Below are positions 1-64,000 of a stretch of DNA of 64,000 bases, one piece after another. This DNA comes from Parahoeflea alexandrii (GTDB lineage: Bacteria > Pseudomonadota > Alphaproteobacteria > Rhizobiales > Rhizobiaceae). Location: positions 496,001-560,000 of the forward strand of contig NZ_JAPWHB010000003.1 in NCBI RefSeq assembly GCF_027214025.1, in the 5' to 3' direction. The notes below the pieces were generated by a model. That model ran no database searches and had not been told where the DNA came from. It saw only the letters and a program-made list of their open reading frames with translations. The position numbers and the translations under genes were made by a program. The first letter of the stretch is position 1; each line of letters starts with the position of its first letter.

Positions 1-364
1 TGCCCGGGTTGATCCGGTACTTGGCCAGCGCCTCGGCGCAGGCGGGGTGATTGGCCAGCAGCGTGTGGCCGATATAGTGGAAATCACCGACCAACGGCAC
101 ATCGAGGCCGAGCCGTTCGAGGCGCTCGCGGATCTTCGGCACGGCGGCGGCGCTCTCCTCGCGATCGACGGTGATCCGGACGATCTCGGAGCCGGCCCGG
201 TGCAGGGCCGCGACCTGGGCGACCGTGGCGTCGATGTCTGCGGTGTCGGTGTTGGTCATCGACTGCACCACGACCGGTGCGCCTCCGCCCACGATCACGC
301 CGCCGACATCGACGGCGACACTGGCCCGGCGGTCTTGCGGGACAACAAAGGGGGAACTGGTCAT
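1..364 (-). CDS. ispG: 4-hydroxy-3-methylbut-2-enyl diphosphate synthase IspG, N-terminal part
   Basis: The first ~121 residues read on the minus strand from ATG at 364 and run off the window edge, so the gene is 3'-truncated here. The segments [19 protein letters not shown] and [12 protein letters not shown] are characteristic of the IspG/GcpE TIM-barrel. IspG is the iron-sulfur enzyme that converts methylerythritol cyclodiphosphate to HMBPP in the non-mevalonate isoprenoid pathway. A GAGG stretch lies just before the ATG. The catalytic 4Fe-4S cysteines lie in the missing C-terminal part. Identification is secure, although an in-frame start further upstream cannot be excluded. Confidence 0.95.
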
Positions 365-507
365 GCTGGCCTCGGCTTTAGTCTTTCGAAGGCGGAGCGC
401 CTCCGGTGTGCTGGTTTCCTAAAACGCCCTACCGCGAAATGGAAGCCGTTTGATGACGGTGGTCCACCTTGGCAACAGGTGGCGGCGAAAATCGAGGGTC
501 GGCATGC

Positions 508-963
508 TCATGCCGGTGTAGCGTCGGGGTTGAGCCGCCAGACCGTCCGGTTGAGCGTTGCGGCGGTTGCGACCCAGGCCGCATAGGGCAGGAACAGCAG
601 GGCTGCCGTCTGCGAAACGGGGTAGGCGGCAAGCATGAAGGCGATGATCGTCATGAACAGCAGGCAGACATCGGCAAAGGCCAGATCCATCCGCTTGCGA
701 CCGAAGAACAGCCATGACCACGCCGCGTTGAGTATCAGCTGGACGAGCCACAAGATCATGGCGACACCCATGCCGCCGGCTTGCCAGACCAGCCAGCCGG
801 CGACGCCGATGGCAATGTAGAGGATGCTCCAGACAACGGGAAAGGCCCAGTTCGGCGGGGTCCATGAGGGCCGCCGTAAACCGCGATACCATTCGCCGGG
901 CTTGAACAGGGCGCCGCTCGATGCGGCTGCGAGAACCAGAATGGCGATGATGATGGCTGACAT
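508..963 (-). CDS. tspO: TspO/MBR family tryptophan-rich sensory protein
   Basis: The 151-residue protein is hydrophobic with five predicted membrane helices. It carries the TspO hallmarks GEWYRGLRRPSWTPPNW near residue 25 and a repeated WxxLY/WSWLFFGRK pattern. Length matches the family (about 150-160). TspO proteins bind tetrapyrroles and cholesterol-like ligands in the outer or cytoplasmic membrane, and in Rhodobacter and Sinorhizobium they modulate stress and photopigment genes. The gene stands alone between ispG and an oppositely oriented DUF2189 gene. The family call is firm; the physiological role is unknown. Confidence 0.9.
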   Translation of the reverse strand: MSAIIIAILVLAAASSGALFKPGEWYRGLRRPSWTPPNWAFPVVWSILYIAIGVAGWLVWQAGGMGVAMILWLVQLILNAAWSWLFFGRKRMDLAFADVCLLFMTIIAFMLAAYPVSQTAALLFLPYAAWVATAATLNRTVWRLNPDATPA

Positions 964-1220
964 GTCGAACTCCCGATTCAGGGCCGAGTATCCCGAAAAC
1001 AGGTCGGATCAGGATGGTGGCTGGCCATAGTCAGGTAGTGGTCCTCCGCATTATTGCCAGACTGTCCCGGTGCTCGGTCTTCCGGATTCCGGATGGGGCG
1101 GCCGACCGGATCGTTCAGCGGGTGCCGGGTCACCGGGATTTGTTGATCAGGATCATTGTCGATACAGACGAGGTTGGGCACAATCACGGTTTGGTTCGAG
1201 GGGGAATGAGGGAGGACATC

Positions 1221-2018
1221 ATGACCAACAACACAGATGGATTGGCGGGAGACAATCCGGTCGGCGCGCCGCATATCAGGGAACTCTCGCTGGATGACGT
1301 CCGAGCGAGCCTGAAGGATGGATGGGGCGACTTCCGGGCGCATCCGGGCTACGGACTGTTCTTCGGGGCGATCTACATGATCGGCGGTCTTTTGATCCTG
1401 GCGTTTCTCACCCGCATCGGCTCTCCGTGGATGATCATTCCGCTGGCCATCGGGTTTCCGCTGCTCGGCCCGTTTGTTGCGGTAGGACTCTATGAAGTCA
1501 GCCGTCGGCGCAGGATGGGTGAGCCGATTACCGCCAAGGGTGTTCTGGCGCAGGTGTTCTACCAGCGCGAACGGCAGCTCGGCTGGATGGCCTTCGTGGT
1601 GATGTTCATCTTCTGGATATGGGTCTACCAGGTGCGGCTGCTGCTGGCGCTGTTCCTGGGCTTCAAGTCGTTTTCGAGCTGGGACCGTTTCGTCGATATC
1701 GTGTTGACGACACCGGAGGGTTGGGGATTTCTCGTAGTCGGCACGCTTGTCGGGGCATTTCTGGCGACGGTGCTGTTTTCGACCACGGTGATCGCCTTGC
1801 CGATGCTGGCCGAGCGCGAAGTCGACTTTGTCACCGCCATGATCACCAGTATCGCTACCGTGGTGAAAAATCCGCTGCCGATGCTCGGCTTCGGATTTGT
1901 CGTTGGCGTCTGCACGCTGGCGGCGCTGATACCTGTATTTGCCGGTCTGCTGATCGTCTTGCCGGTGATGGGGCACGCTACCTGGCATCTCTACCGGCGG
2001 GCGACATCGCCCGGCTGA
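1221..2018 (+). CDS. DUF2189 family integral membrane protein
   Basis: 265 residues with a soluble N-terminus of about 45 residues, then roughly six membrane helices in paired bundles, as in the DUF2189 family (often annotated as a cytochrome c oxidase subunit I-like membrane protein). I chose ATG 1221 because GGGAGG at 1210-1215 sits at good spacing; another in-frame ATG lies at 1206. The reading frame stays open upstream to 1014, but without family similarity. It converges with the ArsR gene, the stops lying 8 bp apart. Function is not known. Confidence 0.8.
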   Translation: MTNNTDGLAGDNPVGAPHIRELSLDDVRASLKDGWGDFRAHPGYGLFFGAIYMIGGLLILAFLTRIGSPWMIIPLAIGFPLLGPFVAVGLYEVSRRRRMGEPITAKGVLAQVFYQRERQLGWMAFVVMFIFWIWVYQVRLLLALFLGFKSFSSWDRFVDIVLTTPEGWGFLVVGTLVGAFLATVLFSTTVIALPMLAEREVDFVTAMITSIATVVKNPLPMLGFGFVVGVCTLAALIPVFAGLLIVLPVMGHATWHLYRRATSPG

Positions 2019-2025
2019 GACCGGG

Positions 2026-2355
2026 TCAGGTGCAGGAAAGCTGACGGATGACGGGCTGGCAGAGATCCGGGTTGCCGCCGCAGCAGTCTTCCAGCAGAAA
2101 TCCAAGCAGGCCGCTGATGCCGGAGTGATCGGCATGGTAGCGGACATTGCGGCCGTCGCGTTCCCGCCGCACCAGTCCGGCCTTCAGCAGGATGCCGAGA
2201 TTGGTCGACATGGTGTTCTGGCGGACGTTCAGGCGTTCGCCGATCTCGCCGGAGGTCATGCCTTCCGGGCCGGCCGACACCAGCAGCCGGAACACGGCGA
2301 GCCGGGTTTCCTGACTGAGAGCCGAAAAGGCGTCCAATGCGGTTTGCTGGTCCAT
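2026..2355 (-). CDS. ArsR family winged-helix transcriptional regulator
   Basis: 109 residues with the ArsR winged-helix: SQETRLAVFRLLV, the recognition region NVRQNTMSTNLGIL, and the wing RRERDGRNVRYHAD. The start at 2355 gives a typical ArsR N-terminus (MDQQTALDAFSALSQETR); an upstream extension to 2415 looks unlike the family. The C-terminus has a Cys-rich tail (DCCGGNPDLC). Such cysteines can bind metal or metalloid, or respond to redox, in some ArsR members. No arsenic or metal-efflux gene is adjacent, so the regulated target is unclear. Confidence 0.85.
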   Translation of the reverse strand: MDQQTALDAFSALSQETRLAVFRLLVSAGPEGMTSGEIGERLNVRQNTMSTNLGILLKAGLVRRERDGRNVRYHADHSGISGLLGFLLEDCCGGNPDLCQPVIRQLSCT

Positions 2356-2442
2356 GTGCGAATGGGTAGTGGATGAAGCCGGTTTGCGCAAGCTTGCACG
2401 CGCCCCCCGGCGCAACAGGCTGTCGTCCCGGGTTTTCCCGGA

Positions 2443-3288
2443 TCAGCGGCCCGGCAGGTTGTTCCAGTGGATGTCTTCAAGCGCCTGCATGCGGGCGCGT
2501 GCGGCTTCGGACTGGGCGCGGGACACCCGGTCGATGAGCGCTTCGGCGACGGCCATCAATGTTATGCTCGAGTCCCAGGTGCGGTTGGCGTCGACGACAC
2601 AGGGCAGCACCACGCGGGCCGAGCGGGCAATCGGCGACAGCCATGGATCGGTGATAAGCAGGATGCGGGCCTTGCGCTCGACCAGCAGTTCTCCGAGCCG
2701 GACCAGATCGGACTGGTAGCGGCGGATATCGAACAGCACAGCGACATCTCCCGGGCGCACATCGAGGAGCTGGTCGCGCCAGGTCGAGGTCTGTCCGTCG
2801 AAGTGCCGGACATTGGGGCGGATGATCCTGAGATGGGCTGCCATGTAGGCGGCGATGCTGTCGGTGAAGCGTCCGCCAAGGAAATGGCAGGCGGACTTGT
2901 GATCTGAGAGCAGATCGCAGGCGGCCTCGAACTCGCTTTCGGGCACCGCCTTGAGCGTGGCTTCGAGATTTGAGGCAATGCTGGCGAAGCTGGCCTTGAG
3001 CGCCGGGTTGTCGGGCACCGGACCGGTGCTGCGGGCGCGCTCGAGCGGGGACATCAGCTGCGCCTGCACGTCATTGCGCAGGACACGCTGGAAGTCGGGA
3101 TAGGAGTCAAATCCGAGCCGGGCCACAAATCGCAGGACCGTCGGCGCGCTTGTGCCGGCGAGCCCGGCCAGTTCGGCGATCGTCGACAGGCCGATGCTCG
3201 GATAGTTGGCGAGAAACGCGTGAGCCACCTTCTTCTCTGCGCCGGGCAAAGTTCCGAGGGCTGTCTGGACCTGTTCGCGTATGGCCAT
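2443..3288 (-). CDS. RpiR family transcriptional regulator (HTH plus SIS domain)
   Basis: 281 residues. The N-terminal HTH (about residues 1-80) shows the RpiR pattern, with STIAELAGLAGTSAPTVLRF as the helix-turn-helix. A SIS sugar-phosphate-type domain follows (about 125-265; HFLGGRFTDSIAAYMAAHL, ARILLITDPWLSPIA). ATG 3288 gives the canonical MAIREQVQ start; the longer frame reaching 3354 would run through the operator. The gene is divergent from the catabolic run starting at 3417, and the intergenic region holds a perfect RpiR-like palindrome. It is therefore the likely local repressor. The effector is unknown; SIS domains usually sense phosphorylated ligands. Confidence 0.88.
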   Translation of the reverse strand: MAIREQVQTALGTLPGAEKKVAHAFLANYPSIGLSTIAELAGLAGTSAPTVLRFVARLGFDSYPDFQRVLRNDVQAQLMSPLERARSTGPVPDNPALKASFASIASNLEATLKAVPESEFEAACDLLSDHKSACHFLGGRFTDSIAAYMAAHLRIIRPNVRHFDGQTSTWRDQLLDVRPGDVAVLFDIRRYQSDLVRLGELLVERKARILLITDPWLSPIARSARVVLPCVVDANRTWDSSITLMAVAEALIDRVSRAQSEAARARMQALEDIHWNNLPGR

Positions 3289-3317
3289 CTGGTGTCCGTT
3301 CCGATGCGTATCCAATA

Positions 3318-3333
3318 TGTAATAAAAATTACA
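3318..3333. promoter_or_regulatory. Probable RpiR operator palindrome
   Basis: TGTAATAAAAATTACA is a perfect inverted repeat with 6-bp arms and a 4-bp AAAA centre. It lies between the RpiR gene and the amidohydrolase/TRAP operon. This matches the shape of operators known for RpiR-family regulators such as HexR (TGTAAT-type half sites). It is positioned to control both directions. Confidence 0.7.
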
Positions 3334-3357
3334 GGATTGACAATGGAAGATCAATCC
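3334..3357. promoter_or_regulatory. Second inverted repeat next to the RpiR operator
   Basis: GGATTGA, ten bases, then TCAATCC gives 7-bp perfect arms directly abutting the TGTAAT palindrome. It includes a TTGACA-like -35 sequence (3337-3342). It may be a second regulator site or part of the divergent promoter; the sequence alone does not decide. Confidence 0.4.
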
Positions 3358-3416
3358 TAATCAATGTTACGAGAGTGGAAGCTGCTGCAGACGCCTGCCG
3401 GGGACACGTTGCCAAA

Positions 3417-4211
3417 ATGAACGAGACGATGCTGATCGAACCATCGGAAGGGCCCGCCTTTGCCGTCCTTCGTCCCGGCGGGGCGAGCGACGTGGTGCTG
3501 ATCTGCGAACATGCGTCGAAGACAATGCCGAAGGCGCTCGGAACCCTAGGACTTGGCGAGGCGGCGCTGGAAAGCCACATCGCCTGGGATATCGGCGCCC
3601 AGCGGGTGGCGGAAATCCTGTCGGAAAGCCTCGATGCAGCGCTCGTCTCGCAACGGTTTTCGCGGCTGGCCTATGATTGCAATCGCCCGCCGGAATCGCC
3701 CGGGGCCTATCCCGAACGCAGCGAGATCTACGACGTGCCCGGCAATGCGGGGCTGAGCGCCAGCGACAAGGCGGGCCGTGCCGACGCGCTCTATCATCCG
3801 TTTCATCAGGCCATCGATGCGCTGATCGACGCGCGGCTGGCCGCAGGGCGGAACGTCGTGCTGGTGACGGTTCATTCGTTCACGCCGGTCTATTTCGGCA
3901 AGCCGCGGGACGGGCATCTGGGGATCCTGCACGATGACGATTCCCGGCTCGCCGATGCCATGCTTGACGCTGCCGCTTCCATGATGCTTGAACAGGTCAG
4001 CCGGAATTATCCCTATGGTCCAGAGGACGGGGTGACCCATACGCTCAAGCGGCATGGATTGACCCGGCAAATCGCCAACGTCATGCTTGAGATCCGCAAT
4101 GATCTCATCTCCGATGAGGCCGGCCAGCGTCACTGGGCCGGGCTGATCGCCGAGCTTCTCGCCGCTTCACTGGAGCGGCTGACAACAGAAGGGGGACGTC
4201 TCCATGCATGA
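3417..4211 (+). CDS. N-formylglutamate amidohydrolase family protein
   Basis: 264 residues. The zinc-hydrolase signature of this family is present: VVLICEHASKTMP (zinc-binding E-H), SHIAWDIGA, RLAYDCNRPPESPGA and VTVHSFTPV. Classical HutG enzymes release formate from N-formylglutamate in histidine degradation, but no hut genes are nearby. The context is a TRAP transporter, a glutamine-synthetase-like ligase and alcohol/aldehyde dehydrogenases. I infer that it hydrolyses an N-acyl or gamma-glutamyl amide made in the same pathway. The start at 3417 (MNETMLIEPSEG) is chosen by homology-like onset; the ribosome site is weak, and ATG 3429 is an alternative. Confidence 0.82.
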   Translation: MNETMLIEPSEGPAFAVLRPGGASDVVLICEHASKTMPKALGTLGLGEAALESHIAWDIGAQRVAEILSESLDAALVSQRFSRLAYDCNRPPESPGAYPERSEIYDVPGNAGLSASDKAGRADALYHPFHQAIDALIDARLAAGRNVVLVTVHSFTPVYFGKPRDGHLGILHDDDSRLADAMLDAAASMMLEQVSRNYPYGPEDGVTHTLKRHGLTRQIANVMLEIRNDLISDEAGQRHWAGLIAELLAASLERLTTEGGRLHA

Positions 4212-4256
4212 GTGCGCCATTCCGGCGGAGGCAGGAGGTCCGGCAGTTACGACCGG

Positions 4257-4796
4257 ATGGCTGAACCGATGAAGTTCCTCGAGAGCTACATCCGCACGGT
4301 CGATGCCTTCAACAGGCGTGTCGGGCGGTTTGCCATGTACCTGATCTTCGCGCTGATGGGCGTGCTGTTCTGGTCGTCGCTGACCAAGTATGCAGGCTCA
4401 CCGGCTCTGTGGACGCTCGAATTCGCGCAGTTCATCATGGTCGGCTACTACCTGCTGGGCGGCGCCTATTCCATGCAGATGGGCGATCATGTTCGGATGG
4501 ACCTGATCTATGGCGGGTGGTCGCCACGGCGCAAGGCGGCGATTGATTCGGTCACCGTGCTGTTCCTGATCTTCTACCTCTGCGTTCTGCTCTACGGCGG
4601 CATTTCCAGCACCACCTATGCCATCGAATATGGCGAACGGGCGCACTCGGTCTGGCGGCCCTACATGTGGCCGGTGAAGCTGGTTGGCGTCATCGGCATC
4701 TCGCTGATGCTGCTGCAGACCACGGCCGAACTCTTCCGTGACATTCTTTTCCTGCGCGGCGTCAGCGTCAACCATGCAAGCGAGGCGGGCCTTTGA
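4257..4796 (+). CDS. dctQ: TRAP transporter small membrane subunit (DctQ type)
   Basis: 179 residues with four predicted membrane helices and the family hallmark around WTLEFAQFIMVGYYLLGGAY and GDHVRMDLIYGGW. DctQ subunits link the large permease to the periplasmic binding protein in sodium-driven TRAP importers. It begins 45 bp after the amidohydrolase stop. An AGGAGG at 4232-4237 is rather far from ATG 4257; an in-frame GTG at 4212 is the alternative start. It is followed by dctM with overlapping stop and start codons, so translation is coupled. Confidence 0.9.
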   Translation: MAEPMKFLESYIRTVDAFNRRVGRFAMYLIFALMGVLFWSSLTKYAGSPALWTLEFAQFIMVGYYLLGGAYSMQMGDHVRMDLIYGGWSPRRKAAIDSVTVLFLIFYLCVLLYGGISSTTYAIEYGERAHSVWRPYMWPVKLVGVIGISLMLLQTTAELFRDILFLRGVSVNHASEAGL

Positions 4797-6127
4797 GCTA
4801 CGAACTTATCGCCCTGTTCATGTTCGCCTCGATGATGGCGCTGCTCCTGACCGGGCAGCGGGTCTTCGGCGTCATTGGCGCCGTCGCCGTAATTGCCGCC
4901 CTGCCGCTTTGGGGCACTGGCGGCGTCGAGATCGCGTTCGCGCAATCGATCAAGCTGATGAAATGGTATCCGCTGCTGACGCTGCCGATGTTCATCTTCA
5001 TGGGCTACATGCTGTCCGAAAGCCGGATCGCCGACGATCTCTACCGGATGTTTCATGTCTGGTTCGGCCCGGTTCCGGGCGGCCTCGCCATCGGCACGAT
5101 CTTCCTGATGGTGGTGATCTCGGCGATGAACGGGCTATCGGTCGCCGGCATGGCGATCGGCGCCACCATCGCGCTGCCGGAACTCTTGAGGCGCAACTAC
5201 GACAAGGTGATGATCACCGGTGTGATCCAGGGCGGCTCGTCGCTGGGGATCCTGATACCGCCTTCGGTGGTGCTGGTGCTTTACGGCATGATCGCCCGGC
5301 AGCCGGTGAGCCAGCTGTGGCTGGCGGGCGTGTTCCCGGGCCTCTTGATGGCCGGGTTGTTCATTCTCTACATCGCCATCCGCTGCCAGCTGCAGCCGCA
5401 CCTGGGGCCGCCGCTCCCGAAGGCCGAGCGCGATGCCATCACCTGGAAGGAGCGGATCAGTCTGCTCCGCGCCGGCTTCCTGCCGTTCATGATCTTCTTC
5501 CTGATGAACGGGCTGTTCCTGATGGGCTATACCAGCCTGGTGGAAAGCTCGGCGGTCGGTGCGCTGGCCTCGATGGCGGCTGCCTTCATAAAAGGCCGGC
5601 TGACCAAGGAGGTGATGGAGAACGTCATGCGCAAGACGCTCGGCATCTCCTGCATGTTCATGTGGATCATCCTTGCGGCACTGTGTTTCGGAGCGGTGTT
5701 CGACGGGCTTGGCGCGGTGCGGGCGATCGAGAACTTCTTCCTCGGCCAGCTCGGTCTCGAGCCCTGGCATGTGCTGATCCTGATGCAGCTCAGCTTTTTG
5801 CTCATGGGCACATTCCTCGATGACACGGCCATGCTGGTGATCGTGGCGCCGCTCTATGTGCCGCTGGTCAAGGTGCTTGGGTTCGATCTGGTCTGGTACG
5901 GCGTGCTCTACACCATCACCTGCCAGATTGCTTACATGACGCCGCCCTTCGGCTATAATCTGTTCCTGATGCGCGCCATGGCGCCGCCGGAGATCCAACT
6001 GCGTCATATCTATCTGTCCGTCATTCCCTTCGTTGCGGTCATGTTGCTCACATTGGTGATCGTGATGATGTTCCCGGAACTGGCATTGTGGCTGCCGGAG
6101 CAATTCCGCGGCAAACTCCAGGGCTGA
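4793..6127 (+). CDS. dctM: TRAP transporter large permease (DctM type)
   Basis: 444 residues with about 12 membrane helices and DctM family motifs (GGSSLGILIPPSVVLVLYG, DDTAMLVIVAPLYVP, TPPFGYNLFLM). The start is TTG at 4793, inside the dctQ stop (TTGA overlap). A protein starting here reads MSYELIALFMF, as expected for the family. DctM is the sodium-coupled translocation subunit in the cytoplasmic membrane. The whole dctQMP set is in the same operon as the amidohydrolase upstream. The substrate cannot be read from the permease. Confidence 0.93.
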   Translation: MSYELIALFMFASMMALLLTGQRVFGVIGAVAVIAALPLWGTGGVEIAFAQSIKLMKWYPLLTLPMFIFMGYMLSESRIADDLYRMFHVWFGPVPGGLAIGTIFLMVVISAMNGLSVAGMAIGATIALPELLRRNYDKVMITGVIQGGSSLGILIPPSVVLVLYGMIARQPVSQLWLAGVFPGLLMAGLFILYIAIRCQLQPHLGPPLPKAERDAITWKERISLLRAGFLPFMIFFLMNGLFLMGYTSLVESSAVGALASMAAAFIKGRLTKEVMENVMRKTLGISCMFMWIILAALCFGAVFDGLGAVRAIENFFLGQLGLEPWHVLILMQLSFLLMGTFLDDTAMLVIVAPLYVPLVKVLGFDLVWYGVLYTITCQIAYMTPPFGYNLFLMRAMAPPEIQLRHIYLSVIPFVAVMLLTLVIVMMFPELALWLPEQFRGKLQG

Positions 6128-6170
6128 AGTGAGCTAAACCGAAGAAGACGAAACCATAAAGGAGAACAGC

Positions 6171-7223
6171 ATGAGCAATCTCAAGAGGCGTCAATTTCTT
6201 ACCAAGGCCGGCGTCGCAGCCGGCGCCGCAGCCGGTACGGCGCTTGCCGCTCCGCCGGTGCTGGCGCAGGAGCCGATCCGCTGGCGCATGCAGACCTATG
6301 CCGGCGCAACGCTCGGCCAGTTCGTCACCCAGCCCTTCGTTGATGCCTTCAACAAGGCGGCGAATGGCGAGATGGTGATCGAGCTGTTCTTCGCCGACCA
6401 GATCGTGCCGACCGGCGAATTGTTCCGCGCCATGCAGGCGGGAACCATCGACGCGGTGCACTCGGACGACGATTCGATGGCGTCGCCCGTCGAAGTGGGT
6501 CTGTTCGGCGGCTACTTCCCGTTCGCCACCCGCTCGATCCTCGATGTGCCGGTGCTGTTTCAGCAGTACGGCCTGGCCGACATCTGGCGTGATGCCTATT
6601 CCGGAACAGGCGTCGTCTGGCTCTCGGCCGCGGGCCAGGATCCGTGCAACTTCAACACCAAGAAGGAAATCAAGAGCGTCGCCGATCTCGACGGCCTGAA
6701 GCTCTACACCTTCCCGACGGCTGGCCGCTTCCTCACCCAGTTCGGCGTGGTGCCGGTGTCGATCCCCTACGAAGATGCGGAAGTCGCGGTGCAGACCGGC
6801 GAGCTCGACGGCATGTCCTGGTCGGGGATCACCGAGGACTACACCGTCGGCTGGGCCGATGTGACGGACTACTTCCTGACCAACAACATCTCCGGCGCCT
6901 GGATCGGTTCCTGGTTTGCCAACGAGAAGAAGTGGAACGAGCTGCCGGAACATCTCAAGCAGCTCTACATGTCCTGCATGGAAGCCACCCACACCTTCCG
7001 CAACCAGTGGTACTGGGGCGGCGAAGCCAAGCTGCGCGCCACCGGCGACAAGCTGCAGCTTCGTTCGGTTCCGGCTTCCGAATGGAAGCAGGTCGAGGAT
7101 GCCGCCGTGAAGTTCTGGGACGAAGTGGCCGCGGAAAGCGAAACCAAGGCCAAGGTCATCTCGATCTTCAAGGAGTACAACAAGGTCATCAACGCAGCCG
7201 GCTTCCCCTACGGCGAAAGCTGA
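6171..7223 (+). CDS. dctP: TRAP transporter substrate-binding protein (DctP type), Tat-exported
   Basis: 350 residues. The N-terminus KRRQFLTKAGVAAG has a twin-arginine motif followed by a hydrophobic stretch and a cleavage region after PPVLAQ, so it is probably exported folded by Tat. The mature part is a DctP fold (WRMQTYAGATLGQF, ADLDGLKLYTFPTAGRFLTQ, VAVQTGELDGMSWSG). It differs from common C4-dicarboxylate binders and resembles the FcbT1/mannitol-type DctP branch. AGGAG lies ahead of ATG 6171. It completes the dctQMP transporter next to a gamma-glutamyl ligase-like gene. Confidence 0.9.
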   Translation: MSNLKRRQFLTKAGVAAGAAAGTALAAPPVLAQEPIRWRMQTYAGATLGQFVTQPFVDAFNKAANGEMVIELFFADQIVPTGELFRAMQAGTIDAVHSDDDSMASPVEVGLFGGYFPFATRSILDVPVLFQQYGLADIWRDAYSGTGVVWLSAAGQDPCNFNTKKEIKSVADLDGLKLYTFPTAGRFLTQFGVVPVSIPYEDAEVAVQTGELDGMSWSGITEDYTVGWADVTDYFLTNNISGAWIGSWFANEKKWNELPEHLKQLYMSCMEATHTFRNQWYWGGEAKLRATGDKLQLRSVPASEWKQVEDAAVKFWDEVAAESETKAKVISIFKEYNKVINAAGFPYGES

Positions 7224-7330
7224 GCCGGGCCTGACCGAAATCACGCCTCCCGGCTTGTCCGGGGGGCGGTTTGCCGCTACAGCGCTCACAAATCCAGGCC
7301 CCTTCAGGGCTGCTTACCAGGATCGATCCC

Positions 7331-8695
7331 ATGGCCGGAAACCTTACCTTTGACGAGTTGAAATCTGCCGCCACATCCGGCGCTATCGACACGGTGCTGG
7401 TGTGCTGCGTCGACATGCAGGGCCGCCTGATGGGCAAGCGTTTCCACGTGCAGAACTTCATCGACTCGAGCCATGAGGAAACCCATTGCTGCAACTACAT
7501 GCTGGCAACCGACCTCGAAATGGCGACGCCGAACGGCTATGCGACGACCAGCTGGCAGGCCGGCTACGGCGACTATGTGATGAAGCCCGACCTTTCCACC
7601 CTGCGCCGGGTGCCGTGGCTCGAAGGCACGGCGATGGTGCTGTGCGATCTTCTCGATCACCACAGCCACAAGCCGGTGCCGCAATCGCCGCGGCAGATCC
7701 TGAAAGTGCAGATCGCCCGGCTGAAGGAACTCGGCTACGAGGCGATGATGGCGACGGAGCTGGAGTTCTTCCTGTTCGAACAGAGTTTCCGCGATCTCGC
7801 ACGTGGCGGTTATCGCGAGCTGACGCCGATCAGCGCCTACAACGAGGATTACCACATCCTGCAGACCACCAAGGAAGAGAGCATCATGCGCCCGGTGCGC
7901 AATCATCTCTTCGCCGCAGGCATTCCGGTCGAGAACTCGAAGGGCGAGGCCGAGACCGGCCAGGAAGAGCTCAACATCCGCTACGCCGAGGCGCTCGACT
8001 GCGCCGACCACCACACCATTGCCAAGCACGCGGTCAAGGAGATTGCCTGGGCCAATGGCCGGTCGGTGACCTTCCTGCCGAAGTGGAATGCAAACAAGGT
8101 GGGCTCGTCGTCGCATGTGCACATGTCGCTGTGGAGCGGCAAGACGCCAGCGTTCCGGGACGAAAACGGTGCGCATGGCATGTCCGACCTGATGCGCCAC
8201 TTCATGGCGGGGCTGATCGAGTACGCATCCGACTACACCTGGTTCCTGGCGCCTTACGTCAACAGCTACAAGCGCTTCATGAAGGGTACCTTCGCGCCGA
8301 CCCGCACGGTCTGGTCCGTCGACAACCGCACAGCGGGTTTCCGCCTGTGCGGCGAAGGCACCAAGGGCGTCCGGGTCGAATGCCGCATCGGCGGATCGGA
8401 CATGAACCCCTATCTCGCGCAGGCGGCGCTGCTGGCCGCCGGGATCAAGGGGATCGAAGAGAAGCTGGAGCTGGCGCCACCGACCACCGGCGACATCTAC
8501 GAGAATGCGGCCGCCAAGCACATTCCCTCGACCTTGCGCGCATCGACGGAAACCCTGCGGAATTCGAAGATGCTGCGTGAAGCCATGGGCGACGCGGTGA
8601 TCGATCACTATGTGCGATGCGCCGAGTGGGAACAGGAAGAATTCGACAAGGCCGTGACCGATTGGGAAATCGCCCGCGGCTTCGAGCGCGCCTGA
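7331..8695 (+). CDS. Glutamine synthetase family protein (probable gamma-glutamyl amine ligase)
   Basis: 454 residues with the glutamine synthetase catalytic domain: ATELEFFLFEQ (metal-binding Glu), GSSSHVHMSLW (glutamate/ATP site), KRFMKGTFAPTRTVWSVDNR and ECRIGGSDMNPYLAQA. The length and the lack of the adenylylation loop place it with PuuA/IpuC/FluG-type ligases rather than housekeeping GlnA. These join glutamate to amines using ATP. Clustering with a transporter, an amide hydrolase and alcohol/aldehyde dehydrogenases suggests that an imported amine or amino alcohol is activated as its gamma-glutamyl derivative. ATG 7331 matches the family N-terminus. Confidence 0.85.
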   Translation: MAGNLTFDELKSAATSGAIDTVLVCCVDMQGRLMGKRFHVQNFIDSSHEETHCCNYMLATDLEMATPNGYATTSWQAGYGDYVMKPDLSTLRRVPWLEGTAMVLCDLLDHHSHKPVPQSPRQILKVQIARLKELGYEAMMATELEFFLFEQSFRDLARGGYRELTPISAYNEDYHILQTTKEESIMRPVRNHLFAAGIPVENSKGEAETGQEELNIRYAEALDCADHHTIAKHAVKEIAWANGRSVTFLPKWNANKVGSSSHVHMSLWSGKTPAFRDENGAHGMSDLMRHFMAGLIEYASDYTWFLAPYVNSYKRFMKGTFAPTRTVWSVDNRTAGFRLCGEGTKGVRVECRIGGSDMNPYLAQAALLAAGIKGIEEKLELAPPTTGDIYENAAAKHIPSTLRASTETLRNSKMLREAMGDAVIDHYVRCAEWEQEEFDKAVTDWEIARGFERA

Positions 8696-8770
8696 CCCGG
8701 ACAAATACCAAAACTTACATGATGGCTGGCACGGCCCCGAAATGGGGTGGGCCCCCAAGGAGACCAAGCA

Positions 8771-10159
8771 ATGAGCAGTTTGAAGCTGATATCGCCGGTT
8801 GACGGTTCGGTCTATGCCGAACGCCCGGTCATGGGTGTGGAGGATGCAGCCGCAGCCGTCGCCCGCGCACGCAAGGCGCAGAAGGACTGGGCCCGGCGAC
8901 CGCTGGAAGAGCGCATTGCGCTCGTCAAAGCGGGCGTCGCCCGTCTCAACGAGATGAGCGACGAAGTGGTGCCGGAACTGGCCTGGATGATGGGCCGGCC
9001 GGTGCGCTACGGCGGCGAGTTCGGCGGCGTCAACGAGCGCACCAACTACATGGCGGGGATTGCCGCGCGGGCGCTGGCGCCGATCGAGATCGAGAACTCG
9101 GCGCAGTTCGAACGTCGCATCGAGCGCGTGCCGCACGGCGTCGTCTTCGTCGTCGCTCCGTGGAACTATCCCTACATGACTGCCATCAACACGGTGGTTC
9201 CGGCGCTGATCGCCGGCAACACGGTGGTGCTCAAGCACGCAACCCAGACACTGCTGGTGGGCGAGCGCATGGTCCGCGCCTTCAGCGAGGCTGGACTGCC
9301 CGACGACGTGTTCATCAACCTGTTCCTGGATCACCAGGGAACCGAAAGCCTGATTTCGGCCGGCAGCTTCGACTTCATCAATTTCACCGGTTCGGTCGGT
9401 GGCGGCAAGGCGATCGAGCGGGCAGCCGCCGGCACCTTCACCGGGCTCGGCCTCGAGCTTGGCGGCAAGGACCCCGGCTACGTGATGGAAGACGCCGATC
9501 TCGACTGGGCCGTCGACGTGCTGATGGATGGCGCGATGTACAATGCCGGGCAGTGCTGCTGCGGCATCGAACGGCTCTACGTGGCGCGCCCGCTCTATGC
9601 GGCGTTTGTCGAGAAAGCCGAGGCCTGGGTCAGCTCCGGCCTCAAGCTCGGCAATCCGCTGGAGCAGGAAACCACGATCGGGCCGATGGCCAATGTACGC
9701 TTCGCGCAGGAAGTCCGGGCCCAGACCGCAGAGGCCATTCTCGGCGGCGCCCGCGGATTGATCGATCCGAATATTTTTCCGGCTGATGACGGCGGCGCCT
9801 ACCTGATGCCGCAGGTCCTTGTCGACGTGACCCATGACATGCGGGTGATGCGCGAGGAGAGTTTCGGCCCGGTGGTCGGCATCATGCCGGTCGACAGCGA
9901 CGAACAGGCGCTTGCGCTGATGAACGACTGCCAGTTCGGCCTGACTGCTTCGCTGTGGACCAATGACGCCGAGCGGGCGGCCCGCGTTGGTGCCGAAATC
10001 GAGACCGGAACCGTGTTCATGAACCGGGCCGATTATCTCGATCCGGCGCTGTGCTGGACCGGCTGCAAGGCCACCGGCCGCGGCGGCTCGCTGTCTGAAA
10101 TCGGCTTCCACAATCTCACCCGTCCCAAATCCTACCATCTGAGAAAGAAATCCGCATGA
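8771..10159 (+). CDS. NAD(P)-dependent aldehyde dehydrogenase
   Basis: 462 residues of the aldehyde dehydrogenase superfamily: APWNYPYMTAINTVVPALIAG (cofactor binding), NFTGSVGGGKAIE, LELGGKDPGYV (general-base Glu) and NAGQCCCGIERLYV (catalytic Cys). AAGGAG lies just before ATG 8771. It overlaps the next gene by ATGA, so the two are translationally coupled. In context it should oxidise the aldehyde formed by the adjacent iron alcohol dehydrogenase, possibly as a gamma-glutamyl conjugate. The substrate is not determined by sequence. Confidence 0.9.
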   Translation: MSSLKLISPVDGSVYAERPVMGVEDAAAAVARARKAQKDWARRPLEERIALVKAGVARLNEMSDEVVPELAWMMGRPVRYGGEFGGVNERTNYMAGIAARALAPIEIENSAQFERRIERVPHGVVFVVAPWNYPYMTAINTVVPALIAGNTVVLKHATQTLLVGERMVRAFSEAGLPDDVFINLFLDHQGTESLISAGSFDFINFTGSVGGGKAIERAAAGTFTGLGLELGGKDPGYVMEDADLDWAVDVLMDGAMYNAGQCCCGIERLYVARPLYAAFVEKAEAWVSSGLKLGNPLEQETTIGPMANVRFAQEVRAQTAEAILGGARGLIDPNIFPADDGGAYLMPQVLVDVTHDMRVMREESFGPVVGIMPVDSDEQALALMNDCQFGLTASLWTNDAERAARVGAEIETGTVFMNRADYLDPALCWTGCKATGRGGSLSEIGFHNLTRPKSYHLRKKSA

Positions 10160-11301
10160 GCCCGCGCGCCAACTGGTCTTATCCCACCGCAATCCGCTTC
10201 GGCGCCGGCCGCATTTCGGAGCTTGCCGAAGCCTGCGCTGCCGCCGGAATGAAGAAGCCGCTGCTGGTCACCGACCGGGGGCTTGCCTCGTTGCCGATCA
10301 CCGTCAATGCGCTTGATCTCCTGGAGGCCGCAGGCCTCGGCCGTGCCATGTTTTCGGAAGTGGATCCGAACCCGAACGAGAAGAACCTCGAGGCCGGCGT
10401 CGCCATGTTCAAGGCTGGCGGCCACGACGGCGTTATCGCCTTCGGCGGTGGCTCGGGCCTCGATCTGGGCAAGCTGATCGCGTTTCAGGCCGGACAGAGC
10501 CGTCCGGTCTGGGACTTCGAGGATATCGGCGACTGGTGGACCCGTGCCAATGCCGATGCCATCGCGCCGATCATCGCGGTGCCGACGACGGCGGGCACGG
10601 GATCCGAGGTTGGCCGCGCCGGCGTGCTGACCAACTCGGTGACGCACGTCAAGAAGATCATCTTCCATCCGAAACTGCTGCCGTCTGTCACGATCTGCGA
10701 CCCTGAACTGACCGTCGGCATGCCCAGGATCATCACGGTCGGCACCGGCATGGATGCATTCGCGCATTGCCTGGAAGCCTATTCCTCGCCGTTCTATCAC
10801 CCGATGAGCCAGGGCATCGCGCTCGAAGGCATGCGGCTGGTCAAGGAAAATCTGCCGCTGGTGGTGGCCGACGGGTCGAACCTCGACGCACGCGCGGAAA
10901 TGATGAGTGCTGCGGCGATGGGCGCGGTGGCGTTCCAGAAGGGTCTGGGCGCCATCCATGCGCTGTCGCACCCGATCGGCGCGGTCTACAACACCCATCA
11001 CGGCATGACCAATGCGGTGGTGATGCCTCCGGTCCTCAGGATGAACCGCCCGGTGATCGAGGAGCGGATCGCCCGCGCCGCGGATTACATGGGAATCGGC
11101 GGCGGGTTCGACGGTTTTTACGATTACGTGCTGAAGCTTCGCGCCGATCTCGGCGTGCCGGACAAGCTGGCCGAACTCGGCGTCGGCCGTGACCGGATCG
11201 ACGAAATGACCGCGATGGCGCTCGAAGATCCCAGCGCCGGCGGCAACCCGGTCAAGATGACCGTGGAGAACACCAAGGCGCTGTTCGAAGCCTGCATCTG
11301 A
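10156..11301 (+). CDS. Iron-containing alcohol dehydrogenase
   Basis: 381 residues, type III Fe-ADH fold: N-terminal nucleotide domain with AFGGGSGLDLGKL and PTTAGTGSEVGRAGV, then the metal-binding helices GMDAFAHCLEAY and AIHALSHPIGAVYNTHHG, which supply the Asp/His ligands. These enzymes interconvert alcohols and aldehydes with NAD(P). It is the last gene of the operon, overlapping the aldehyde dehydrogenase stop by ATGA, and a good terminator follows at 11340-11370. It probably oxidises an alcohol group of the catabolised amine compound. Confidence 0.92.
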   Translation: MSPRANWSYPTAIRFGAGRISELAEACAAAGMKKPLLVTDRGLASLPITVNALDLLEAAGLGRAMFSEVDPNPNEKNLEAGVAMFKAGGHDGVIAFGGGSGLDLGKLIAFQAGQSRPVWDFEDIGDWWTRANADAIAPIIAVPTTAGTGSEVGRAGVLTNSVTHVKKIIFHPKLLPSVTICDPELTVGMPRIITVGTGMDAFAHCLEAYSSPFYHPMSQGIALEGMRLVKENLPLVVADGSNLDARAEMMSAAAMGAVAFQKGLGAIHALSHPIGAVYNTHHGMTNAVVMPPVLRMNRPVIEERIARAADYMGIGGGFDGFYDYVLKLRADLGVPDKLAELGVGRDRIDEMTAMALEDPSAGGNPVKMTVENTKALFEACI

Positions 11302-11339
11302 GCCTCCGCCCCTCCTTGTCCAGCCCTGTCTGGACAAAG

Positions 11340-11370
11340 CCGGCCCGCGCTTCCCGCGCGGGCCGGTTTT
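11340..11370 (+). terminator. Rho-independent terminator after the Fe-ADH operon
   Basis: Eleven-base arms CCGGCCCGCGC and GCGCGGGCCGG enclose a five-base loop, followed by TTTTCGTTTT. It lies 38 bp after the alcohol dehydrogenase stop. Confidence 0.85.
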
Positions 11371-11535
11371 CGTTTTGGCGTTGAAAGGGATGGGGCCGGT
11401 TCGTGGGCCGATTGCAAAGAAATACTGGCGCAACTGCAAGATTTAGGATTACAATGGGTTTCGAAACCTGATTTTACTGCAGATCTATATTGAAATTGAA
11501 CGATAAACGCCAAATTTGATGCTTTGGGGGAGATT

Positions 11536-12279
11536 ATGGAGATGAACGCCGTTCTGCAGTTTCTTGATACCGAGAGAAACGGCGAGGAAGGCGCAGAGAG
11601 CATTCGCGGGCGGCTTCGCAAGATCATCAACGAGCTCGGATTTGACTATTTCACGCTGGTCCGGCAGCCCGGACCGGAGAACCCGGCGAGCGACATCATG
11701 CTCGAGGGTCAATGGCCGAAAGGCTGGCCCGAGCTTTACGTGAAACGGAAATACGCGACTATTGACCCGCTGGTCCGATATCTCGGTCACAGCCAGCGCG
11801 GCTATCGCTGGCGCGAGTCGGTCGAGGCCTTCAGGCAGGACCCGAACCACAAGCGCATGGAGCGGATGATGGTCGATGCGCGCCGTTTCGGCCTGGAAGA
11901 CGGATATGTCTTCCCGGTTCACGGACGGCGTGGGCTGGTTGGGGTTCTGACCGTTGCCGGCCGCCCCGTGGAATTGTCGCCGTCGGAGATGGCGATGATG
12001 GACGCGCTTGCCAAGAAGGCGTTCTGGGAGCTTCTCGAGGCGGTGGATCCGAATGCGCACGAGCAGATCAGCCGGCCCGTTGCGATGCCGCTGACCCGCC
12101 GCGAAATGGAAACGCTGGAGTATTTGGGCTATGGCATGACGTCGAACGAGATGGGCGCCACGCTCGGTCTTTCGGCGCATACGGTCGACTGGTACATGAA
12201 CGGCATCCAGGACAAATTGCAGGCCAGGAACCGGCATCACGTGGTAGCGATTGCCTTCAGGCTAGGCCTGATCTCTTAG
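11536..12279 (+). CDS. LuxR family regulator with autoinducer-binding domain (solo, no LuxI nearby)
   Basis: 247 residues. The N-terminal autoinducer-binding domain (about 20-160) keeps the acyl-homoserine-lactone pocket pattern: WPKGWPELYVKRKYATIDP holds the Trp, Tyr and Asp-Pro expected from TraR/LuxR, followed by the RWRE Trp. The C-terminal LuxR HTH (about 180-240) reads LTRREMETLEYLGYG and LGLSAHTVDWYMNGIQDKL. Start ATG 11536 follows GGGGGAG; TTG 11524 is possible. No synthase gene is within the window. The TAG stop lies within the left end of a repeated element starting at 12276. Confidence 0.88.
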   Translation: MEMNAVLQFLDTERNGEEGAESIRGRLRKIINELGFDYFTLVRQPGPENPASDIMLEGQWPKGWPELYVKRKYATIDPLVRYLGHSQRGYRWRESVEAFRQDPNHKRMERMMVDARRFGLEDGYVFPVHGRRGLVGVLTVAGRPVELSPSEMAMMDALAKKAFWELLEAVDPNAHEQISRPVAMPLTRREMETLEYLGYGMTSNEMGATLGLSAHTVDWYMNGIQDKLQARNRHHVVAIAFRLGLIS

Positions 12280-12437
12280 AGCCCATCATCTTTAGATGAA
12301 ATCGACTGAACCTGGCTTTTCACGCCCTGGACAGCGTCGCGCGAGGCTAACGGTGCTCGCGCCGCGTCGCCGCACGCTTCCAGCCAGATTACAAAATCCC
12401 GGCGTTCAAACGCTTCCAGCTAAAGATGATGGGCTTC
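12276..12437 (-). repeat. MITE-like repeat, copy A (162 bp)
   Basis: The left end TTAGAGCCCATCATCTTTAG and the right end CTAAAGATGATGGGCTTC form terminal inverted repeats. The interior, read on the minus strand, matches the copy at 22092-22404, including the shared stretch CCGTTAGCCTCGCGCGACGC. The element encodes nothing. Its left end supplies the stop codon of the upstream luxR gene. Confidence 0.75.
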
Positions 12438-12526
12438 AATTTGCACTGCAGCAAAACAGGCGTTAATGATTGAATGCGGGGTTCGCTCGAGCCTTGTTTT
12501 CCTTGCCCAAACCCGGGAGCCTGTCT

Positions 12527-15500
12527 GTGCCGATTTCCAAAATTCTTGTTGCCAATCGTTCGGAAATTGCCATTCGCGTGTTTCGCGCAGCCAACGAACT
12601 GGGCATGAAAACCGTCGCGATCTGGGCGGAGGAAGACAAGCTGGCGTTGCACCGCTTCAAGGCGGACGAATCCTACCAGGTTGGCCGCGGTCCGCACCTC
12701 GAGCGCGACCTGGGCCCGATCGAGAGCTACCTGTCGATTGACGAAGTGATCCGGGTGGCAAAGCTGTCGGGCGCCGATGCGATCCACCCCGGTTACGGAC
12801 TGCTGTCGGAAAGCCCGGAATTTGCCGACGCCTGCGCCGAAAACGGCATCATCTTCATCGGGCCGAAGCCCGACACGATGCGGCGGCTGGGCAACAAGGT
12901 GGCGGCGCGCAATCTCGCCATCGAGATCGGCGTGCCGGTCGTGCCGGCAACCGAGCCGCTGCCGGACGACATGGACGAAGTGGCGCGGATGGCGGAGGAA
13001 ATCGGCTATCCGATCATGCTGAAGGCCTCGTGGGGCGGCGGTGGCCGCGGCATGCGGGCCATCCGCGATCCGAAGGACCTGGCCCGCGAAGTCACCGAAG
13101 CCAAGCGCGAGGCAAAGGCGGCGTTCGGCAAGGACGAGGTCTATCTCGAAAAGCTGGTCGAACGGGCGCGTCACGTCGAAAGCCAGATCCTCGGCGATAC
13201 CCATGGCAATGCCGTGCACCTGTTCGAGCGCGACTGCTCGGTGCAGCGCCGCAACCAGAAGGTCGTCGAGCGGGCTCCGGCGCCTTATCTGACCGAGGCG
13301 CAGCGGCAGGAACTGGCGACCTATTCGCTCAAGATCGCCAATGCCACCGGCTATGTCGGCGCAGGTACGGTCGAGTACCTGATGGATATCGACACCGGGG
13401 CCTTCTATTTCATCGAGGTCAATCCGCGCATCCAGGTCGAGCACACGGTGACCGAGGAAGTCACCGGCATCGACATCGTCAAGGCGCAGATCCACATCCT
13501 GGAAGGCGCTGTCATCGGCACGCCGGAATCCGGCGTGCCGGCGCAGGCCGACATCCGGCTCAACGGCCACGCGCTGCAGTGCCGCATCACCACGGAAGAT
13601 CCGGAGCAGAATTTCATTCCGGACTACGGCCGGATCACCGCCTATCGCGGCGCCACCGGCTTCGGCATCCGGCTCGATGGCGGCACGGCCTATTCCGGGG
13701 CGGTGATCACGCGGTTCTACGACCCGCTGCTGGAGAAGGTCACGGCCTGGGCGCCGACACCGGAGGAAACCATCCGCCGGATGGACCGGGCGCTGCGCGA
13801 GTTCCGCATCCGCGGCGTGGCAACGAACCTCACCTTCCTGGAAGCGATCATCGGCCATCCCGAGTTCCGCAACAACACCTATACGACACGGTTCATCGAC
13901 ACGACGCCTGAGCTGTTCGAGCAGGTCAAGCGCCAGGACCGCGCCACCAAGCTGTTGACCTACCTGGCCGATGTCACCGTCAACGGGCATCCGGAAACCA
14001 AGGGCCGGCCGCTGCCGCTCGCCGATGCCGCGGCGCCGCGGGTTCCCCATGTCGAGGGCGAGGTCCGGCCCGGAACGCGGCAATTGCTGGATGAGCTCGG
14101 CCCGAAAGGCTTTGCCGACTGGATGCGGGCGCAGAAGCGGATCCTGATCACCGACACGACGATGCGCGACGGCCACCAGTCGCTGCTGGCAACCCGCATG
14201 CGCACGCACGACATCGCGGCCGTGGCCGGCACTTACGCCCGGGCGCTGCCGGATCTCTTGTCGCTGGAATGCTGGGGCGGAGCCACCTTCGACGTGTCGA
14301 TGCGGTTCCTGACCGAGGACCCGTGGGAGCGGCTCGAGCTGGTGCGGCAGGGGGCTCCGAACCTGCTGCTGCAGATGCTGCTGCGCGGCGCCAACGGCGT
14401 CGGCTACAAGAATTATCCGGACAATGTGGTCAGGCATTTCGTGCGCCAGGCGGCGCAGGGCGGCATCGACCTGTTCCGCGTCTTCGACTGTCTCAACTGG
14501 GTCGAGAACATGCGCGTGTCGATGGACGCGGTGTGCGAGGAGAACAAACTCTGCGAAGCCACCATCTGCTACACCGGTGACATTCTCAACTCGGCGCGGC
14601 CGAAATATGACCTGAAATACTACACGGCGCTTGCGGCCGAGCTCGAGAAGGCCGGCGCCCACATCATCGCGGTCAAGGACATGGCCGGCCTGCTGAAGCC
14701 GGCTGCGGCGCGGCAACTGTTCAAGGCACTCAGAGAGGCCACCGACCTGCCGATCCATTTCCACACGCATGATACGTCCGGCATTTCCGCCGCCACTGTG
14801 CTGGCCGCGGTCGACAGCGGCGTCGATGCGGTCGATGCGGCGATGGACGCGCTTTCGGGCAACACCTCGCAGCCTTGCCTGGGCTCGATTGTCGAGGCGC
14901 TGAAGGGACATGAGCGCGATTCGGGTCTCGACACCGAGTGGATCCGCCGGATCTCGTTCTACTGGGAAGCGGTGCGCAACCAGTACGCGGCGTTCGAGAG
15001 CGACCTGAAGGGGCCGGCCTCGGAGGTCTATCTGCACGAGATGCCGGGCGGCCAGTTCACCAACCTGAAGGAGCAGGCGCGCTCGCTGGGGCTGGAAACC
15101 CGCTGGCACGAGGTGGCGCAGGCCTATGCCGATGCCAACCAGATGTTCGGCGATATCGTCAAGGTGACGCCGAGCTCCAAGGTGGTGGGCGACATGGCAC
15201 TGATGATGGTGAGCCAGGACCTGAGCGTCGCCGACGTCGAAAACCCGGCCAAGGACGTGTCGTTCCCCGATTCAGTGGTCTCGATGATGCGCGGCGATCT
15301 CGGCCAGCCGCCGGCCGGCTGGCCCAAGGCTTTGCAGGCCAAGGTGCTCAAGGGCGAGAAGGCCTATACCGAACGCCCGGGCTCGCTGCTGCCGGATGCG
15401 GATCTTGCCGCCGAACGCGCCGAAATCGAGGCCAAGCTGGAGCGCGATATCAGCGAGAACGAGTTCGCCTCCTATCTGATGTACCCGAAGGTGTTCACCG

Positions 15501-15985
15501 ATTTTGCGCTGGCGACGGAAACCTACGGACCGGTGAGCATGCTGCCGACGCCCGCCTATTTCTACGGGATTCCGGTCGGCGGCGAGCTTTTCGTCGAGAT
15601 TGAAAAGGGCAAGACGCTGGTCGTCCAGAACCTGGCCCAGGGCGAATCCGACGACAAGGGCATGGTCACCGTGTTCTTCGAGCTCAACGGTCAGCCGCGG
15701 CGGGTCAAGGTGCCCGACCGGGCGCATGGCGCATCGGGTTCGGCGGCCCGGCGCAAGGCGGAAATCGGCAATGACGCGCATGTCGCCGCCCCGATGCCCG
15801 GCGTGATTTCGACGGTTGCTGTGGCCGCAGGCCAGGAGGTCACAGCCGGCGACGTGCTGGTGTCGATCGAGGCGATGAAGATGGAAACCGCGATCCATGC
15901 GGAGCGCGACGGGGTGCTGGCCGAGGTGTTGGTCAAGACCGGTGACCAGATCGACGCCAAGGATCTGCTGATCGTCTATGCCTGA
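12527..15985 (+). CDS. pyc: Pyruvate carboxylase
   Basis: 1152 residues, the usual length for the single-chain enzyme. Order: biotin carboxylase/ATP-grasp (residues 1-450; KILVANRSEIAIRVFRAANE, KASWGGGGRGMR, FIEVNPRIQVEHTVTEE), carboxyltransferase (about 530-830; DTTMRDGHQSLLATRMRTHD, GGATFDVSMRFL, FRVFDCLNW), then biotin carrier with EAMKMET near residue 1115. It carboxylates pyruvate to oxaloacetate using ATP and bicarbonate. GTG 12527 is chosen because GGGAG lies 8 bp upstream and the protein then begins at the family start; TTG 12470 would add 19 unrelated residues. Confidence 0.97.
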   Translation: MPISKILVANRSEIAIRVFRAANELGMKTVAIWAEEDKLALHRFKADESYQVGRGPHLERDLGPIESYLSIDEVIRVAKLSGADAIHPGYGLLSESPEFADACAENGIIFIGPKPDTMRRLGNKVAARNLAIEIGVPVVPATEPLPDDMDEVARMAEEIGYPIMLKASWGGGGRGMRAIRDPKDLAREVTEAKREAKAAFGKDEVYLEKLVERARHVESQILGDTHGNAVHLFERDCSVQRRNQKVVERAPAPYLTEAQRQELATYSLKIANATGYVGAGTVEYLMDIDTGAFYFIEVNPRIQVEHTVTEEVTGIDIVKAQIHILEGAVIGTPESGVPAQADIRLNGHALQCRITTEDPEQNFIPDYGRITAYRGATGFGIRLDGGTAYSGAVITRFYDPLLEKVTAWAPTPEETIRRMDRALREFRIRGVATNLTFLEAIIGHPEFRNNTYTTRFIDTTPELFEQVKRQDRATKLLTYLADVTVNGHPETKGRPLPLADAAAPRVPHVEGEVRPGTRQLLDELGPKGFADWMRAQKRILITDTTMRDGHQSLLATRMRTHDIAAVAGTYARALPDLLSLECWGGATFDVSMRFLTEDPWERLELVRQGAPNLLLQMLLRGANGVGYKNYPDNVVRHFVRQAAQGGIDLFRVFDCLNWVENMRVSMDAVCEENKLCEATICYTGDILNSARPKYDLKYYTALAAELEKAGAHIIAVKDMAGLLKPAAARQLFKALREATDLPIHFHTHDTSGISAATVLAAVDSGVDAVDAAMDALSGNTSQPCLGSIVEALKGHERDSGLDTEWIRRISFYWEAVRNQYAAFESDLKGPASEVYLHEMPGGQFTNLKEQARSLGLETRWHEVAQAYADANQMFGDIVKVTPSSKVVGDMALMMVSQDLSVADVENPAKDVSFPDSVVSMMRGDLGQPPAGWPKALQAKVLKGEKAYTERPGSLLPDADLAAERAEIEAKLERDISENEFASYLMYPKVFTDFALATETYGPVSMLPTPAYFYGIPVGGELFVEIEKGKTLVVQNLAQGESDDKGMVTVFFELNGQPRRVKVPDRAHGASGSAARRKAEIGNDAHVAAPMPGVISTVAVAAGQEVTAGDVLVSIEAMKMETAIHAERDGVLAEVLVKTGDQIDAKDLLIVYA

Positions 15986-16003
15986 TTGAGCCGTCCGGAT
16001 CTG

Positions 16004-16030
16004 ATCCGCCGCCGGTGTCCGGCGGCGGAT
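16004..16030 (+). terminator. GC-rich hairpin after pyc
   Basis: ATCCGCCGCCGG, three bases, then CCGGCGGCGGAT is a perfect 12-bp stem 19 bp after the pyc stop. There is no T-run, so it may be a factor-assisted terminator or a 3' stabiliser. Confidence 0.55.
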
Positions 16031-16187
16031 GGATCACGGCAGTCCATAACATGACGAAATGCTGATCGATCCGCTTGCGCTCGCCGGATTGATTTCGCAT
16101 TGTCGCATGGCTCGCGCTTTGCGGCGGCAATGATCGCCGTGGCCGGCATTCCGCACCGTCGTCCAGTTCCGTCAAGAAGGGTTTTCC

Positions 16188-16592
16188 ATGCTCGCCGCCA
16201 TACCGCTGATGATCGTGCCGCTTATCGTCTACAACCTGGTCCTGATCGGCCTGGTCGGCGACGGAGTCTCCGCGCTCGCGTCGACCATCACCTCGTTGTC
16301 TATGATGTCGGGCGCCACCTGGACGATGAGTCTGGGCGACCTGCTGATCACCGTTTCGCTGGTGCTTCTGTTCATCGAGGTGCTGAAGGCCACGCGCACC
16401 GGGTCTTGGTCGGTGATCGATCACATGCTGTCGATGTTCGTGTTCGTGGCGTTTCTGGTCGAGTTCCTGCTGGTGCGCGGTGCTGCGACCCAGGTCTTCT
16501 TCATCCTGATGGTGATCGCGTTCATCGATGTGATCGCCGGGTTCTCCGTCTCGATCCGCTCGGCGGGCCGGGATGTCTCGATCGGGTTGTAA
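16188..16592 (+). CDS. Small integral membrane protein, function unknown
   Basis: 134 residues with four predicted membrane helices (about 3-25, 48-66, 80-96 and 101-122) separated by short loops. ATG 16188 follows AGAAGGG at good spacing. I do not recognise a named family. Similar four-helix proteins of this size are annotated as hypothetical in rhizobial genomes. It sits alone between pyc and a convergent heme-binding-like gene. Confidence 0.7.
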   Translation: MLAAIPLMIVPLIVYNLVLIGLVGDGVSALASTITSLSMMSGATWTMSLGDLLITVSLVLLFIEVLKATRTGSWSVIDHMLSMFVFVAFLVEFLLVRGAATQVFFILMVIAFIDVIAGFSVSIRSAGRDVSIGL

Positions 16593-16622
16593 CCCGGCGT
16601 TTGCGATCTCGCCAGCGGAGCC

Positions 16623-17054
16623 TCAGCCTGCGTCGGGCGTGAAACCGGCGGCTTCGATGCCGGCGATTGCGGCGATCTCGTCATTGTCGGAGGTGTCGCC
16701 GGTGATCCCGACCGCGCCGATGATGGCGCCCTTGCGATCCCTGACCAGCACGCCGCCAGGAACCGCGACGATCTTGCCGCCGGACACCGCCGAAAGACCT
16801 TCAAGAAAATGCGGGCGGGTTTCCGCCTGGGTGTTGAGCCAGCGCGAGCCGACGCCGACGGCAAGCGCGCCATAGGCCTTGCCGCTGGCGATCTCGAACC
16901 GCATCATCGACGCCCCGTCCTGGCGCTGGAAGGCTTTGACATGGCCGCCGGCATCGAGAACGACCACGGCCAGTGGCTTGAGACCGCGTTCCTTGCCTGT
17001 TGCGAGCGCGGTGTTGATGATCTTGAGTGCCTTGGCCAGGGTGAGTTCGGTCAT
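16623..17054 (-). CDS. GlcG/HbpS family heme-binding-like protein (DUF336)
   Basis: 143 residues. Family pattern: LKPLAVVVLDAGGHVKAFQRQDGA, then FEIASGKAYGALAVGVGSR and GGVLVRDRKGAIIGAVGITGDTSDNDE. These proteins form small cytoplasmic or secreted homo-oligomers. HbpS binds heme and GlcG sits in glycolate clusters, but the biochemical role of most members is unclear. ATG 17054 gives the usual MTELTLAKA start; an in-frame ATG at 17075 is also possible. No redox or glycolate gene is nearby. Confidence 0.82.
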   Translation of the reverse strand: MTELTLAKALKIINTALATGKERGLKPLAVVVLDAGGHVKAFQRQDGASMMRFEIASGKAYGALAVGVGSRWLNTQAETRPHFLEGLSAVSGGKIVAVPGGVLVRDRKGAIIGAVGITGDTSDNDEIAAIAGIEAAGFTPDAG

Positions 17055-17254
17055 CGGGAATGCCTTTCGGGTCAATGTCGGGAACAGTTCTGACGCTTAT
17101 AGGCCCGGAAACGGGCCGTGCGCCACCGCTTTGGCCCGGATCGGCGGAGGAAAGCTGTTTCGCCGGAAAGGAAACAATCCGCAGTGTTTATGAACGCCCG
17201 GTCAAAGGTGGGACCGGGCCGAGGGATCTTCGGAGGGCATCGTTCGGGGAAGGA

Positions 17255-17848
17255 TCAGCTGTCGATCGAATTGATCTTGTCCTGCAGCTGCTTGAGCTGG
17301 GTCTTGAGATCATCGATATCCTTCGAGGTGTCCGACTTCTTCGGAGTCTCCTCGGGCTGTGTCGAATGGGCGAGCGCGAAGGGCGAGAACATCTGCATCG
17401 CCTTCTGGAACATCTCGGTGTTGCGGCGGACCTGCTCCTCGACCAGCTGGATCGGCAGCTGGATGTTGCGCGCCACAGGGTTGTCGCCGAAGGCCTTGGT
17501 GATCTGGGCGCGGACCTGTTCCTGCTGTTCGGTCAGCGCCGACATGGAGTGTTCAAGGTAGCTCGGCACCACCATCTGCAGCTGGTCGCCGTAGATCGAG
17601 ATCAGCTGCCTTAGGAAGGACACCGGCAGCAGCGTGTTGCCGGTCTTGGATTCCTGTTCGAAAATGATCTGTGTCAGCACGGAATGGGTGATGTCGTCGC
17701 CGCTCTTGGCGTCGAGAACGATGAAGTCCTCGCCCTTCTTGACCATGACCGCGAGGTCATCCAGCGTCACATAGGTGCTCGTGCCCGTGTTGTAGAGACG
17801 GCGATTGGCATATTTCTTGATCGTGATGGTGCCGGTGTTCTTCGCCAT
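17255..17848 (-). CDS. phaR: Polyhydroxyalkanoate synthesis repressor PhaR
   Basis: 197 residues. The PhaR DNA-binding N-terminus is clear (TITIKKYANRRLYNTGTSTY, then VTLDDLAVMVKKGEDF). It is followed by the PHB accumulation regulatory segments and a lysine/glutamine-rich coiled-coil C-terminus (DIDDLKTQLKQLQDKI). PhaR binds both PHB granules and promoters, releasing phasin and synthesis genes when polymer accumulates. It is divergent from phaAB with 246 bp between, the expected arrangement in Rhizobiales. Confidence 0.95.
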   Translation of the reverse strand: MAKNTGTITIKKYANRRLYNTGTSTYVTLDDLAVMVKKGEDFIVLDAKSGDDITHSVLTQIIFEQESKTGNTLLPVSFLRQLISIYGDQLQMVVPSYLEHSMSALTEQQEQVRAQITKAFGDNPVARNIQLPIQLVEEQVRRNTEMFQKAMQMFSPFALAHSTQPEETPKKSDTSKDIDDLKTQLKQLQDKINSIDS

Positions 17849-18094
17849 TCTTCACTCTCCTCAAATGGTCTCCCCAGACCAGATCCTCGCCTTGTTGACC
17901 CAGACTGTAGGCGAAAACGGTTGATAAAGACAATTCCTTTGTGCGATGCGGCGAAAGCAGCCGGAAATCATCAGACTATGGTCCTGATTAAACCGATTGC
18001 ATGTAAAATTCGGCGTCGGGGCATTTGACATGAACATCAAGCTCCGTCACGTTCTGGGCAACTCCTCACACTCACATGACAGGGAAATTCCATC

Positions 18095-19270
<1,176 letters not shown>

Positions 19271-19304
19271 GTGTAGATTACGGTAACAGTCTGGGAGGAT
19301 TGGC

Positions 19305-20030
19305 ATGAGCAAGGTAGCAATCGTGACGGGAGGGTCCCGCGGGATCGGGGCAGCGATTTCGATCGCGTTGAAGGCGGCCGGCTACACGGTCGCCGCCAAC
19401 TATGCCGGCAATGACGAGGCGGCGGCGAAGTTCACCGAGGAGACCGGCATCAAGACCTACAAGTGGTCGGTGGCCGATTACGACGCCTGCGTCGCCGGCA
19501 TCGCCCAGGTTGAGGCCGACCTCGGCCCGGTCGCGGTGCTGGTCAACAATGCCGGCATCACGCGGGACGCCATGTTCCACAAGATGACGCCGCAGATGTG
19601 GGGCGAGGTGATCAACACCAACCTCACCGGCCTGTTCAACATGACCAACCCGATCTGGGGCGGCATGCGCGACCGCAAGTACGGCCGCATCATCAACATC
19701 TCCTCGATCAACGGCCAGAAGGGCCAGGCCGGCCAGGTCAACTACTCCGCCGCCAAGGCCGGTGACATCGGCTTCACCCGGGCGCTGGCCCAGGAAGGCG
19801 CGCGCGCCGGGATCACCGTCAACGCGATCTGCCCCGGCTATATCGGCACCGACATGGTGCGCGCTATCGACGAGAAGGTGCTGAACGAGCGGATCATCCC
19901 GCAGATCCCGGTCGGTCGCCTCGGTGAGCCCGAGGAAATCGCCCGCTGCGTGGTGTTCCTGGCGTCCGAGGATGCAGGCTTCATCACCGGGTCGACGATC
20001 TCGGCCAATGGCGGCCAGTACTTCAGCTGA
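19305..20030 (+). CDS. phaB: Acetoacetyl-CoA reductase PhaB
   Basis: 241 residues of the short-chain dehydrogenase family: TGGSRGIGAAI (NADPH binding), LVNNAGITRD, the catalytic Ser in IINISSINGQKGQ, YSAAKAG (Tyr/Lys) and the PhaB-typical PVGRLGEPEEIARCVVFLAS. It reduces acetoacetyl-CoA to (R)-3-hydroxybutyryl-CoA, the PHB monomer. GGGAGG lies before ATG 19305. The polymerase phaC is not in the window. Confidence 0.96.
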   Translation: MSKVAIVTGGSRGIGAAISIALKAAGYTVAANYAGNDEAAAKFTEETGIKTYKWSVADYDACVAGIAQVEADLGPVAVLVNNAGITRDAMFHKMTPQMWGEVINTNLTGLFNMTNPIWGGMRDRKYGRIINISSINGQKGQAGQVNYSAAKAGDIGFTRALAQEGARAGITVNAICPGYIGTDMVRAIDEKVLNERIIPQIPVGRLGEPEEIARCVVFLASEDAGFITGSTISANGGQYFS

Positions 20031-20056
20031 CCGCATCGGACCATCGACTTGATCAG

Positions 20057-20084
20057 CGCCCGGCGGGAAACTGCCGGGCGTTTT
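20057..20084 (+). terminator. Rho-independent terminator after phaAB
   Basis: CGCCCGGC and GCCGGGCG form an 8-bp stem around an eight-base loop, followed by TTTT. It lies 26 bp after the phaB stop. Confidence 0.85.
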
Positions 20085-20169
20085 GATTTGGCGCTCATGT
20101 CCTTGCGGATCGCTTCCGGCAGCCGGTTGATTTAAGCTAGAACACCTCTTGTTCAAGGAGACAGCGGCG

Positions 20170-20880
20170 ATGATCGATTACACGCTTTACTACTGGCCCA
20201 TCCAGTTTCGCGGTCAGTTCGTCAGGTCCGTTCTTGCCCATATCGGCTGTGCCTGGGAGGATGCCGGATATGAGGCAGTGCTTGCGCAAAGAACCTCACC
20301 GCCGGGCGAGCAGCTGATCGCGCATATGGGGCCGCCGGTGCTGACGGACCACGAGAGCAACGTCCATCTGTCCCAGATGCCTGCGATCCTGGCGTACCTC
20401 GGAGAAAAACACGGGTTGATGGGCCAAGACCCGGTGACAAGGGCGATGTGCCTCAAGCTGGTGTGCGATGCCAATGACGTGCTCTACGAGATGACCCGGT
20501 ACAACGGCGAACAGATGTGGACGGATGCGGCCTGGGTGGAGTTTCAGCCAAGGTTGCATCGCTGGATGAGGATTTTCGAGGAGACGGGCCGGCGCCATGG
20601 CCTGACGGCGCAATCGGGCTTCATGCTGGGAGGCGATGCCCCAGGCATCGCCGATCTTGCGACATCAACGCTGTGGGGTACCATGACCGCCAAGATGCCA
20701 TCGCTCCGGCCAGTGCTCGACGAATATGCGCCAGCAATATCCGTTCTCTCCGACCGTATTGCGGCACTCCCATCCCAGGCCGAGCTCCGGAAACGTAGTG
20801 ACGCCCTGTATGGCGAAGCCTGGTGCGGCGGCCAGATCGAGGCGTCGCTTCGCGCGGTGCTTGGCCACGGGCAAGGATGA
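20170..20880 (+). CDS. Glutathione S-transferase-like protein
   Basis: 236 residues. The N-terminal thioredoxin-like domain has YTLYYWPIQFRGQFVRSVLA, then GPPVLTDHESNVHLSQMPAILAYL, with the cis-Pro and the S-Q glutathione-contact position. A helical C-terminal domain follows with GGDAPGIADLATSTLW, the capping box. GST-like enzymes conjugate or reduce with glutathione; the substrate is not deducible. AAGGAG lies 10 bp upstream of ATG 20170. It follows the phaAB terminator, so it is probably independent. Confidence 0.85.
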   Translation: MIDYTLYYWPIQFRGQFVRSVLAHIGCAWEDAGYEAVLAQRTSPPGEQLIAHMGPPVLTDHESNVHLSQMPAILAYLGEKHGLMGQDPVTRAMCLKLVCDANDVLYEMTRYNGEQMWTDAAWVEFQPRLHRWMRIFEETGRRHGLTAQSGFMLGGDAPGIADLATSTLWGTMTAKMPSLRPVLDEYAPAISVLSDRIAALPSQAELRKRSDALYGEAWCGGQIEASLRAVLGHGQG

Positions 20881-20953
20881 TCAAGTCGCCCAGGCAAGTT
20901 TGAATTCCGCAGGGCCGGAAAACGATCTATTGTGTGCCGGGAGGAGTGAGCGG

Positions 20954-21298
20954 ATGTGCAGATTTCGAAAGTCGATGATTTCAACCGTCACCGTCATTGC
21001 GGGATTGGTTGCGACGGCGGTGCCCGCGCTCGCCGACCGGATCGATGGCGACTGGTGCTCGGCCGATGGCAAGCATCTGAGCATCGAAGGCCCGCGGATC
21101 ATGATTCCGTCGGGGGCCGAAATCTCCGGCCAATACGACCGCCACCATTTTCGCTATTCAGCACCTGCAGGCGACCCGGAAGAGGGGCAGACCATAGAGA
21201 TGCAGGTGCTGTCGGACGAAGAGATGTGGCTGCAGCGGACAACGGGCGGCGAGAAGATGCCGGTCGAGACCTGGCGGCGCTGCCAGGTGACCAGCTAG
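20954..21298 (+). CDS. Small exported protein, function unknown
   Basis: 114 residues with a Sec signal peptide (positively charged MCRFRKS, hydrophobic core, cleavage after VPALA near residue 27). The mature part starts DRIDGDWCSADGKHLSIEG and contains two Cys that could form a disulfide. GGAGG lies ahead of ATG 20954. Proteins of this pattern are common, uncharacterised periplasmic proteins in rhizobia. It starts 73 bp after the GST gene. Confidence 0.75.
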   Translation: MCRFRKSMISTVTVIAGLVATAVPALADRIDGDWCSADGKHLSIEGPRIMIPSGAEISGQYDRHHFRYSAPAGDPEEGQTIEMQVLSDEEMWLQRTTGGEKMPVETWRRCQVTS

Positions 21299-21434
21299 CC
21301 GGCCACTCCGGCGCGCTAGCGCCATTGTCTGGATCCGAGGTCAAAGGTTAACAAAAGCGGCTGTCAACCCTTTGATTTCCGTGTTTTCGCGCGTGTGGAT
21401 AGGCGGTCTGGCGTTCAGCGGCACAAGATCTGGT

Positions 21435-21509
21435 ATGGAACAAACCGGGAAATCCGGCTCAAGGCTGATTCGTCGCCGATTCGTTCCGGCGCTGTTCCGG
21501 AAGTTAACG
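21435..21509 (+). repeat. Direct repeat unit 1 of 3
   Basis: It contains GAACAAA, then 27 bases after the first A of AACA the conserved TGATTCGTCGCCGATTCGTTCCG begins (21466), followed by CTGTTC and GTTAACG. It carries two GATTC sites 11 bp apart. Confidence 0.75.
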
Positions 21510-21721
21510 GAACCGGGAAAATGCCGCCGAATGTGTTTACCAAGCGTTTGGAATGTTTAACGAAATCTGAACACCGGACTCGGCCTGCGAGGGCGCGGCA
21601 GAGGTGGTGCTGGCGTGAATCCTGGCGGCAAAGGTTAATTTTTGCCGGGTTCGGCGTGGCGGATACTGTGCCCAGCTTTGGAAACTAGTGGCAATGCTGC
21701 AGCCGTGAACCAATATCTTGT

Positions 21722-21796
21722 GGTGAACAAACGGCCAACATCGCCCAGTCAGTGATTCGTCGCCGATTCGTTCCGCGGCTGTTCTGAAGGTTAACG
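21722..21796 (+). repeat. Direct repeat unit 2 of 3
   Basis: It has the same order and spacing as unit 1: GGTGAACAAA at 21722, the 23-bp core at 21753, then CTGTTCTGAAGGTTAACG. It lies 287 bp after unit 1. Confidence 0.75.
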
Positions 21797-21992
21797 GGAT
21801 CGTTCAAATGAGAAGAATCTGGTTAACGAAGTGTTTGGATTTATTGCTAAATCCTTAAGGGCGGCGGTCGGCTGCAGCGCGACGGAGCGGCGCCGAATCC
21901 AAAGGTTAACGCAGAGGTGCGGGCAGGTCGGCAATGCCGTAAGGGCGATTCAGCATGTGGTGGCGCAAAGCCTGCCACGGGGCAGATGTTGC

Positions 21993-22067
21993 GGTGAACA
22001 AAAGCGGAATCAGGGCGAGTCATTGATTCGTCGCCGATTCGTTCCGCCACTGTTCCAATGGTTAAAT
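21993..22067 (+). repeat. Direct repeat unit 3 of 3
   Basis: GGTGAACAAA at 21993, the 23-bp core at 22024 (the same 31-bp offset as unit 2), then CTGTTCCAATGGTTAA. It lies 271 bp after unit 2. Confidence 0.75.
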
Positions 22068-22091
22068 TGCGCGCTGTCGGAGTCTTTGCGA

Positions 22092-22404
22092 TTAGAGCCG
22101 ATCATCTTTAGATGGAATCGTTTGAACGCCGGAATTTCGTGATCTGGCAAGGAGCGTGAGGTGAAGCGGCGCGAGCGCCGTTAGCCTCGCGCGACGCAGT
22201 CCAGAGCGCGAAAGGCCAAGTTCAGACGATTACAAGAGTTCCTTCTTGGCGAAACATCCTTGTCCACCAGGCTTGGACGTCTTTTCCGCGCCAGCGTCGT
22301 CAAAATCCTCGCACGATGCGCTGCATCGCGCTTGCGGTTTTTCCTCGCTGGCACGAAAAATCCTGTCCATCAAATCGCTTCCAGCTAAAGATGATCGGCT
22401 CTAG
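22092..22404 (+). repeat. MITE-like repeat, copy B (313 bp)
   Basis: The ends TTAGAGCCGATCATCTTTAG and CTAAAGATGATCGGCTCTAG are near-perfect terminal inverted repeats. Bases 22092-22230 match the reverse complement of the copy at 12276-12437. The rest (about 145 bp) is extra sequence inserted just inside the right terminus. It ends 62 bp before the helicase start and so may contribute to that promoter. Confidence 0.75.
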
Positions 22405-22465
22405 CCCCTGTTTCGCCTTCTGCGATGTGTTAGGTAACACTCGACTTGACCTGAATACGGACGAC

Positions 22466-25400
22466 ATGCCCGCTTCCCGCAGCCATCCCCCGAAACCATT
22501 GATCCTGTCCGGGCGCGGCGTCACAGCCGTGCTGGGGCCGACCAATACCGGCAAGACACATTTCGCCATCGAGCGGATGGCGGCGCATTCGTCCGGTGTG
22601 ATCGGGCTGCCGCTGAGGCTCTTGGCGCGCGAGGTCTACGGGCGCATGGTTGACAAGGTTGGCGTGAGCCACGTGTCGCTGATCACCGGCGAGGAAAAGA
22701 TCACGCCGCCGGGTGCGCGCTATTCCGTCTGCACCGTGGAGGCGATGCCGCAGGAAACCAATGCGGCCTTCGTCGCCATCGACGAAGTGCAGATCGCCGG
22801 CGATCTCGAGCGCGGCCATGTGTTTACCGACCGGATCCTGTCGCTGCGTGGCCGCGAGGAAACGCTACTCCTGGGATCGGCTACGGTGCGGGGGATCCTC
22901 GAGCGATTGCTGCCCGGGATCACCATCGTCGAACGGCCGCGCCTGTCGGAGCTGCACTATGCAGGCTCAAAGAAGATCACCCGGCTGCCGCGACGGTCTG
23001 CCATCGTGGCGTTTTCGGCCGACGAGGTCTATGCGATCGCCGAGTTGGTGCGGCGGCAGCGCGGCGGCGCCGCGGTGGTGCTGGGGGCGCTCAGCCCGCG
23101 CACCCGCAACGCACAGGTCGAGCTCTATCAGAACGGCGACGTCGACTACCTGGTAGCGACAGACGCAATCGGCATGGGACTCAATCTCGATGTCGACCAT
23201 GTGGCCTTTGCCCAGGACCGGAAATTCGACGGATATTCCTACCGGCAACTTACGGCGTCAGAATTCGGCCAGATCGCCGGTCGGGCGGGCCGGCATCTGC
23301 GTGACGGCACCTTCGGGGTTACCGGCCAGGTTCAGCCCTTGCCCGACGAGCTGGTGCAGCGGCTCGAAAGCCACGTGTTCGAGCCGGTCAAGATTCTGCA
23401 GTGGCGGTCCAAGCAGCTCGACTTTTCCACGCTGAACTCGCTGCAGGCCAGTCTCGAGCAGATCCCGGCGGTGCAGGGGCTGACCCGCGCGGTGCCGGCG
23501 GTGGATCAGCGCGCGCTCGAGCACCTGGTCAATGATTTCGAGGTGCGGGACCTGGCCAGCACGCCGAAGAATGTCGCCACGCTGTGGGACGTCTGCTCGC
23601 TCCCCGATTACCGGCGCATTGCCCCGGCGCAACATTCCGACCTGATCGCCACGATCTATCGCGACCTGATCCGCAGCGGAGCGGTGAACGAGGATTTCCT
23701 GGCGGAACAGGTGCGCAGAACCGACGCGACGGATGGAGAAATCGACACCTTGTCGGCCCGGATTTCTCAAATCCGGACATGGACATATGTATCAAACAGA
23801 CCCGAATGGCTTGCCGATCCGACACACTGGCAGGAAAAGACGCGCGAAATTGAGGACCGATTGTCCGATGCGTTGCATGAAAGGTTGACGAAACGCTTTG
23901 TTGACCGCAGGACATCTGTGCTCATGAGGCGCCTGAGAGAGAACGCGATGCTCGAAGCTGAAATCAGTGTAAACGGTGATGTCTTCGTTGAAGGTCACCA
24001 TGTTGGACAATTGGCCGGATTCCGTTTCATGGCGGATGCGTCGGCGGACGGGCCGGACGCCAAGGCCGTGCTGGCGGCTGCGCAAAAAGCGCTTGCGCTG
24101 GAATTCGAGGCACGGGCCGCACGGCTGCATGCGTCGGGCAATTCCGACTTCGCCATCGGGGCAGATGGAACCGTGCGCTGGCTCGGCGATCCCGTTGCCA
24201 AGCTCGCAAGCGGCGATCATATTCTCAAGCCGCGCACGATCCTGCTTGCCGACGAGCAACTGACCGGGACAGCGCGCGATTTCGTTGCCGCGCGCATCGA
24301 CCGCTTTGTCAATCACCACATCGCAACGGTGCTCAAGCCGCTCGACGACCTGACCCGGGCCGAGGACCTCGATGGCCTGGCGCGTGGCCTGGCGTTCCGG
24401 CTGGCTGAAAATCTTGGCGTCCTGTTCCGCCGCGACGTGGCCGAGATGATCAAGGATCTCGACCAGTCGGCGCGGGCATCCTTGCGCAAATACGGGATCC
24501 GCTTCGGAGCCTATCACATCTTCATGCCGGCGCTGCTGAAGCCGGCACCGGCCGAACTGGTGACGCTGTTGTGGGCGCTGGCCAATGACGGGTTCTCCAG
24601 GCCCGGCTATGGCGACGTGACGCCGCTGCTGGCCGCCGGCCGTACATCTGTGGCCACCGACCCGGAGATTGACCGCGAGTTCTATCGCCTCGCCGGGTTC
24701 CGGTTCCTCGGAAAGCGCGCGGTGCGGATCGACATTCTCGAGCGGTTGGCCGACCTGATCAGGCCGGCGCTGCAGTGGAAGCCGGGCACGCAAGGGGCGC
24801 GGCCGGAAGCCGCCTATGACGGCCGCCGGTTCATCACCACGACCGGGATGCTTTCCATTCTCGGCGCCACGCAGGATGACATCGAGGAAATCCTCAAGGG
24901 TCTTGGCTACCGCGCCGATGCGGTTCCGGCCGAGGAAGCGCAAAGCCATATCGCGAGCCTCGATGCGGCACAGGCGGAGGCCGCAGGTGCGGCCGGCACT
25001 GGGCCCGTGGTCGAGGTGGTTGTCTCGCGAACTGCGGCCGATCGTCCGCACAAGCCGGTTTCACCGGCAGCCGAGCAGGCTGCCTCATCCGATGCTGCAG
25101 CAGACGAGACCGTGAAAGCGACGGCAGAAGTCCCGGCTGACACGGCGGAAGCGCCGGCGTCGGGCGAAGAGACCGGTGCGCAGCCGGCTGAAGTTTCCAC
25201 CGACAGCGTTGCCGCCGAGGCAGGCGTGCCGGCGGCGGAGGAAACTCCGGCAGGCGATGCGCCAAAGGCGGAGACGGCAGAGGAAGCCGAGGCGCCGCGT
25301 CCGGTATTGTTGTGGCGGCCGGGTGGCCGTCAGGATGGACAGCGCGGTCCGCGCAATGCACCCGGCGAAGGCCGCGGCCGCCGCGAGAGCGGAAACCGCA

Positions 25401-25672
25401 ATGCCCGTTCCGGCGAGAAACCGGAAGGTGAGGGCGCTGCCGAAGGCGAAGGCCGGCCCAACAGGGGGCACCGCGGAAAGCCCGGACATCAGGGCAAAGG
25501 CGGACCCGGACGGGGCGGTCCCGGCAAGGGCGGGCAGGGCAAGGGCCGTCAGGACGGCGATGCCAATCGCGGCGGACGCAATAATGACCGGCCGCAGCGC
25601 AAGGAGAAGCCGATCGATCCGGATTCGCCTTTCGCAGCGCTTGCAGCCTTGCGCGACCAGCTGAAAAAATAG
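22466..25672 (+). CDS. Suv3-like ATP-dependent RNA/DNA helicase
   Basis: 1068 residues. A superfamily 2 helicase core occupies about 20-350: motif I GPTNTGKTH (residues 24-32), DEVQ (about 106-109) in place of DEAD, GSATVRG, and motif VI QIAGRAGR (about 269-276). This is the pattern of mitochondrial SUPV3L1 and its alphaproteobacterial relatives, linked to RNA turnover. A long tail from about residue 850 is Ala/Glu-rich, then Gly/Arg/Lys-rich, and probably disordered and RNA-binding. ATG 22466 starts MPASRSHPPKPLILSGRG, directly before the core. It is followed 11 bp later by the S4 protein gene. Confidence 0.9.
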   Translation: MPASRSHPPKPLILSGRGVTAVLGPTNTGKTHFAIERMAAHSSGVIGLPLRLLAREVYGRMVDKVGVSHVSLITGEEKITPPGARYSVCTVEAMPQETNAAFVAIDEVQIAGDLERGHVFTDRILSLRGREETLLLGSATVRGILERLLPGITIVERPRLSELHYAGSKKITRLPRRSAIVAFSADEVYAIAELVRRQRGGAAVVLGALSPRTRNAQVELYQNGDVDYLVATDAIGMGLNLDVDHVAFAQDRKFDGYSYRQLTASEFGQIAGRAGRHLRDGTFGVTGQVQPLPDELVQRLESHVFEPVKILQWRSKQLDFSTLNSLQASLEQIPAVQGLTRAVPAVDQRALEHLVNDFEVRDLASTPKNVATLWDVCSLPDYRRIAPAQHSDLIATIYRDLIRSGAVNEDFLAEQVRRTDATDGEIDTLSARISQIRTWTYVSNRPEWLADPTHWQEKTREIEDRLSDALHERLTKRFVDRRTSVLMRRLRENAMLEAEISVNGDVFVEGHHVGQLAGFRFMADASADGPDAKAVLAAAQKALALEFEARAARLHASGNSDFAIGADGTVRWLGDPVAKLASGDHILKPRTILLADEQLTGTARDFVAARIDRFVNHHIATVLKPLDDLTRAEDLDGLARGLAFRLAENLGVLFRRDVAEMIKDLDQSARASLRKYGIRFGAYHIFMPALLKPAPAELVTLLWALANDGFSRPGYGDVTPLLAAGRTSVATDPEIDREFYRLAGFRFLGKRAVRIDILERLADLIRPALQWKPGTQGARPEAAYDGRRFITTTGMLSILGATQDDIEEILKGLGYRADAVPAEEAQSHIASLDAAQAEAAGAAGTGPVVEVVVSRTAADRPHKPVSPAAEQAASSDAAADETVKATAEVPADTAEAPASGEETGAQPAEVSTDSVAAEAGVPAAEETPAGDAPKAETAEEAEAPRPVLLWRPGGRQDGQRGPRNAPGEGRGRRESGNRNARSGEKPEGEGAAEGEGRPNRGHRGKPGHQGKGGPGRGGPGKGGQGKGRQDGDANRGGRNNDRPQRKEKPIDPDSPFAALAALRDQLKK

Positions 25673-25683
25673 GCCCCGACGCG

Positions 25684-26073
25684 ATGGAGCAGGCGACGCG
25701 GCAGCGCATCGACAAGTGGCTGTTCTTCGCGCGCATCATCAAGTCGAGAACGCTTGCCGGCAAGTTTGCCGCCGGCGGCAATGTGCGGGTCAATTCCGAG
25801 AAGATCGACCAGGCAAGCGTGCTGATCAAGCCCGGAGACGTGCTGACGATCACGCTTGAGCGGCGGATCCTGGTGCTCAGGGTGCTTGGCTGCGGAGAAC
25901 GCCGCGGCCCGGCGCCTGAAGCGCAACTGCTCTACGAGGATCTGTCGCCGAAACCCGCCGCAGCGGGTGAGGCCGAACCGGTCGCGGCGCAGCGTGCGCC
26001 GGGATCCGGCCGGCCGACCAAGCGGGACAGGCGAAAAATAGATCAGTTTCGCAATGCGGATGATGACGCATGA
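25684..26073 (+). CDS. S4-domain RNA-binding protein (HslR-like)
   Basis: 129 residues. The N-terminal S4 domain reads RQRIDKWLFFARIIKSRTLA, GGNVRVNSEKID, then KPGDVLTI. A charged C-terminal tail (GRPTKRDRRKIDQFRNADDD) follows, as in HslR/Hsp15, which binds stalled 50S subunits carrying nascent chains. It starts 11 bp after the helicase stop, so the two are probably co-transcribed, joining two RNA-handling activities. Confidence 0.88.
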   Translation: MEQATRQRIDKWLFFARIIKSRTLAGKFAAGGNVRVNSEKIDQASVLIKPGDVLTITLERRILVLRVLGCGERRGPAPEAQLLYEDLSPKPAAAGEAEPVAAQRAPGSGRPTKRDRRKIDQFRNADDDA

Positions 26074-26406
26074 AATTGTCTTGACCCGCGAGGTTGCGGA
26101 GAAGCTCGTTCGCAAATCCGGCCCGCAGGCAGCGAGGTTCGTCCGCCGGCGCCCGGCTGCGGCGCTTTGCCGGCATCTGATGTCTTGCAATACGGCGTCA
26201 AAGCCGGTACCTCACCGCCGTTGATCGCTACAGCTTCCGCTTCGCCATGATGATCGCGATGCGCGCTGTGACGCTCTGGAAATGATGCATCTGCCGGCAG
26301 CCGGACCCAAGCCGACCGAGCCGCAGTTGCAGCAGTTAAAAGTGCTAAAGCGTCCTTTGTGCGTTTGATTAGACGCACGGCGCTTTAGGAGCCTCAGGAG
26401 AGATGC
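26074..26406. other. Intergenic region before fdxA
   Basis: No gene is seen in these 333 bp on either strand. The only structure noted is the nested palindrome at 26346-26387 immediately ahead of the fdxA ribosome site. Confidence 0.6.
26346..26387. repeat. Palindromic element upstream of fdxA
   Basis: TAAAGCG ... CGCTTTA form outer arms and GTGCGT ... ACGCAC inner arms around TTGATTAG. I recall similar GTGCGT/ACGCAC palindromes as dispersed repeats in rhizobial genomes. It could be an extragenic repeat or a structured 5' leader, 9 bp ahead of the AGGAG of fdxA. Confidence 0.55.
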
Positions 26407-26745
26407 ATGACCTATGTGGTGACTGACAATTGCATTCGCTGCAAATACATGGATTGCGTTGAAGTTTGCCCGGTGGACTGTTTCTACGAGGGCGAGAACA
26501 TGCTGGTCATTCATCCCGACGAATGCATCGACTGCGGTGTGTGCGAGCCCGAGTGCCCCGCCGAGGCGATCAAGCCGGACACCGAGCCGGGGCTCGAGAA
26601 GTGGCTCGAGGTCAACACCGAATATGCGGAAAAATGGCCTAACATCACCATCAAGAGGGATGCGCCTGCCGACGCAAAGGAATTTGACGGCAAGGAAGGC
26701 AAGTTCGAGCAATACTTCTCGCCCGAGCCCGGCGAAGGCGATTGA
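26407..26745 (+). CDS. fdxA: Ferredoxin FdxA (7Fe-8S type)
   Basis: 112 residues. [18 protein letters not shown] and [12 protein letters not shown] supply the cysteine ligands of a 3Fe-4S and a 4Fe-4S cluster, followed by the long acidic C-terminus typical of FdxA. It is a cytoplasmic electron carrier, conserved beside carD and rpoH2 in rhizobia. CAGGAGAG precedes ATG 26407. Confidence 0.96.
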
Positions 26746-27161
26746 TCGCCCGAATCGGCTGTGGATATTGCTGCAATGCGGCGATCTTGCCTGTGCGCCG
26801 CCGCATGGTTAACCAAATCTTAAACTGTTTTTCCGCGGCCCGTTCGGCGGCTTGCGCAAATCATTGATTTACACCATTTTTTGTGGTACATATCATATTA
26901 CTGACATCTTCAAGGCGCCGCCAGGGCGAAACAAGAAGCAAAAACGGAAGCAAACGTCCCTTACAGCGGTGGCTCTTTCCTTGCAGCGCAAAGCTGTCGG
27001 ATTGCCAGATTCCGCGCGGTAAGCGACTGCGGCTTTTTGACTTGTCTCGTTCTTGAAAGCGTTGTCAGTGCGATGCGCCTGCCGGCCGTCGCAGGACCGG
27101 TCCGGGCAAGCCATGCCCGGCTCCCAGTGTCCGTTTCCGTAACAGGGAGTTTTGAAAACGC
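26746..27161. other. Intergenic region between fdxA and carD
   Basis: 416 bp without a gene. The AT-rich stretch around 26865-26905 (TTGATTTACACCATTTTTTG, then CATATCATATTACTGAC) is a likely promoter zone. A small hairpin CCGGGCA...TGCCCGG lies near 27105-27123, ahead of the carD ribosome site. Confidence 0.5.
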
Positions 27162-27731
27162 ATGACAACCCAGCAGAAAAAGCCTTCACAGAGACAGGGT
27201 TTCAAGACCGGTGAATCGATCGTGTATCCAGCCCACGGCGTTGGACAGATCGTTGCGATCGAAGAACAGGAAGTTGCAGGCCACAAGCTTGAATTGTTTG
27301 TGATTGATTTCGAAAAGGACAAGATGCGCCTCAAGGTGCCGGTCGCCAAGGCATCGACAATCGGCATGCGCAAATTGTCGGAAACAGATTTTGTCGAGCG
27401 CGCGCTGAAGGTTGTTCAGGGCCGTGCCCGGGTCAAGCGGACCATGTGGTCGCGCCGCGCGCAGGAATATGATGCGAAGATCAACTCCGGCGATCTGATT
27501 TCGATCGCGGAAGTGGTTCGCGATCTCTATCGCGCCGAAAACCAGCCGGAACAGTCCTACTCCGAGCGCCAGCTTTATGAAGCGGCACTTGACCGGATGG
27601 CCCGCGAACTCGGCGCCGTCAACAAGATGTCCGACACCGAAGCGGTGCGGCTGATCGAGGTCAATCTCAACAAGGGGCCGAAGCGCGGCAAGGCCAATGA
27701 TGAGGACGGCGCGCAGGAAGAAGCTGCATAA
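27162..27731 (+). CDS. carD: CarD family transcriptional regulator
   Basis: 189 residues. The N-terminal RNA polymerase-interacting domain (about 12-75; GESIVYPAHGVGQIVAIEE, LELFVIDFEKDKMRLKVP) is followed by a helical DNA-binding region (VKRTMWSRRAQEYDAKI, ISIAEVVRDLYRAE). CarD stabilises promoter open complexes with the vegetative sigma factor. CAGGGAG precedes ATG 27162, and a strong terminator follows. Length and order match Rhizobiales orthologues. Confidence 0.95.
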   Translation: MTTQQKKPSQRQGFKTGESIVYPAHGVGQIVAIEEQEVAGHKLELFVIDFEKDKMRLKVPVAKASTIGMRKLSETDFVERALKVVQGRARVKRTMWSRRAQEYDAKINSGDLISIAEVVRDLYRAENQPEQSYSERQLYEAALDRMARELGAVNKMSDTEAVRLIEVNLNKGPKRGKANDEDGAQEEAA

Positions 27732-27756
27732 CGGCTTCGCGTTCCACAAGCCTACC

Positions 27757-27792
27757 AAAAGCCCGGGCCGCCCCACGCGCCCGGGCTTTTTT
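27757..27792 (+). terminator. Rho-independent terminator after carD
   Basis: AAAAGCCCGGGC and GCCCGGGCTTTT are perfect 12-base arms with TTTTTT at the 3' side. The A/T symmetry makes it work in both directions. Confidence 0.9.
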
Positions 27793-28185
27793 GTTGCGGC
27801 ATGCAGGAACGATCTCTCAGGGCTTCCCCGTGGTTTCGGAAGGCCGCCAGAAACGGCTCAGTCCAGGGTGCGGCCGGCATACTCCGGGTATGGGCGCCTC
27901 TCTCCTGCCGAGAATAAATGATCCGCACTGACGTGGTCCGGCCACTTTTCCGCCGCATCCTTTGCTGGAGAAGGAGCCGGAAACTCCCGGAGTATGGCGT
28001 GAGGCCGGTCGCTTCCGGCTGCTCAAGATTTCATGGAACCATTTGCATTTAAAAGCCTTTCCCTCAAGGGCGTGCACGTCTGCAGGCTGCAGGGGTCTTA
28101 TCACGGATATTTCATTACGCGTGATGATCCATTCCCCAATGTCTCACGTAGACTCGGGCATACGTCGAAAAGACCGGAGGATGTC
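27793..28185. other. Intergenic leader before rpoH2
   Basis: About 390 bp with no gene I can support. An open frame from 28033 continues into rpoH2, but its N-terminal part does not resemble sigma factors, so this stretch is probably promoter and 5' leader. RpoH2 genes in rhizobia are controlled by the ECF sigma factor RpoE2; I could not assign a convincing GGAAC/CGTT pair here. Confidence 0.5.
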
Positions 28186-29049
28186 ATGAAAGCGATTTCC
28201 GCAAACAGACAGATGGTGCGTGCCGCCATGGCCGCTCCCTATCTCGAACGGGAACAGGAGCATGACCTTGCGGTCCGCTGGAAAGACAAGAAGGACCAGG
28301 ACGCGCTGCACCAGATCACCATGGCGCACATGCGGCTGGTGATATCGATGGCTTCCAAGTTCCGCAACTTCGGCCTGCCGATGAACGACCTGATCCAGGA
28401 AGGCCATGTCGGCCTGCTTGAGGCGGCCGCCCGGTTCGATCCCGAACGGGATGTGCGGTTTTCGACCTACGCCACCTGGTGGATCCGGGCTTCCATCCAG
28501 GATTACGTGTTGCGGAACTGGTCCATCGTCCGCGGCGGCACCAGCTCGGCCCAGAAGGCGCTGTTTTTCAACCTGCGCCGGCTTCGGGCGAGGCTTGCCC
28601 AGGACGATCCGAGCCTTCCCGAGAGCGCCATCCACTCCCAGATCGCCAATACGCTCGGCGTTCATGCCAAAGATGTCGAGGTGATGAACGCGCGCCTGTC
28701 GGGATCGGACTCGTCGTTGAACGCTCCGATGTCGAATGGAGATGATGGTGCATCGTCCGACCGCATGGATTTTCTCAGAAGCGACGAGCCACTGCCCGAC
28801 GAACAGGTGTCGACGATCATCGACGAAGAACGCCGCAATATCTGGCTTGATGACGCGCTCAACACGCTCAATCCGCGCGAACTTCGCATCATCCGCGAGC
28901 GGCGGTTGAGCGAGGATGGGGCGACGCTCGAGTCGCTCGGCTCGGAACTCGGCATCTCCAAGGAGCGAGTGCGCCAGATCGAAAACCGGGCTCTGGAAAA
29001 GCTGAAGGCCGTGCTGACGACGGCCACGCCCGAGATCGCCAGCCTCTGA
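28186..29049 (+). CDS. rpoH2: RNA polymerase sigma-32 factor RpoH2
   Basis: 287 residues. Region 2 holds HMRLVISMASKFRNFGLP, DLIQEGHVGLLEAA, and the RpoH-box region around NWSIVRGGTSSAQKALFFN. Region 4 holds LGSELGISKERVRQIENRAL. The QKALFFNLRR RpoH box marks it as a heat-shock type. The second-copy type (RpoH2) is inferred from its position next to carD/fdxA and the S. meliloti-like order. RpoH2 serves oxidative and stationary-phase stress. ATG 28186 follows GGAGG at five bases. Confidence 0.92.
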   Translation: MKAISANRQMVRAAMAAPYLEREQEHDLAVRWKDKKDQDALHQITMAHMRLVISMASKFRNFGLPMNDLIQEGHVGLLEAAARFDPERDVRFSTYATWWIRASIQDYVLRNWSIVRGGTSSAQKALFFNLRRLRARLAQDDPSLPESAIHSQIANTLGVHAKDVEVMNARLSGSDSSLNAPMSNGDDGASSDRMDFLRSDEPLPDEQVSTIIDEERRNIWLDDALNTLNPRELRIIRERRLSEDGATLESLGSELGISKERVRQIENRALEKLKAVLTTATPEIASL

Positions 29050-29091
29050 ACGGAGACGGAGAGCCTGCGGGGGCCATGTTTCCCCGCCGAT

Positions 29092-30600
29092 TCAGCGGTC
29101 GCTGACGATCTTGACCTTCTGGCCGGCCGATACCACGGAGCCGGACGGAATTGCATTGAGCAACCTGAACAGCTCAAGCTTGCGTTCGACGCCTTTCATC
29201 CTCGCGGCCAGCGAAACCACTGTGTCGCCGGGGGAGACGGTGACGATCCGGATCCGCAACGGCTGAACTTGTCTGATTTCAGCGGCCGACATCCTGCGGA
29301 ACCCGGCGCGAACGACCGAAGCCGTGGGCTCGAGGTCGCGGCTGCCGCTCGGCGCGGCGGTTAAAAACCGATAGATGCGGTCCTTCAGCCTCACCACTGT
29401 GATATCGAAATCCCAGCGGTCTGCACTGGCGCGGGCGGTGGCGGCGGGCAATCCGTCGATGCGGGTCGGCCTGATCGAGGAGGGATCCAGGCCGGTGACC
29501 CAGCCGCTCGCGATATAGTCCGTCAGGGACTGGTTGCTGTCGTCGGTCACGCCGTCAAAGCGGATCGCCATATCTCCGGGGCCCGTTGCCATCACGGCGT
29601 CGGCGTTGTTGTCGATCCTGAAACCCGCCGGGACCCTGAACTTGATCCCCAGGACCGGGTGGAGGAATTCGGTGCCGCGGACATAGCCCTCATTCGGGCT
29701 GTCGCCGAACAGCAGTCCGTCAATGCCCTCGAGATAGTAGTCGCGGCCGCGGTCACCGACACCTTCGGGCCCGAAGGCGCGTGCATGGTTCTTGGCAAGC
29801 TGCACCCGCTGCGGCGCATTTGGGTGACTGGCGAGAAAGTCGAGGCTTGAATCCGCTTCGGGATCGACGGCGGTGAATTGCTGGTTGGCATTCATCGATT
29901 CGAGAAACCGCGGCGCCGCATAGGGGTCGTAGCCGGCCTCGCCGAGCATTCTCACGCCGATGACGTCGGCCTGGAGTTCCTGATTGCGAGAGAAGGCGGC
30001 AAGAGACAGCTTGCCGCGGGCGACCGCGCGCCGGCCGTCTATGGAATTGGCAAACAGTTCCTCGGCCACCTGGCCGGCAATCTCGACCTCCTGTTCGCGG
30101 CGTTGCCGTTCCAGGCCGTGATTGGCGGTGACGTGCGCCATTTCGTGCGACAGGACGGCCGCCACTTCCGAGGCGTCATTGGCGAGCGCCAGCAGGCCGC
30201 GGGTGACGTAAAGATAGCCGCCCGGCAAGGCGAAGGCGTTGACCGCAGGCGAATTGAGAACGGTGATGCGATAGGCTTGGCTCGGGTTTTCCGAGACGAG
30301 AGTCAATGCCCCGACGATGCGCGCCACCAGCCGCTCGGTCTTGGCGTCGCGGAACTCACCGCCATAGCTGGCGATGATGCGCGGGTGCTCGTTGGCACCT
30401 ATGCGTGTGCGTGGATCGGAGGCGCCGGCCTTTTCCGCAGTTTGCGGTGTGGCAGATGGCTTGACGGCCGGCTCATAGACGTCGACCCCGAGTGTCTGGC
30501 AGCCAAACAGCAGCAGGCCGCCCGTCGCCACCAGCGCGATGCGAAGCTTGTTGCCGATTGCCGGTTTGGTTCTTGTGCGGGGCGCAGCGATCTTGGCCAT
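29092..30600 (-). CDS. M48 family zinc metalloprotease, probable lipoprotein with LysM-like C-terminus
   Basis: 502 residues. A lipobox ends at Cys34 (LLLFGC). The M48 zinc site HEMAH is at 152-156, with the third ligand Glu in SRNQELQADVIG near 209. A C-terminal LysM-like segment follows (VSPGDTVVSLAARMKGVE, SVVSAGQKVKIV). This is the BepA/YfgC/LoiP-like architecture used for outer-membrane protein quality control. The lysine after the signal suggests outer-membrane sorting. The gene converges with rpoH2. Confidence 0.9.
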   Translation of the reverse strand: MAKIAAPRTRTKPAIGNKLRIALVATGGLLLFGCQTLGVDVYEPAVKPSATPQTAEKAGASDPRTRIGANEHPRIIASYGGEFRDAKTERLVARIVGALTLVSENPSQAYRITVLNSPAVNAFALPGGYLYVTRGLLALANDASEVAAVLSHEMAHVTANHGLERQRREQEVEIAGQVAEELFANSIDGRRAVARGKLSLAAFSRNQELQADVIGVRMLGEAGYDPYAAPRFLESMNANQQFTAVDPEADSSLDFLASHPNAPQRVQLAKNHARAFGPEGVGDRGRDYYLEGIDGLLFGDSPNEGYVRGTEFLHPVLGIKFRVPAGFRIDNNADAVMATGPGDMAIRFDGVTDDSNQSLTDYIASGWVTGLDPSSIRPTRIDGLPAATARASADRWDFDITVVRLKDRIYRFLTAAPSGSRDLEPTASVVRAGFRRMSAAEIRQVQPLRIRIVTVSPGDTVVSLAARMKGVERKLELFRLLNAIPSGSVVSAGQKVKIVSDR

Positions 30601-30738
30601 GGTCCGGATTGTTTTCTGGTCATCTTGATGCCGGGACGGAAGCTGAAAATCTCACAGGCCGGAACTCAGGCTCTGGTCTATCCCAATTTGCGCCGCTTCT
30701 CCAGTGGCAAACACTCGCGTCGAAATTGTGGCGCGGTC

Positions 30739-31464
30739 TCATTTTCCGGCTGCACTGCCAAGGTAGGCCTCCAGGTCGGGCAGGTCGTGGCGTTCGAAGA
30801 AGCCTGCCGCAGGCGCGTCGGCGATAATCCGGCCCCTGGCTATGAACAGGATCTGACCGGCTGCAGTGCGGGCCTCATCGGGGTCGTGCGTGACCATGAG
30901 CACCGTTGCGCCGACCTCGGAGCAGATCTCCAGCATCAGGGCAAGCATATCCGCGGCAAGGCCGGGGCCGAGGCCGTCAAACGGCTCGTCGAGCAACAAC
31001 AGCGGGCGACGGCGGGCGAAGGCGCGGGCCAGCGCCACCCGTTGCCGCTCGCCGCCCGACAGGGTTGCCGGCATCCGCTTGCCGAAACCCGCGAGGCCGA
31101 CCCTTTCGAGCGCGTGCTCGACCCGGGTCCAGGCGGCTGCATCGAGCCGCAGCGAAGGGTTGAGGCCGATGCCGATATTGGTGCGAATATCGAGATGGGC
31201 AAACAGGTTGTTGTCCTGAAACACCATGGAGATGCCGCGTTCGGCAGGGGCAAGACCGGTCACGTCGCGGCCATCAATTCGGATCCGGCCGCTGTCGGGT
31301 GTCAGGAAGCCGGCGGCGAGATTGAGCAGGGTCGACTTGCCGGCGCCGGAGGGCCCGAGAATGGCGGTCACGGTTCCCGCCTCCCGCCGGAACGAGAACT
31401 CGGCGCCGAGATCGCCGATGCCGTAGACAACGCCTTCAAACGCAATTGCTGGTTCCTGTGTCAT
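30739..31464 (-). CDS. thiQ: Thiamine ABC transporter ATP-binding protein ThiQ
   Basis: 241 residues of an ABC ATPase: Walker A GPSGAGKSTLLN, signature LSGGERQRVALARAFA, Walker B LLLLDEPFDGLGPG, and the switch His in MVTHDPDEA. Compact size and its place after thiP and thiB under a TPP riboswitch identify it as ThiQ. It overlaps thiP by four bases, so the two are translationally coupled. It powers import of thiamine, thiamine phosphate and TPP. Confidence 0.93.
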   Translation of the reverse strand: MTQEPAIAFEGVVYGIGDLGAEFSFRREAGTVTAILGPSGAGKSTLLNLAAGFLTPDSGRIRIDGRDVTGLAPAERGISMVFQDNNLFAHLDIRTNIGIGLNPSLRLDAAAWTRVEHALERVGLAGFGKRMPATLSGGERQRVALARAFARRRPLLLLDEPFDGLGPGLAADMLALMLEICSEVGATVLMVTHDPDEARTAAGQILFIARGRIIADAPAAGFFERHDLPDLEAYLGSAAGK

Positions 31465-33083
31465 CGCAGTCCGCTTCCGTTCCGGTTGCCGAGCCTGTCG
31501 GCGAGGATCATCAGACCCATGGTGAGGCCTCCCAGAAGCAGCGCCAGGCCGGCGGCGTCGCTGGTCCGGTAACTTCCCAGTTTCTGATACAACAGCCAGG
31601 GCAGGGTGACGATCCGGTCGCTGCCAAACAGCGCGATGGCGCCCAGATCACCGAGCGACAGGGCGACGGCGAAGACGAAGCCGGTCGCCAGGGCCGGCAG
31701 CATGGCGGGCATGTCGATCTGCCAAAGCCGGTTGAGGCCGACCAGGCCGAGCGACACGGCCAGCCGACCATTGCGCTCCATGGTGCCTTGATGCGCGGGC
31801 TCCATCACCCGCATGACGAAGGGCAGCGCCATCAGAGCATTGACCAGAGTGATCACCGCCAAAGGCGCCAGCAACTGGCCGGTTCCGCCGCCAAGCGTCA
31901 GGAACCATCCGGCACCGAGAACGACGGGCGGCACAAGAAGCGTCAGGGATCCCGCTGCGCTCGACAGCCCTGCCAGCAGGCCCATCAAGGCTGAGCCGGG
32001 CCGGGCGCCGGCCGAATAGCGGGCGCGCACCAGGAGGCTCGCGAGCAGGACCGACAGCGACGCAGCGGCAAGGCCGATCAGCAGGCTGGTCATTGCCGCG
32101 CGCCAGAACAGGGCGTCACCAAGCAAGCGCGACATGTCGGCGCTCAATCCGGAAACCAGCACCGCAGCCATCGGCGCACCGACAAAGACGCCGCCCAGCC
32201 CGATCAGCATTGCATCCGGGACAGCATGAATGCCGCCGCCGACATCCGGGCGGTTGCTGGCGCCGCCCTTGGTGTCGCCGGCCTCTGTCGGCGCGGAGAT
32301 CAGCTTGAGAGCGAGCATCACCACCAGGGTCAGGCCGACCTGGATGAGCGAAAGCAGCACCGCCCGGCCGGGATCGAAATCAAAGCGCAGCGCCTGGTAG
32401 ATGGCGACCTCCAGCGTGGTCGCCGCCGGTCCGCCGCCAAGCACCAGGACCAGTGTGAAGGAGGTGGCGCAGAGCATGAACACCAGCCCCGCCGCACCGG
32501 TCGCGGACCGGCGTATCGCAGGCCATTCGACGAGGCGGAACAGCGAAAGTCCACCCATACCCAGATTGGCGGCGGTCTTCCAGTACTCCGGCGGCAGGCG
32601 TTCCAGCGCCGGCAGGATCAGCCGGACTGCCAGCGGCAGGTTGAAGAACACGTGGGCGACGAGAATGCCGCTCAGGCCGTAGATCGAGAACGGGGTTTCG
32701 ACGCCGAGGACGGACAGGCCCTTGTTGGCGATGCCGTTGCGGCCCCAGATCTCGATCAGGCCGAGGGCGGCCACCAGCGGCGGCAATCCAAGCGGCACTG
32801 CAAACAGGCTGATCAGCCAGCGCCGCCCCGGAAAGACGGGGCGGCGGGCAAGGGCCCGGGTCAGCGGCACCGCGAAGAGCAGGCTGAGAAGGGTCGACAG
32901 GCCTGCCTGCAGCAGGGTGAACCGGGTGATCCGCAGCAGGTAGCTACCCTGACTCGAGTTGAACCCGGTCCCGCCGCCGTGGGAGAGCAGAACCGCAAGC
33001 GGCGCCGCCAGCGCCAGGCCGACGCATAGCAGGGCGGCAATGCCCGCCAACCGTGATGTGCGATGTTCGGCCCGGGTCAGCAT
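31461..33083 (-). CDS. thiP: Thiamine ABC transporter permease ThiP
   Basis: 540 residues with about 12 membrane helices in two fused permease halves, each with an EAA-type loop (LPPEYWKTAANLGMGGLSLF; then VSLGLVGLNRLWQIDMP). Start ATG 33083 begins MLTRAEHRTSRLAG, 8 bp after the thiB stop. An in-frame ATG at 33116 would overlap thiB. Operon thiBPQ. Confidence 0.92.
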   Translation of the reverse strand: MLTRAEHRTSRLAGIAALLCVGLALAAPLAVLLSHGGGTGFNSSQGSYLLRITRFTLLQAGLSTLLSLLFAVPLTRALARRPVFPGRRWLISLFAVPLGLPPLVAALGLIEIWGRNGIANKGLSVLGVETPFSIYGLSGILVAHVFFNLPLAVRLILPALERLPPEYWKTAANLGMGGLSLFRLVEWPAIRRSATGAAGLVFMLCATSFTLVLVLGGGPAATTLEVAIYQALRFDFDPGRAVLLSLIQVGLTLVVMLALKLISAPTEAGDTKGGASNRPDVGGGIHAVPDAMLIGLGGVFVGAPMAAVLVSGLSADMSRLLGDALFWRAAMTSLLIGLAAASLSVLLASLLVRARYSAGARPGSALMGLLAGLSSAAGSLTLLVPPVVLGAGWFLTLGGGTGQLLAPLAVITLVNALMALPFVMRVMEPAHQGTMERNGRLAVSLGLVGLNRLWQIDMPAMLPALATGFVFAVALSLGDLGAIALFGSDRIVTLPWLLYQKLGSYRTSDAAGLALLLGGLTMGLMILADRLGNRNGSGLR

Positions 33084-33091
33084 GGCGGCCT

Positions 33092-34102
33092 TCAGCGGCT
33101 CATGGCGCCGAGCCATTCCTCGATCCAGGCGGCACGGTTCTGTTCGACCTCCTCGGGCGAGTAAAGGAAGGTTGTTTTCGGGGAGACCAGGGTGGAGAAG
33201 GCTTCCGGCAGTTCCATGGTGACGGGTGCCGCCGGCATCATCCAGTTGTTGGTGGGGATCTCGTTCTGGAAACCGGGCGTCATCATGAAGCTCAGGAACT
33301 GGCGTGCCAGGTCCTTGTCCGGGGCGTTGGCGAGCAGGCCGGCGACCTCGATCTGCAGGTAATGGCCTTCGGAAAATTCAGCCGCCTGGTAGCGGTTGGT
33401 TCCCTCGGCGACCATGTGGTAGGCGGCCGAGGTGGTGTAGGACAGCACCATCGGCGCTTCGCCTGAGGTGAACAGGCCATAGGCTTCCGACCAGCCCGGC
33501 GTCACGGTCAGCACGCGCTTCGAGAGTTTCCGCCAGGCGGAGGCCGCGTCGTCGCCATAGACCGACTTCATCCACAGCAGCAGACCAAGGCCCGGTGTCG
33601 AGGTGCGCGGATCCTGGATGACGATCTTCTGTTCCGGGTCGCCTTCGACCAGCTCTTTAAGGCTTGCAGGCGGTGTGCTGATCGCCTCGCTGTCATAGAT
33701 AACGGCGAAATGGCCGTAATCATAGGGGATGAACACGTCGTCGCTGAAGCCGCCGGGGATCTTGACCGCCTTGGTATCCAGGCCGTGCGCCTCGAACAGG
33801 CCGGTGGCCTTTGCTTCGGCAACCAGGTTGGTGTCGAGTCCCAGCACGATGCCGGCCTCGGCCTTGTCGCCCTCGAGCTTGAGGCGGTTGAGGAGGGCCA
33901 CGCCATCGGCGACGCCGACCCATTTGAGATCGCAGCCGCACTCTGCTTCAAAGGCTGCTTCAATCTTTGGGCCAGGGCCCCATTCGGCAATGAAGCTCTC
34001 GTAGGTATAGACCGTTAACGCCTTGTCAGCACCGATCGCCGGGGCTGCGAGAAAGGGGAAAAGGGCTGCCAGGGCAGCAGGAAGAAATCTGTACTTGCGC
34101 AT
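33092..34102 (-). CDS. thiB: Thiamine-binding periplasmic protein ThiB
   Basis: 336 residues. Sec signal peptide ending around APAIGA (residue 24), then the ThiB/TbpA binding fold with [38 protein letters not shown], and the ligand-clamp region [20 protein letters not shown]. It captures thiamine and its phosphates in the periplasm for ThiPQ. It is the first gene behind the TPP riboswitch. Confidence 0.94.
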
Positions 34103-34153
34103 CGATCGCGCCTCCTTGGTTCAGAAAAACAGGAATAGGCGCGATGTGCACGT

Positions 34154-34240
34154 CTAATCCCTCCGCCGGTACAAACCGGATCAGGTTCTTCGGGTTGACC
34201 ATCTGGTCTCTCAGCATGGCAAATGCCAGGCACCCCGTTA
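34154..34240 (-). promoter_or_regulatory. TPP riboswitch (THI element) controlling thiBPQ
   Basis: Read on the minus strand from 34240: GGGGTGCC, CTGAGAGACC, AACCCGAAGAACCTGATCCG, and a closing GCGGAGGGATTA. These are the conserved elements of the thiamin pyrophosphate aptamer. It lies 52 bp upstream of thiB and should lower transport-gene expression when TPP is plentiful. Confidence 0.93.
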
Positions 34241-34310
34241 GAGCGGGACAAGACATAGAATTTCTTCCAGACGCTGGCAAGTGCGCGCAAAGCTGCTATT
34301 GGCATGCGCC

Positions 34311-34964
34311 ATGAGTTCAAATTCCACTTTTGCCATCCTGCTCGGCGGGGTGCTCGAGATTGACGACCGCGTTCTGGCGCTGACGGCGGGCGCGCGGGCG
34401 ATTGCCGCCGACGGCGGCATCGTCCATGCGCAGGCGCTTGGCCTGACGCCCGAATTGTGGGTCGGCGATTTCGATTCGACCTCGACCGATCTCACCGAAC
34501 GGCATGCCGGCATTCCGCGGCTGCCGTTCCCGGCGGAAAAGAATTTCACCGACGGCGAACTGGCGATTGAACAGGCGATCGAGCGCGGTGCTGCGCGGCT
34601 GATCCTGATCGGCTCGTTTGGTGGCGCGCGCACCGATCATGCGCTGTCGCATCTGATGCAAGCCGTCACCCTGGCCGAGCGGGGGCTCGATGTGGTGCTG
34701 ACCTCCGGCGTCGAAGAGGCGGTTCCGTTGTTGTCCGGGTCGCGGGAGCTCGATCTTCCCGCCGGCTCACTGTTTTCGGTCATCGCGTTTACCGCGCTCA
34801 ATGGCCTCAGCCTGTCCGGAGCGAAATATCCGCTCGACAGGGCCAATATTGCATTTGGTGCGTCACGCACCATCTCGAACGTGGCCGAGGGCCGCCTGAC
34901 CGCGAGCCTTGGTTCCGGGCGCGCCCTCATCGTCGCCCGCCCTCATGATTTTTCCGGAGCCTGA
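34311..34964 (+). CDS. thiN: Thiamin pyrophosphokinase
   Basis: 217 residues. ADGGIVHAQALGLTPELWVGD and DFDST hold the metal-binding Asp residues of the kinase domain; FPAEKNFTDGELAIE and GSFGGARTDHAL are typical of thiamin pyrophosphokinases; a small beta C-terminal thiamin-binding domain follows (LNGLSLSGAKYPL, RTISNVAEG). It transfers pyrophosphate from ATP to thiamin, making TPP. It is divergent from the riboswitch-controlled thiBPQ importer. This gives the cell thiamin salvage: import plus activation. Confidence 0.92.
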   Translation: MSSNSTFAILLGGVLEIDDRVLALTAGARAIAADGGIVHAQALGLTPELWVGDFDSTSTDLTERHAGIPRLPFPAEKNFTDGELAIEQAIERGAARLILIGSFGGARTDHALSHLMQAVTLAERGLDVVLTSGVEEAVPLLSGSRELDLPAGSLFSVIAFTALNGLSLSGAKYPLDRANIAFGASRTISNVAEGRLTASLGSGRALIVARPHDFSGA

Positions 34965-34966
34965 GC

Positions 34967-36799
34967 ATGGCGCCTCCCATTCTGAAACTCGACGACATCA
35001 GGCTTTCCTTCGGCGGAGCGCCGCTGCTTGACGGGGCCGAGCTGCAGGTCGAACCTGGCGACCGGATCTGCCTTGTCGGCCGCAATGGCTCGGGCAAATC
35101 GACACTTCTGAAGATTGCCGCCGGGCAGGTCGAGCCGCAATCGGGCGAGATCTTCCGGCATCCCTCCTCGACCATCCGCTACCTGCCGCAGGCGCCGGAT
35201 TTCGATGGCTTCAAGACGGTCCAGGCCTATGCGGAAGCCGGCCTCGGTCCGAGCGACGATCCGCACAGGGTCAGCTATCTGCTCGAGCATCTCGGGCTCG
35301 ACGGCGAGGCCGACCCGCAAACGCTTTCCGGCGGCGAAGCCCGCCGAGCGGCGCTGGCTCGGGTGCTGGCGCCGGAGCCGGATATCCTGCTGCTGGACGA
35401 ACCGACCAACCATCTCGACCTGCCGACCATCGAATGGCTGGAAGAAGAACTTCTGCGCAGCCGCGGCGCGCTGCTGGTGATCTCGCATGACCGGCGGTTT
35501 CTCGAGCGCATCAGCCGGGTCACGGTCTGGCTCGACCGGGGCCGCTCGCTGAGGCTGGATCGCGGTTTTGGACATTTCGAGGCCTGGCGGGATTCGGTGC
35601 TGGAAGCCGAAGAGCTGGAGCAGCACAAGCTCGGGCGTCAGATCGAGCGCGAGGAACACTGGCTTCGCTACGGCGTGACCGCGCGGCGCAAGCGCAACAT
35701 GCGGCGTCTGTCGGATCTCAAGACCATGCGCGCTGAGCATCGCGGCCACAAGGGACCGCAGGGGCGGATCAATGCCCAGGTAGCCGAGGGCCGCGATTCG
35801 GGCAAGCTGGTGATCGAGGCGGAAGGAATCTCCAAGAGCTATGACGGTGCGCCCGCAGTGGTGCGCGACTTCTCGATGCGGATCAATCGCGGCGACTGCA
35901 TCGGCATCGTCGGCCCCAATGGTGCAGGCAAGACGACGCTTCTCAAGATGCTGATCGGCGAACTCGAGTCGGATACCGGCTTTGTCAGGCATGGATCGAA
36001 GCTCGACATCGCGGTGCTCGACCAGCGCCGCGAAGTGCTCAATCCGGACGAGACGCTGGCGCATTACCTGACAGACGGGCGCGGCGACAATCTGCTGGTC
36101 AACGGCGAAGCCAAACATGTCACCGGCTACATGAAGGACTTCCTGTTCCAGCCGGAACAGGCGCGGACCCCGATCCGCAACCTGTCGGGCGGCGAGAAGG
36201 CGCGGCTGGTGCTGGCGCGGATCCTGTCGCGGCCTTCGAACCTGCTGATCCTTGATGAGCCGACGAACGATCTCGACATGGAGACGCTGGACCTGCTGCA
36301 GGAAGTCGTCGCCTCCTATCCCGGAACCGTGATCCTGGTCAGCCATGACCGCGATTTTCTCGACCGCACGGTCACCTCGACCCTTGCGCCGGCGAACCCG
36401 GCGGAACCTGACGGGCGATGGATTGCCTATGCCGGCGGATATTCCGACATGCTGACACAACGCGGTGTCGAGGCGCGGGAGAAGAAGGCCCGCTCGGCCC
36501 AGGAGACGGCCAGCACCGCCTCAGCGCCGAAGCCGCAGACGGCCAGCCGCGACGCCTCGCGCAAGCTCTCCTACAAGCAGAAATTCGCGCTGGAGTCGCT
36601 TCCCGGAAAGATCGAGGAAGCGCAGGCAAAGCTCGCGAAGATCGAGGCGGAAATGGCCGATCCAAAACTGTTTGCCAAGGACCCGGACGGGTTTGCCGCC
36701 CGGGCCAAGACCCACGATGCGCTCAAGGGCGAGATCGAGGCGATGGAAAGTGAATGGATGGAGCTCGAGATCCTGCGCGAGGAAATCGAGGGCAGCTAA
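34967..36799 (+). CDS. uup: ABC-F family ATPase (Uup-like)
   Basis: 610 residues without membrane segments. Two ABC cassettes are present: GRNGSGKSTLLK / LSGGEARRAALARVLAPEPD, and GPNGAGKTTLLK / LSGGEKARLVLARILSRPS, each with LDEPTN. An inter-domain linker and a C-terminal coiled-coil region (about 505-610, rich in K/E/A) follow, as in Uup. ABC-F proteins act on the ribosome or, for Uup, on branched DNA. It starts two bases after the thiN stop, so the two are probably co-expressed. Confidence 0.9.
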   Translation: MAPPILKLDDIRLSFGGAPLLDGAELQVEPGDRICLVGRNGSGKSTLLKIAAGQVEPQSGEIFRHPSSTIRYLPQAPDFDGFKTVQAYAEAGLGPSDDPHRVSYLLEHLGLDGEADPQTLSGGEARRAALARVLAPEPDILLLDEPTNHLDLPTIEWLEEELLRSRGALLVISHDRRFLERISRVTVWLDRGRSLRLDRGFGHFEAWRDSVLEAEELEQHKLGRQIEREEHWLRYGVTARRKRNMRRLSDLKTMRAEHRGHKGPQGRINAQVAEGRDSGKLVIEAEGISKSYDGAPAVVRDFSMRINRGDCIGIVGPNGAGKTTLLKMLIGELESDTGFVRHGSKLDIAVLDQRREVLNPDETLAHYLTDGRGDNLLVNGEAKHVTGYMKDFLFQPEQARTPIRNLSGGEKARLVLARILSRPSNLLILDEPTNDLDMETLDLLQEVVASYPGTVILVSHDRDFLDRTVTSTLAPANPAEPDGRWIAYAGGYSDMLTQRGVEAREKKARSAQETASTASAPKPQTASRDASRKLSYKQKFALESLPGKIEEAQAKLAKIEAEMADPKLFAKDPDGFAARAKTHDALKGEIEAMESEWMELEILREEIEGS

Positions 36800-36863
36800 A
36801 GCCAACGGAGCGCTCATGCGGGCTGCTTGAGCGCTCCTTCCATTTCTCGAGCCGCCTTTTGCG

Positions 36864-37238
36864 TCAGGCGACCTTTGTCACCGAAGCGATGACGAAGGTG
36901 TGCAGTTCGTCGGCGCCGTGATCACGGATCGATATGTATTCCCCGGTCTTGAAGACATGGTTGGAGAGCCGGAAGCCGGTTTCATCGTCGTCATCGTCGG
37001 CGGGATCGTAATCGAAAGCCCAGCCGCCTTTCGGATGATGGACGAGATAGCCCAGTTCCGAGCGCTCACCATCCCAGAAACGAACGACGGTCGAGGATGA
37101 CGGCGCCTTTTCCCAGGCTTCCTTGTCGAGATGGCCTTCCTGATCCAGCGGGGCATGGATGTCGTAGCCGCGATGGACATTGCCTTCGGGGAATTCCTTG
37201 TTGCGGGCCATGACCAGATGGATGTGGTAAAGCGTCAT
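36864..37238 (-). CDS. Conserved hypothetical cytoplasmic protein
   Basis: 124 residues, no signal or membrane helix. It starts MTLYHIHLVMARNKEFPEGN and has an acidic run (ADDDDDET) and a C-terminal segment SIRDHGADELHTFVIASV. I recall only uncharacterised rhizobial proteins of this size. Its ATG is 177 bp from the divergent AAA ATPase start. Confidence 0.7.
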   Translation of the reverse strand: MTLYHIHLVMARNKEFPEGNVHRGYDIHAPLDQEGHLDKEAWEKAPSSSTVVRFWDGERSELGYLVHHPKGGWAFDYDPADDDDDETGFRLSNHVFKTGEYISIRDHGADELHTFVIASVTKVA

Positions 37239-37415
37239 GTCATTCTCCAGTTGATGCGATGAGCAGGTTTGGATTCATCCTGTCCTGCCGTTCCCTCCGC
37301 CGCCTTGATCTGGCGCAAACCGTTGATGTGGCTTGCGGGTTGCGTCACGGGCCCGAGTATGGTGTTGAAGACGGTATCGAACCAAGCCGCCGGATTTGCG
37401 GCGTATGGAGGAAAT

Positions 37416-38258
37416 ATGCAGTTTGAAGGCACGTCCGCCTATGTCGCGGAAAAGGATCTCACCGTTGCGGTCAATGCGGCGATCCGGCTCGAGCGGCCGC
37501 TTCTGGTCAAGGGAGAACCCGGCACCGGCAAGACCGAGCTTGCGGTGCAGATCGCCAGTGCGCTGGGACTGGAGCTGATTGAATGGTCGGTGAAATCCAC
37601 TACCAAGGCGCAGCAGGGGCTTTACGAGTACGATGCTGTCAGCCGTCTGCGCGACAGCCAGCTTGGCGACGAGCGCGTCAATGACGTGGCCAACTACATC
37701 CGCCGCGGCAAGCTCTGGGAAGCCTTTGCCGCCGACAAGAAGACAGTGCTGCTGATCGACGAGATCGACAAGGCCGACATCGAGTTTCCGAACGACCTGC
37801 TGCAGGAACTCGACCGCATGGAGTTCTTCGTCTACGAGACCGGCGAAACCATCCGGGCGAGGCAGCGGCCGATCGTCATCATCACGTCCAACAACGAGAA
37901 GGAACTGCCTGATGCGTTCCTGCGCCGTTGTTTCTTCCACTATATCCGGTTTCCCGACATGGAGACCCTGCAGCGCATCGTCGACGTGCATTATCCGGGG
38001 ATCAAGCAGACGCTGGTTCGCGAAGCGCTGACCCAGTTCTACGAGATCCGCGAGACGGCTGGCCTCAAGAAAAAACCCTCGACGTCCGAGGCACTCGACT
38101 GGATCCGGCTGCTGGTCGCCGATGATGTTTCGCCGGAAACGCTTCGCGGAGATGCGAAGAACGCGTTGCCGAAACTTCATGGCGCGCTGTTGAAGAACGA
38201 GCAGGATGTTCACCTTTTCGAGAGGCTGGCCTTTTTGGCGCGGCAACGCGGCAATTAG
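37416..38258 (+). CDS. MoxR-type AAA+ ATPase
   Basis: 280 residues. Walker A GEPGTGKTELA, Walker B VLLIDEIDKAD, sensor 1 VIITSNNEKELPDAF, then the arginine-finger region RRCFFHYIRFPD. MoxR/CoxD ATPases act as metal-insertion or assembly chaperones, usually next to a VWA-domain partner. Here the partner-like gene lies about 7.4 kb downstream (45634). GGAGGA precedes ATG 37416; the upstream open stretch lacks family similarity. Confidence 0.9.
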   Translation: MQFEGTSAYVAEKDLTVAVNAAIRLERPLLVKGEPGTGKTELAVQIASALGLELIEWSVKSTTKAQQGLYEYDAVSRLRDSQLGDERVNDVANYIRRGKLWEAFAADKKTVLLIDEIDKADIEFPNDLLQELDRMEFFVYETGETIRARQRPIVIITSNNEKELPDAFLRRCFFHYIRFPDMETLQRIVDVHYPGIKQTLVREALTQFYEIRETAGLKKKPSTSEALDWIRLLVADDVSPETLRGDAKNALPKLHGALLKNEQDVHLFERLAFLARQRGN

Positions 38259-38334
38259 TTTTCCCCGGTAATTATTTGGCTAGGTTTGGCTGGTAGCATG
38301 CGCCGTTCCGGACACTCGCGAAAGGCCGTTTTAC

Positions 38335-39516
38335 TTGCCGTATGCCAACCTGACATATGAAGTGCTCGGGCCCGCGATATTCCTGTCTGCTGGCTTCGCA
38401 TTCCTTTTGCTTTATATGCACGACCGCACACAGCTGCCCGCGCTCAGATTGTCGGCGGCCTATTTCGTTTCGCTCTTCGGATTTGTCGCTGTCATGTTGG
38501 TCGACAGTGATCTTCAGCCCGGCTTTCAGGCCGCCATTCTGGTTTCGCTGTTTTCGGGGCATTTTCTGCTGGTCTGGGGTGTGGCCTCGCTTTTCGGAAA
38601 AGACTTTCCCCGGCTGGCCTTCGGGCTATCGGTCGCGGTTGTCCTGAGCCTGATAGTCTATGCCAACGCTTCCGGGGCGATGTTCTGGCTGCGGTTTGCG
38701 GCTATCAGCGGATTCACGGTTCTGGTGGACCTGATGTGCTGTCTGCTGGTCTGGCGTGCAAGAAGCCATCGGGTAGACATCGTTGTCGCGATGGCCTTCC
38801 TTGCCCAGGCCGCGCTGACGCTGAACCGGATCGTCCTGATCCAGTTTTCCGAGCTCGACCTATCTACGCACAGTGTCTTCAGGAACTCGGATTTTGCACC
38901 ATCAATGCAGACCGAGAATGCAATATTCGCGATTGTGATCGGCCTTGCTCTTTTCTCCCGCTATTCCGTCACCCTGGTCATGCAGCTGAGGCGTCTTGCG
39001 GAAACCGACCCCCTTACCGGCCTTCTCAATCGCCGGGCATTCGAAGCCAAAGTACAGGCGCTGCGGGCAGCGTCGGAGCCATTGCCGACCGGTCTGATCA
39101 TCTGCGATATCGATCATTTCAAACGGGTCAATGATGACCACGGGCATGAGGTGGGAGACAGAAGCCTCAAGGCATTTGCCGAATTGCTGGAGCGGGAGAC
39201 GCCGGATACGGCGATCTGTACGCGGCTTGGCGGAGAGGAATTCTGCATTGTTCTCGCAGGTGTCAATAATGAAGCGATCCGGCTCCAGGCAACCCATCTT
39301 CGCAGGGCGGTTGAACAGTTGCAGATTGCCATAAGGGGCGGGAACCTGAGCCTGACGGCAAGTTTCGGCTACAGCAAGCTTGAACCCGGAGATGATCTGA
39401 GGACTGCCATGGTCAATGCCGATGCTGCCGTATACCAGGCGAAAAAGGACGGTCGAAATCTGGTTCGCGAGGCTGCACAGACAGTGGCGACAGCTGAACA
39501 GATGAAGGTGGCCTGA
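38335..39516 (+). CDS. Membrane-bound diguanylate cyclase (GGDEF)
   Basis: 393 residues. About six membrane helices (residues 5-200), then a GGDEF domain from about 222, with DPLTGLLNRRAF, ICDIDHFKRVNDDHGHEVGD, and the active site GGEEF near 299-303. It synthesises cyclic di-GMP. I see no RxxD inhibitory site at the usual place five residues before GGEEF, so product inhibition may be absent. The start is TTG 38335, with AAAGG 9 bp upstream; no in-frame ATG precedes the first helix. Confidence 0.88.
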   Translation: MPYANLTYEVLGPAIFLSAGFAFLLLYMHDRTQLPALRLSAAYFVSLFGFVAVMLVDSDLQPGFQAAILVSLFSGHFLLVWGVASLFGKDFPRLAFGLSVAVVLSLIVYANASGAMFWLRFAAISGFTVLVDLMCCLLVWRARSHRVDIVVAMAFLAQAALTLNRIVLIQFSELDLSTHSVFRNSDFAPSMQTENAIFAIVIGLALFSRYSVTLVMQLRRLAETDPLTGLLNRRAFEAKVQALRAASEPLPTGLIICDIDHFKRVNDDHGHEVGDRSLKAFAELLERETPDTAICTRLGGEEFCIVLAGVNNEAIRLQATHLRRAVEQLQIAIRGGNLSLTASFGYSKLEPGDDLRTAMVNADAAVYQAKKDGRNLVREAAQTVATAEQMKVA

Positions 39517-39570
39517 CAGAAGCTTTGACCGGGATCTGTACTGTCAGCCCCCGAGAGGAGGCTTCCGGCA

Positions 39571-39711
39571 TCACTGTGATGTCGAGTGCTTCATGGATTT
39601 GGCCTGCAACGAGACCTGCCACAGGTAGCCGATGCCGATGAAGAAGATCCCCAATCCGGCGAAAAAGCAAAAAAAGAACAGGACAATGAACAGCTGGGGG
39701 GACAGGTCCAT
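39571..39711 (-). CDS. 46-residue single-helix membrane protein
   Basis: A short frame on the minus strand from ATG 39711 to TGA 39571: MDLSPQLF, then a hydrophobic helix rich in Phe, Gly and Ile (about 8-30), then a polar C-terminus ending KHSTSQ. GAGAGGA sits six bases before the ATG. Composition and ribosome site look like a real small membrane protein. It is convergent with the diguanylate cyclase gene and oriented away from metA. No family is recognised. Confidence 0.6.
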   Translation of the reverse strand: MDLSPQLFIVLFFFCFFAGLGIFFIGIGYLWQVSLQAKSMKHSTSQ

Positions 39712-39867
39712 CACGGATTCCTCTCGTTGATCGTATCATCCCACGCTTGGCGGCATAGGACGAAACCTTGGTTTGTTCGTGAAGGATGGCTGCGTGGGCT
39801 GACCGGTTCAATGATGGATGTCATTGCAACGAGATTGACTTGCCGGCAAGTGCCACTAAATTGGCTC

Positions 39868-39922
39868 TCGTGGTGATTTGGCCGGCCGGCTTGCAGCCAC
39901 GTTAAACAACTTGCTAAAGGGC
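39868..39922 (+). promoter_or_regulatory. SAM-II riboswitch upstream of metA
   Basis: CGTGGTGATTTGG, a GCCGGCCGGC stretch, CTTGCAGCCACGTTAAACAA, then GCTAAAGGG matches the SAM-II (metA) aptamer found in alphaproteobacteria, including the pseudoknot-forming AAAGGG side. It lies 73 bp before metA. Binding of S-adenosylmethionine is expected to repress translation of metA. Confidence 0.92.
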
Positions 39923-39994
39923 CGACGGGGCGCGTTCCCACCGGACCGGCAGCATTGTATTCGCGGCCGGTTTCTTGTTGGAGCTGATAGCGTC

Positions 39995-40942
39995 ATGCCG
40001 ATCCGTATTCCCGATGGTCTTCCCGCCCGCGACGCACTTGTGCGCGAAGGCGTGCAAATCATGGATGAATCAATTGCCGTGCGGCAGGATATCCGTCCGT
40101 TGCACATCGGGCTGTTGAACCTGATGCCCAACAAGATCGCCACGGAAACCCAGATTGCGCGGCTGATCGGCGCTTCACCGCTTCAGGTGGAGCTGACACT
40201 GGTGCGCATCGGCTCGCATGTGGCCAAGAACACCTCGGAAGATCACCTGATCAATTTCTACCACACCTGGGACGAGGTGAAGCACCGCAAGTTCGACGGC
40301 TTCATCATTACCGGTGCGCCGATCGAGACCCTTCCGTTCGAGGACGTGACCTACTGGCAGGAGATGGAGCAGATTCTCGACTGGACGACAACGCATGTCC
40401 ATTCCAGTTTCTTTGTCTGCTGGGGGGCGATGGCCGCGGCCTGGCACTTCCACAAGGTGCCCAAGCGGGCGCTCGAGGAGAAGGCATTCGGGGTCTACCG
40501 GCACCGCAACCTCAATCCCGCGTCGCCTTATCTCACGGGATTTTCGGACGATTTCCAGGTTTCAGTGTCGCGCTGGACGGAGGTACGGCGCGAGGACCTG
40601 ACGCCGGGTTTCGAGGTCCTGATGGAAAGCGACCAGACCGGATTGTGCCTGCTGCACGAGGCTTTCGCCAACCGGCTCTATATCTTCAATCACATCGAAT
40701 ATGATTCCGGGACCTTGGCGGAGGAGTATTTCCGCGACGTCAAGGCGGGGACGCCGATCAAGCCGCCGGCGAATTATTTTCCCGATGACAACCCGGACAA
40801 AAAGCCGCAAAACCGCTGGCGCAGCCATGCCTTCCTGCTGTTCGGAAACTGGATCAACCAGGTCTACCAAACCACGCCCTTCGACATCGAAGAGATCGGG
40901 GAGGACCGTCTGCCGTCGGAAACAAAGGGAGTGAATGCATGA
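39995..40942 (+). CDS. metA: Homoserine O-acyltransferase MetA
   Basis: 315 residues. [20 protein letters not shown] and [20 protein letters not shown] are typical. The catalytic Cys is in [12 protein letters not shown] (about 142), with the His-x-Glu pair in FNHIEYDSG. It acylates homoserine with succinyl- or acetyl-CoA to start methionine synthesis; many alphaproteobacterial MetA enzymes use acetyl-CoA. ATG 39995 is chosen over upstream frames that run through the riboswitch. It overlaps the GNAT gene by ATGA. Confidence 0.95.
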
Positions 40943-41403
40943 CCGGGAAAGTTGAAATACGGCCGATTACGCTGGCTGACGAACCCGAATGGCGGCGGTT
41001 GTGGACGCTTTATCTCGAGTTCTACGAATCGAGCGTTCCGGAAGAGGTCTACCGGACCACGCTGGCCCGGATCGTCGGCGATCATGTTGCCGGTGAAGCA
41101 TCCTTCTACGAACCGCGCGGGATGCTGGCGCTGGTCGACGGCAAGCCGGCCGGCCTGGTGCATTATTTCTATCACCGGCATTGCTGGAAGATCGAACAGG
41201 TCTGTTATCTGCAGGATCTGTATGCCGCGCCGGACGTGCGCGGCACCGGCGTTGGACGGGCGCTGATCGAGGCGGTCTACGCGCAGGCCGACGCGGATGG
41301 CTGCCCGAGCGTCTACTGGATGACGCAGGAATTCAACGCCACCGCCCGCAAGCTCTACGACCGCATCGCCACGCTGACGCCGTTCATCAAGTACAGCCGG
41401 TAG
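40939..41403 (+). CDS. GNAT family N-acetyltransferase
   Basis: 154 residues of the Gcn5 fold: IRPITL-type start ([17 protein letters not shown]), [20 protein letters not shown] (acetyl-CoA-binding V-R-G-x-G-x-G) and the C-terminal [15 protein letters not shown]. It overlaps metA by four bases, so it is co-translated and under the same SAM-II control. The acceptor substrate is unknown. Confidence 0.88.
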
Positions 41404-41440
41404 GGCCCTGGGCCGGCATTGCTGGCGGTAGGACTTGAAC

Positions 41441-41479
41441 ATTTTGGACAATTTGGCTATTTTAGACAAAATGTCCAAT
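41441..41479. promoter_or_regulatory. Probable Phd-Doc operator
   Basis: TTGGACA (41444) and TGTCCAA (41472) are perfect 7-bp inverted arms. Between them lies TTTTAGACAAAATGTC with a further GACAAAATGTC palindrome. Clustered palindromes 30-70 bp before an antitoxin gene fit Phd autoregulation. Confidence 0.6.
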
Positions 41480-41508
41480 CTGGCAATTTGCCGACCGGGA
41501 GATGTCCG

Positions 41509-41739
41509 ATGAAAGTCATGCAGGCAAGCGAGGCCAAGAACCGCTTCGGGGAATTGCTGGAGGCTTCCGCTACGGAGCCGGTGGTGATCCGAAAGAACGG
41601 GCGCGACATACGCGTCGTGCTGTCAACCGAAGAGTATGAGCGCCTTTTGGGCTCCAACTCGGTCGACCCAAAGGTGCAGACTTCGTTGGAGCGCAGCATG
41701 AAGCGCTGGAACAAGGTGTATGAAGCATTGGCCAAATAG
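41509..41739 (+). CDS. phd: Phd/YefM family antitoxin
   Basis: 76 residues. MKVMQASEAKNRFGELLEAS and EPVVIRKNGRDIRVVLSTEE form the Phd DNA-binding fold; the C-terminus (SLERSMKRWNKVYEALAK) should bind and neutralise the toxin. ATG 41509 follows GGGAGATG and sits behind the palindromic operator. It is eight bases from the Doc gene. Confidence 0.88.
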   Translation: MKVMQASEAKNRFGELLEASATEPVVIRKNGRDIRVVLSTEEYERLLGSNSVDPKVQTSLERSMKRWNKVYEALAK

Positions 41740-41747
41740 GGTCGCTC

Positions 41748-42119
41748 ATGCGCTACATTACACTTCAGGAAGCGATCCACATCCACGATGTGTTGCTCAA
41801 GGCCCATGGCGGTGCGCCGGGCCTCCGTGATCGAGGGCTGATCGAGGCTGCACTTTTGCGGCCACAGACCGGTTGTTACACAGATCTTATTGAAGAGGCG
41901 GCAGCGCTTTGGGAAAGCCTTGCCATGAATCACGGCTTTGTTGACGGCAACAAGCGCGTTGCCTTTGCCTGTATGGAAATCTTCCTGGATCTCAATGGCC
42001 TTGAACTTACTGCTGGTGAAGATGAAACAATTCGGTTCATCTACGACCGGCTTGAATCCGGAACCTTCACCAAGGACAATCTCGATGCCTGGTTGCGGGG
42101 TAACACGGGCCCGGCGTGA
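41748..42119 (+). CDS. doc: Doc family toxin (Fic fold)
   Basis: 123 residues. The Fic/Doc active motif HGFVDGNKRVAFA is intact (about 64-76). Doc toxins phosphorylate elongation factor Tu, halting translation. It pairs with the Phd antitoxin upstream in a compact two-gene unit, with no sign of decay. Confidence 0.92.
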   Translation: MRYITLQEAIHIHDVLLKAHGGAPGLRDRGLIEAALLRPQTGCYTDLIEEAAALWESLAMNHGFVDGNKRVAFACMEIFLDLNGLELTAGEDETIRFIYDRLESGTFTKDNLDAWLRGNTGPA

Positions 42120-42265
42120 GTGCGGTTGTGATGGTGCAGCATCCTCGTGCTCGCTCATGAATCGCCGGGAGTGAAGCAAAGTCGCCGCTGGTCTCGATCC
42201 GGAAGTTGTGAGAAACTGATCCCTGATCAGCCGTATTCCGGGGAAACGATCGAGGCGTGGCGGAC

Positions 42266-42769
42266 ATGGCCGTGCGGGAAGACAGGACATTCGAGAAGGT
42301 CGTTGCCGCGATGGCCGGGCTGGCCTGCGTTCTCATGGCGATTGGCTGGGCAATGCGCGAAGATCCCGCGGAAAAGCCCTATATCGATATCGCCGGCGGT
42401 GGCTTCGTCTACAATTACCGGGAAGCGCAGGTGTATTACGGGTTTGTCGCCCATGTGCTCAAACCCCTGCCGGTCGGGACCTGGTTGATTGCCGATTTCG
42501 AGAATCCCGCGGGTGGGCCGCCGCTCACCGTCGAGACCCGGCTGCACGCGCGCAGCGTCCGCTATGGCGTTCACTCACCCAAGGTGCGCGGGGTTAAGGC
42601 GGGCAAGCCATACCATGTGGCGATCAGGCTATACGACTATACCCGCAGCAAGCTGATCTGGGCCGCGGACAAGGATTTTACCAGCCAGATCGACGACACC
42701 GTCGTGCCGGACAAGCCGCTGACCATCGGGCCGGGCTATTTCCCCAACCCCGAACTCAACGAGAGCTGA
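42266..42769 (+). CDS. Membrane-anchored hypothetical protein
   Basis: 167 residues with one N-terminal membrane helix (about 13-30; AAMAGLACVLMAIGWAM) and a soluble extracytoplasmic domain (ARSVRYGVHSPKVRGVKAGK, IRLYDYTRSKLIWAADKDF). No family is recognised with confidence. GAGG lies 10 bp before ATG 42266; GTG 42257 is also in frame but too close to that site. Confidence 0.68.
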   Translation: MAVREDRTFEKVVAAMAGLACVLMAIGWAMREDPAEKPYIDIAGGGFVYNYREAQVYYGFVAHVLKPLPVGTWLIADFENPAGGPPLTVETRLHARSVRYGVHSPKVRGVKAGKPYHVAIRLYDYTRSKLIWAADKDFTSQIDDTVVPDKPLTIGPGYFPNPELNES

Positions 42770-43126
42770 CAATGATCGGCCCCAAGTCCGTTGGCACTAC
42801 GCTGCCAATGCGGCAATCGTCGCGCGACCGGTTCCTCTGTCGGTTTGTCAAAACCAAAGCCGACTAAGTATCTATCCCGAGTTGCAGCTGCCTGGCTCCG
42901 ATCAAGATGCAGGGCGGACCTTTTGCAGCACGAGCTTGCAGGTTTCGCCATCTGGCGCGGAAGTAGTTGCCGCACCGTCTCACCAATGCCGCTCGTCCTG
43001 AAAACGATCAAAAATTGCCCGTAAAATCAAGATTTTGGATACCGTGTTTTATCAATTCTTAGCGAACTCATCGGAATAGTCCCATTGCATTGACGGCTTT
43101 TCGTCGGATTTTTTAGGGATACGTTT
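42770..43126. other. Intergenic region before the chemoreceptor gene
   Basis: 357 bp with no credible gene. It is AT-richer near 43020-43070 (CAAGATTTTGGATACCG, TTTTATCAATTC), a plausible promoter for the downstream receptor. Nothing else noted. Confidence 0.45.
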
Positions 43127-45331
43127 GTGAGCAATATCGATATTAAGCGGCCCATGTGGGTCAAGATGGCCGGGTTTGGCTTCGCGTCGGTTCTTTTTGC
43201 CAGCTCGATGATCGGCGGCCTTGCCTGGTACAGCCAATCCAACATGAACGAGCAGGCGGTTCTGAAGGAATTCAACGCCGACCTCGCAGTGCTGGAGGCA
43301 GATATGGAAGCCCAAAAGCGGGCCGCATCCGGCCTTGCTCTTTCCATTGCCAGCGAACCCGAGATTGCCGGCCTGATTGCGGAAAATGCGCGCGAGGACC
43401 TGATCGCGCGCTATTCAGGCAGTCTTTCGCGGGTGAATGAAACGAGCGGTCTCGGGCTCATCACCTTCTCCCGGAACGGTGTGGTCGTTGCGCGCGTTCA
43501 CGCACCGGAAAAATTCGGTGACGACATCCGCGGGCGCCGCAAGATGGTCGTCGCAACGATTGCAGGCAAAAAACTGCATGCCGGTGTTGAACCCGGACGC
43601 ACCTCGGTCAACGTCTTTGCCACAGCGCCCGTCATGCAGAATGGCGAGATTGCCGGTATTGTGGATGTTGGCAGCGAGCTTTCAGCGAACTACTTCTCCC
43701 GCATCGCAGAGAAGACCGGCTCTCTGATTGCCGTCCACATCCTGAAAGACGGTAACTTCGAGACGCAGTCCTCGACGTTCGGTGCTTCCACGATGATGTC
43801 CCCGGAAGAGCTGCGCGCGGCTTTCGATAACGATCAGCCGCTGAAGCTGGTGTCGACAAAAGAGCATGACTATGCAGTTACCGGAAAGGTGCTGAGGAAC
43901 TTCTCCGGGGAGAAGATCGGCGTGATTGAAATCGCAGCTGACGTCACACCGGTTGTTGTTGCGGGCGAAGCCGCGACGTGGTCATCGATCGTTGGAACCC
44001 TGATTGTTTCGCTGCTGTCCCTGCTGGGTTTCTTCTTTTACGCCCGTTCTTTCTCCGGCACGATAAGCCGGATGACCAGTACCATGGTGCGGCTGGCCAA
44101 TGGCGACCTGGCGGCAGATGTCCGGGATCAGAACCGTCCCGATGAAGTTGGCGCGATGGCGCGCGCGGTCCAGGTCTTCAAGGAATCCGGTCTGGAAAAA
44201 ATCCGGATCGAGCAGGAGGCCGACGAACAGAGAAACAGCGCCGAGCAGACGCGCGAGCGCAACAGCGAAGCCGAACGCGTCCGGGCGCAGGAAATGGAGC
44301 AGGCAACCCAGGGGCTCGCGGATGGTTTGAAGCATCTTGCCGACGGCGACCTCTCCTACCAGCTGACGCAGCCGTTCGCTGCCGATTTCGAAGGTCTGCG
44401 AAGCGATTTCAATGCGGCCGTTGCGCAGCTCGGAAATACGCTGCGGTCAGTCGCCGAGGCATCGCAGCAGATCGATACCGGATCGCGCGAGATCAGCCAG
44501 TCGGCCCAGGATCTCTCCAAACGGACCGAGCAGCAGGCTGCCTCACTTGAGGAAACAGCCGCTGCCCTTGACCAGATCACGGCGAATGTCACCAATTCGA
44601 CGCAGCGCGTCGAGGAAGCCAGGACTGTCGCGGTCAAAGCCAACCAGAGTGCTGTGCAATCGGCTACGATTGTTTCCAATGCTGTCGACGCAATGGGTCG
44701 GATCGAGCAATCTTCGAACCAGATCTCCAACATCATTGGCGTGATTGACGAGATCGCTTTCCAGACCAACCTTCTGGCGCTGAATGCCGGTGTGGAAGCA
44801 GCCCGCGCAGGCGAAGCCGGAAAAGGCTTTGCCGTGGTGGCACAGGAGGTTCGCGAACTGGCGCAGCGCTCTGCCCAGGCCGCGAAGGAGATCAAGGATC
44901 TGATCCGCAATTCTTCCGTCGAAGTGGAAGGCGGCGTCCGGCTTGTCAGTGAAACCGGCGAGGCGCTGAAAGCGATCGAGAGCTACATCGTGACCGTCAA
45001 CGAGCACATGAATGCCATCGCCCACGCCGCGAAGGAACAGTCGGTAGGCCTGTCGGAAGTCAATACCGCCGTCAACCAGATGGACCAGGTCACACAGCAG
45101 AATGCCGCAATGGTGGAGGAAAGCACGGCTGCCAGCGTTTCGCTTCAGGATGAGGCGGGGCGCCTGGGTTCCCTGATCGGTCAATTCCGTCTGTCGGGCA
45201 GCGCCAGTGGACACTCGGCGGCGTTGCGCCAGACAGCACGCGTCATGGCGGAGCCGTCTTCTTCCAGCCGGCGTTCAGCCCCGGTACAGGGCAATCTTGC
45301 CGTCAAGGCCGAAGAGTGGTCTGAGTTCTGA
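43127..45331 (+). CDS. Methyl-accepting chemotaxis protein
   Basis: 734 residues. Membrane helix 1 (about 10-33), periplasmic Cache-type sensor (about 35-280; VARVHAPEKFGDDIRGR), helix 2 (about 285-305), HAMP domains (about 306-440), then the signalling hairpin with EIAFQTNLLALNAGVEAARA. It ends EEWSEF, matching the xWxxF-type tail that tethers the CheR/CheB adaptation enzymes. The start is GTG 43127 with an AGGGA site; no che genes are nearby. The ligand is unknown. Confidence 0.93.
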   Translation: MSNIDIKRPMWVKMAGFGFASVLFASSMIGGLAWYSQSNMNEQAVLKEFNADLAVLEADMEAQKRAASGLALSIASEPEIAGLIAENAREDLIARYSGSLSRVNETSGLGLITFSRNGVVVARVHAPEKFGDDIRGRRKMVVATIAGKKLHAGVEPGRTSVNVFATAPVMQNGEIAGIVDVGSELSANYFSRIAEKTGSLIAVHILKDGNFETQSSTFGASTMMSPEELRAAFDNDQPLKLVSTKEHDYAVTGKVLRNFSGEKIGVIEIAADVTPVVVAGEAATWSSIVGTLIVSLLSLLGFFFYARSFSGTISRMTSTMVRLANGDLAADVRDQNRPDEVGAMARAVQVFKESGLEKIRIEQEADEQRNSAEQTRERNSEAERVRAQEMEQATQGLADGLKHLADGDLSYQLTQPFAADFEGLRSDFNAAVAQLGNTLRSVAEASQQIDTGSREISQSAQDLSKRTEQQAASLEETAAALDQITANVTNSTQRVEEARTVAVKANQSAVQSATIVSNAVDAMGRIEQSSNQISNIIGVIDEIAFQTNLLALNAGVEAARAGEAGKGFAVVAQEVRELAQRSAQAAKEIKDLIRNSSVEVEGGVRLVSETGEALKAIESYIVTVNEHMNAIAHAAKEQSVGLSEVNTAVNQMDQVTQQNAAMVEESTAASVSLQDEAGRLGSLIGQFRLSGSASGHSAALRQTARVMAEPSSSSRRSAPVQGNLAVKAEEWSEF

Positions 45332-45633
45332 TCCATCCGCCGGTTTACGCAGCCGGGCTGTCGAGAAGGTCCGGGTTGCGGGAGATCCGTTACAATCAGA
45401 CTGCGGCGCCGCGAGGGGAATCCCTTGCGGCGCCGCACAAGTCACGGGGCCGGGTCACGGTAGAAGTGGTTGCTTCAGGTGTCCTCGATGATCGATCCAT
45501 GCCTCGGCAGATGGCATGGAGCCGCAAGACCGGCTGACGCTCGGTGGCGGCTCACTGGAAAAGCACTCCCGATGCGGATCATCAGTTCCAAACCGGTTGG
45601 CAACCGGTTCTCAATGCGGCTATTGTCCCGCGC
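45332..45633. other. Intergenic region between receptor and VWA gene
   Basis: 302 bp. It holds the strong hairpin at 45402-45437 and the short tandem AACCGGTTGGCAACCGGTT at about 45593-45611. No gene is supported. Confidence 0.5.
45402..45437 (+). terminator. Long perfect hairpin after the chemoreceptor gene
   Basis: TGCGGCGCCGC and GCGGCGCCGCA are 11-bp perfect arms, extended by AGGG/CCCT around a GAAT loop. No T-run follows, so termination would be weak or factor-assisted. The arms are also self-complementary. Confidence 0.55.
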
Positions 45634-46818
45634 ATGTTTCTTCCGTTTTTTCTAGAACTCAAAGCCGCCAAAGTACCGGTCTCGCTGCGCGAATACCTCA
45701 CCCTGATGCAAGGGCTTGAGGCTGGGCTGTCGCGTTATGACGTCGAGGGTTTCTATTACCTGGCGCGGGCGTCGCTGGTGAAGGACGAGCGGCACGTCGA
45801 CCGCTTCGACCAGGTTTTCTCGCACTATTTCCGCGGCGTCGAGGCGATCGGCGGCGAAGGCGGCGTGGATGCGCGCAACCTGCCCGAGGAATGGCTCCGG
45901 CGGATGGCCGAGAAGCATCTGAGCGAGGACGAGAAGAAGCTGATCGAGAGCCTTGGCGGCTTCGACAAGCTGATGGAAACCCTCAAGCAGCGGCTCGAGG
46001 AGCAGCAAAAGCGGCACCAGGGCGGCTCGAAATGGATCGGCACCGCCGGCACGTCTCCGTTCGGCGCCTATGGCTACAATCCCGAGGGCGTACGGATCGG
46101 TCAGGACGAGAGCCGCCACCGGCGGGCGGTGAAGGTTTGGGACAAGCGGGAATTCAGAAACCTCGACGACACAGTGGAGCTCGGCACCCGCAACATCAAG
46201 GTGGCCTTGCGGCGGCTCAGGCGCTGGGTGCGTGAGGGCGCGGCGGAAGAGTTCGACCTGCCCGGAACCATCCAGTCGACCGCGGAACATGGCTGGCTCG
46301 ACGTCAAGACCCGGCCGGAGCGCCGCAACGCGGTCAAGCTCCTGATGTTCTTCGATGTCGGCGGCTCGATGGATGATCACATCAAGGTGGTCGAGGAGCT
46401 GTTCTCGGCGGCCCGGGCCGAGTTCCGGCACATGGAGTATTTCTACTTCCACAATTGCCTTTACGAGGGCGTATGGCGGGACAACAGCCGGCGGCGACAG
46501 GAACTGCTGCCGACAGCCGAAGTGCTGCGCACCTACGGCTCGGACTACCGGGTAATCTTTGTCGGCGACGCGGCGATGAGCCCCTACGAGGTGGTTTCCG
46601 TGGGAGGATCGGTGGAGCACTGGAACGAGGAGCCAGGCCAGGTCTGGCTGACGCGCGTGCTCAACCATTTTCACAAGGTGGCATGGCTCAATCCCGCGCC
46701 GGAAGCCTATTGGCCGCACACCCATTCGACGGCACTGATCCGGCATCTGTTCGGCGACAGGATGTTCCCGATGACCCTTGCCGGGCTGGAAGCCGCAACC
46801 CGTCAGCTGACGCGCTGA
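45634..46818 (+). CDS. CoxE-like VWA domain protein
   Basis: 394 residues. N-terminal MFLPFFLELKAAKVPVSLRE is typical of CoxE/YehP-type partners of MoxR ATPases. The C-terminal half is a VWA fold whose metal-ion site is DVGGSMDD (about 241-248), followed by FYFHNCLYEGVW and VIFVGDAAMSPYE. It should work with a MoxR AAA ATPase; the candidate partner is at 37416. ATG 45634 is chosen by the conserved start. Confidence 0.88.
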   Translation: MFLPFFLELKAAKVPVSLREYLTLMQGLEAGLSRYDVEGFYYLARASLVKDERHVDRFDQVFSHYFRGVEAIGGEGGVDARNLPEEWLRRMAEKHLSEDEKKLIESLGGFDKLMETLKQRLEEQQKRHQGGSKWIGTAGTSPFGAYGYNPEGVRIGQDESRHRRAVKVWDKREFRNLDDTVELGTRNIKVALRRLRRWVREGAAEEFDLPGTIQSTAEHGWLDVKTRPERRNAVKLLMFFDVGGSMDDHIKVVEELFSAARAEFRHMEYFYFHNCLYEGVWRDNSRRRQELLPTAEVLRTYGSDYRVIFVGDAAMSPYEVVSVGGSVEHWNEEPGQVWLTRVLNHFHKVAWLNPAPEAYWPHTHSTALIRHLFGDRMFPMTLAGLEAATRQLTR

Positions 46819-46896
46819 TCCGGTCTTGCGCCGGACAGAAAACGCGGTCATGTCTTCCTCGGGAACCATCCGCACCTGATCGAGGGGAGAAACAGC

Positions 46897-47907
46897 ATGA
46901 CGATTGAAGCTTTCGGCCAGACCGCGGATGGCGAGACCGTGCACCGGGTGACGATCGGAGGCGGTGGGCTGACAGCGAAGATCATGACCTGGGGTGCGAC
47001 CCTGCAGGATCTCCGGCTGGAAGGTCATGCAGCGCCGCTGACGCTGGGTTTCCCCGACTTCGAGAGCTATCCGCTCCACTCACCCTACTTCGGACAGACG
47101 GCCGGGCGGCACGCCAACCGGATTGCCGGCGGGCGCTTTGTGCTGGACGGGGTCAGCTACCAGCTCGAATGCAACGAGCGCGGCATCAATCATCTGCATG
47201 GCGGCAGCGCCGGGATTGCCAAGCGGCTGTGGACGCTCGAAAGCCACGGCAGCGATTTCGCGGTTTTTTCAATTGTCGATCCGGACGGCCAGTCGGGCTA
47301 TCCCGGAACCATGAAGATCGAAGCCCGCTATGAGCTGCGGCCAGGGGGCGGCATGGCCATCACCTATACCAGCGTCACCGACCGGCCGACGCTCGCCAAC
47401 ATCGCACATCACAGCTATTTCACCCTCGACGATGCCGACGATATCCTCGAACATGAAATGATGATTGCGGCAGATCATTATCTGCCGGTCGATGCGGAGC
47501 AGATCCCCACCGGCGAGATCCGCGACGTGGCGGGCACAGATTTCGATTTCCGTGAACTGCGGCCGATCCGCCGGGAAGGCCCGGATGGGCAGGTGGCCTA
47601 TGACCACAATTTTTGCCTGTCGACCGAGCGGCAGCCGGTCCGGACCATTGCACTGGCGCGGTCGATGCGTTCCGGGATCGCCATGGAGCTTCGGTCAACC
47701 GAGCCTGGGCTCCAGTTCTATACCGGCTTCAAGATCAATCCGTCGGTTCCCGGACTGACCGGAAAACCCTATTCGGCCTGCGCCGGCTTCTGCGTTGAAA
47801 CCCAGAGCTGGCCCGACAGTCCCAACCATCCGGGTTTTGCCGGCGCGGTGCTCAGGCCGGGCGAGAAGCTGGTTCAGCATACCGAGCATGTGTTCATCAG
47901 CAGCTGA
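46897..47907 (+). CDS. galM: Aldose 1-epimerase (mutarotase)
   Basis: 336 residues of the GalM fold: GRHANRIAGGRF, INHLHGG, IAHHSYFTLDD (catalytic His) and FCVETQSWPDSPNHPGFAG (catalytic Glu). It interconverts sugar anomers. GAGGGGAG precedes ATG 46897. It lies just upstream of the TRAP/sugar-kinase locus but before the first GTCTTATATAAGAC operator, so membership of that regulon is uncertain. The motifs look like ordinary GalM rather than a dedicated sulfosugar mutarotase. Confidence 0.9.
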   Translation: MTIEAFGQTADGETVHRVTIGGGGLTAKIMTWGATLQDLRLEGHAAPLTLGFPDFESYPLHSPYFGQTAGRHANRIAGGRFVLDGVSYQLECNERGINHLHGGSAGIAKRLWTLESHGSDFAVFSIVDPDGQSGYPGTMKIEARYELRPGGGMAITYTSVTDRPTLANIAHHSYFTLDDADDILEHEMMIAADHYLPVDAEQIPTGEIRDVAGTDFDFRELRPIRREGPDGQVAYDHNFCLSTERQPVRTIALARSMRSGIAMELRSTEPGLQFYTGFKINPSVPGLTGKPYSACAGFCVETQSWPDSPNHPGFAGAVLRPGEKLVQHTEHVFISS

Positions 47908-47970
47908 AGACGGGTACGAGCGTAATTTCCCGTCTTGACAGGCGCTCCAAAATAGAAGCCCATAGCACAG

Positions 47971-47984
47971 GTCTTATATAAGAC
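47971..47984. promoter_or_regulatory. Operator 1, GTCTTATATAAGAC
   Basis: A perfect 14-bp palindrome 45 bp before the dctQM start at 48029. It is the same sequence as operators 3 and 4 and one mismatch from operator 2. The internal TATAAG could overlap a promoter -10 element. Confidence 0.85.
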
Positions 47985-48028
47985 TTGCCGACCTGTTCCG
48001 GCTGTCGGCTCTGGGGAGGAGCGTGACC

Positions 48029-48616
48029 ATGACGGTTTTACTGGCGGTGCTCAAGCCGTTGGCGGGCTTCAACACCCTCATGTTGCGCATGGGCCGCAAC
48101 GTCGCCTGGGTGGCGATGGGCCTGATGGTGCTGATCATCATCCTGCAGGTGGTTTTCCGCTACGTTCTGGGCAATGCGCTGGCCTGGCCGGACGAGGGAG
48201 CCCGCTTCCTGATGCTGTGGATGACGGCGTTGATAGCGCCCACCGCCTATCGCTGGGGCGGCTTCGTTTCCATCGAAATGGTCAAGGACATGCTGCCGGT
48301 GCGGATCGGCGCGTTTCTGGGCCTGGTGCTGCTGGCGCTGTCGCTGGTCGTGCTCGTCTACGGGTTCAGGCTTGGCCTCAATCATGTCAATTCCGGCTGG
48401 CTGTTCAACTCGAGTTCGCTGAAGCTGCCGCTCGAGTTTCTGGGGCTGGGACTGGTGCGGATCAAGCTGGCGTGGATGTACATGTCGCTGCCTGTCGGCC
48501 TGCTGTTGATGATCCTGGTCAACATTGAATTGTGCCTCAAGGCCATCGCGCATCTCATCGACCCGGAGGTGGAACTGCCCGAGGATCATGACCGCTTCAT
48601 CGTGGCGGTGGAGTAG
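48029..48616 (+). CDS. dctQ: TRAP transporter small membrane subunit (DctQ type), sulfosugar locus
   Basis: 195 residues with four membrane helices; LQVVFRYVLGNALAWPDEGARFLMLW region is DctQ-like. GGGGAGGA is 8 bp before ATG 48029 (in-frame GTG 48023 is too close to it). It stands first in a dctQM pair directly behind operator 1. The cognate binding protein follows at 50037 with its own operator copy. I infer that it imports the sulfonated sugar or a related organosulfonate. Confidence 0.88.
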   Translation: MTVLLAVLKPLAGFNTLMLRMGRNVAWVAMGLMVLIIILQVVFRYVLGNALAWPDEGARFLMLWMTALIAPTAYRWGGFVSIEMVKDMLPVRIGAFLGLVLLALSLVVLVYGFRLGLNHVNSGWLFNSSSLKLPLEFLGLGLVRIKLAWMYMSLPVGLLLMILVNIELCLKAIAHLIDPEVELPEDHDRFIVAVE

Positions 48617-48619
48617 GCC

Positions 48620-49909
48620 ATGCTGTTCTTCTTCCTGCCGCTGTTCCTGATCTTCCTGATGATCGGCCTGCCGGTGTTCTTCGGCATGCTCGCGGCCCCG
48701 GGCCTGCTGCTCTGGTTCAACGGCCAGGAGCGGGACATCGCACTGCTTTACCGCAACGTCTACACCGGGATGGATTCGTTTCCGCTGATGGCGATCCCGT
48801 TTTTCATGCTGGCGGGCGAACTGATGAACCGCGGCGGCATCACAATGCGCATCGTCGAGTTCAGCCAGGCGATGATCGGCCATCTCAAGGGTGGCCTGGC
48901 GCATGTCAACATCCTCTCCTCGATGCTGTTCGCGGGCCTTTCCGGCTCGGCCGTGGCCGACGTGTCGGCGCTGGGATCGATGCTCATTCCGGCGATGGAG
49001 AAGAACGGCTATACCCGGAAATTTGCGGCCGCGGTGACGGCGGCCTCGTCGGTGATCGGGCCGATCATCCCGCCATCGGGGATCATGATCATCTATGCCT
49101 ACGTGATGGGCGAGTCCGTGGCGGCACTGTTTCTTGCAGGCATCGTACCCGGTGTCCTCGTCGGTGTCGGACTGATGCTGGTCGTGGCCTTCATGGCCAA
49201 GCAGCACGACTTTCCGGTGGCCTCCCGGCGGGCCACCTGGCCCGAGCGCGGCCAGGCCAGCCTGAAAGCGTTCTTCCCGCTTTTGACCCCGGTGATCATT
49301 CTGGGCGGCATCCTGGGCGGCGTATTCACGCCGACGGAAGCTTCCGCCGTGGCCGCGGTCTACGCCTTCATCGTTTCGCTGTTCATTCTCAAGACCATGG
49401 GCTGGGCCGATCTGCCGAAGGTGCTGACCAAGGCGGCGATGACCACGTCGGTGGTGCTGCTTCTGGTCGGCGCCGCGATGGCGTTCAAGACCGTTGTCAG
49501 CCTGTCGCACACGCCGGAGATCCTGGCCAATTTCATTCTTGGCCTGTCTGACAATCCGTACATGCTGCTGTTCCTGATCAATGTGCTCCTGTTCATTGTC
49601 GGGATGTTTCTCGATGCGGGGCCGGCGATCATCATCCTGGGGCCTATCCTCGGACCGATCTTCACCGATCTCGGTGTTCACCCGGTGCACTTCGCCATCA
49701 TCATGAGCGTCAATCTGACCGTGGGGCTTGCAACGCCACCCATGGGGCTGGTGCTGTTCGTCACCTCAAGCGTGTCGGGCGAACGGGTGGAAACCATCGC
49801 CAAGGCGATCCTGCCGTTCCTCTTGGTGGAAGTGGCGGTGATCTTCATGATCACCTTCATCCCGCAGATTTCGCTGTTCGTGCCGCAGCTGTTCGGCTTT
49901 GCGCGATGA
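48620..49909 (+). CDS. dctM: TRAP transporter large permease (DctM type), sulfosugar locus
   Basis: 429 residues with about 12 helices and the DctM motifs GLSGSAVADVSALGSMLIPAM, SSVIGPIIPPSGIMIIYAY and GGVFTPTEASAVAAVYA. GGAG lies before ATG 48620, four bases after the dctQ stop. It is the sodium-driven permease of the first sulfosugar-locus TRAP system. The tail LTVGLATPPMGLVLF is typical. Confidence 0.92.
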   Translation: MLFFFLPLFLIFLMIGLPVFFGMLAAPGLLLWFNGQERDIALLYRNVYTGMDSFPLMAIPFFMLAGELMNRGGITMRIVEFSQAMIGHLKGGLAHVNILSSMLFAGLSGSAVADVSALGSMLIPAMEKNGYTRKFAAAVTAASSVIGPIIPPSGIMIIYAYVMGESVAALFLAGIVPGVLVGVGLMLVVAFMAKQHDFPVASRRATWPERGQASLKAFFPLLTPVIILGGILGGVFTPTEASAVAAVYAFIVSLFILKTMGWADLPKVLTKAAMTTSVVLLLVGAAMAFKTVVSLSHTPEILANFILGLSDNPYMLLFLINVLLFIVGMFLDAGPAIIILGPILGPIFTDLGVHPVHFAIIMSVNLTVGLATPPMGLVLFVTSSVSGERVETIAKAILPFLLVEVAVIFMITFIPQISLFVPQLFGFAR

Positions 49910-49987
49910 GGGTTCGGGACGTGCGGAATGTGGCAGGCGAGGCGCGATGCATGCGGTTGACAAGAGCAGGGATCTCGTCAATCTTGT

Positions 49988-50001
49988 ATCTTATATAAGA
50001 C
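49988..50001. promoter_or_regulatory. Operator 2, ATCTTATATAAGAC
   Basis: One mismatch in the outermost base from GTCTTATATAAGAC. It lies 36 bp before the dctP start at 50037 and gives the binding-protein gene its own regulated promoter. Confidence 0.8.
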
Positions 50002-50036
50002 TACTGCCGGGAAGCAGGAAAAAGGGAGGATCATCC

Positions 50037-51116
50037 ATGATAGTAAAACAGGCATTGAAGACACTGACCGCAGCGGCGCTGGGGCTGTCGGTCCTTGCAG
50101 GCGGCATGATCACGGCGGCACAGGCTGCCGACATCAAGCTGCGCGCGACGGCCAATTCGAACGAGAATGACGAGGACTATGACGGCCTGATCGTCTTCAA
50201 GGACTATGTCGAGAAGGCCTCGAACGGCGCCATCGAAGTGGAACTCTTCATCGGCACGCAACTCTGCTCCACGGGTGCTGAATGCCTTCAGGGCATCGCC
50301 GACGGATCGATCGACATCTACATCTCCACATCCGGCGGTGCCTCGGGGATCTTCCCTTACGTGCAGGTGCTTGATCTGCCCTACCTGCTGCGTGATGATC
50401 GGATCGCGGAAGCCGTGCTGACCGAAGGCACCTTCGTGCGGGCGATGCGGGAGCAGATGCTCGCCGATTCCGGCGGCATGATCCGCCTGATGACGATTGG
50501 CAACACCGGCGGCTGGCGCAATTTCGCCAATACCAAGCGGGAAGTTCGCTCGCCGGCCGACTTGGAAGGTCTGAAGATCCGCACCGTGGTGGCCGATCTG
50601 CCGCAGGAACTGGTCCGGGCCATGGGAGCTTCACCGACCCCGATCCCCTGGCCGGAACTGTTTACCTCGTTCCAGACCGGCGTGGTCGAAGGCACGCAGA
50701 ACGGCATCACCGACATCATGGGCATGAAGTTCCCCGATGCGGGGCTCAAATATCTCACGCTTGACGGTCATTCCTACATGGGCGCCCTGTGGTACATGAA
50801 CAATGAGCGGTTCATGGGCCTGGACGAGGGCCTGCGCCGCGTCGTGGTCGATGGCTTCGCCGCCCTGCAGCAGGCGACCTTCGCTTCGCCGAAACGCAAG
50901 TCCATCGAAGCCTACAAGGAGTTCGCGGCCGTGGGCGGTTCGGTCTATGTGCCGACCATGGAGGAAAAGGCCGCGTTCAAGGAAGCTGCCGCTCCGGTGT
51001 TCGAATGGTTCAAGACCAACGTCCAGGGCGGGACCACTTTCTATGACCTGCTGGTCGCCGAAGCCGCGAAGGCATCCGAAATGATCGACGGCGGTGCCAT
51101 GAAGGACATGCAGTAA
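50037..51116 (+). CDS. dctP: TRAP transporter substrate-binding protein (DctP type), sulfosugar locus
   Basis: 359 residues. Sec signal with cleavage after ITAAQA (about residue 30), then the DctP fold. LKIRTVVADLPQELVRAMGA holds the Arg that usually contacts a carboxylate, followed by SFQTGVVEGTQNG. GGGAGGA lies before ATG 50037. Behind its own operator copy and followed by a terminator, it can be made in excess over the permease, as is usual for binding proteins. The ligand is inferred, not shown, to be the locus sulfonate. Confidence 0.9.
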   Translation: MIVKQALKTLTAAALGLSVLAGGMITAAQAADIKLRATANSNENDEDYDGLIVFKDYVEKASNGAIEVELFIGTQLCSTGAECLQGIADGSIDIYISTSGGASGIFPYVQVLDLPYLLRDDRIAEAVLTEGTFVRAMREQMLADSGGMIRLMTIGNTGGWRNFANTKREVRSPADLEGLKIRTVVADLPQELVRAMGASPTPIPWPELFTSFQTGVVEGTQNGITDIMGMKFPDAGLKYLTLDGHSYMGALWYMNNERFMGLDEGLRRVVVDGFAALQQATFASPKRKSIEAYKEFAAVGGSVYVPTMEEKAAFKEAAAPVFEWFKTNVQGGTTFYDLLVAEAAKASEMIDGGAMKDMQ

Positions 51117-51142
51117 GGTCCTTGTGAAAGAGCCTCGAATGC

Positions 51143-51174
51143 GGGCCGTCCGGTTGTCACCGGGCGGCCTTTCT
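51143..51174 (+). terminator. Terminator after dctP
   Basis: GGCCGTCCGG and CCGGGCGGCC pair with one mismatch around TTGTCA, followed by TTTCT. It lies 28 bp after the dctP stop. Confidence 0.7.
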
Positions 51175-51340
51175 GTCTCCATCTGTCACCGGAACGGATA
51201 CATCCGGGGTCGATGGTGGTCGGCCATCACCTTGGCGCGGCGGATCTCGTCCGGTCACGGTGTCGAGTGGATTGCCGGTCGATTGAGCCCTTGCCGGGCT
51301 GGCGCCTTGTGAGTCGGCAAAGTAGCCGATTCTGTCTTGT

Positions 51341-51354
51341 GTCTTATATAAGAC
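51341..51354. promoter_or_regulatory. Operator 3, GTCTTATATAAGAC
   Basis: Perfect 14-bp palindrome 69 bp before the kinase start at 51423, identical to operators 1 and 4. Confidence 0.85.
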
Positions 51355-51422
51355 TTGATAAAGTCACTTGATGGCGGATCTCTTTCGCCTGCTGGAAGCC
51401 ACGTCTTGGAAGCGTATCTGCA

Positions 51423-52328
51423 ATGACAAAAATCGTGACCGCCGGTGTGGCCGTGGTGGATTTCGTCTTCTTTCTCGACGAGATGCCGAGGCTGGCCGAG
51501 AAATACCGGGCCAATGGCGCCGAGATCACCGGCGGCGGAGGCGCCGCCAATGCCGCGGCCGCGATCGCCCGGCTGGGCGGACATGCCATGCTTGCGAGCC
51601 GGCTGGGATCGGACCAGGTCGCGGACATGATCGTCGCCGGTCTCGAGGCCGACAGGGTAGACTGCTCCATGCTGCGGCGGTTCGAGGGGCGGCGCTCCTC
51701 CTTTTCCTCGGTGTTCATCGACAAGGCGGGCGAGCGGCAGATCGTTAATTTCCGCGATCATGACTTGCCGATGGATGCCGGATGGCTGCAGGCAGCGCTT
51801 CCGGGCCAGTTCGATGCGGCACTGGCCGACACGAGATGGCCGGACGGGGCCGAGGTGTTGATGCGGGTGGCGCGGGAACGCGGGCTGCCGGGCATTCTCG
51901 ACGGAGAGGCGCCGATCCGAGAAGCCGAAGCGGCACTTCACCTTGCGAGCCATGTCGCCTTTTCGGCGCAGGGATTGCGTGACTGGGCGCAACACGACGA
52001 TCTCGAAAAGGCGCTGGCCGATGTGGCCGCTGAAACGGGAGCTTTCGTCTGCGTCACCGACGGCGCCAAGGGCGTGACCTGGCGGCATGGCTTGGCGTCG
52101 GGTTTCGAACCGGCTTTTGCGATCAAGCCGCTTGATACGCTGGGCGCCGGCGATGTCTGGCACGGTGCGTTCGCGCTCCGGCTCGGCGAGGGCGCGTCGC
52201 CGCCCGAAGCGATCCGCTTCGCCAGCGGCGTGGCGGCAATCAAATGCACCCGGACCAATGGCCGTGCCGGCTACCCGACACGTGCAGAAACCGAATCCTT
52301 CATGAAAGAGACGCCGTCATGCAGCTGA
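51423..52328 (+). CDS. PfkB family sugar kinase, probable sulfofructose kinase (YihV-like)
   Basis: 301 residues of the ribokinase fold: GGGGAANAAAAIARLGG (sugar site) and DTLGAGDVWHGAFAL (catalytic Asp, anion hole). Recalled from memory, E. coli YihV has matching segments at LADVRWHDGA and FASGVAALKCTRPGGRAG, against LADTRWPDGA and FASGVAAIKCTRTNGRAG here, closer than for other PfkB kinases. YihV phosphorylates 6-deoxy-6-sulfofructose in sulfoglycolysis. It overlaps the aldolase gene by ten bases and lies behind operator 3. An ordinary sugar kinase remains the alternative. Confidence 0.8.
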   Translation: MTKIVTAGVAVVDFVFFLDEMPRLAEKYRANGAEITGGGGAANAAAAIARLGGHAMLASRLGSDQVADMIVAGLEADRVDCSMLRRFEGRRSSFSSVFIDKAGERQIVNFRDHDLPMDAGWLQAALPGQFDAALADTRWPDGAEVLMRVARERGLPGILDGEAPIREAEAALHLASHVAFSAQGLRDWAQHDDLEKALADVAAETGAFVCVTDGAKGVTWRHGLASGFEPAFAIKPLDTLGAGDVWHGAFALRLGEGASPPEAIRFASGVAAIKCTRTNGRAGYPTRAETESFMKETPSCS

Positions 52329-53353
52329 GCGCAGGCAAATTATGGGGCATGCGCCGCATGGCCGACGACGGTGGACTGTTCAAGATGACGGCTGTCGACC
52401 AGCGGCCGCCGATCAAGGGGCCGATCGCCAGGCACCACGGCGTGACCGAAGCCCCGTGGGAGGAGGTTGCAGCCTTCAAGACCCTGCTGATCGAAACCCT
52501 GCAGGGGCAATCTTCGGCGATGCTGCTTGATCCGCATTTCGCGATTCCCAAGGGTATCGGCAAGCTTTCACCGACAAAAGGGCTGATTGTGACGCTCGAG
52601 GATTCGGTTTTCGAGGAAACGCCGGATGGACGGCTTTCGAGCGAGATCGATGACTGGTCGGTGGCCAAGATCAAGCGGATGGGCGGCGATGCAGTCAAGG
52701 TGCTGGCCTGGTACCGGCCCGATGCACCCGAACACATCCGCCAGAAGCAGAAGGATTTCACTAGGCGGGTCGGCGAGGCCTGCGCGCGCTATGACATTCC
52801 GTTCCTGTTCGAGCTGCTGGTCTATCCTCTGGCGAGCGATGCACACCAGACCACGGATTACGTCGAGATGACCGGCAAGCGCACCGACCATGTGCTGCAA
52901 TCGGTGGCGGATTTTGCCGTGCCCGAATTCGGTATCGACGTGTTCAAGCTCGAGAGCCCGGTTGCCGCCAAGGATGTTCCGGAAGGTGGCGACGCGGAGG
53001 TGCAGGCGGCGTTCGACGAGATGGGACGGCTTGCCGGCCGGCCCTGGGTGATGCTGTCGGCGGGCGCCGGCAAGGCCGAGTTCCGCAACATCCTCGCCCA
53101 CGCCTACAAAGCCGGGGCCTCGGGTTACCTCGCAGGCAGGGCGATCTGGCTCGAGCCCTTCGGGCTGTATCCCGACTGGAACGCCATGCGTCTGGGGCTG
53201 GAGACCGGCTCGGTGGATTACATGCAGGATCTCAATGCGCTTACCGATCAGGCAGCCACTCCCTGGGACAAGCACCCGGTGTTTGGTGCGGAAGGCGCGC
53301 GGTTCGCGCCCGCCGACCAGAGCTTCCGCCACGGCTACAGCGATTTCGGCTGA
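52319..53353 (+). CDS. LacD/YihT family class I aldolase, probable sulfofructose-phosphate aldolase
   Basis: 344 residues of the tagatose-diphosphate/sulfofructose-phosphate aldolase family: FKMTAVDQRPP, DAVKVLAWYRPD, FGIDVFKLESP (Schiff-base Lys, as in the DLYKVEMP region of YihT), GAGASG-like GASGYLAGRAIW with the conserved Arg. In this context it should split sulfofructose 1-phosphate into DHAP and sulfolactaldehyde. It starts inside the kinase gene, so the two are translated together. Length is closer to LacD than to E. coli YihT, so tagatose-type activity cannot be excluded. Confidence 0.8.
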   Translation: MQLSAGKLWGMRRMADDGGLFKMTAVDQRPPIKGPIARHHGVTEAPWEEVAAFKTLLIETLQGQSSAMLLDPHFAIPKGIGKLSPTKGLIVTLEDSVFEETPDGRLSSEIDDWSVAKIKRMGGDAVKVLAWYRPDAPEHIRQKQKDFTRRVGEACARYDIPFLFELLVYPLASDAHQTTDYVEMTGKRTDHVLQSVADFAVPEFGIDVFKLESPVAAKDVPEGGDAEVQAAFDEMGRLAGRPWVMLSAGAGKAEFRNILAHAYKAGASGYLAGRAIWLEPFGLYPDWNAMRLGLETGSVDYMQDLNALTDQAATPWDKHPVFGAEGARFAPADQSFRHGYSDFG

Positions 53354-53367
53354 TGCAGCGCCCGGAT

Positions 53368-53958
53368 CTAGTCGAGCAGCAGGCGATTGACGACCCGGGG
53401 CTTGTCGCCCGGGTTGGCGCCCGGCGCAATGATGACAGCCTCGCCTTCGCGCGGCGTGGTGCCCGAGATGGCGCGGATCAGCGCCGGGTGGGTGACCATC
53501 AGCTGGTTGCCTGCGCCCTGGAATTCCTCGACCGCGGCAATCAGTTCGTCCGGGATCACGTCAGGATCGGCGCCGCCGACGATCGAATTGAGATAGGCCC
53601 TGGTTTCGACCTGTCTGCGGCCAAACGCCAGTCCCGCAGTTTCGGTGGCGCGGCAGAATTCGCCGGAATAGACCGCACTGATCGAGACGGCGCGGGCCGC
53701 GAACCGCATGCCGATGCGGCGGGCCTCCTGGATGCCCCGGTCGGTCAGGCTCTTGCGGTTTTCGCAATCGCCGAGATCCGGCCTGAGCGGTTCGCCGCCA
53801 CCCGGCGTTCGCGAGTATCCGAGCAGGATCGTGTATCCGCCCTGCGCCAGACGGGCCCAAGCGGCCTCGGTGGCCGCGCCTTGAGTGGGAGGGGCAATGG
53901 CAAGGATCGCCACCGCGAGGAAGAGGGCCGCCGGCCAACGTCGCAGGTTCAATTTCAT
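53368..53958 (-). CDS. Exported histidine-phosphatase-like protein with altered active site
   Basis: 196 residues with a Sec signal (cleavage near TQGAA, residue 28). The fold of the histidine phosphatase superfamily is visible: SLTDRGIQEARRIG, VYSGEFCRATETAGLAFG and LMVTHPALIRAI. The canonical catalytic RHG/RHA near the N-terminus is replaced by GYS in ILLGYSRTPG, so the phosphorylated His is missing while the later His is kept. It is probably a pseudo-phosphatase or has another role. It lies on the opposite strand inside the sulfosugar locus. Confidence 0.78.
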   Translation of the reverse strand: MKLNLRRWPAALFLAVAILAIAPPTQGAATEAAWARLAQGGYTILLGYSRTPGGGEPLRPDLGDCENRKSLTDRGIQEARRIGMRFAARAVSISAVYSGEFCRATETAGLAFGRRQVETRAYLNSIVGGADPDVIPDELIAAVEEFQGAGNQLMVTHPALIRAISGTTPREGEAVIIAPGANPGDKPRVVNRLLLD

Positions 53959-54004
53959 ACCTGCAATCTAGTGTTTTTACCCGGTGATGTAAGGGGGAAT
54001 GTCA

Positions 54005-55393
54005 ATGTCCGGTGAAACTCTCACCATAGGCGTTCTGCCGCTGGGGCGGCCAACCTTCGATGTGGAATTCGCCGAGGAAATGCTCGGCGGCATGCTCGCC
54101 GATCTGAGGGCCACCGGCCACCGGCTGGTCGGGTCCGAAAAGTTGCTGATGGATGCCGTCGCCACCGAAGCGGCGATCGCGGACATCAAGGCCGAAAACC
54201 CGGACCGCATTCTCATCCTGCAGCTCACCTTCACCGATGCCGCTATGACCTGCCGCATCGCGGACACGTTCGCCGAGCCGCTGGCGATCTGGGCGGTTCC
54301 CGAGCCGCGGCTCGGCGGCCGGTTGCGGCTCAATGCCTTCTGCGGGCTCAATCTCGCCTCGCACGCGCTGGGGCTCAGGGGAAGGCTGTTTTCCTGGCGA
54401 TACGCGGCTCCCCATACTCCGGGTATCGAGGCGCTGCTGGCGGAAGAGCCGATGGTTCGCCCCCTGATCCCGCAGAAAGCCGGTGCAGACTCCAAGTATG
54501 GCGACGCCCTGCTGGATGGCTTGCGCGGCAAGAGCATTGCCCGGATCGGCGCGCATCCGGACGGGTTCGACACCTGCGCCTATGACAGTGGCCGTCTTGC
54601 AGATCTGACCGGAATGACCGTGACCGGGTTCGAGCTTGCGGATCTGTTTGACCGGGCGCGGGCAGCGCCGGAACCGGCGGCAAGGCGGCTCAGGATGACG
54701 CTTTCGGAAAATCTCGCCGGACTTGACGACGTCAACCAGACGGAACTCGACCGGTCGCTCAGGCTGAAGCTGGCGCTCGACGGCATGAAGGCCGAGGGCG
54801 GTTTCGATGCCTTCGCCATCCGCTGCTGGCCGGAGACTTTCACCGAATATGGTGGAGCGGTCTGCGGCCCGGCCTCGATGATGGGCGAGGGCCGCGTGCC
54901 CTGCGCCTGCGAGGCCGATGTCTATGGGGCAGCGACGCAGCTCCTGTTGCAGGCGGCAAGCGACCAACCGGTGTTTCTGGTCGACCTGGTTGACCTGGAT
55001 CCGAGCGATGACACCGGCGTGGTCTGGCATTGCGGCCAGGCGCCGATCTCGATGGCGGATCCGGACGCCGTCGCCCGGGCGACGATCCACACCAACCGCA
55101 AGATGCCGCTTTTGTTCGAGTTTCCGCTCAAGTCCGGACCGGTCACCTTTGTCCGGCTGAGCCAGGCGCGAGGGCGTCAGAGCCTGATCATCGCCCGCGG
55201 CGAGATGCTCAAGCGCGACATGGCCTTCACCGGCACGTCCGGCGTGGTGCAGTTCGAGCGCCCGGCGCGAGACGTGCTCGCGCGGGTCATCGACAGCGGG
55301 CTCGAGCATCACATGGCGCTTGCCTATGGCGATCATGTCGGGGCGCTCGAAAGCTTTGCTGCTGCTGCCGGCCTGCCGGTGATCCATCTCTAG
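54005..55393 (+). CDS. L-fucose/L-arabinose isomerase-like protein, candidate sulfoquinovose isomerase
   Basis: 462 residues. It resembles the fucose isomerase-like superfamily (COG2407): LTIGVLPLGRPTFDVEFAEE at the start, then AIRCWPETFTEYGG, VPCACEADVYGAATQLLL and GVVWHCGQAP, which carry the metal-binding Glu, Asp and His expected for aldose-ketose isomerases. In kinase/aldolase context, a sulfoquinovose-to-sulfofructose isomerase would fit; non-E. coli sulfoglycolysis is reported, as I recall, to use isomerases unrelated to YihS. ATG 54005 is preferred to 53999 because AAGGGGG is then at proper spacing. Confidence 0.72.
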   Translation: MSGETLTIGVLPLGRPTFDVEFAEEMLGGMLADLRATGHRLVGSEKLLMDAVATEAAIADIKAENPDRILILQLTFTDAAMTCRIADTFAEPLAIWAVPEPRLGGRLRLNAFCGLNLASHALGLRGRLFSWRYAAPHTPGIEALLAEEPMVRPLIPQKAGADSKYGDALLDGLRGKSIARIGAHPDGFDTCAYDSGRLADLTGMTVTGFELADLFDRARAAPEPAARRLRMTLSENLAGLDDVNQTELDRSLRLKLALDGMKAEGGFDAFAIRCWPETFTEYGGAVCGPASMMGEGRVPCACEADVYGAATQLLLQAASDQPVFLVDLVDLDPSDDTGVVWHCGQAPISMADPDAVARATIHTNRKMPLLFEFPLKSGPVTFVRLSQARGRQSLIIARGEMLKRDMAFTGTSGVVQFERPARDVLARVIDSGLEHHMALAYGDHVGALESFAAAAGLPVIHL

Positions 55394-55420
55394 GGTTTCT
55401 CCCAACATCAGGGCTTTGCC

Positions 55421-56506
55421 ATGACAGACATCAGATACGGCATCATCGGCTCGGGCATGATGGGGCAGGAGCATATCCGCACGATCGGGCTTCTCGAGGG
55501 GGCTCGCGTGACGGCGGTGTGCGACCCGGACGAAGGGATGCGCTCGAGCGCCGCGCACATGGCGGGCGAGGGGTGCGCGGAATTCACCGACCATGCCGCA
55601 CTGCTGCAATCGGGGCTCTGCGATGCGCTGGTGATCTCGGCGCCGAATCACCTGCATCACCGGATCCTGAAGGACGCGCTGCCCGCGGATCTGCCCATAC
55701 TGGTGGAAAAGCCGCTGTGCACGACGCTTGCCGATTGCGAGGACATCCTCGAGCTTGCCAAGGGGCGGTCGTCGCATGTGTGGGTGGCGATGGAATACCG
55801 CTACATCCCGCCGGTGCAGCGCCTGATCGAGGCGGTGCATTCGGGAGAAACCGGCGTGCCGCGGATGATATCGATTCGCGAGCACCGGTTTCCGTTCCTG
55901 AAGAAGGTGGGGGACTGGAACCGCTTCGAGGCCAAGACCGGCGGGACGCTGGTGGAGAAATGCTGCCACTTCTTCGACCTGATGCGGCTGATCGCCAAGG
56001 CCGAGCCGGTCCGCATCTATGCGTCGGGCAATGCCGACGTCAATTTCCGCGACGAGGAATATGACGGAAAGCGCCCGGACATTCTCGACAACGCGTTCGT
56101 GGTGGTCGATTTCGACAATGGCCTGCGCGCGATGCTGGATCTGTGCATGTTTGCCGAAGGTTCGAACTGGCAGGAAGCGATCGCGGTGACCGGCGACATC
56201 GCCAAGGCCGAAGCGTTCGTGCCGGGGCCATCCCGGTTCTCGCCCGACGGCAAGGAGCGGCATTCGGAGTTCGTGCTGTCGCCGCGCGCGACCAAGCGCG
56301 AACACCGCGAGATCGTCGATGTCGATGCCGCGATCCTGGCGGTCGGCGATCACCATGGGTCGACCTTCTTCCAGCACCAGAAGTTCCTGGCGATGATCCG
56401 CAACGGCGGCGTGCCCGGGGTTTCTCTCGAGGACGGACTGAAGGCGGTGCGCATCGGGCTGGCCGCTGAGCAATCGGCAAAAACCGGAGCTGCCATCAGC
56501 CTCTGA
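55421..56506 (+). CDS. Gfo/Idh/MocA family NAD-dependent protein, candidate sulfoquinovosidase
   Basis: 361 residues. N-terminal Rossmann fold (YGIIGSGMMGQEHIR), the family motif VEKPLC, and a C-terminal alpha/beta domain (EYRYIPPVQRLI, GGTLVEKCCHFFDLMRLI). Family members are sugar dehydrogenases, but some are NAD-dependent glycosidases; GH188 sulfoquinovosidases (SqgA) belong to this fold. No GH31-type sulfoquinovosidase is present here, so this is the best candidate for releasing sulfoquinovose from its glycosides. It follows the isomerase by 27 bp. A sugar oxidoreductase role is the alternative. Confidence 0.75.
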   Translation: MTDIRYGIIGSGMMGQEHIRTIGLLEGARVTAVCDPDEGMRSSAAHMAGEGCAEFTDHAALLQSGLCDALVISAPNHLHHRILKDALPADLPILVEKPLCTTLADCEDILELAKGRSSHVWVAMEYRYIPPVQRLIEAVHSGETGVPRMISIREHRFPFLKKVGDWNRFEAKTGGTLVEKCCHFFDLMRLIAKAEPVRIYASGNADVNFRDEEYDGKRPDILDNAFVVVDFDNGLRAMLDLCMFAEGSNWQEAIAVTGDIAKAEAFVPGPSRFSPDGKERHSEFVLSPRATKREHREIVDVDAAILAVGDHHGSTFFQHQKFLAMIRNGGVPGVSLEDGLKAVRIGLAAEQSAKTGAAISL

Positions 56507-56509
56507 CGG

Positions 56510-57271
56510 TCAGCGCAGGTTGACCGCGTAATGGATTTCCCGGGTTATGCAGCGCGACCAGCGCAATTCGACCGGACGGTTTTCGAGATCACGGGCCAAG
56601 CGGCTGATCAGCAACAACGGCTCTCCATTTTCGCAGCCCAATTTTGCGGCGTCGCGGGCGCTGGCGGCAATGGCCTTGAGCCGTTCCTCGGCGCTGCCGA
56701 TGGTGATGCCCCAGCGCTCGGAATAAAGCCTGTAGACGTTGTTGGGGATGATCGTCAGGTGATCGAAGTCGGGAAACCGGTTCGAGGGCAACGTAATAGT
56801 CTCGATCAGGATCGGCTGGCCCGACAGCGAGCGGATACGCTCGATGCGGATGACCTCATCCGCATCCTCCAGTCCGAGGGCTTCCTTTTCAGTCTTCGTT
56901 GGCTTGGCGGTTCCGGTGCTGAGCACCTGCGAATCGGGAAAGCTCGGGCTGCCCTCGTCCGGTGAGAGCCGGAAGAACTGGAACATGATCCGGCTTTCCT
57001 CGGGCTCGGCGACATAGGTCCCACGGCCCTGGCGGCGCAGCAGCAGATTGTCGGCTGTCATCGAATCGAGCGCCTTGCGCACCGTGCCCTGGCTGACATT
57101 GAGCTGGCGCGCCAGTTCCATCTCGCTGGGCAGCAACATGCCCGGCAACCAGGCGCCTTCGACCAGGCGGCGCATCAGCCGTTCGCGGACCTGGGCATAG
57201 AGCGGCTTGAAACCGATTGCCTCACCAGTGCCGGATTCGGCCGTTTCCAGCACCTGATTTTTCTTTTCCAT
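56510..57271 (-). CDS. GntR/HutC family transcriptional regulator of the sulfosugar regulon
   Basis: 253 residues. GntR winged-helix (about 20-90; LYAQVRERLMRRLVEGAW, MELARQLNVSQGTVRKALD, RQGRGTYVAEP) and a UTRA ligand domain (SGQPILIETITLPSNRFPDF). Start ATG 57271 is favoured; ATG 57304 would begin 8 bp from operator 4. The gene is divergent from suyA with the GTCTTATATAAGAC palindrome between them. That palindrome also precedes three other units of the locus, so this protein is the likely repressor, released by a sulfonated metabolite. Confidence 0.88.
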   Translation of the reverse strand: MEKKNQVLETAESGTGEAIGFKPLYAQVRERLMRRLVEGAWLPGMLLPSEMELARQLNVSQGTVRKALDSMTADNLLLRRQGRGTYVAEPEESRIMFQFFRLSPDEGSPSFPDSQVLSTGTAKPTKTEKEALGLEDADEVIRIERIRSLSGQPILIETITLPSNRFPDFDHLTIIPNNVYRLYSERWGITIGSAEERLKAIAASARDAAKLGCENGEPLLLISRLARDLENRPVELRWSRCITREIHYAVNLR

Positions 57272-57311
57272 GCTCTGCCCCGGTTGACTTTTTGCTCGTA
57301 CCATATCTTAT

Positions 57312-57325
57312 GTCTTATATAAGAC
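57312..57325. promoter_or_regulatory. Operator 4, GTCTTATATAAGAC
   Basis: Perfect 14-bp palindrome 52 bp before suyA and 41 bp from the gntR start, with a further half-like ATATCTTAT immediately beside it. It is placed for autoregulation and for control of the suyAB-slcC-comC operon. Confidence 0.85.
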
Positions 57326-57376
57326 CTGTCCGTAGGACGCCAATAGATTACACCTTATCCACATTGGAGGACAAAC

Positions 57377-57664
57377 GTGACCACCCCCCATTTGCTAGTT
57401 CATGACCACGCAGACAATGTCGGCGTCGTCGTTGTCGAAGGCCTGAAGGCCGGCACCAAGATGCTCTGTGTCGTCACCCATGACAATTCAAGTTTCGAAC
57501 TTGTGTCGAACGCGGATGTGCCGATTGGCCACAAGATCGCGCTCAAGGACATCAAGTCGGGCGATACGGCGATCAAGTACGGCGAGGATATCGGAAAATT
57601 CGTCGCCGATGTCGGCAAGGGCGCTCATGTCCACACCCACAACCTGAAAACCAAGCGCTGGTAG
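57377..57664 (+). CDS. suyA: (R)-sulfolactate sulfo-lyase small subunit SuyA
   Basis: 95 residues of the SAF/UxaA N-terminal type: [39 protein letters not shown] and YGEDIG, ending [12 protein letters not shown]. Split small/large altronate-dehydratase-like pairs are the form of SuyAB, which cleaves (R)-3-sulfolactate to pyruvate and sulfite. GTG 57377 follows GGAGG. Its place before suyB and two sulfolactate-dehydrogenase-like genes supports this over altronate dehydratase. First gene behind operator 4. Confidence 0.85.
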
Positions 57665-57675
57665 GAGCCCTCATC

Positions 57676-58857
57676 ATGGCATCGAAATATTCAAACATGA
57701 CCTTTCAAGGCTACCGGCGCGAGAATGGCCGGGTCGGCGTCCGCAATCTCGTCGTCATCCTGCCGGTCGACGACATCTCCAATGCGGCCTGCGAGGCGGT
57801 GGCCAACAACATCAAGGGTACGCTGGCCTTGCCGCACGCCTATGGCCGGCTGCAGTTCGGTGAGGACCTGGACCTGCATTTCCGCACCATGATCGGCACC
57901 GGGGCAAACCCGAACGTGGCGGCCGTGGTGGTGATCGGCATCGAACCGGGCTGGACCAAGAAGATCGTCGACGGCATCGCCGCTACCGGCAAACCGGTCA
58001 CCGGCTTCTCGATCGAGCAGAACGGCGACCTCAAGACCATCATGGACGCATCGCGGGTCGCCAAGGAATATGTCCATTTCGCTTCCGAGCTGCAGCGCGA
58101 GGAGTGCTCGATCTCGGAATTGTGGGTCTCGACCAAGTGCGGCGAGAGCGATACCACGACCGGCCTCGGGTCCTGCCCGACGGTGGGCAACATGTACGAC
58201 AAGCTGCTCCCCGAGGGCATCTACGGCTGCTTCGGTGAAACATCAGAGATCACCGGCGCCGAGCATATCTGCAAGGCCCGCGCGATCAACGAGGAAGTCG
58301 GCGAGCGCTGGTACAAGATGTGGAAGGCCTACCAGGACGACGTCATCTTCGCCCACCAGACCGACGACCTGTCCGACAGCCAGCCGACCAAGGGCAATAT
58401 CGAGGGTGGCCTGACCACCATCGAGGAAAAGGCTCTCGGGAACCTGGAAAAGATCGGCCGGACCTCGAAATACATCGACATTCTCGATCCGGCGGAAGCG
58501 CCGAAGTCGGGCAAGGGGCTGTATTTCATGGATTCGTCCTCGGCCGCGGCTGAATGCGTGACGCTGATGGCGGCCGGTGGCTATGTGGTTCACACCTTCC
58601 CCACCGGCCAGGGCAACGTGATCGGCAACCCGATCGTGCCGGTGATCAAGATCACCGCCAACCCGCGTACCGTCCGGACCATGGGCGAGCATGTCGATGT
58701 CGATGTCTCGGGGATCCTGAGACGCGAAATGACCATCGACGAGGCGGGCGATGCGCTGATCGAGATGATCATCCGCACATCGAACGGACGGGCCACCGCG
58801 GCGGAAGCGCTGGGTCATCGCGAATTCTCCATGACAAAGCTCTATCGTTCCGCTTAA
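57676..58857 (+). CDS. suyB: (R)-sulfolactate sulfo-lyase large subunit SuyB
   Basis: 393 residues of the UxaA/GarD large-subunit family: [40 protein letters not shown] (Fe/S-binding Cys region), [19 protein letters not shown] and [20 protein letters not shown]. Together with SuyA it forms the lyase that removes sulfite from (R)-sulfolactate. It follows suyA by 11 bp. An altronate/galactarate dehydratase reading is possible from the family alone, but the neighbours argue for sulfolactate. Confidence 0.87.
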
Positions 58858-58883
58858 ACCGGAAGGGAAAAGGCGGAGTTGTC

Positions 58884-59816
58884 ATGGCAGATATCGTCAT
58901 AACCGAATTCATGGACGAGGCGGCGGTCGGCCGCCTCGTCCAGGCATATGATACCCTCTACGATCCGAAACTGGTCGACGACCCGGCGGCGCTGCACGAT
59001 CAGCTAACATCGGCGCGGGCGCTGATCGTGCGCAATCGCACCCAGGTGCGCGAGACGCTCCTGAGCATGGGACCGAAGCTCCGCGTGGTGGGCCGGCTGG
59101 GTGTCGGGCTCGACAACATCGACGTCGCGGCCTGCAAGGCGCGCTCGATCGCCGTCATCCCGGCAACAGGAGCCAATGACCTGTCGGTGGCCGAATATGT
59201 GATCACCTCGGCGCTGATGCTGCTGCGCGGCGCCTTCATGCGATCGGCGGAAGTGGCCTCGGGCGCCTGGCCGCGCCAATCGATGATGGGGCGCGAACTG
59301 GCGGGCAAGACCATCGGTCTCGTCGGCTACGGCTCGATCGCCCGGGAAGTGGCCTGGCGGGCGCACATGATGGGTATGCAGATCGTGGCCTATGATCCCT
59401 ATCTGATGGCGGATCATCCGGGCTGGCAAATCGCCCGCAACGTGTCGCTCGACGGCGTGCTGGAATTCAGCGACGTGATTTCTCTGCACACGCCGCTGAC
59501 CGATGCGACGCGGAACATGATCGATGCCGCGGCGCTATCGCGGATGAAGCCGGATGCGATCCTGATCAATGCGGCGCGCGGCGGCATCTTCGACGAGGCG
59601 GCGCTTGCCGAGGCGCTGAAGGCGGGCCGGCTCGGCGGGGCGGCGCTCGACGTGTTCGAGACCGAACCGCTGACGGCGGAAGCAGGGGCCAAGTTCAAGG
59701 ATCTCAACAATCTCGTGCTCACGCCTCACATTGCCGGGGTGACGGGCGAATCCAACGAGCGGGTCAGTCATCTGATCGCCGACAAGGTGCTCGAAGCGCT
59801 GGGGAACAAGGCATGA
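58884..59816 (+). CDS. slcC: (S)-sulfolactate dehydrogenase SlcC
   Basis: 310 residues of the D-2-hydroxyacid/phosphoglycerate dehydrogenase family: VGRLGVGLDNIDVAACKARS, GLVGYGSIAREVAW (NAD site), HTPLTDATRNMID, INAARGGIFDEAAL (Arg) and LTPHIAGVTGESN (Glu-His pair region). The opening MADIVITEFMDEAAVGRLV resembles Chromohalobacter SlcC as I recall it. SlcC oxidises (S)-sulfolactate to sulfopyruvate. It is in the suyAB operon and overlaps comC by ATGA. Confidence 0.85.
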   Translation: MADIVITEFMDEAAVGRLVQAYDTLYDPKLVDDPAALHDQLTSARALIVRNRTQVRETLLSMGPKLRVVGRLGVGLDNIDVAACKARSIAVIPATGANDLSVAEYVITSALMLLRGAFMRSAEVASGAWPRQSMMGRELAGKTIGLVGYGSIAREVAWRAHMMGMQIVAYDPYLMADHPGWQIARNVSLDGVLEFSDVISLHTPLTDATRNMIDAAALSRMKPDAILINAARGGIFDEAALAEALKAGRLGGAALDVFETEPLTAEAGAKFKDLNNLVLTPHIAGVTGESNERVSHLIADKVLEALGNKA

Positions 59817-60817
59817 GCGACATGCTGACAATGATGCCGGAGGCCGTCACCGAGCTGATTACCGGGGCACTGACGCGCAGCCGGACTTCGTCCGAGAATG
59901 CGGCTTCGGTGGCGCGCGCGCTGTTGGCGGCCGAACTTGCGGGTCAGAACGGCCATGGCCTGCGCCGCGTCGAGGCCTATTCGGCCCAGGCGCGAGCCGG
60001 CAAGGTCGACGGCTTCGCCGTTCCCAAGGCGGAGCAGACAAGGCCGGGCGCCCTGGCGATCGATGCCGGAAACGGCTTCGCCTACCCGGCGATGGACCTG
60101 GCGCTCGACTGGTTGCCCGAAGCCGCGAAAACCCAAGGCGTTGCCATTGCCGGCATCCGCCGTTCACATCATTGCGGCGTTGCGGGCGTGATCGTTGAGG
60201 CGCTGGCCGAACGTGGCGTCGCGGCGCTGATGGTTGCAAACGCGCCGGCGGCCATGGCGCCCTGGGGCGGGCGGCGTCCGCTGTTCGGCACCGATCCCAT
60301 CGCCTTTGCGGCTCCGTTGAGTGATGGCGCGCCGGTGGTTGTGGACATTTCGCTGTCGAAGGTGGCGCGCGGCAAGATCATGGCTGCGGCCCAGAAGGGC
60401 GAGGCGATCCCCGAAGGCTGGGCGCTCGATCCGGAAGGGCAGCCCACCACTGACGCCAAGGCGGCGATGGCGGGAACGATGATCCCGCTCGGCGATGCCA
60501 AGGGAACGGCGCTTGCCCTGATGGTGGAGCTTCTCTGCGCCGGATTGACCGGGGCCAATTATGCCTGGCAGGCCACGTCGTTCTTCGACGACAAGGGCGA
60601 TCCGCCCGGTACGGGGCAGGCGATCATCGCGATCGACCCGGATGCGTTCGGACCGGGTGGCGCGGAGCGGATGACGCTGATGGCCGACATGGTTGCCGGC
60701 ACCGAGGGTGCGCGGCTGCCCGGCCGCCGCCGTCAGCAGATCCGCACGGATCTGCTCGAGAACGGAATTCCGGTGGATGCCGCACTGGCGGCAGCCATCC
60801 GCGCCATCGGAACATGA
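59813..60817 (+). CDS. comC: (R)-sulfolactate dehydrogenase ComC
   Basis: 334 residues of the malate/L-lactate dehydrogenase (Ldh2) family: LAGQNGHGLRRVEAY, RRSHHCGVAGVIVE (catalytic His), PWGGRRPLFGTDPIAFAAP and GAVVVDISLSKVARGKI-type VVVDISLSKVARGKIM. ComC reduces sulfopyruvate to (R)-sulfolactate with NAD(P)H. Paired with SlcC it acts as a racemase, supplying the (R)-form for SuyAB. It is the last gene of the operon, ending at a shared hairpin with the convergent TRAP genes. Confidence 0.85.
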   Translation: MSDMLTMMPEAVTELITGALTRSRTSSENAASVARALLAAELAGQNGHGLRRVEAYSAQARAGKVDGFAVPKAEQTRPGALAIDAGNGFAYPAMDLALDWLPEAAKTQGVAIAGIRRSHHCGVAGVIVEALAERGVAALMVANAPAAMAPWGGRRPLFGTDPIAFAAPLSDGAPVVVDISLSKVARGKIMAAAQKGEAIPEGWALDPEGQPTTDAKAAMAGTMIPLGDAKGTALALMVELLCAGLTGANYAWQATSFFDDKGDPPGTGQAIIAIDPDAFGPGGAERMTLMADMVAGTEGARLPGRRRQQIRTDLLENGIPVDAALAAAIRAIGT

Positions 60818-60830
60818 ACCGGCGCGGTTC

Positions 60831-60848
60831 CGGGGCTAATCAGCCCCG
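60831..60848. terminator. Bidirectional hairpin between comC and dctM
   Basis: CGGGGCT, AATC, AGCCCCG: a 7-bp perfect stem in the 34 bp between two convergent stops. There is no strong T-run on either side. Confidence 0.6.
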
Positions 60849-60851
60849 CCG

Positions 60852-62174
60852 TCAGTAAAGCAGCCTGACGGCCACCAAGGTAATGGCCGGGAACATCGTC
60901 AGGATGGCGACGCGGATAATATCGGTCATGACGAAGGGAAACACGCCGCGATAGGTGGCGGACAAGGGCGTGTCCTTGGCCATCGAGTTGATGACGAAGA
61001 GGTTCATGCCGACCGGCGGCGTTATCAGCCCCACTTCCACGACGATCAGCACGATGATGCCGAACCAGAGGGCGAATTCCTCAGGGCTGAGGCCAAAGTC
61101 GAGCGCTGACATGATCGGGAAGAAGATCGGAACGGTGAGCAGGATCATCGAAAGCGAGTCCATGATGCAGCCGAAGACCAGATAGAGCAGCAGTACCGCG
61201 ACCATCACCAGCCAGGGATTGAAGCCCTGGCCGCCGACATAGGCGGCGGCCGTCTGCGGCAGTTGGCTGAGCGCCAGAAAGGCGTTGTAGACCCCGGCGC
61301 CGAAGACAATGAGAAAGATCATGCCGGTCGCGCTGGCGGTTGCCAGGATAGAGCTCATCAGGGTCGAGCGGTTCAGGCCGCGATTGACCAGTGCGATCAC
61401 TCCGGTGCCGAAGGCGCCGATGGCAGCGGCCTCAGTGGGGGTGAAGATGCCGCCGTAGATGCCGCCGACCACGGCGATGAACACGAGCAGCACCGGCCAG
61501 ACCGCGATCAGGCTGCGGAACCGTTCGGAATAGGGGGCGCGATCGCGCTGACCGGCAGAGCCGGGCTTGAGCCTGACATAGATGGCGATGGCGATCATGT
61601 AACCGAGTGCGGCAAGAATGCCGGGAATGAAGGCCGCGACAAACAGCTTGGCGATGTTCTGCTCGGTCAGGATGGCGTAGATGACCAGGATAACCGATGG
61701 CGGAATCAGGATTCCCAAGGTGCCGCCGGCGGCGAGCGCACCGGTCGCCAGTTCGCCGGAATAGCCGTAGCGCTTGAGTTCGGGCAGCGCGACCTGCCCC
61801 ATCGTCGCCGCAGTTGCCAGCGACGAACCGCAGATCGCGCCAAATCCGGCGCAGGCGCCGACAGCTGCCATGGCGACGCCGCCCTTCCTGTGTCCCATCC
61901 AGGTTTCAGCCGCCTTGAACAGGGCCTGCGACATGCCGCCGAGCGTGGCAAACTGACCCATCAGCAGAAACAGCGGAATGATCGAAAGCGAGTAGCTCGA
62001 AAACGTGCCCCAGGTCAGGTTCTTGAGCTGGGCGAATATCATCAGGAACGAGCCGTTGATGAAATAGCTGCCGCCGATCCCGGTGATCAGCATGGCAAGG
62101 CCGATCGGAATGCGCAGGAAGATCAGCAGCAGCAGAACGGGAAAGGAGAGGAGGGCGATGTCGATATTGGTCAA
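60852..62174 (-). CDS. dctM: TRAP transporter large permease (DctM type), sulfolactate side
   Basis: 440 residues with about 12 helices and DctM motifs (GAICGSSLATAATMGQVALPEL, GGTLGILIPPSVILVIYAI, GIFTPTEAAAIGAFGTGV). The start is TTG 62174, overlapping the dctQ stop (TTGA), the same arrangement as the pair at 4793. It is the last gene of a minus-strand dctP-Q-M run convergent with comC. By position it may import sulfolactate, like the TRAP genes linked to slcC/comC in other bacteria. Confidence 0.9.
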   Translation of the reverse strand: MTNIDIALLSFPVLLLLIFLRIPIGLAMLITGIGGSYFINGSFLMIFAQLKNLTWGTFSSYSLSIIPLFLLMGQFATLGGMSQALFKAAETWMGHRKGGVAMAAVGACAGFGAICGSSLATAATMGQVALPELKRYGYSGELATGALAAGGTLGILIPPSVILVIYAILTEQNIAKLFVAAFIPGILAALGYMIAIAIYVRLKPGSAGQRDRAPYSERFRSLIAVWPVLLVFIAVVGGIYGGIFTPTEAAAIGAFGTGVIALVNRGLNRSTLMSSILATASATGMIFLIVFGAGVYNAFLALSQLPQTAAAYVGGQGFNPWLVMVAVLLLYLVFGCIMDSLSMILLTVPIFFPIMSALDFGLSPEEFALWFGIIVLIVVEVGLITPPVGMNLFVINSMAKDTPLSATYRGVFPFVMTDIIRVAILTMFPAITLVAVRLLY

Positions 62175-62701
62175 TGTACCGTCTCTCCATGGGACTGGCT
62201 CTGGCCTGTCAGCAGCGCCCTGGCGCTCAGGATCACGCACCAGAAGCTGATCAGGACGAAGCCGAACGCGCCTATCAGGCCTGACGCATAGGCCCACCAG
62301 ACCGGGTATTGAATGATGAAGGTGGTCTCGCCGTAGGCCAGTTTGTCAAGCGTGCCGTCCCAGTGCTTCCAGGCGAGCAGCAGCGCGATGGCGAACATCA
62401 GCAGATCGGCGACAACATCGATCAGCCTGTTGGCGCTGTCGCCCAGATGCATGGTGAGGATCTCCACCGATGCATGCTGGCGGTTGATCTGAACCCAGGG
62501 AAGAAAGGCGAAAACCGCAAAACCGGTGCCGAGTTCCACCAGTTCGAAATCACCGCGGATGGGCCCGAGCCCGATCCAGAGCAGGGCGCGTCCTGTCACC
62601 GAGGCAACGGTCGACAGGATCACGGCGACCAGTACCAGGCCGCCCAATATGGCCAGGAAAGCTGCAAGCGACCGCATCAGTCGGTCAATCCGGTCAAACA
62701 T
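62171..62701 (-). CDS. dctQ: TRAP transporter small membrane subunit (DctQ type), sulfolactate side
   Basis: 176 residues with four membrane helices and the DctQ-type loop FAFLPWVQINRQHASVEILT. GGGAGG lies six bases before ATG 62701. The stop overlaps the dctM TTG start, so they are translationally coupled. It is separated from dctP by 283 bp holding a strong hairpin. Confidence 0.88.
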   Translation of the reverse strand: MFDRIDRLMRSLAAFLAILGGLVLVAVILSTVASVTGRALLWIGLGPIRGDFELVELGTGFAVFAFLPWVQINRQHASVEILTMHLGDSANRLIDVVADLLMFAIALLLAWKHWDGTLDKLAYGETTFIIQYPVWWAYASGLIGAFGFVLISFWCVILSARALLTGQSQSHGETVH

Positions 62702-62984
62702 TTCAAACCTCCCGGGCGGGCCACGGCCACGCGCCACTGCGGACATCTAATGACGGATACCAGTAAGTGCGTGTGACGGACCAGCCAAGGCTTTTAAAGA
62801 GCTGATGCTTCCGGTTGGTCCGCCCAAGATATCCTGGATGCCGTTCTGGTCGCCAATCAGCGCACACCTTGATCGGGCGAGCGCGGCAGGATTGGCTCTC
62901 ATATCCCCCATTATTGGTCTTGATACGGTTCCGGCGGGGTTGGTCTTCGCAGACAAGCCCCGCCGGAAGCCGAAGGTTTCCCTG
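62702..62984. other. Spacer between dctP and dctQ
   Basis: 283 bp on the minus strand with no gene. It holds the hairpin at 62931-62966. I found no copy of GTCTTATATAAGAC here. Confidence 0.6.
62931..62966 (-). terminator. Strong intercistronic hairpin after dctP
   Basis: CCGGCGGGG and CCCCGCCGG are perfect 9-bp arms, extended through partial pairing of CTTGTCT with AGACCAA. It lies 18 bp past the dctP stop. It lacks a T-run, so it may attenuate read-through or protect the dctP message. Confidence 0.65.
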
Positions 62985-64000
62985 TTACTTGGTGTACTTG
63001 GCGATCAGTGCCTGTGCCTTGTCGTAAAGCGCTTCGCCATCGATACCCTTGGCGTCCATTTCCTCGAACCAGTTGTCCCGAACGGTTTCGGCGATCGCCT
63101 TCCAGCGGGCTACCTCTGCTTCGTCCAGCACGACAATGTCATTGTCGGTGGCTTCGGCGATCTTGCGTCCTGGTGCGTCGAAATCGGCCATGGTCTTGCC
63201 GGCGTAGGCCGAGAATTCCGCACCGGTGTTGTCATCGAGCACCTTCTTGAGGTCGTCAGGAAGGCTGTCGTACTTGGCCTGGTTCATGGCCAGAACAAAG
63301 GCGGCGGTGTAAAGCGCCGTATCACCCGAAAACTCGGTGTGGGTGTCGACCAGTTCGGCAACCTTGAGTGCCGGTGTGACTTCCCAGGGAATAACGGTGC
63401 CGTCAATCACGCCCTTGGAAAGGGCTTCCGGAATTGCCGGGACCGGCATGCCCACAGGCTCGGCGCCGAGTTCGGCAAGCAGGCCGTTGATCACGCGGGT
63501 CGGGCCGCGCATCTTCTTGCCCTGCATGTCCTCGAGCTTGCGGATGCCTTCACCCTTGGAGTGAATGACGCCGGGTCCATGGACCCAGGTGGCGAGAATC
63601 TTGATGCCCTTGAATTCAGTGGCTTCCATGTCCGACTTGAACAGGTCCCAATAAGCCCGGGACGTTGCTTCCGCGTTGGTCATGGTGAAGGGAAGCTCGA
63701 ACACCTCGACGCTGGGGAAGCGGCCCGGGGTGTAGCCGGGAAGAGTCCAGACGATGTCGACAACGCCATCGCGGGCCTGGTCCATCAGCTGGGGAGGCGT
63801 GCCGCCGAGCGACATGGCCGAAAACACCTCGACCTTGATGCGGCCACCGGATTCGGTGCCGATCTTTTCCGCCCAGGGAATCAGCACGCCGGCCGGGATG
63901 TTCGCCTGGGCCGGCAGGAACTGGTGCATGCGAAGGGTGACTTCCTGCGCAGCCGCACCGATCGATGATGCGCCCATTGCGGACAGGGCGAGCGCTGCCA
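62985..64000 (-). CDS. dctP: TRAP transporter substrate-binding protein (DctP type), 5' end outside window
   Basis: At least 338 residues. The frame stays open to the window edge, with a signal-peptide core (AALALSAMGASSIGAAAQ), so the true start lies beyond 64000; ATG 63977 is internal to the signal peptide. The mature DctP fold shows VTLRMHQFLPAQANIPAG, KLEDMQGKKMRGPTRVINGL (ligand Arg) and SKGVIDGTVIPWE. It is the binding protein for the second TRAP system; sulfolactate is the contextual guess. Confidence 0.9.
   Translation of the reverse strand, partial: AALALSAMGASSIGAAAQEVTLRMHQFLPAQANIPAGVLIPWAEKIGTESGGRIKVEVFSAMSLGGTPPQLMDQARDGVVDIVWTLPGYTPGRFPSVEVFELPFTMTNAEATSRAYWDLFKSDMEATEFKGIKILATWVHGPGVIHSKGEGIRKLEDMQGKKMRGPTRVINGLLAELGAEPVGMPVPAIPEALSKGVIDGTVIPWEVTPALKVAELVDTHTEFSGDTALYTAAFVLAMNQAKYDSLPDDLKKVLDDNTGAEFSAYAGKTMADFDAPGRKIAEATDNDIVVLDEAEVARWKAIAETVRDNWFEEMDAKGIDGEALYDKAQALIAKYTK

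Follow-up and report, generated by a model that had tools for sequence, protein, structure and literature searches.

Genes for sulfoquinovose use and sulfolactate desulfonation in one predicted GntR regulon in a relative of Hoeflea

Within a 64,000-nucleotide stretch of DNA (this whole stretch is the window referred to below) from a bacterium that is a relative of the genus Hoeflea, genes for the uptake and cleavage of sulfoquinovose (SQ) and genes for the desulfonation of sulfolactate form one neighbourhood. A first-pass annotation had named these genes and placed both halves of a pathway here, and all of them are seen as long open reading frames, i.e., those for two TRAP systems, a PfkB kinase, a LacD-family aldolase, a Fucose_iso_C protein, a Gfo/Idh/MocA protein, a GntR/UTRA regulator, SuyA and SuyB (the two galactarate dehydratase-family halves), the 2-hydroxyacid dehydrogenase SlcC and the Ldh_2 protein ComC. 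The gene identities, the conserved synteny, a palindrome and its confinement to the locus in the organism's own genome were computed. An aldose 1-epimerase gene directly upstream is part of the cluster, and a histidine-phosphatase gene lies inside it on the minus strand. The features of the sugar half are:

46897..47907, + strand, aldose 1-epimerase, candidate SQ mutarotase (PF01263, 2.6e-79; in 39 of 80 relatives' loci)
48023..48616, + strand, TRAP1 DctQ (open reading frame; 40-53% identical to DctQ of five SqgA-bearing plasmid clusters)
48620..49909, + strand, TRAP1 DctM (66-79% identical to DctM of those five clusters)
50037..51116, + strand, TRAP1 DctP, SQ-type binding protein (67-72% identical to DctP of the five clusters)
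51423..52328, + strand, sulfofructose kinase, YihV-like PfkB (best PDB chain 7ag6)
52319..53353, + strand, class I LacD-family aldolase, candidate sulfofructose-1-phosphate aldolase (PF01791; NF009498 above cut-off)
53368..53958, - strand, histidine phosphatase superfamily protein (PF00300, 1.4e-6; 17 of 80 loci)
53999..55393, + strand, candidate SQ isomerase, SftI/SqvD-like (NF048012, under model cut-off)
55421..56506, + strand, SqgA, GH188 NAD-dependent sulfoquinovosidase (PDB 8qc2, 8zn9 and 8qc3, ~1e-116)

The regulator gene and the sulfolactate half, with a second TRAP system, follow:

56510..57304, - strand, GntR/UTRA (HutC-type) regulator (PF00392, PF07702)
57377..57664, + strand, SuyA, sulfolactate sulfolyase small subunit (open reading frame; galactarate-dehydratase N-terminal match, 5.8e-10)
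57676..58857, + strand, SuyB, sulfolactate sulfolyase large subunit (PF20629, PF04295)
58884..59816, + strand, SlcC, (S)-sulfolactate dehydrogenase (PF02826, PF00389; synteny)
59813..60817, + strand, ComC, (R)-sulfolactate dehydrogenase (PF02615; NF040650)
60852..62171 (start codon provisional), - strand, TRAP2 DctM, candidate C3-sulfonate importer (5 of 80 loci, all Hoeflea)
62171..62746, - strand, TRAP2 DctQ (5 of 80 loci)
62985..63998, - strand, TRAP2 DctP, truncated by the window edge (open reading frame)

This grouping is not by chance, since 62 of the 80 isomerase loci of relatives combine kinase, aldolase, isomerase and SqgA, and 12 of the 80 have these along with SuyB, SlcC and ComC, counts that cover flanks of up to 10 kb with some loci cut by contig ends. 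A second set of loci, which overlaps the 80, has SQ enzymes with SuyB, SlcC and ComC inside 20 kb in 11 of 40. Among the Hoeflea isolates with the cluster are H. halophila KCTC 23107 and H. alexandrii DSM 16655 (loci L106 and L107). The aldose 1-epimerase gene is also found after comC and an aldehyde dehydrogenase gene in four separate suyAB loci (L088, L089, L091 and L105).

The reading of the Gfo/Idh/MocA protein has to be corrected: its PDB matches are to GH188 sulfoquinovosidases (8qc2 at 5.6e-116 and 8qc3 at 1.3e-115, aligned over 357-359 residues). It is related in sequence to FlSqgA and ArSqgA, and the published ArSqgA active-site residues K107, Y136, R166, K172, E189, H193 and H321 are all kept; their counterparts K97, Y126, R156, K162, E179, H183 and H311 are uniformly shifted by 10 positions and are each present in 70 of 70 relatives, with Glu163 of the published site departing from this shift by one residue (E154 here). 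From its sequence, the protein is best taken as an NAD-dependent sulfoquinovosidase and not as the enzyme of a redox step. The description of the kinase as YihV-like is likewise borne out: its top PDB chain, 7ag6 (8.7e-60), is a sulfofructose kinase, and in this YihV-type kinase the locus agrees with E. coli-type sulfo-EMP. Its residues K27, R138 and D244 (72/72 relatives) and N109 (64/72) are those we take to be sulfonate-site residues.

The aldolase had been called LacD/YihT-type, and here the LacD part stands and the YihT part does not, with 8tnf (1.1e-91) and LacD-family chains (~2e-38) far ahead of YihT (7e-16). The enzyme, in which Lys211 is present in 73 of 73 relatives, belongs to the DeoC/LacD family, i.e., it is neither the YihT-type aldolase of sulfo-EMP nor the SqiA class II aldolase of sulfo-EMP2. 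Its nearest named relatives are the LacD tagatose-bisphosphate aldolases, so the outcome that the first-pass annotation had set in advance as refuting, kinase and aldolase both closest to ordinary sugar enzymes, is seen for one of the two, the aldolase. This ranking, and the generic family-level annotation of the genes, would fit an ordinary tagatose-, fucose- or ribose-type sugar cluster that adjoins suyAB by chance, an already disfavoured reading that we hold to be extremely improbable: we reject such a plain cluster on the SqgA and kinase matches, with a small doubt left by the aldolase ranking, and the residue conservation and the common palindrome described below also argue against it.

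The protein described as fucose-isomerase-like appears to be SftI/SqvD-like, with a match to the SQ isomerase model NF048012 (7.3e-74) that at 249 bits lies under the cut-off of 700; the fold agrees, the AF2 model (pLDDT 89.8) matching arabinose/fucose isomerases. E305 and D329, its candidate metal ligands, are present in 80 of 80 relatives. Being of the Fucose_iso_C/SftI type, it is not the YihS isomerase of E. coli-type sulfo-EMP; a plasmid collection contained distant isomerases only (18 records, best 38%). TRAP1 is of the kind seen beside other SQ genes, in agreement with the proposed TRAP-fed import; of the six sulfo-SMO-type plasmid clusters compared, five have a TRAP system and the sixth (Marinovum) has ABC genes. 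The sugar half could alternatively serve sulfofucose (6-sulfo-galactose) via sulfotagatose, with the LacD-like enzyme acting as a sulfotagatose-1-phosphate aldolase. The position of this enzyme nearest the tagatose-bisphosphate aldolases fits such a route, and a kinase and an aldolase of the same Pfam families were weighed for sulfotagatose in Paracoccus wurundjeri, for which an EMP-like sulfofucose route was considered and then set aside (PMC12421959). We nevertheless judge this alternative unlikely: SQ-contacting residues are kept in SqgA, among them the residue that touches the C4 hydroxyl, the isomerase matches an SQ isomerase model, albeit under its cut-off, TRAP1 is common to SqgA-bearing sulfo-SMO-type clusters, and in the accessible text of PMC12421959 the P. 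wurundjeri kinase and aldolase show no significant rise on sulfofucose.

In the sulfolactate half, suyA, suyB, slcC and comC lie side by side, as in a SuyAB/SlcC/ComC system. SuyB has matches of 78-100% in 33 of 39 genomes (its own counted), the next class being at 30-38%, and by this comparison the predicted SuyB orthologues (at least 78% identity) are clearly distinct from altronate/galactarate dehydratase-family paralogues (30-38%). For ComC, the best NCBIfam model is NF040650 (L-sulfolactate dehydrogenase), with a score under the cut-off.

Our search of the whole 5.54-Mb genome found four sites of the palindrome TCTTATATAAGA, every one in the cluster, i.e., before TRAP1, before the TRAP1 binding protein, before the kinase, and between gntR and suyA; 0.01 sites are expected in the window. 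The predicted operators are:

47971..47984, GTCTTATATAAGAC, before TRAP1 dctQ
49988..50001, ATCTTATATAAGAC, before TRAP1 dctP
51341..51354, GTCTTATATAAGAC, before the kinase gene
57312..57325, GTCTTATATAAGAC, between gntR and suyA

A palindrome absent elsewhere in the genome gives strong independent support to the single regulon that had been proposed. The site precedes both the kinase gene and suyA in 13 of the 15 relatives whose suyB falls within the same 20-kb stretch; among 17 relatives with suyB apart from the isomerase stretch it is found at both kinase and suyA in 7, on the suyA side only in 4 and at neither in 6. Across the 80 loci, all 17 that hold the GntR gene have the predicted operator, compared with 6 of the 63 that do not, and among DeoR-type clusters only 2 of 38 loci have it. 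Three genomes without the isomerase and the sugar half carry the same site before suyAB, between gntR and suyA. There are also three stray exact operator sites, two of them by ABC sugar-binding-protein genes.

A different reading is that two separate systems adjoin here, one importing SQ and degrading it in part with excretion of a C3 product (sulfolactate or other), the other independently scavenging external sulfolactate via TRAP2 and SuyAB. The two TRAP systems, the occurrence of stand-alone suyAB loci that carry this GntR gene, and a locus with no dehydrogenase joining its halves are all consistent with this. We regard it as very unlikely, given a palindrome that the two halves share and the rest of the genome lacks, its presence on both sides in the 7 of 17 relatives above, and a GabD-like gene near suyB in other genomes.

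The proposed route from SQ to pyruvate and sulfite holds as to its two halves and fails as to completeness: none of the locus open reading frames encodes a GabD/SlaB sulfolactaldehyde dehydrogenase, and the pathway is therefore incomplete within the locus. The 5.54-Mb genome likewise holds no fifth operator that could flag the dehydrogenase elsewhere. In 12 of the 26 genomes searched, a GabD-like gene is present no more than 10 kb from suyB, the organism's own genome being among those without; for this protein of the relatives, E. coli SSADH (3jz4) outscores the characterised SLADH (8c54), so that SSADH and SLADH are inseparable by sequence. We rejected the aldehyde dehydrogenase gene at 8747-10159 of the window, which lies ~37 kb before the epimerase gene with no operator nearby and adjoins glutamine synthetase-like and iron alcohol dehydrogenase genes. 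The organism's own genome has 31 aldehyde dehydrogenase-family matches, four of which (C58:246970, C50:534030, C50:577100 and C31:466741) are 40-48% identical to the GabD-like protein of a Zymomonas cluster. Three of these were set aside with no sulfonate link: C58:246970, which lies by an iron alcohol dehydrogenase gene and whose closest counterparts, at 67-71% identity, are in seven other genomes, including two Hoeflea without a close isomerase; C50:534030, which adjoins a class III aminotransferase gene; and C50:577100, which lies by genes for an iron alcohol dehydrogenase and an AMP-binding enzyme.

We consider it very probable that the cluster is one GntR regulon for the complete use of SQ and its glycosides. 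We infer all reactions from homology and synteny, and the binding of GntR to the palindrome, the inducer and the outside dehydrogenase are proposed in the same conditional sense. TRAP1 would import SQ or sulfoquinovosyl glycerol, SqgA would release SQ, the epimerase would open or mutarotate it, and the SftI/SqvD-like isomerase would convert it to sulfofructose. The YihV-like kinase would then form sulfofructose-1-phosphate, which the class I LacD-like aldolase would cleave to dihydroxyacetone phosphate and (S)-sulfolactaldehyde. An aldehyde dehydrogenase from outside the locus would yield (S)-sulfolactate, SlcC and ComC would convert this via sulfopyruvate to (R)-sulfolactate, and SuyAB would produce pyruvate and sulfite, with the GntR protein acting on GTCTTATATAAGAC before TRAP1, dctP, the kinase and suyA. 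The GntR ligand is probably a C3 sulfonate, since the same site lies between gntR and suyA in the three genomes without the sugar half. Because of these three genomes, and of the site distribution in relatives with suyB apart, the suyAB regulon seems to have taken over sulfoglycolysis. Tentatively, and with slightly less than even confidence, we propose that an old suyAB regulon brought a complete sulfoglycolytic pathway under its control, that one C3-sulfonate-sensing GntR repressor rules both halves, and that the whole route from SQ to sulfite runs in a single cell. The oxidation of sulfolactaldehyde would then fall to a GabD-type housekeeping enzyme in Hoeflea, and in relatives to a GabD encoded alongside. 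With one such GntR on both halves, the upper pathway would thus be induced by a compound that it gives rise to further down. The operator can serve as a marker for tracing the regulon in metagenomes.

SQ is a very abundant sulfur sugar of plants and algae. Most accounts of how it is broken down involve cross-feeding, in which one bacterium cuts the sugar and another desulfonates the C3 piece. SQ production is estimated at ~10 billion tons a year (PMC10755693), and sugar cleavage and desulfonation in one bacterium are called unusual in a 2025 mBio paper. In Hoeflea and several relatives the two halves are joined by sequence-level regulatory evidence, and release of sulfite or sulfate without sulfolactate cross-feeding is therefore predicted.

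Several known systems share parts of this arrangement. The sulfo-EMP pathway of Arthrobacter AK01 also has SqgA and, as far as described in the accessible parts of PMC8873060 and PMC10755693, no GH31 sulfoquinovosidase, but it uses a YihS isomerase and ABC transport and excretes sulfolactate. Jannaschia faecimaris and a Paracoccaceae bacterium are further organisms in Figure 5c of the JACS paper in this SqgA literature, which may already depict a Rhodobacterales-type sugar half. Hybrid sulfo-EMP/EMP2 clusters of Proteobacteria (PMC9594981, PMC10599462, PMC13372026) likewise mix SqvD-type or SqiA-type enzymes with sulfo-EMP enzymes; in the accessible descriptions they are without suyAB, and their end product, where stated, is DHPS or sulfolactate. 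For Ensifer sp. HO-A22, complete conversion of SQ to sulfite in one organism is proposed as well, as a prediction from gene content; there, sulfo-ED and DHPS-degradation clusters lie in one genome, the upper pathway is another, and the available account (PMC10599462) describes no shared regulation.

The nearest published system is the tandem sulfofucolytic-sulfolactate sulfolyase pathway of P. wurundjeri Merri (2025; PMC12421959), in which a sulfosugar is likewise taken to sulfolactaldehyde and on through SlcC, ComC and SuyAB in one cluster. The first-pass annotation was not aware of a described cluster of this composition; a tandem sulfosugar-to-sulfite cluster has been published for sulfofucose, and its upper pathway differs. 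In P. wurundjeri an Entner-Doudoroff-type upper pathway on sulfofucose has been demonstrated, with an ABC importer, no growth on SQ and no aldose-ketose isomerase in the cluster, and the accessible part of its description contains no operator analysis. Both clusters have a kinase and an aldolase of the same Pfam families beside suyAB, and the failure of P. wurundjeri to grow on SQ therefore speaks against our reading, though its cluster is without the isomerase. In neither is an enzyme assigned to the sulfolactaldehyde dehydrogenase step; the GabD-like gene beside comC in relatives (e.g., L088:9318-10772) is a concrete candidate for the type of sulfolactaldehyde dehydrogenase that was sought without success in P. 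wurundjeri.

The open reading frames and domain searches of the window confirmed the presence and positions of the genes on which the first-pass annotation had based a single regulon leading from sulfoquinovose (SQ) to pyruvate and sulfite. In this genome (5.54 Mb, 68 contigs), the cluster is laid out as follows, with the minus strand marked:

46897-47907, aldose epimerase
48023-51116, DctQ, DctM and DctP of the SQ-side importer (TRAP1)
51423-52328, PfkB kinase
52319-53353, LacD-family aldolase
53368-53958, minus strand, histidine phosphatase
53999-55393, fucose-isomerase-like protein
55421-56506, Gfo/Idh/MocA protein
56510-57304, minus strand, GntR/UTRA regulator
57377-57664, suyA
57676-58857, suyB
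58884-59816, slcC
59813-60817, comC
60852 to the window edge, minus strand, second importer (TRAP2)

Elsewhere in the window (4212-11301), a TRAP transporter, a glutamine synthetase-like protein, an aldehyde dehydrogenase and an iron alcohol dehydrogenase are encoded in a row, with a LuxR-type regulator after them; this is a putative catabolic cluster.

Using PDB sequence searches, we found that the top solved relative of the kinase is the sulfofructose kinase YihV (7ag6, 8.7e-60), well ahead of a sugar kinase entry (2rbc, 1.3e-44) and of ribokinases (from 3.6e-20), which bears out the earlier description of this protein as YihV-like. The residues that we take to form the sulfonate site of YihV (K27, N109 and R138) and its base (D244) are all present in the alignment of the two proteins, and are conserved in 72, 64, 72 and 72 of 72 relatives, respectively. 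The aldolase belongs to the DeoC/LacD family and scores above the cut-off of NCBIfam subfamily NF009498; its nearest PDB entry (8tnf, 1.1e-91) is named only “DUF2090 domain-containing protein”, and the nearest named enzymes are the LacD tagatose-bisphosphate aldolases (~2e-38), with YihT far weaker (7e-16). This ranking counts against calling the aldolase simply a YihT. Lys211, which presumably corresponds to the Schiff-base lysine of LacD, is found in 73 of 73 relatives. For the isomerase, NCBIfam gave a single match, to the SftI model for SQ isomerases, at 249 bits and under the cut-off of 700. Foldseek aligns its AlphaFold2 model (pLDDT 89.8) with isomerases of L-arabinose and L-fucose (E 2.6e-23, and 2.2e-15 for 1fui), at moderate TM-scores (0.52-0.58, by query) and a whole-chain rmsd of ~24 A, so that the domain arrangement is either different or poorly fitted. 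E305 and D329, present in 80 of 80 relatives, lie 24 residues apart, which we take to be the spacing of the FucI metal ligands; a published model of SqvD, of the same family, is described as conserving the metal ligands (PMC9594981, section 9). Because of these three relationships combined, the sugar half reads at the sequence level as a hybrid, in which the isomerase is of EMP2 type, the kinase of EMP type and the aldolase of neither.

The Gfo/Idh protein, a part of the original scheme, is present, but its predicted role alters that scheme. Among solved structures, just 8qc2, 8zn9 and 8qc3 are close to it (~1e-116; next, 9.6e-19), and 8QC2 and 8QC3 are reported to be the GH188 enzymes FlSqgA and ArSqgA (PMC10755693). 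The ArSqgA residues given there (K107, Y136, R166, K172, E189, H193 and H321) map with a constant offset of 10 to K97, Y126, R156, K162, E179, H183 and H311, and each is kept in all 70 relatives with a full-length match among our 80 named loci. These matches identify the protein as a predicted sulfoquinovosidase of the GH188 SqgA type, with which the cluster could begin from SQ glycosides.

Of 297 genomes of the family, 39, the window's own included, encode a near full-length isomerase orthologue of at least 53% identity; eight named relatives (L106-L113, 77-89%) are all Hoeflea, with H. poritis more distant (65%), which places the host in Hoeflea or close to it, within the Rhizobiaceae. We analyzed two sets of loci that have some contigs in common, so that neither is independent of the other, and in which loci cut by flanks or contig ends make all three of the following counts lower bounds. 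Kinase, aldolase, isomerase, SqgA, SuyB, SlcC and ComC lie within 20 kb in 11 of 40 stretches around close isomerase genes (two of the 40 are centred on more distant homologues). Among the named loci, the best 80 of at least 536 candidates, 62 contain the four SQ enzymes together, and 12 also contain SuyB, SlcC and ComC (six Hoeflea, three Nitratireductor and three MAGs). Many of the remainder, mostly Rhodobacterales records, have a second architecture: DeoR, TRAP, MauG, kinase, aldolase, isomerase, SqgA, epimerase, aldehyde dehydrogenase, SlcC. Within the available stretch, suyAB is present in 1 of 38 DeoR loci (L149). For example, L132, L136, L140 and L185, of Rhodobacterales type, contain an SlcC-like gene after SqgA, epimerase and aldehyde dehydrogenase, and neither comC nor suyAB was found within their available stretches. 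A MauG/di-haem cytochrome c peroxidase-like gene occurs in 51 of the 80 loci (L106-L185), mostly between dctP and the kinase and including Hoeflea loci L106, L107, L108, L111 and L115; it is absent from the window, where that gap is only ~300 bases. The histidine-phosphatase-family protein, whose gene runs opposite to the aldolase and isomerase genes on either side of it and whose N-terminus appears hydrophobic by eye, occurs in 17 of the 80 and in two copies in some relatives. On plasmid pZZM402 of Zymomonas mobilis ZM4 (L080:128-11361), a class II aldolase, an epimerase, an SftI-like isomerase (38%) and SqgA (48%) occur with a GabD-like gene and with transporters of the MFS and TonB types; this is likely an SQ cluster in an ethanol-producing organism.

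Comparison of promoters among relatives identified a palindrome, GTCTTATATAAGAC, before TRAP1 dctQ, before the kinase and in the gntR-suyA gap, with the version ATCTTATATAAGAC upstream of dctP. Allowing one mismatch, TCTTATATAAGA occurs in the window only at 47972, 49989, 51342 and 57313 (four matches vs 0.01 expected; four in 0 of 100 shuffles), and the 13-mer TCTTATATAAGAC occurs in the whole genome only at these four cluster sites. The same putative operator thus precedes both halves and nothing else in the genome, in support of the proposed single regulon. Across 78 further genomes, an exact copy of the 13-mer is present in 22 of the 38 that encode the isomerase vs 3 of the 40 that lack it; in these three it sits between gntR and suyA. 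Of its 42 distinct sites, compiled from several searches, 39 precede suyA, kinase or TRAP1 genes, two are near ABC sugar-binding genes and one precedes soeABC-like genes in genome G066. At this last site (L200:8130), the operator heads a set of molybdopterin oxidoreductase, 4Fe-4S and DmsC-like genes (7887-12729). The set resembles a sulfite dehydrogenase of the SoeABC type, which suggests that the regulon can extend to sulfite oxidation.

Genomes in which the halves lie apart are informative as to whether the operator reflects a regulon or mere neighbourhood, and we examined 38 isomerase-positive relatives (up to one mismatch). With suyB in the isomerase stretch (15 genomes), the operator is at both kinase and suyA in 13, and at suyA only in G211 and G265. 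With suyB outside it (17 genomes), seven still have the operator on both sides: G167 and G255, with suyB ~15 kb off on the same contig, and G031, G066, G131, G235 and G288, with suyB on a different contig. Four have it on the suyA side, with none found before the kinase (G033, G060, G105, G239), and in six it was found on neither side (G004, G021, G065, G082, G150, G208); SuyB of at least 78% was not found in the other 6 of the 38. Among the named loci, the operator is present in all 17 that contain the GntR gene vs 6 of the 63 that do not (Fisher p about 1e-12, not a true probability since the sequences are related), and in 2 of 38 with the DeoR gene. Most simply, this pattern would mean that the GntR protein, the putative binder, controlled suyAB ancestrally and that the sugar genes were drawn into its regulon in this lineage, with the DeoR-type clusters under other control. 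An ancestral role at suyAB would make a C3 sulfonate the likely inducer.

Joining the halves would require oxidation of (S)-sulfolactaldehyde to sulfolactate, and no gene for this step was found among all genes of the locus; the proposed one-locus pathway to pyruvate and sulfite is therefore incomplete at this step. A GabD-like protein encoded beside comC in a relative served as the query for 26 of the 39 genomes with the isomerase. In 12 of these, the best match (67-100%) is no more than 10 kb from suyB, and in G164 the match (67%) directly precedes the epimerase gene of that cluster. The order suyA-suyB-slcC-comC-aldehyde dehydrogenase-epimerase is repeated in L088, L089, L091 and L105, and 29 of the 80 named loci contain an aldehyde dehydrogenase of this family. 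Proximity to suyB, recurrent order and this prevalence make the GabD-like protein the best candidate sulfolactaldehyde dehydrogenase in relatives with the co-located gene. Matches of 74-82% away from the cluster in six genomes (G021, G033, G060, G146, G211, G265) weaken this link, and in 7 of 26, including the window's own, the best match is only 54-59% and located elsewhere. The surroundings of three of the four closest paralogues in the window's genome gave no hint of a sulfonate role; this step is reported to be likewise unexplained in P. wurundjeri (PMC12421959). For sulfite disposal, the genome contains a SoeC-like gene elsewhere (47%) and nine TauE-family genes.

For transport, we compared six plasmid clusters in which SqgA is next to a flavin-dependent oxidoreductase (sulfo-SMO type). 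Five contain TRAP1 relatives (binding protein 67-72%, DctM 66-79% identical), and the sixth (Marinovum) contains ABC genes instead. TRAP2 is unrelated in detail to TRAP1-type systems (binding protein 24-29%) and occurs in 5 of the 80 named loci, every one Hoeflea; its position alone makes it a candidate C3-sulfonate importer.

We recognised no description of a sulfo-EMP plus suyAB regulon, or of its operator, in literature judged mostly by titles and abstract openings and largely outside subscription papers and supplements. Published accounts already describe sulfo-EMP clusters of hybrid type as well as clusters with GH188 (PMC9594981, PMC10755693, PMC13372026; 2026 review, PMC12890257), and Jannaschia and Paracoccaceae clusters are named in Figure 5c of a JACS 2023 paper. 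SQ mineralisation was proposed from gene content for Ensifer HO-A22 (PMC10599462). Tandem metabolism from a sulfosugar to sulfite in one bacterium is reported to have been shown for sulfofucose, by an Entner-Doudoroff type route, and its authors call the coexistence of both halves in one bacterium “unusual” (PMC12421959).
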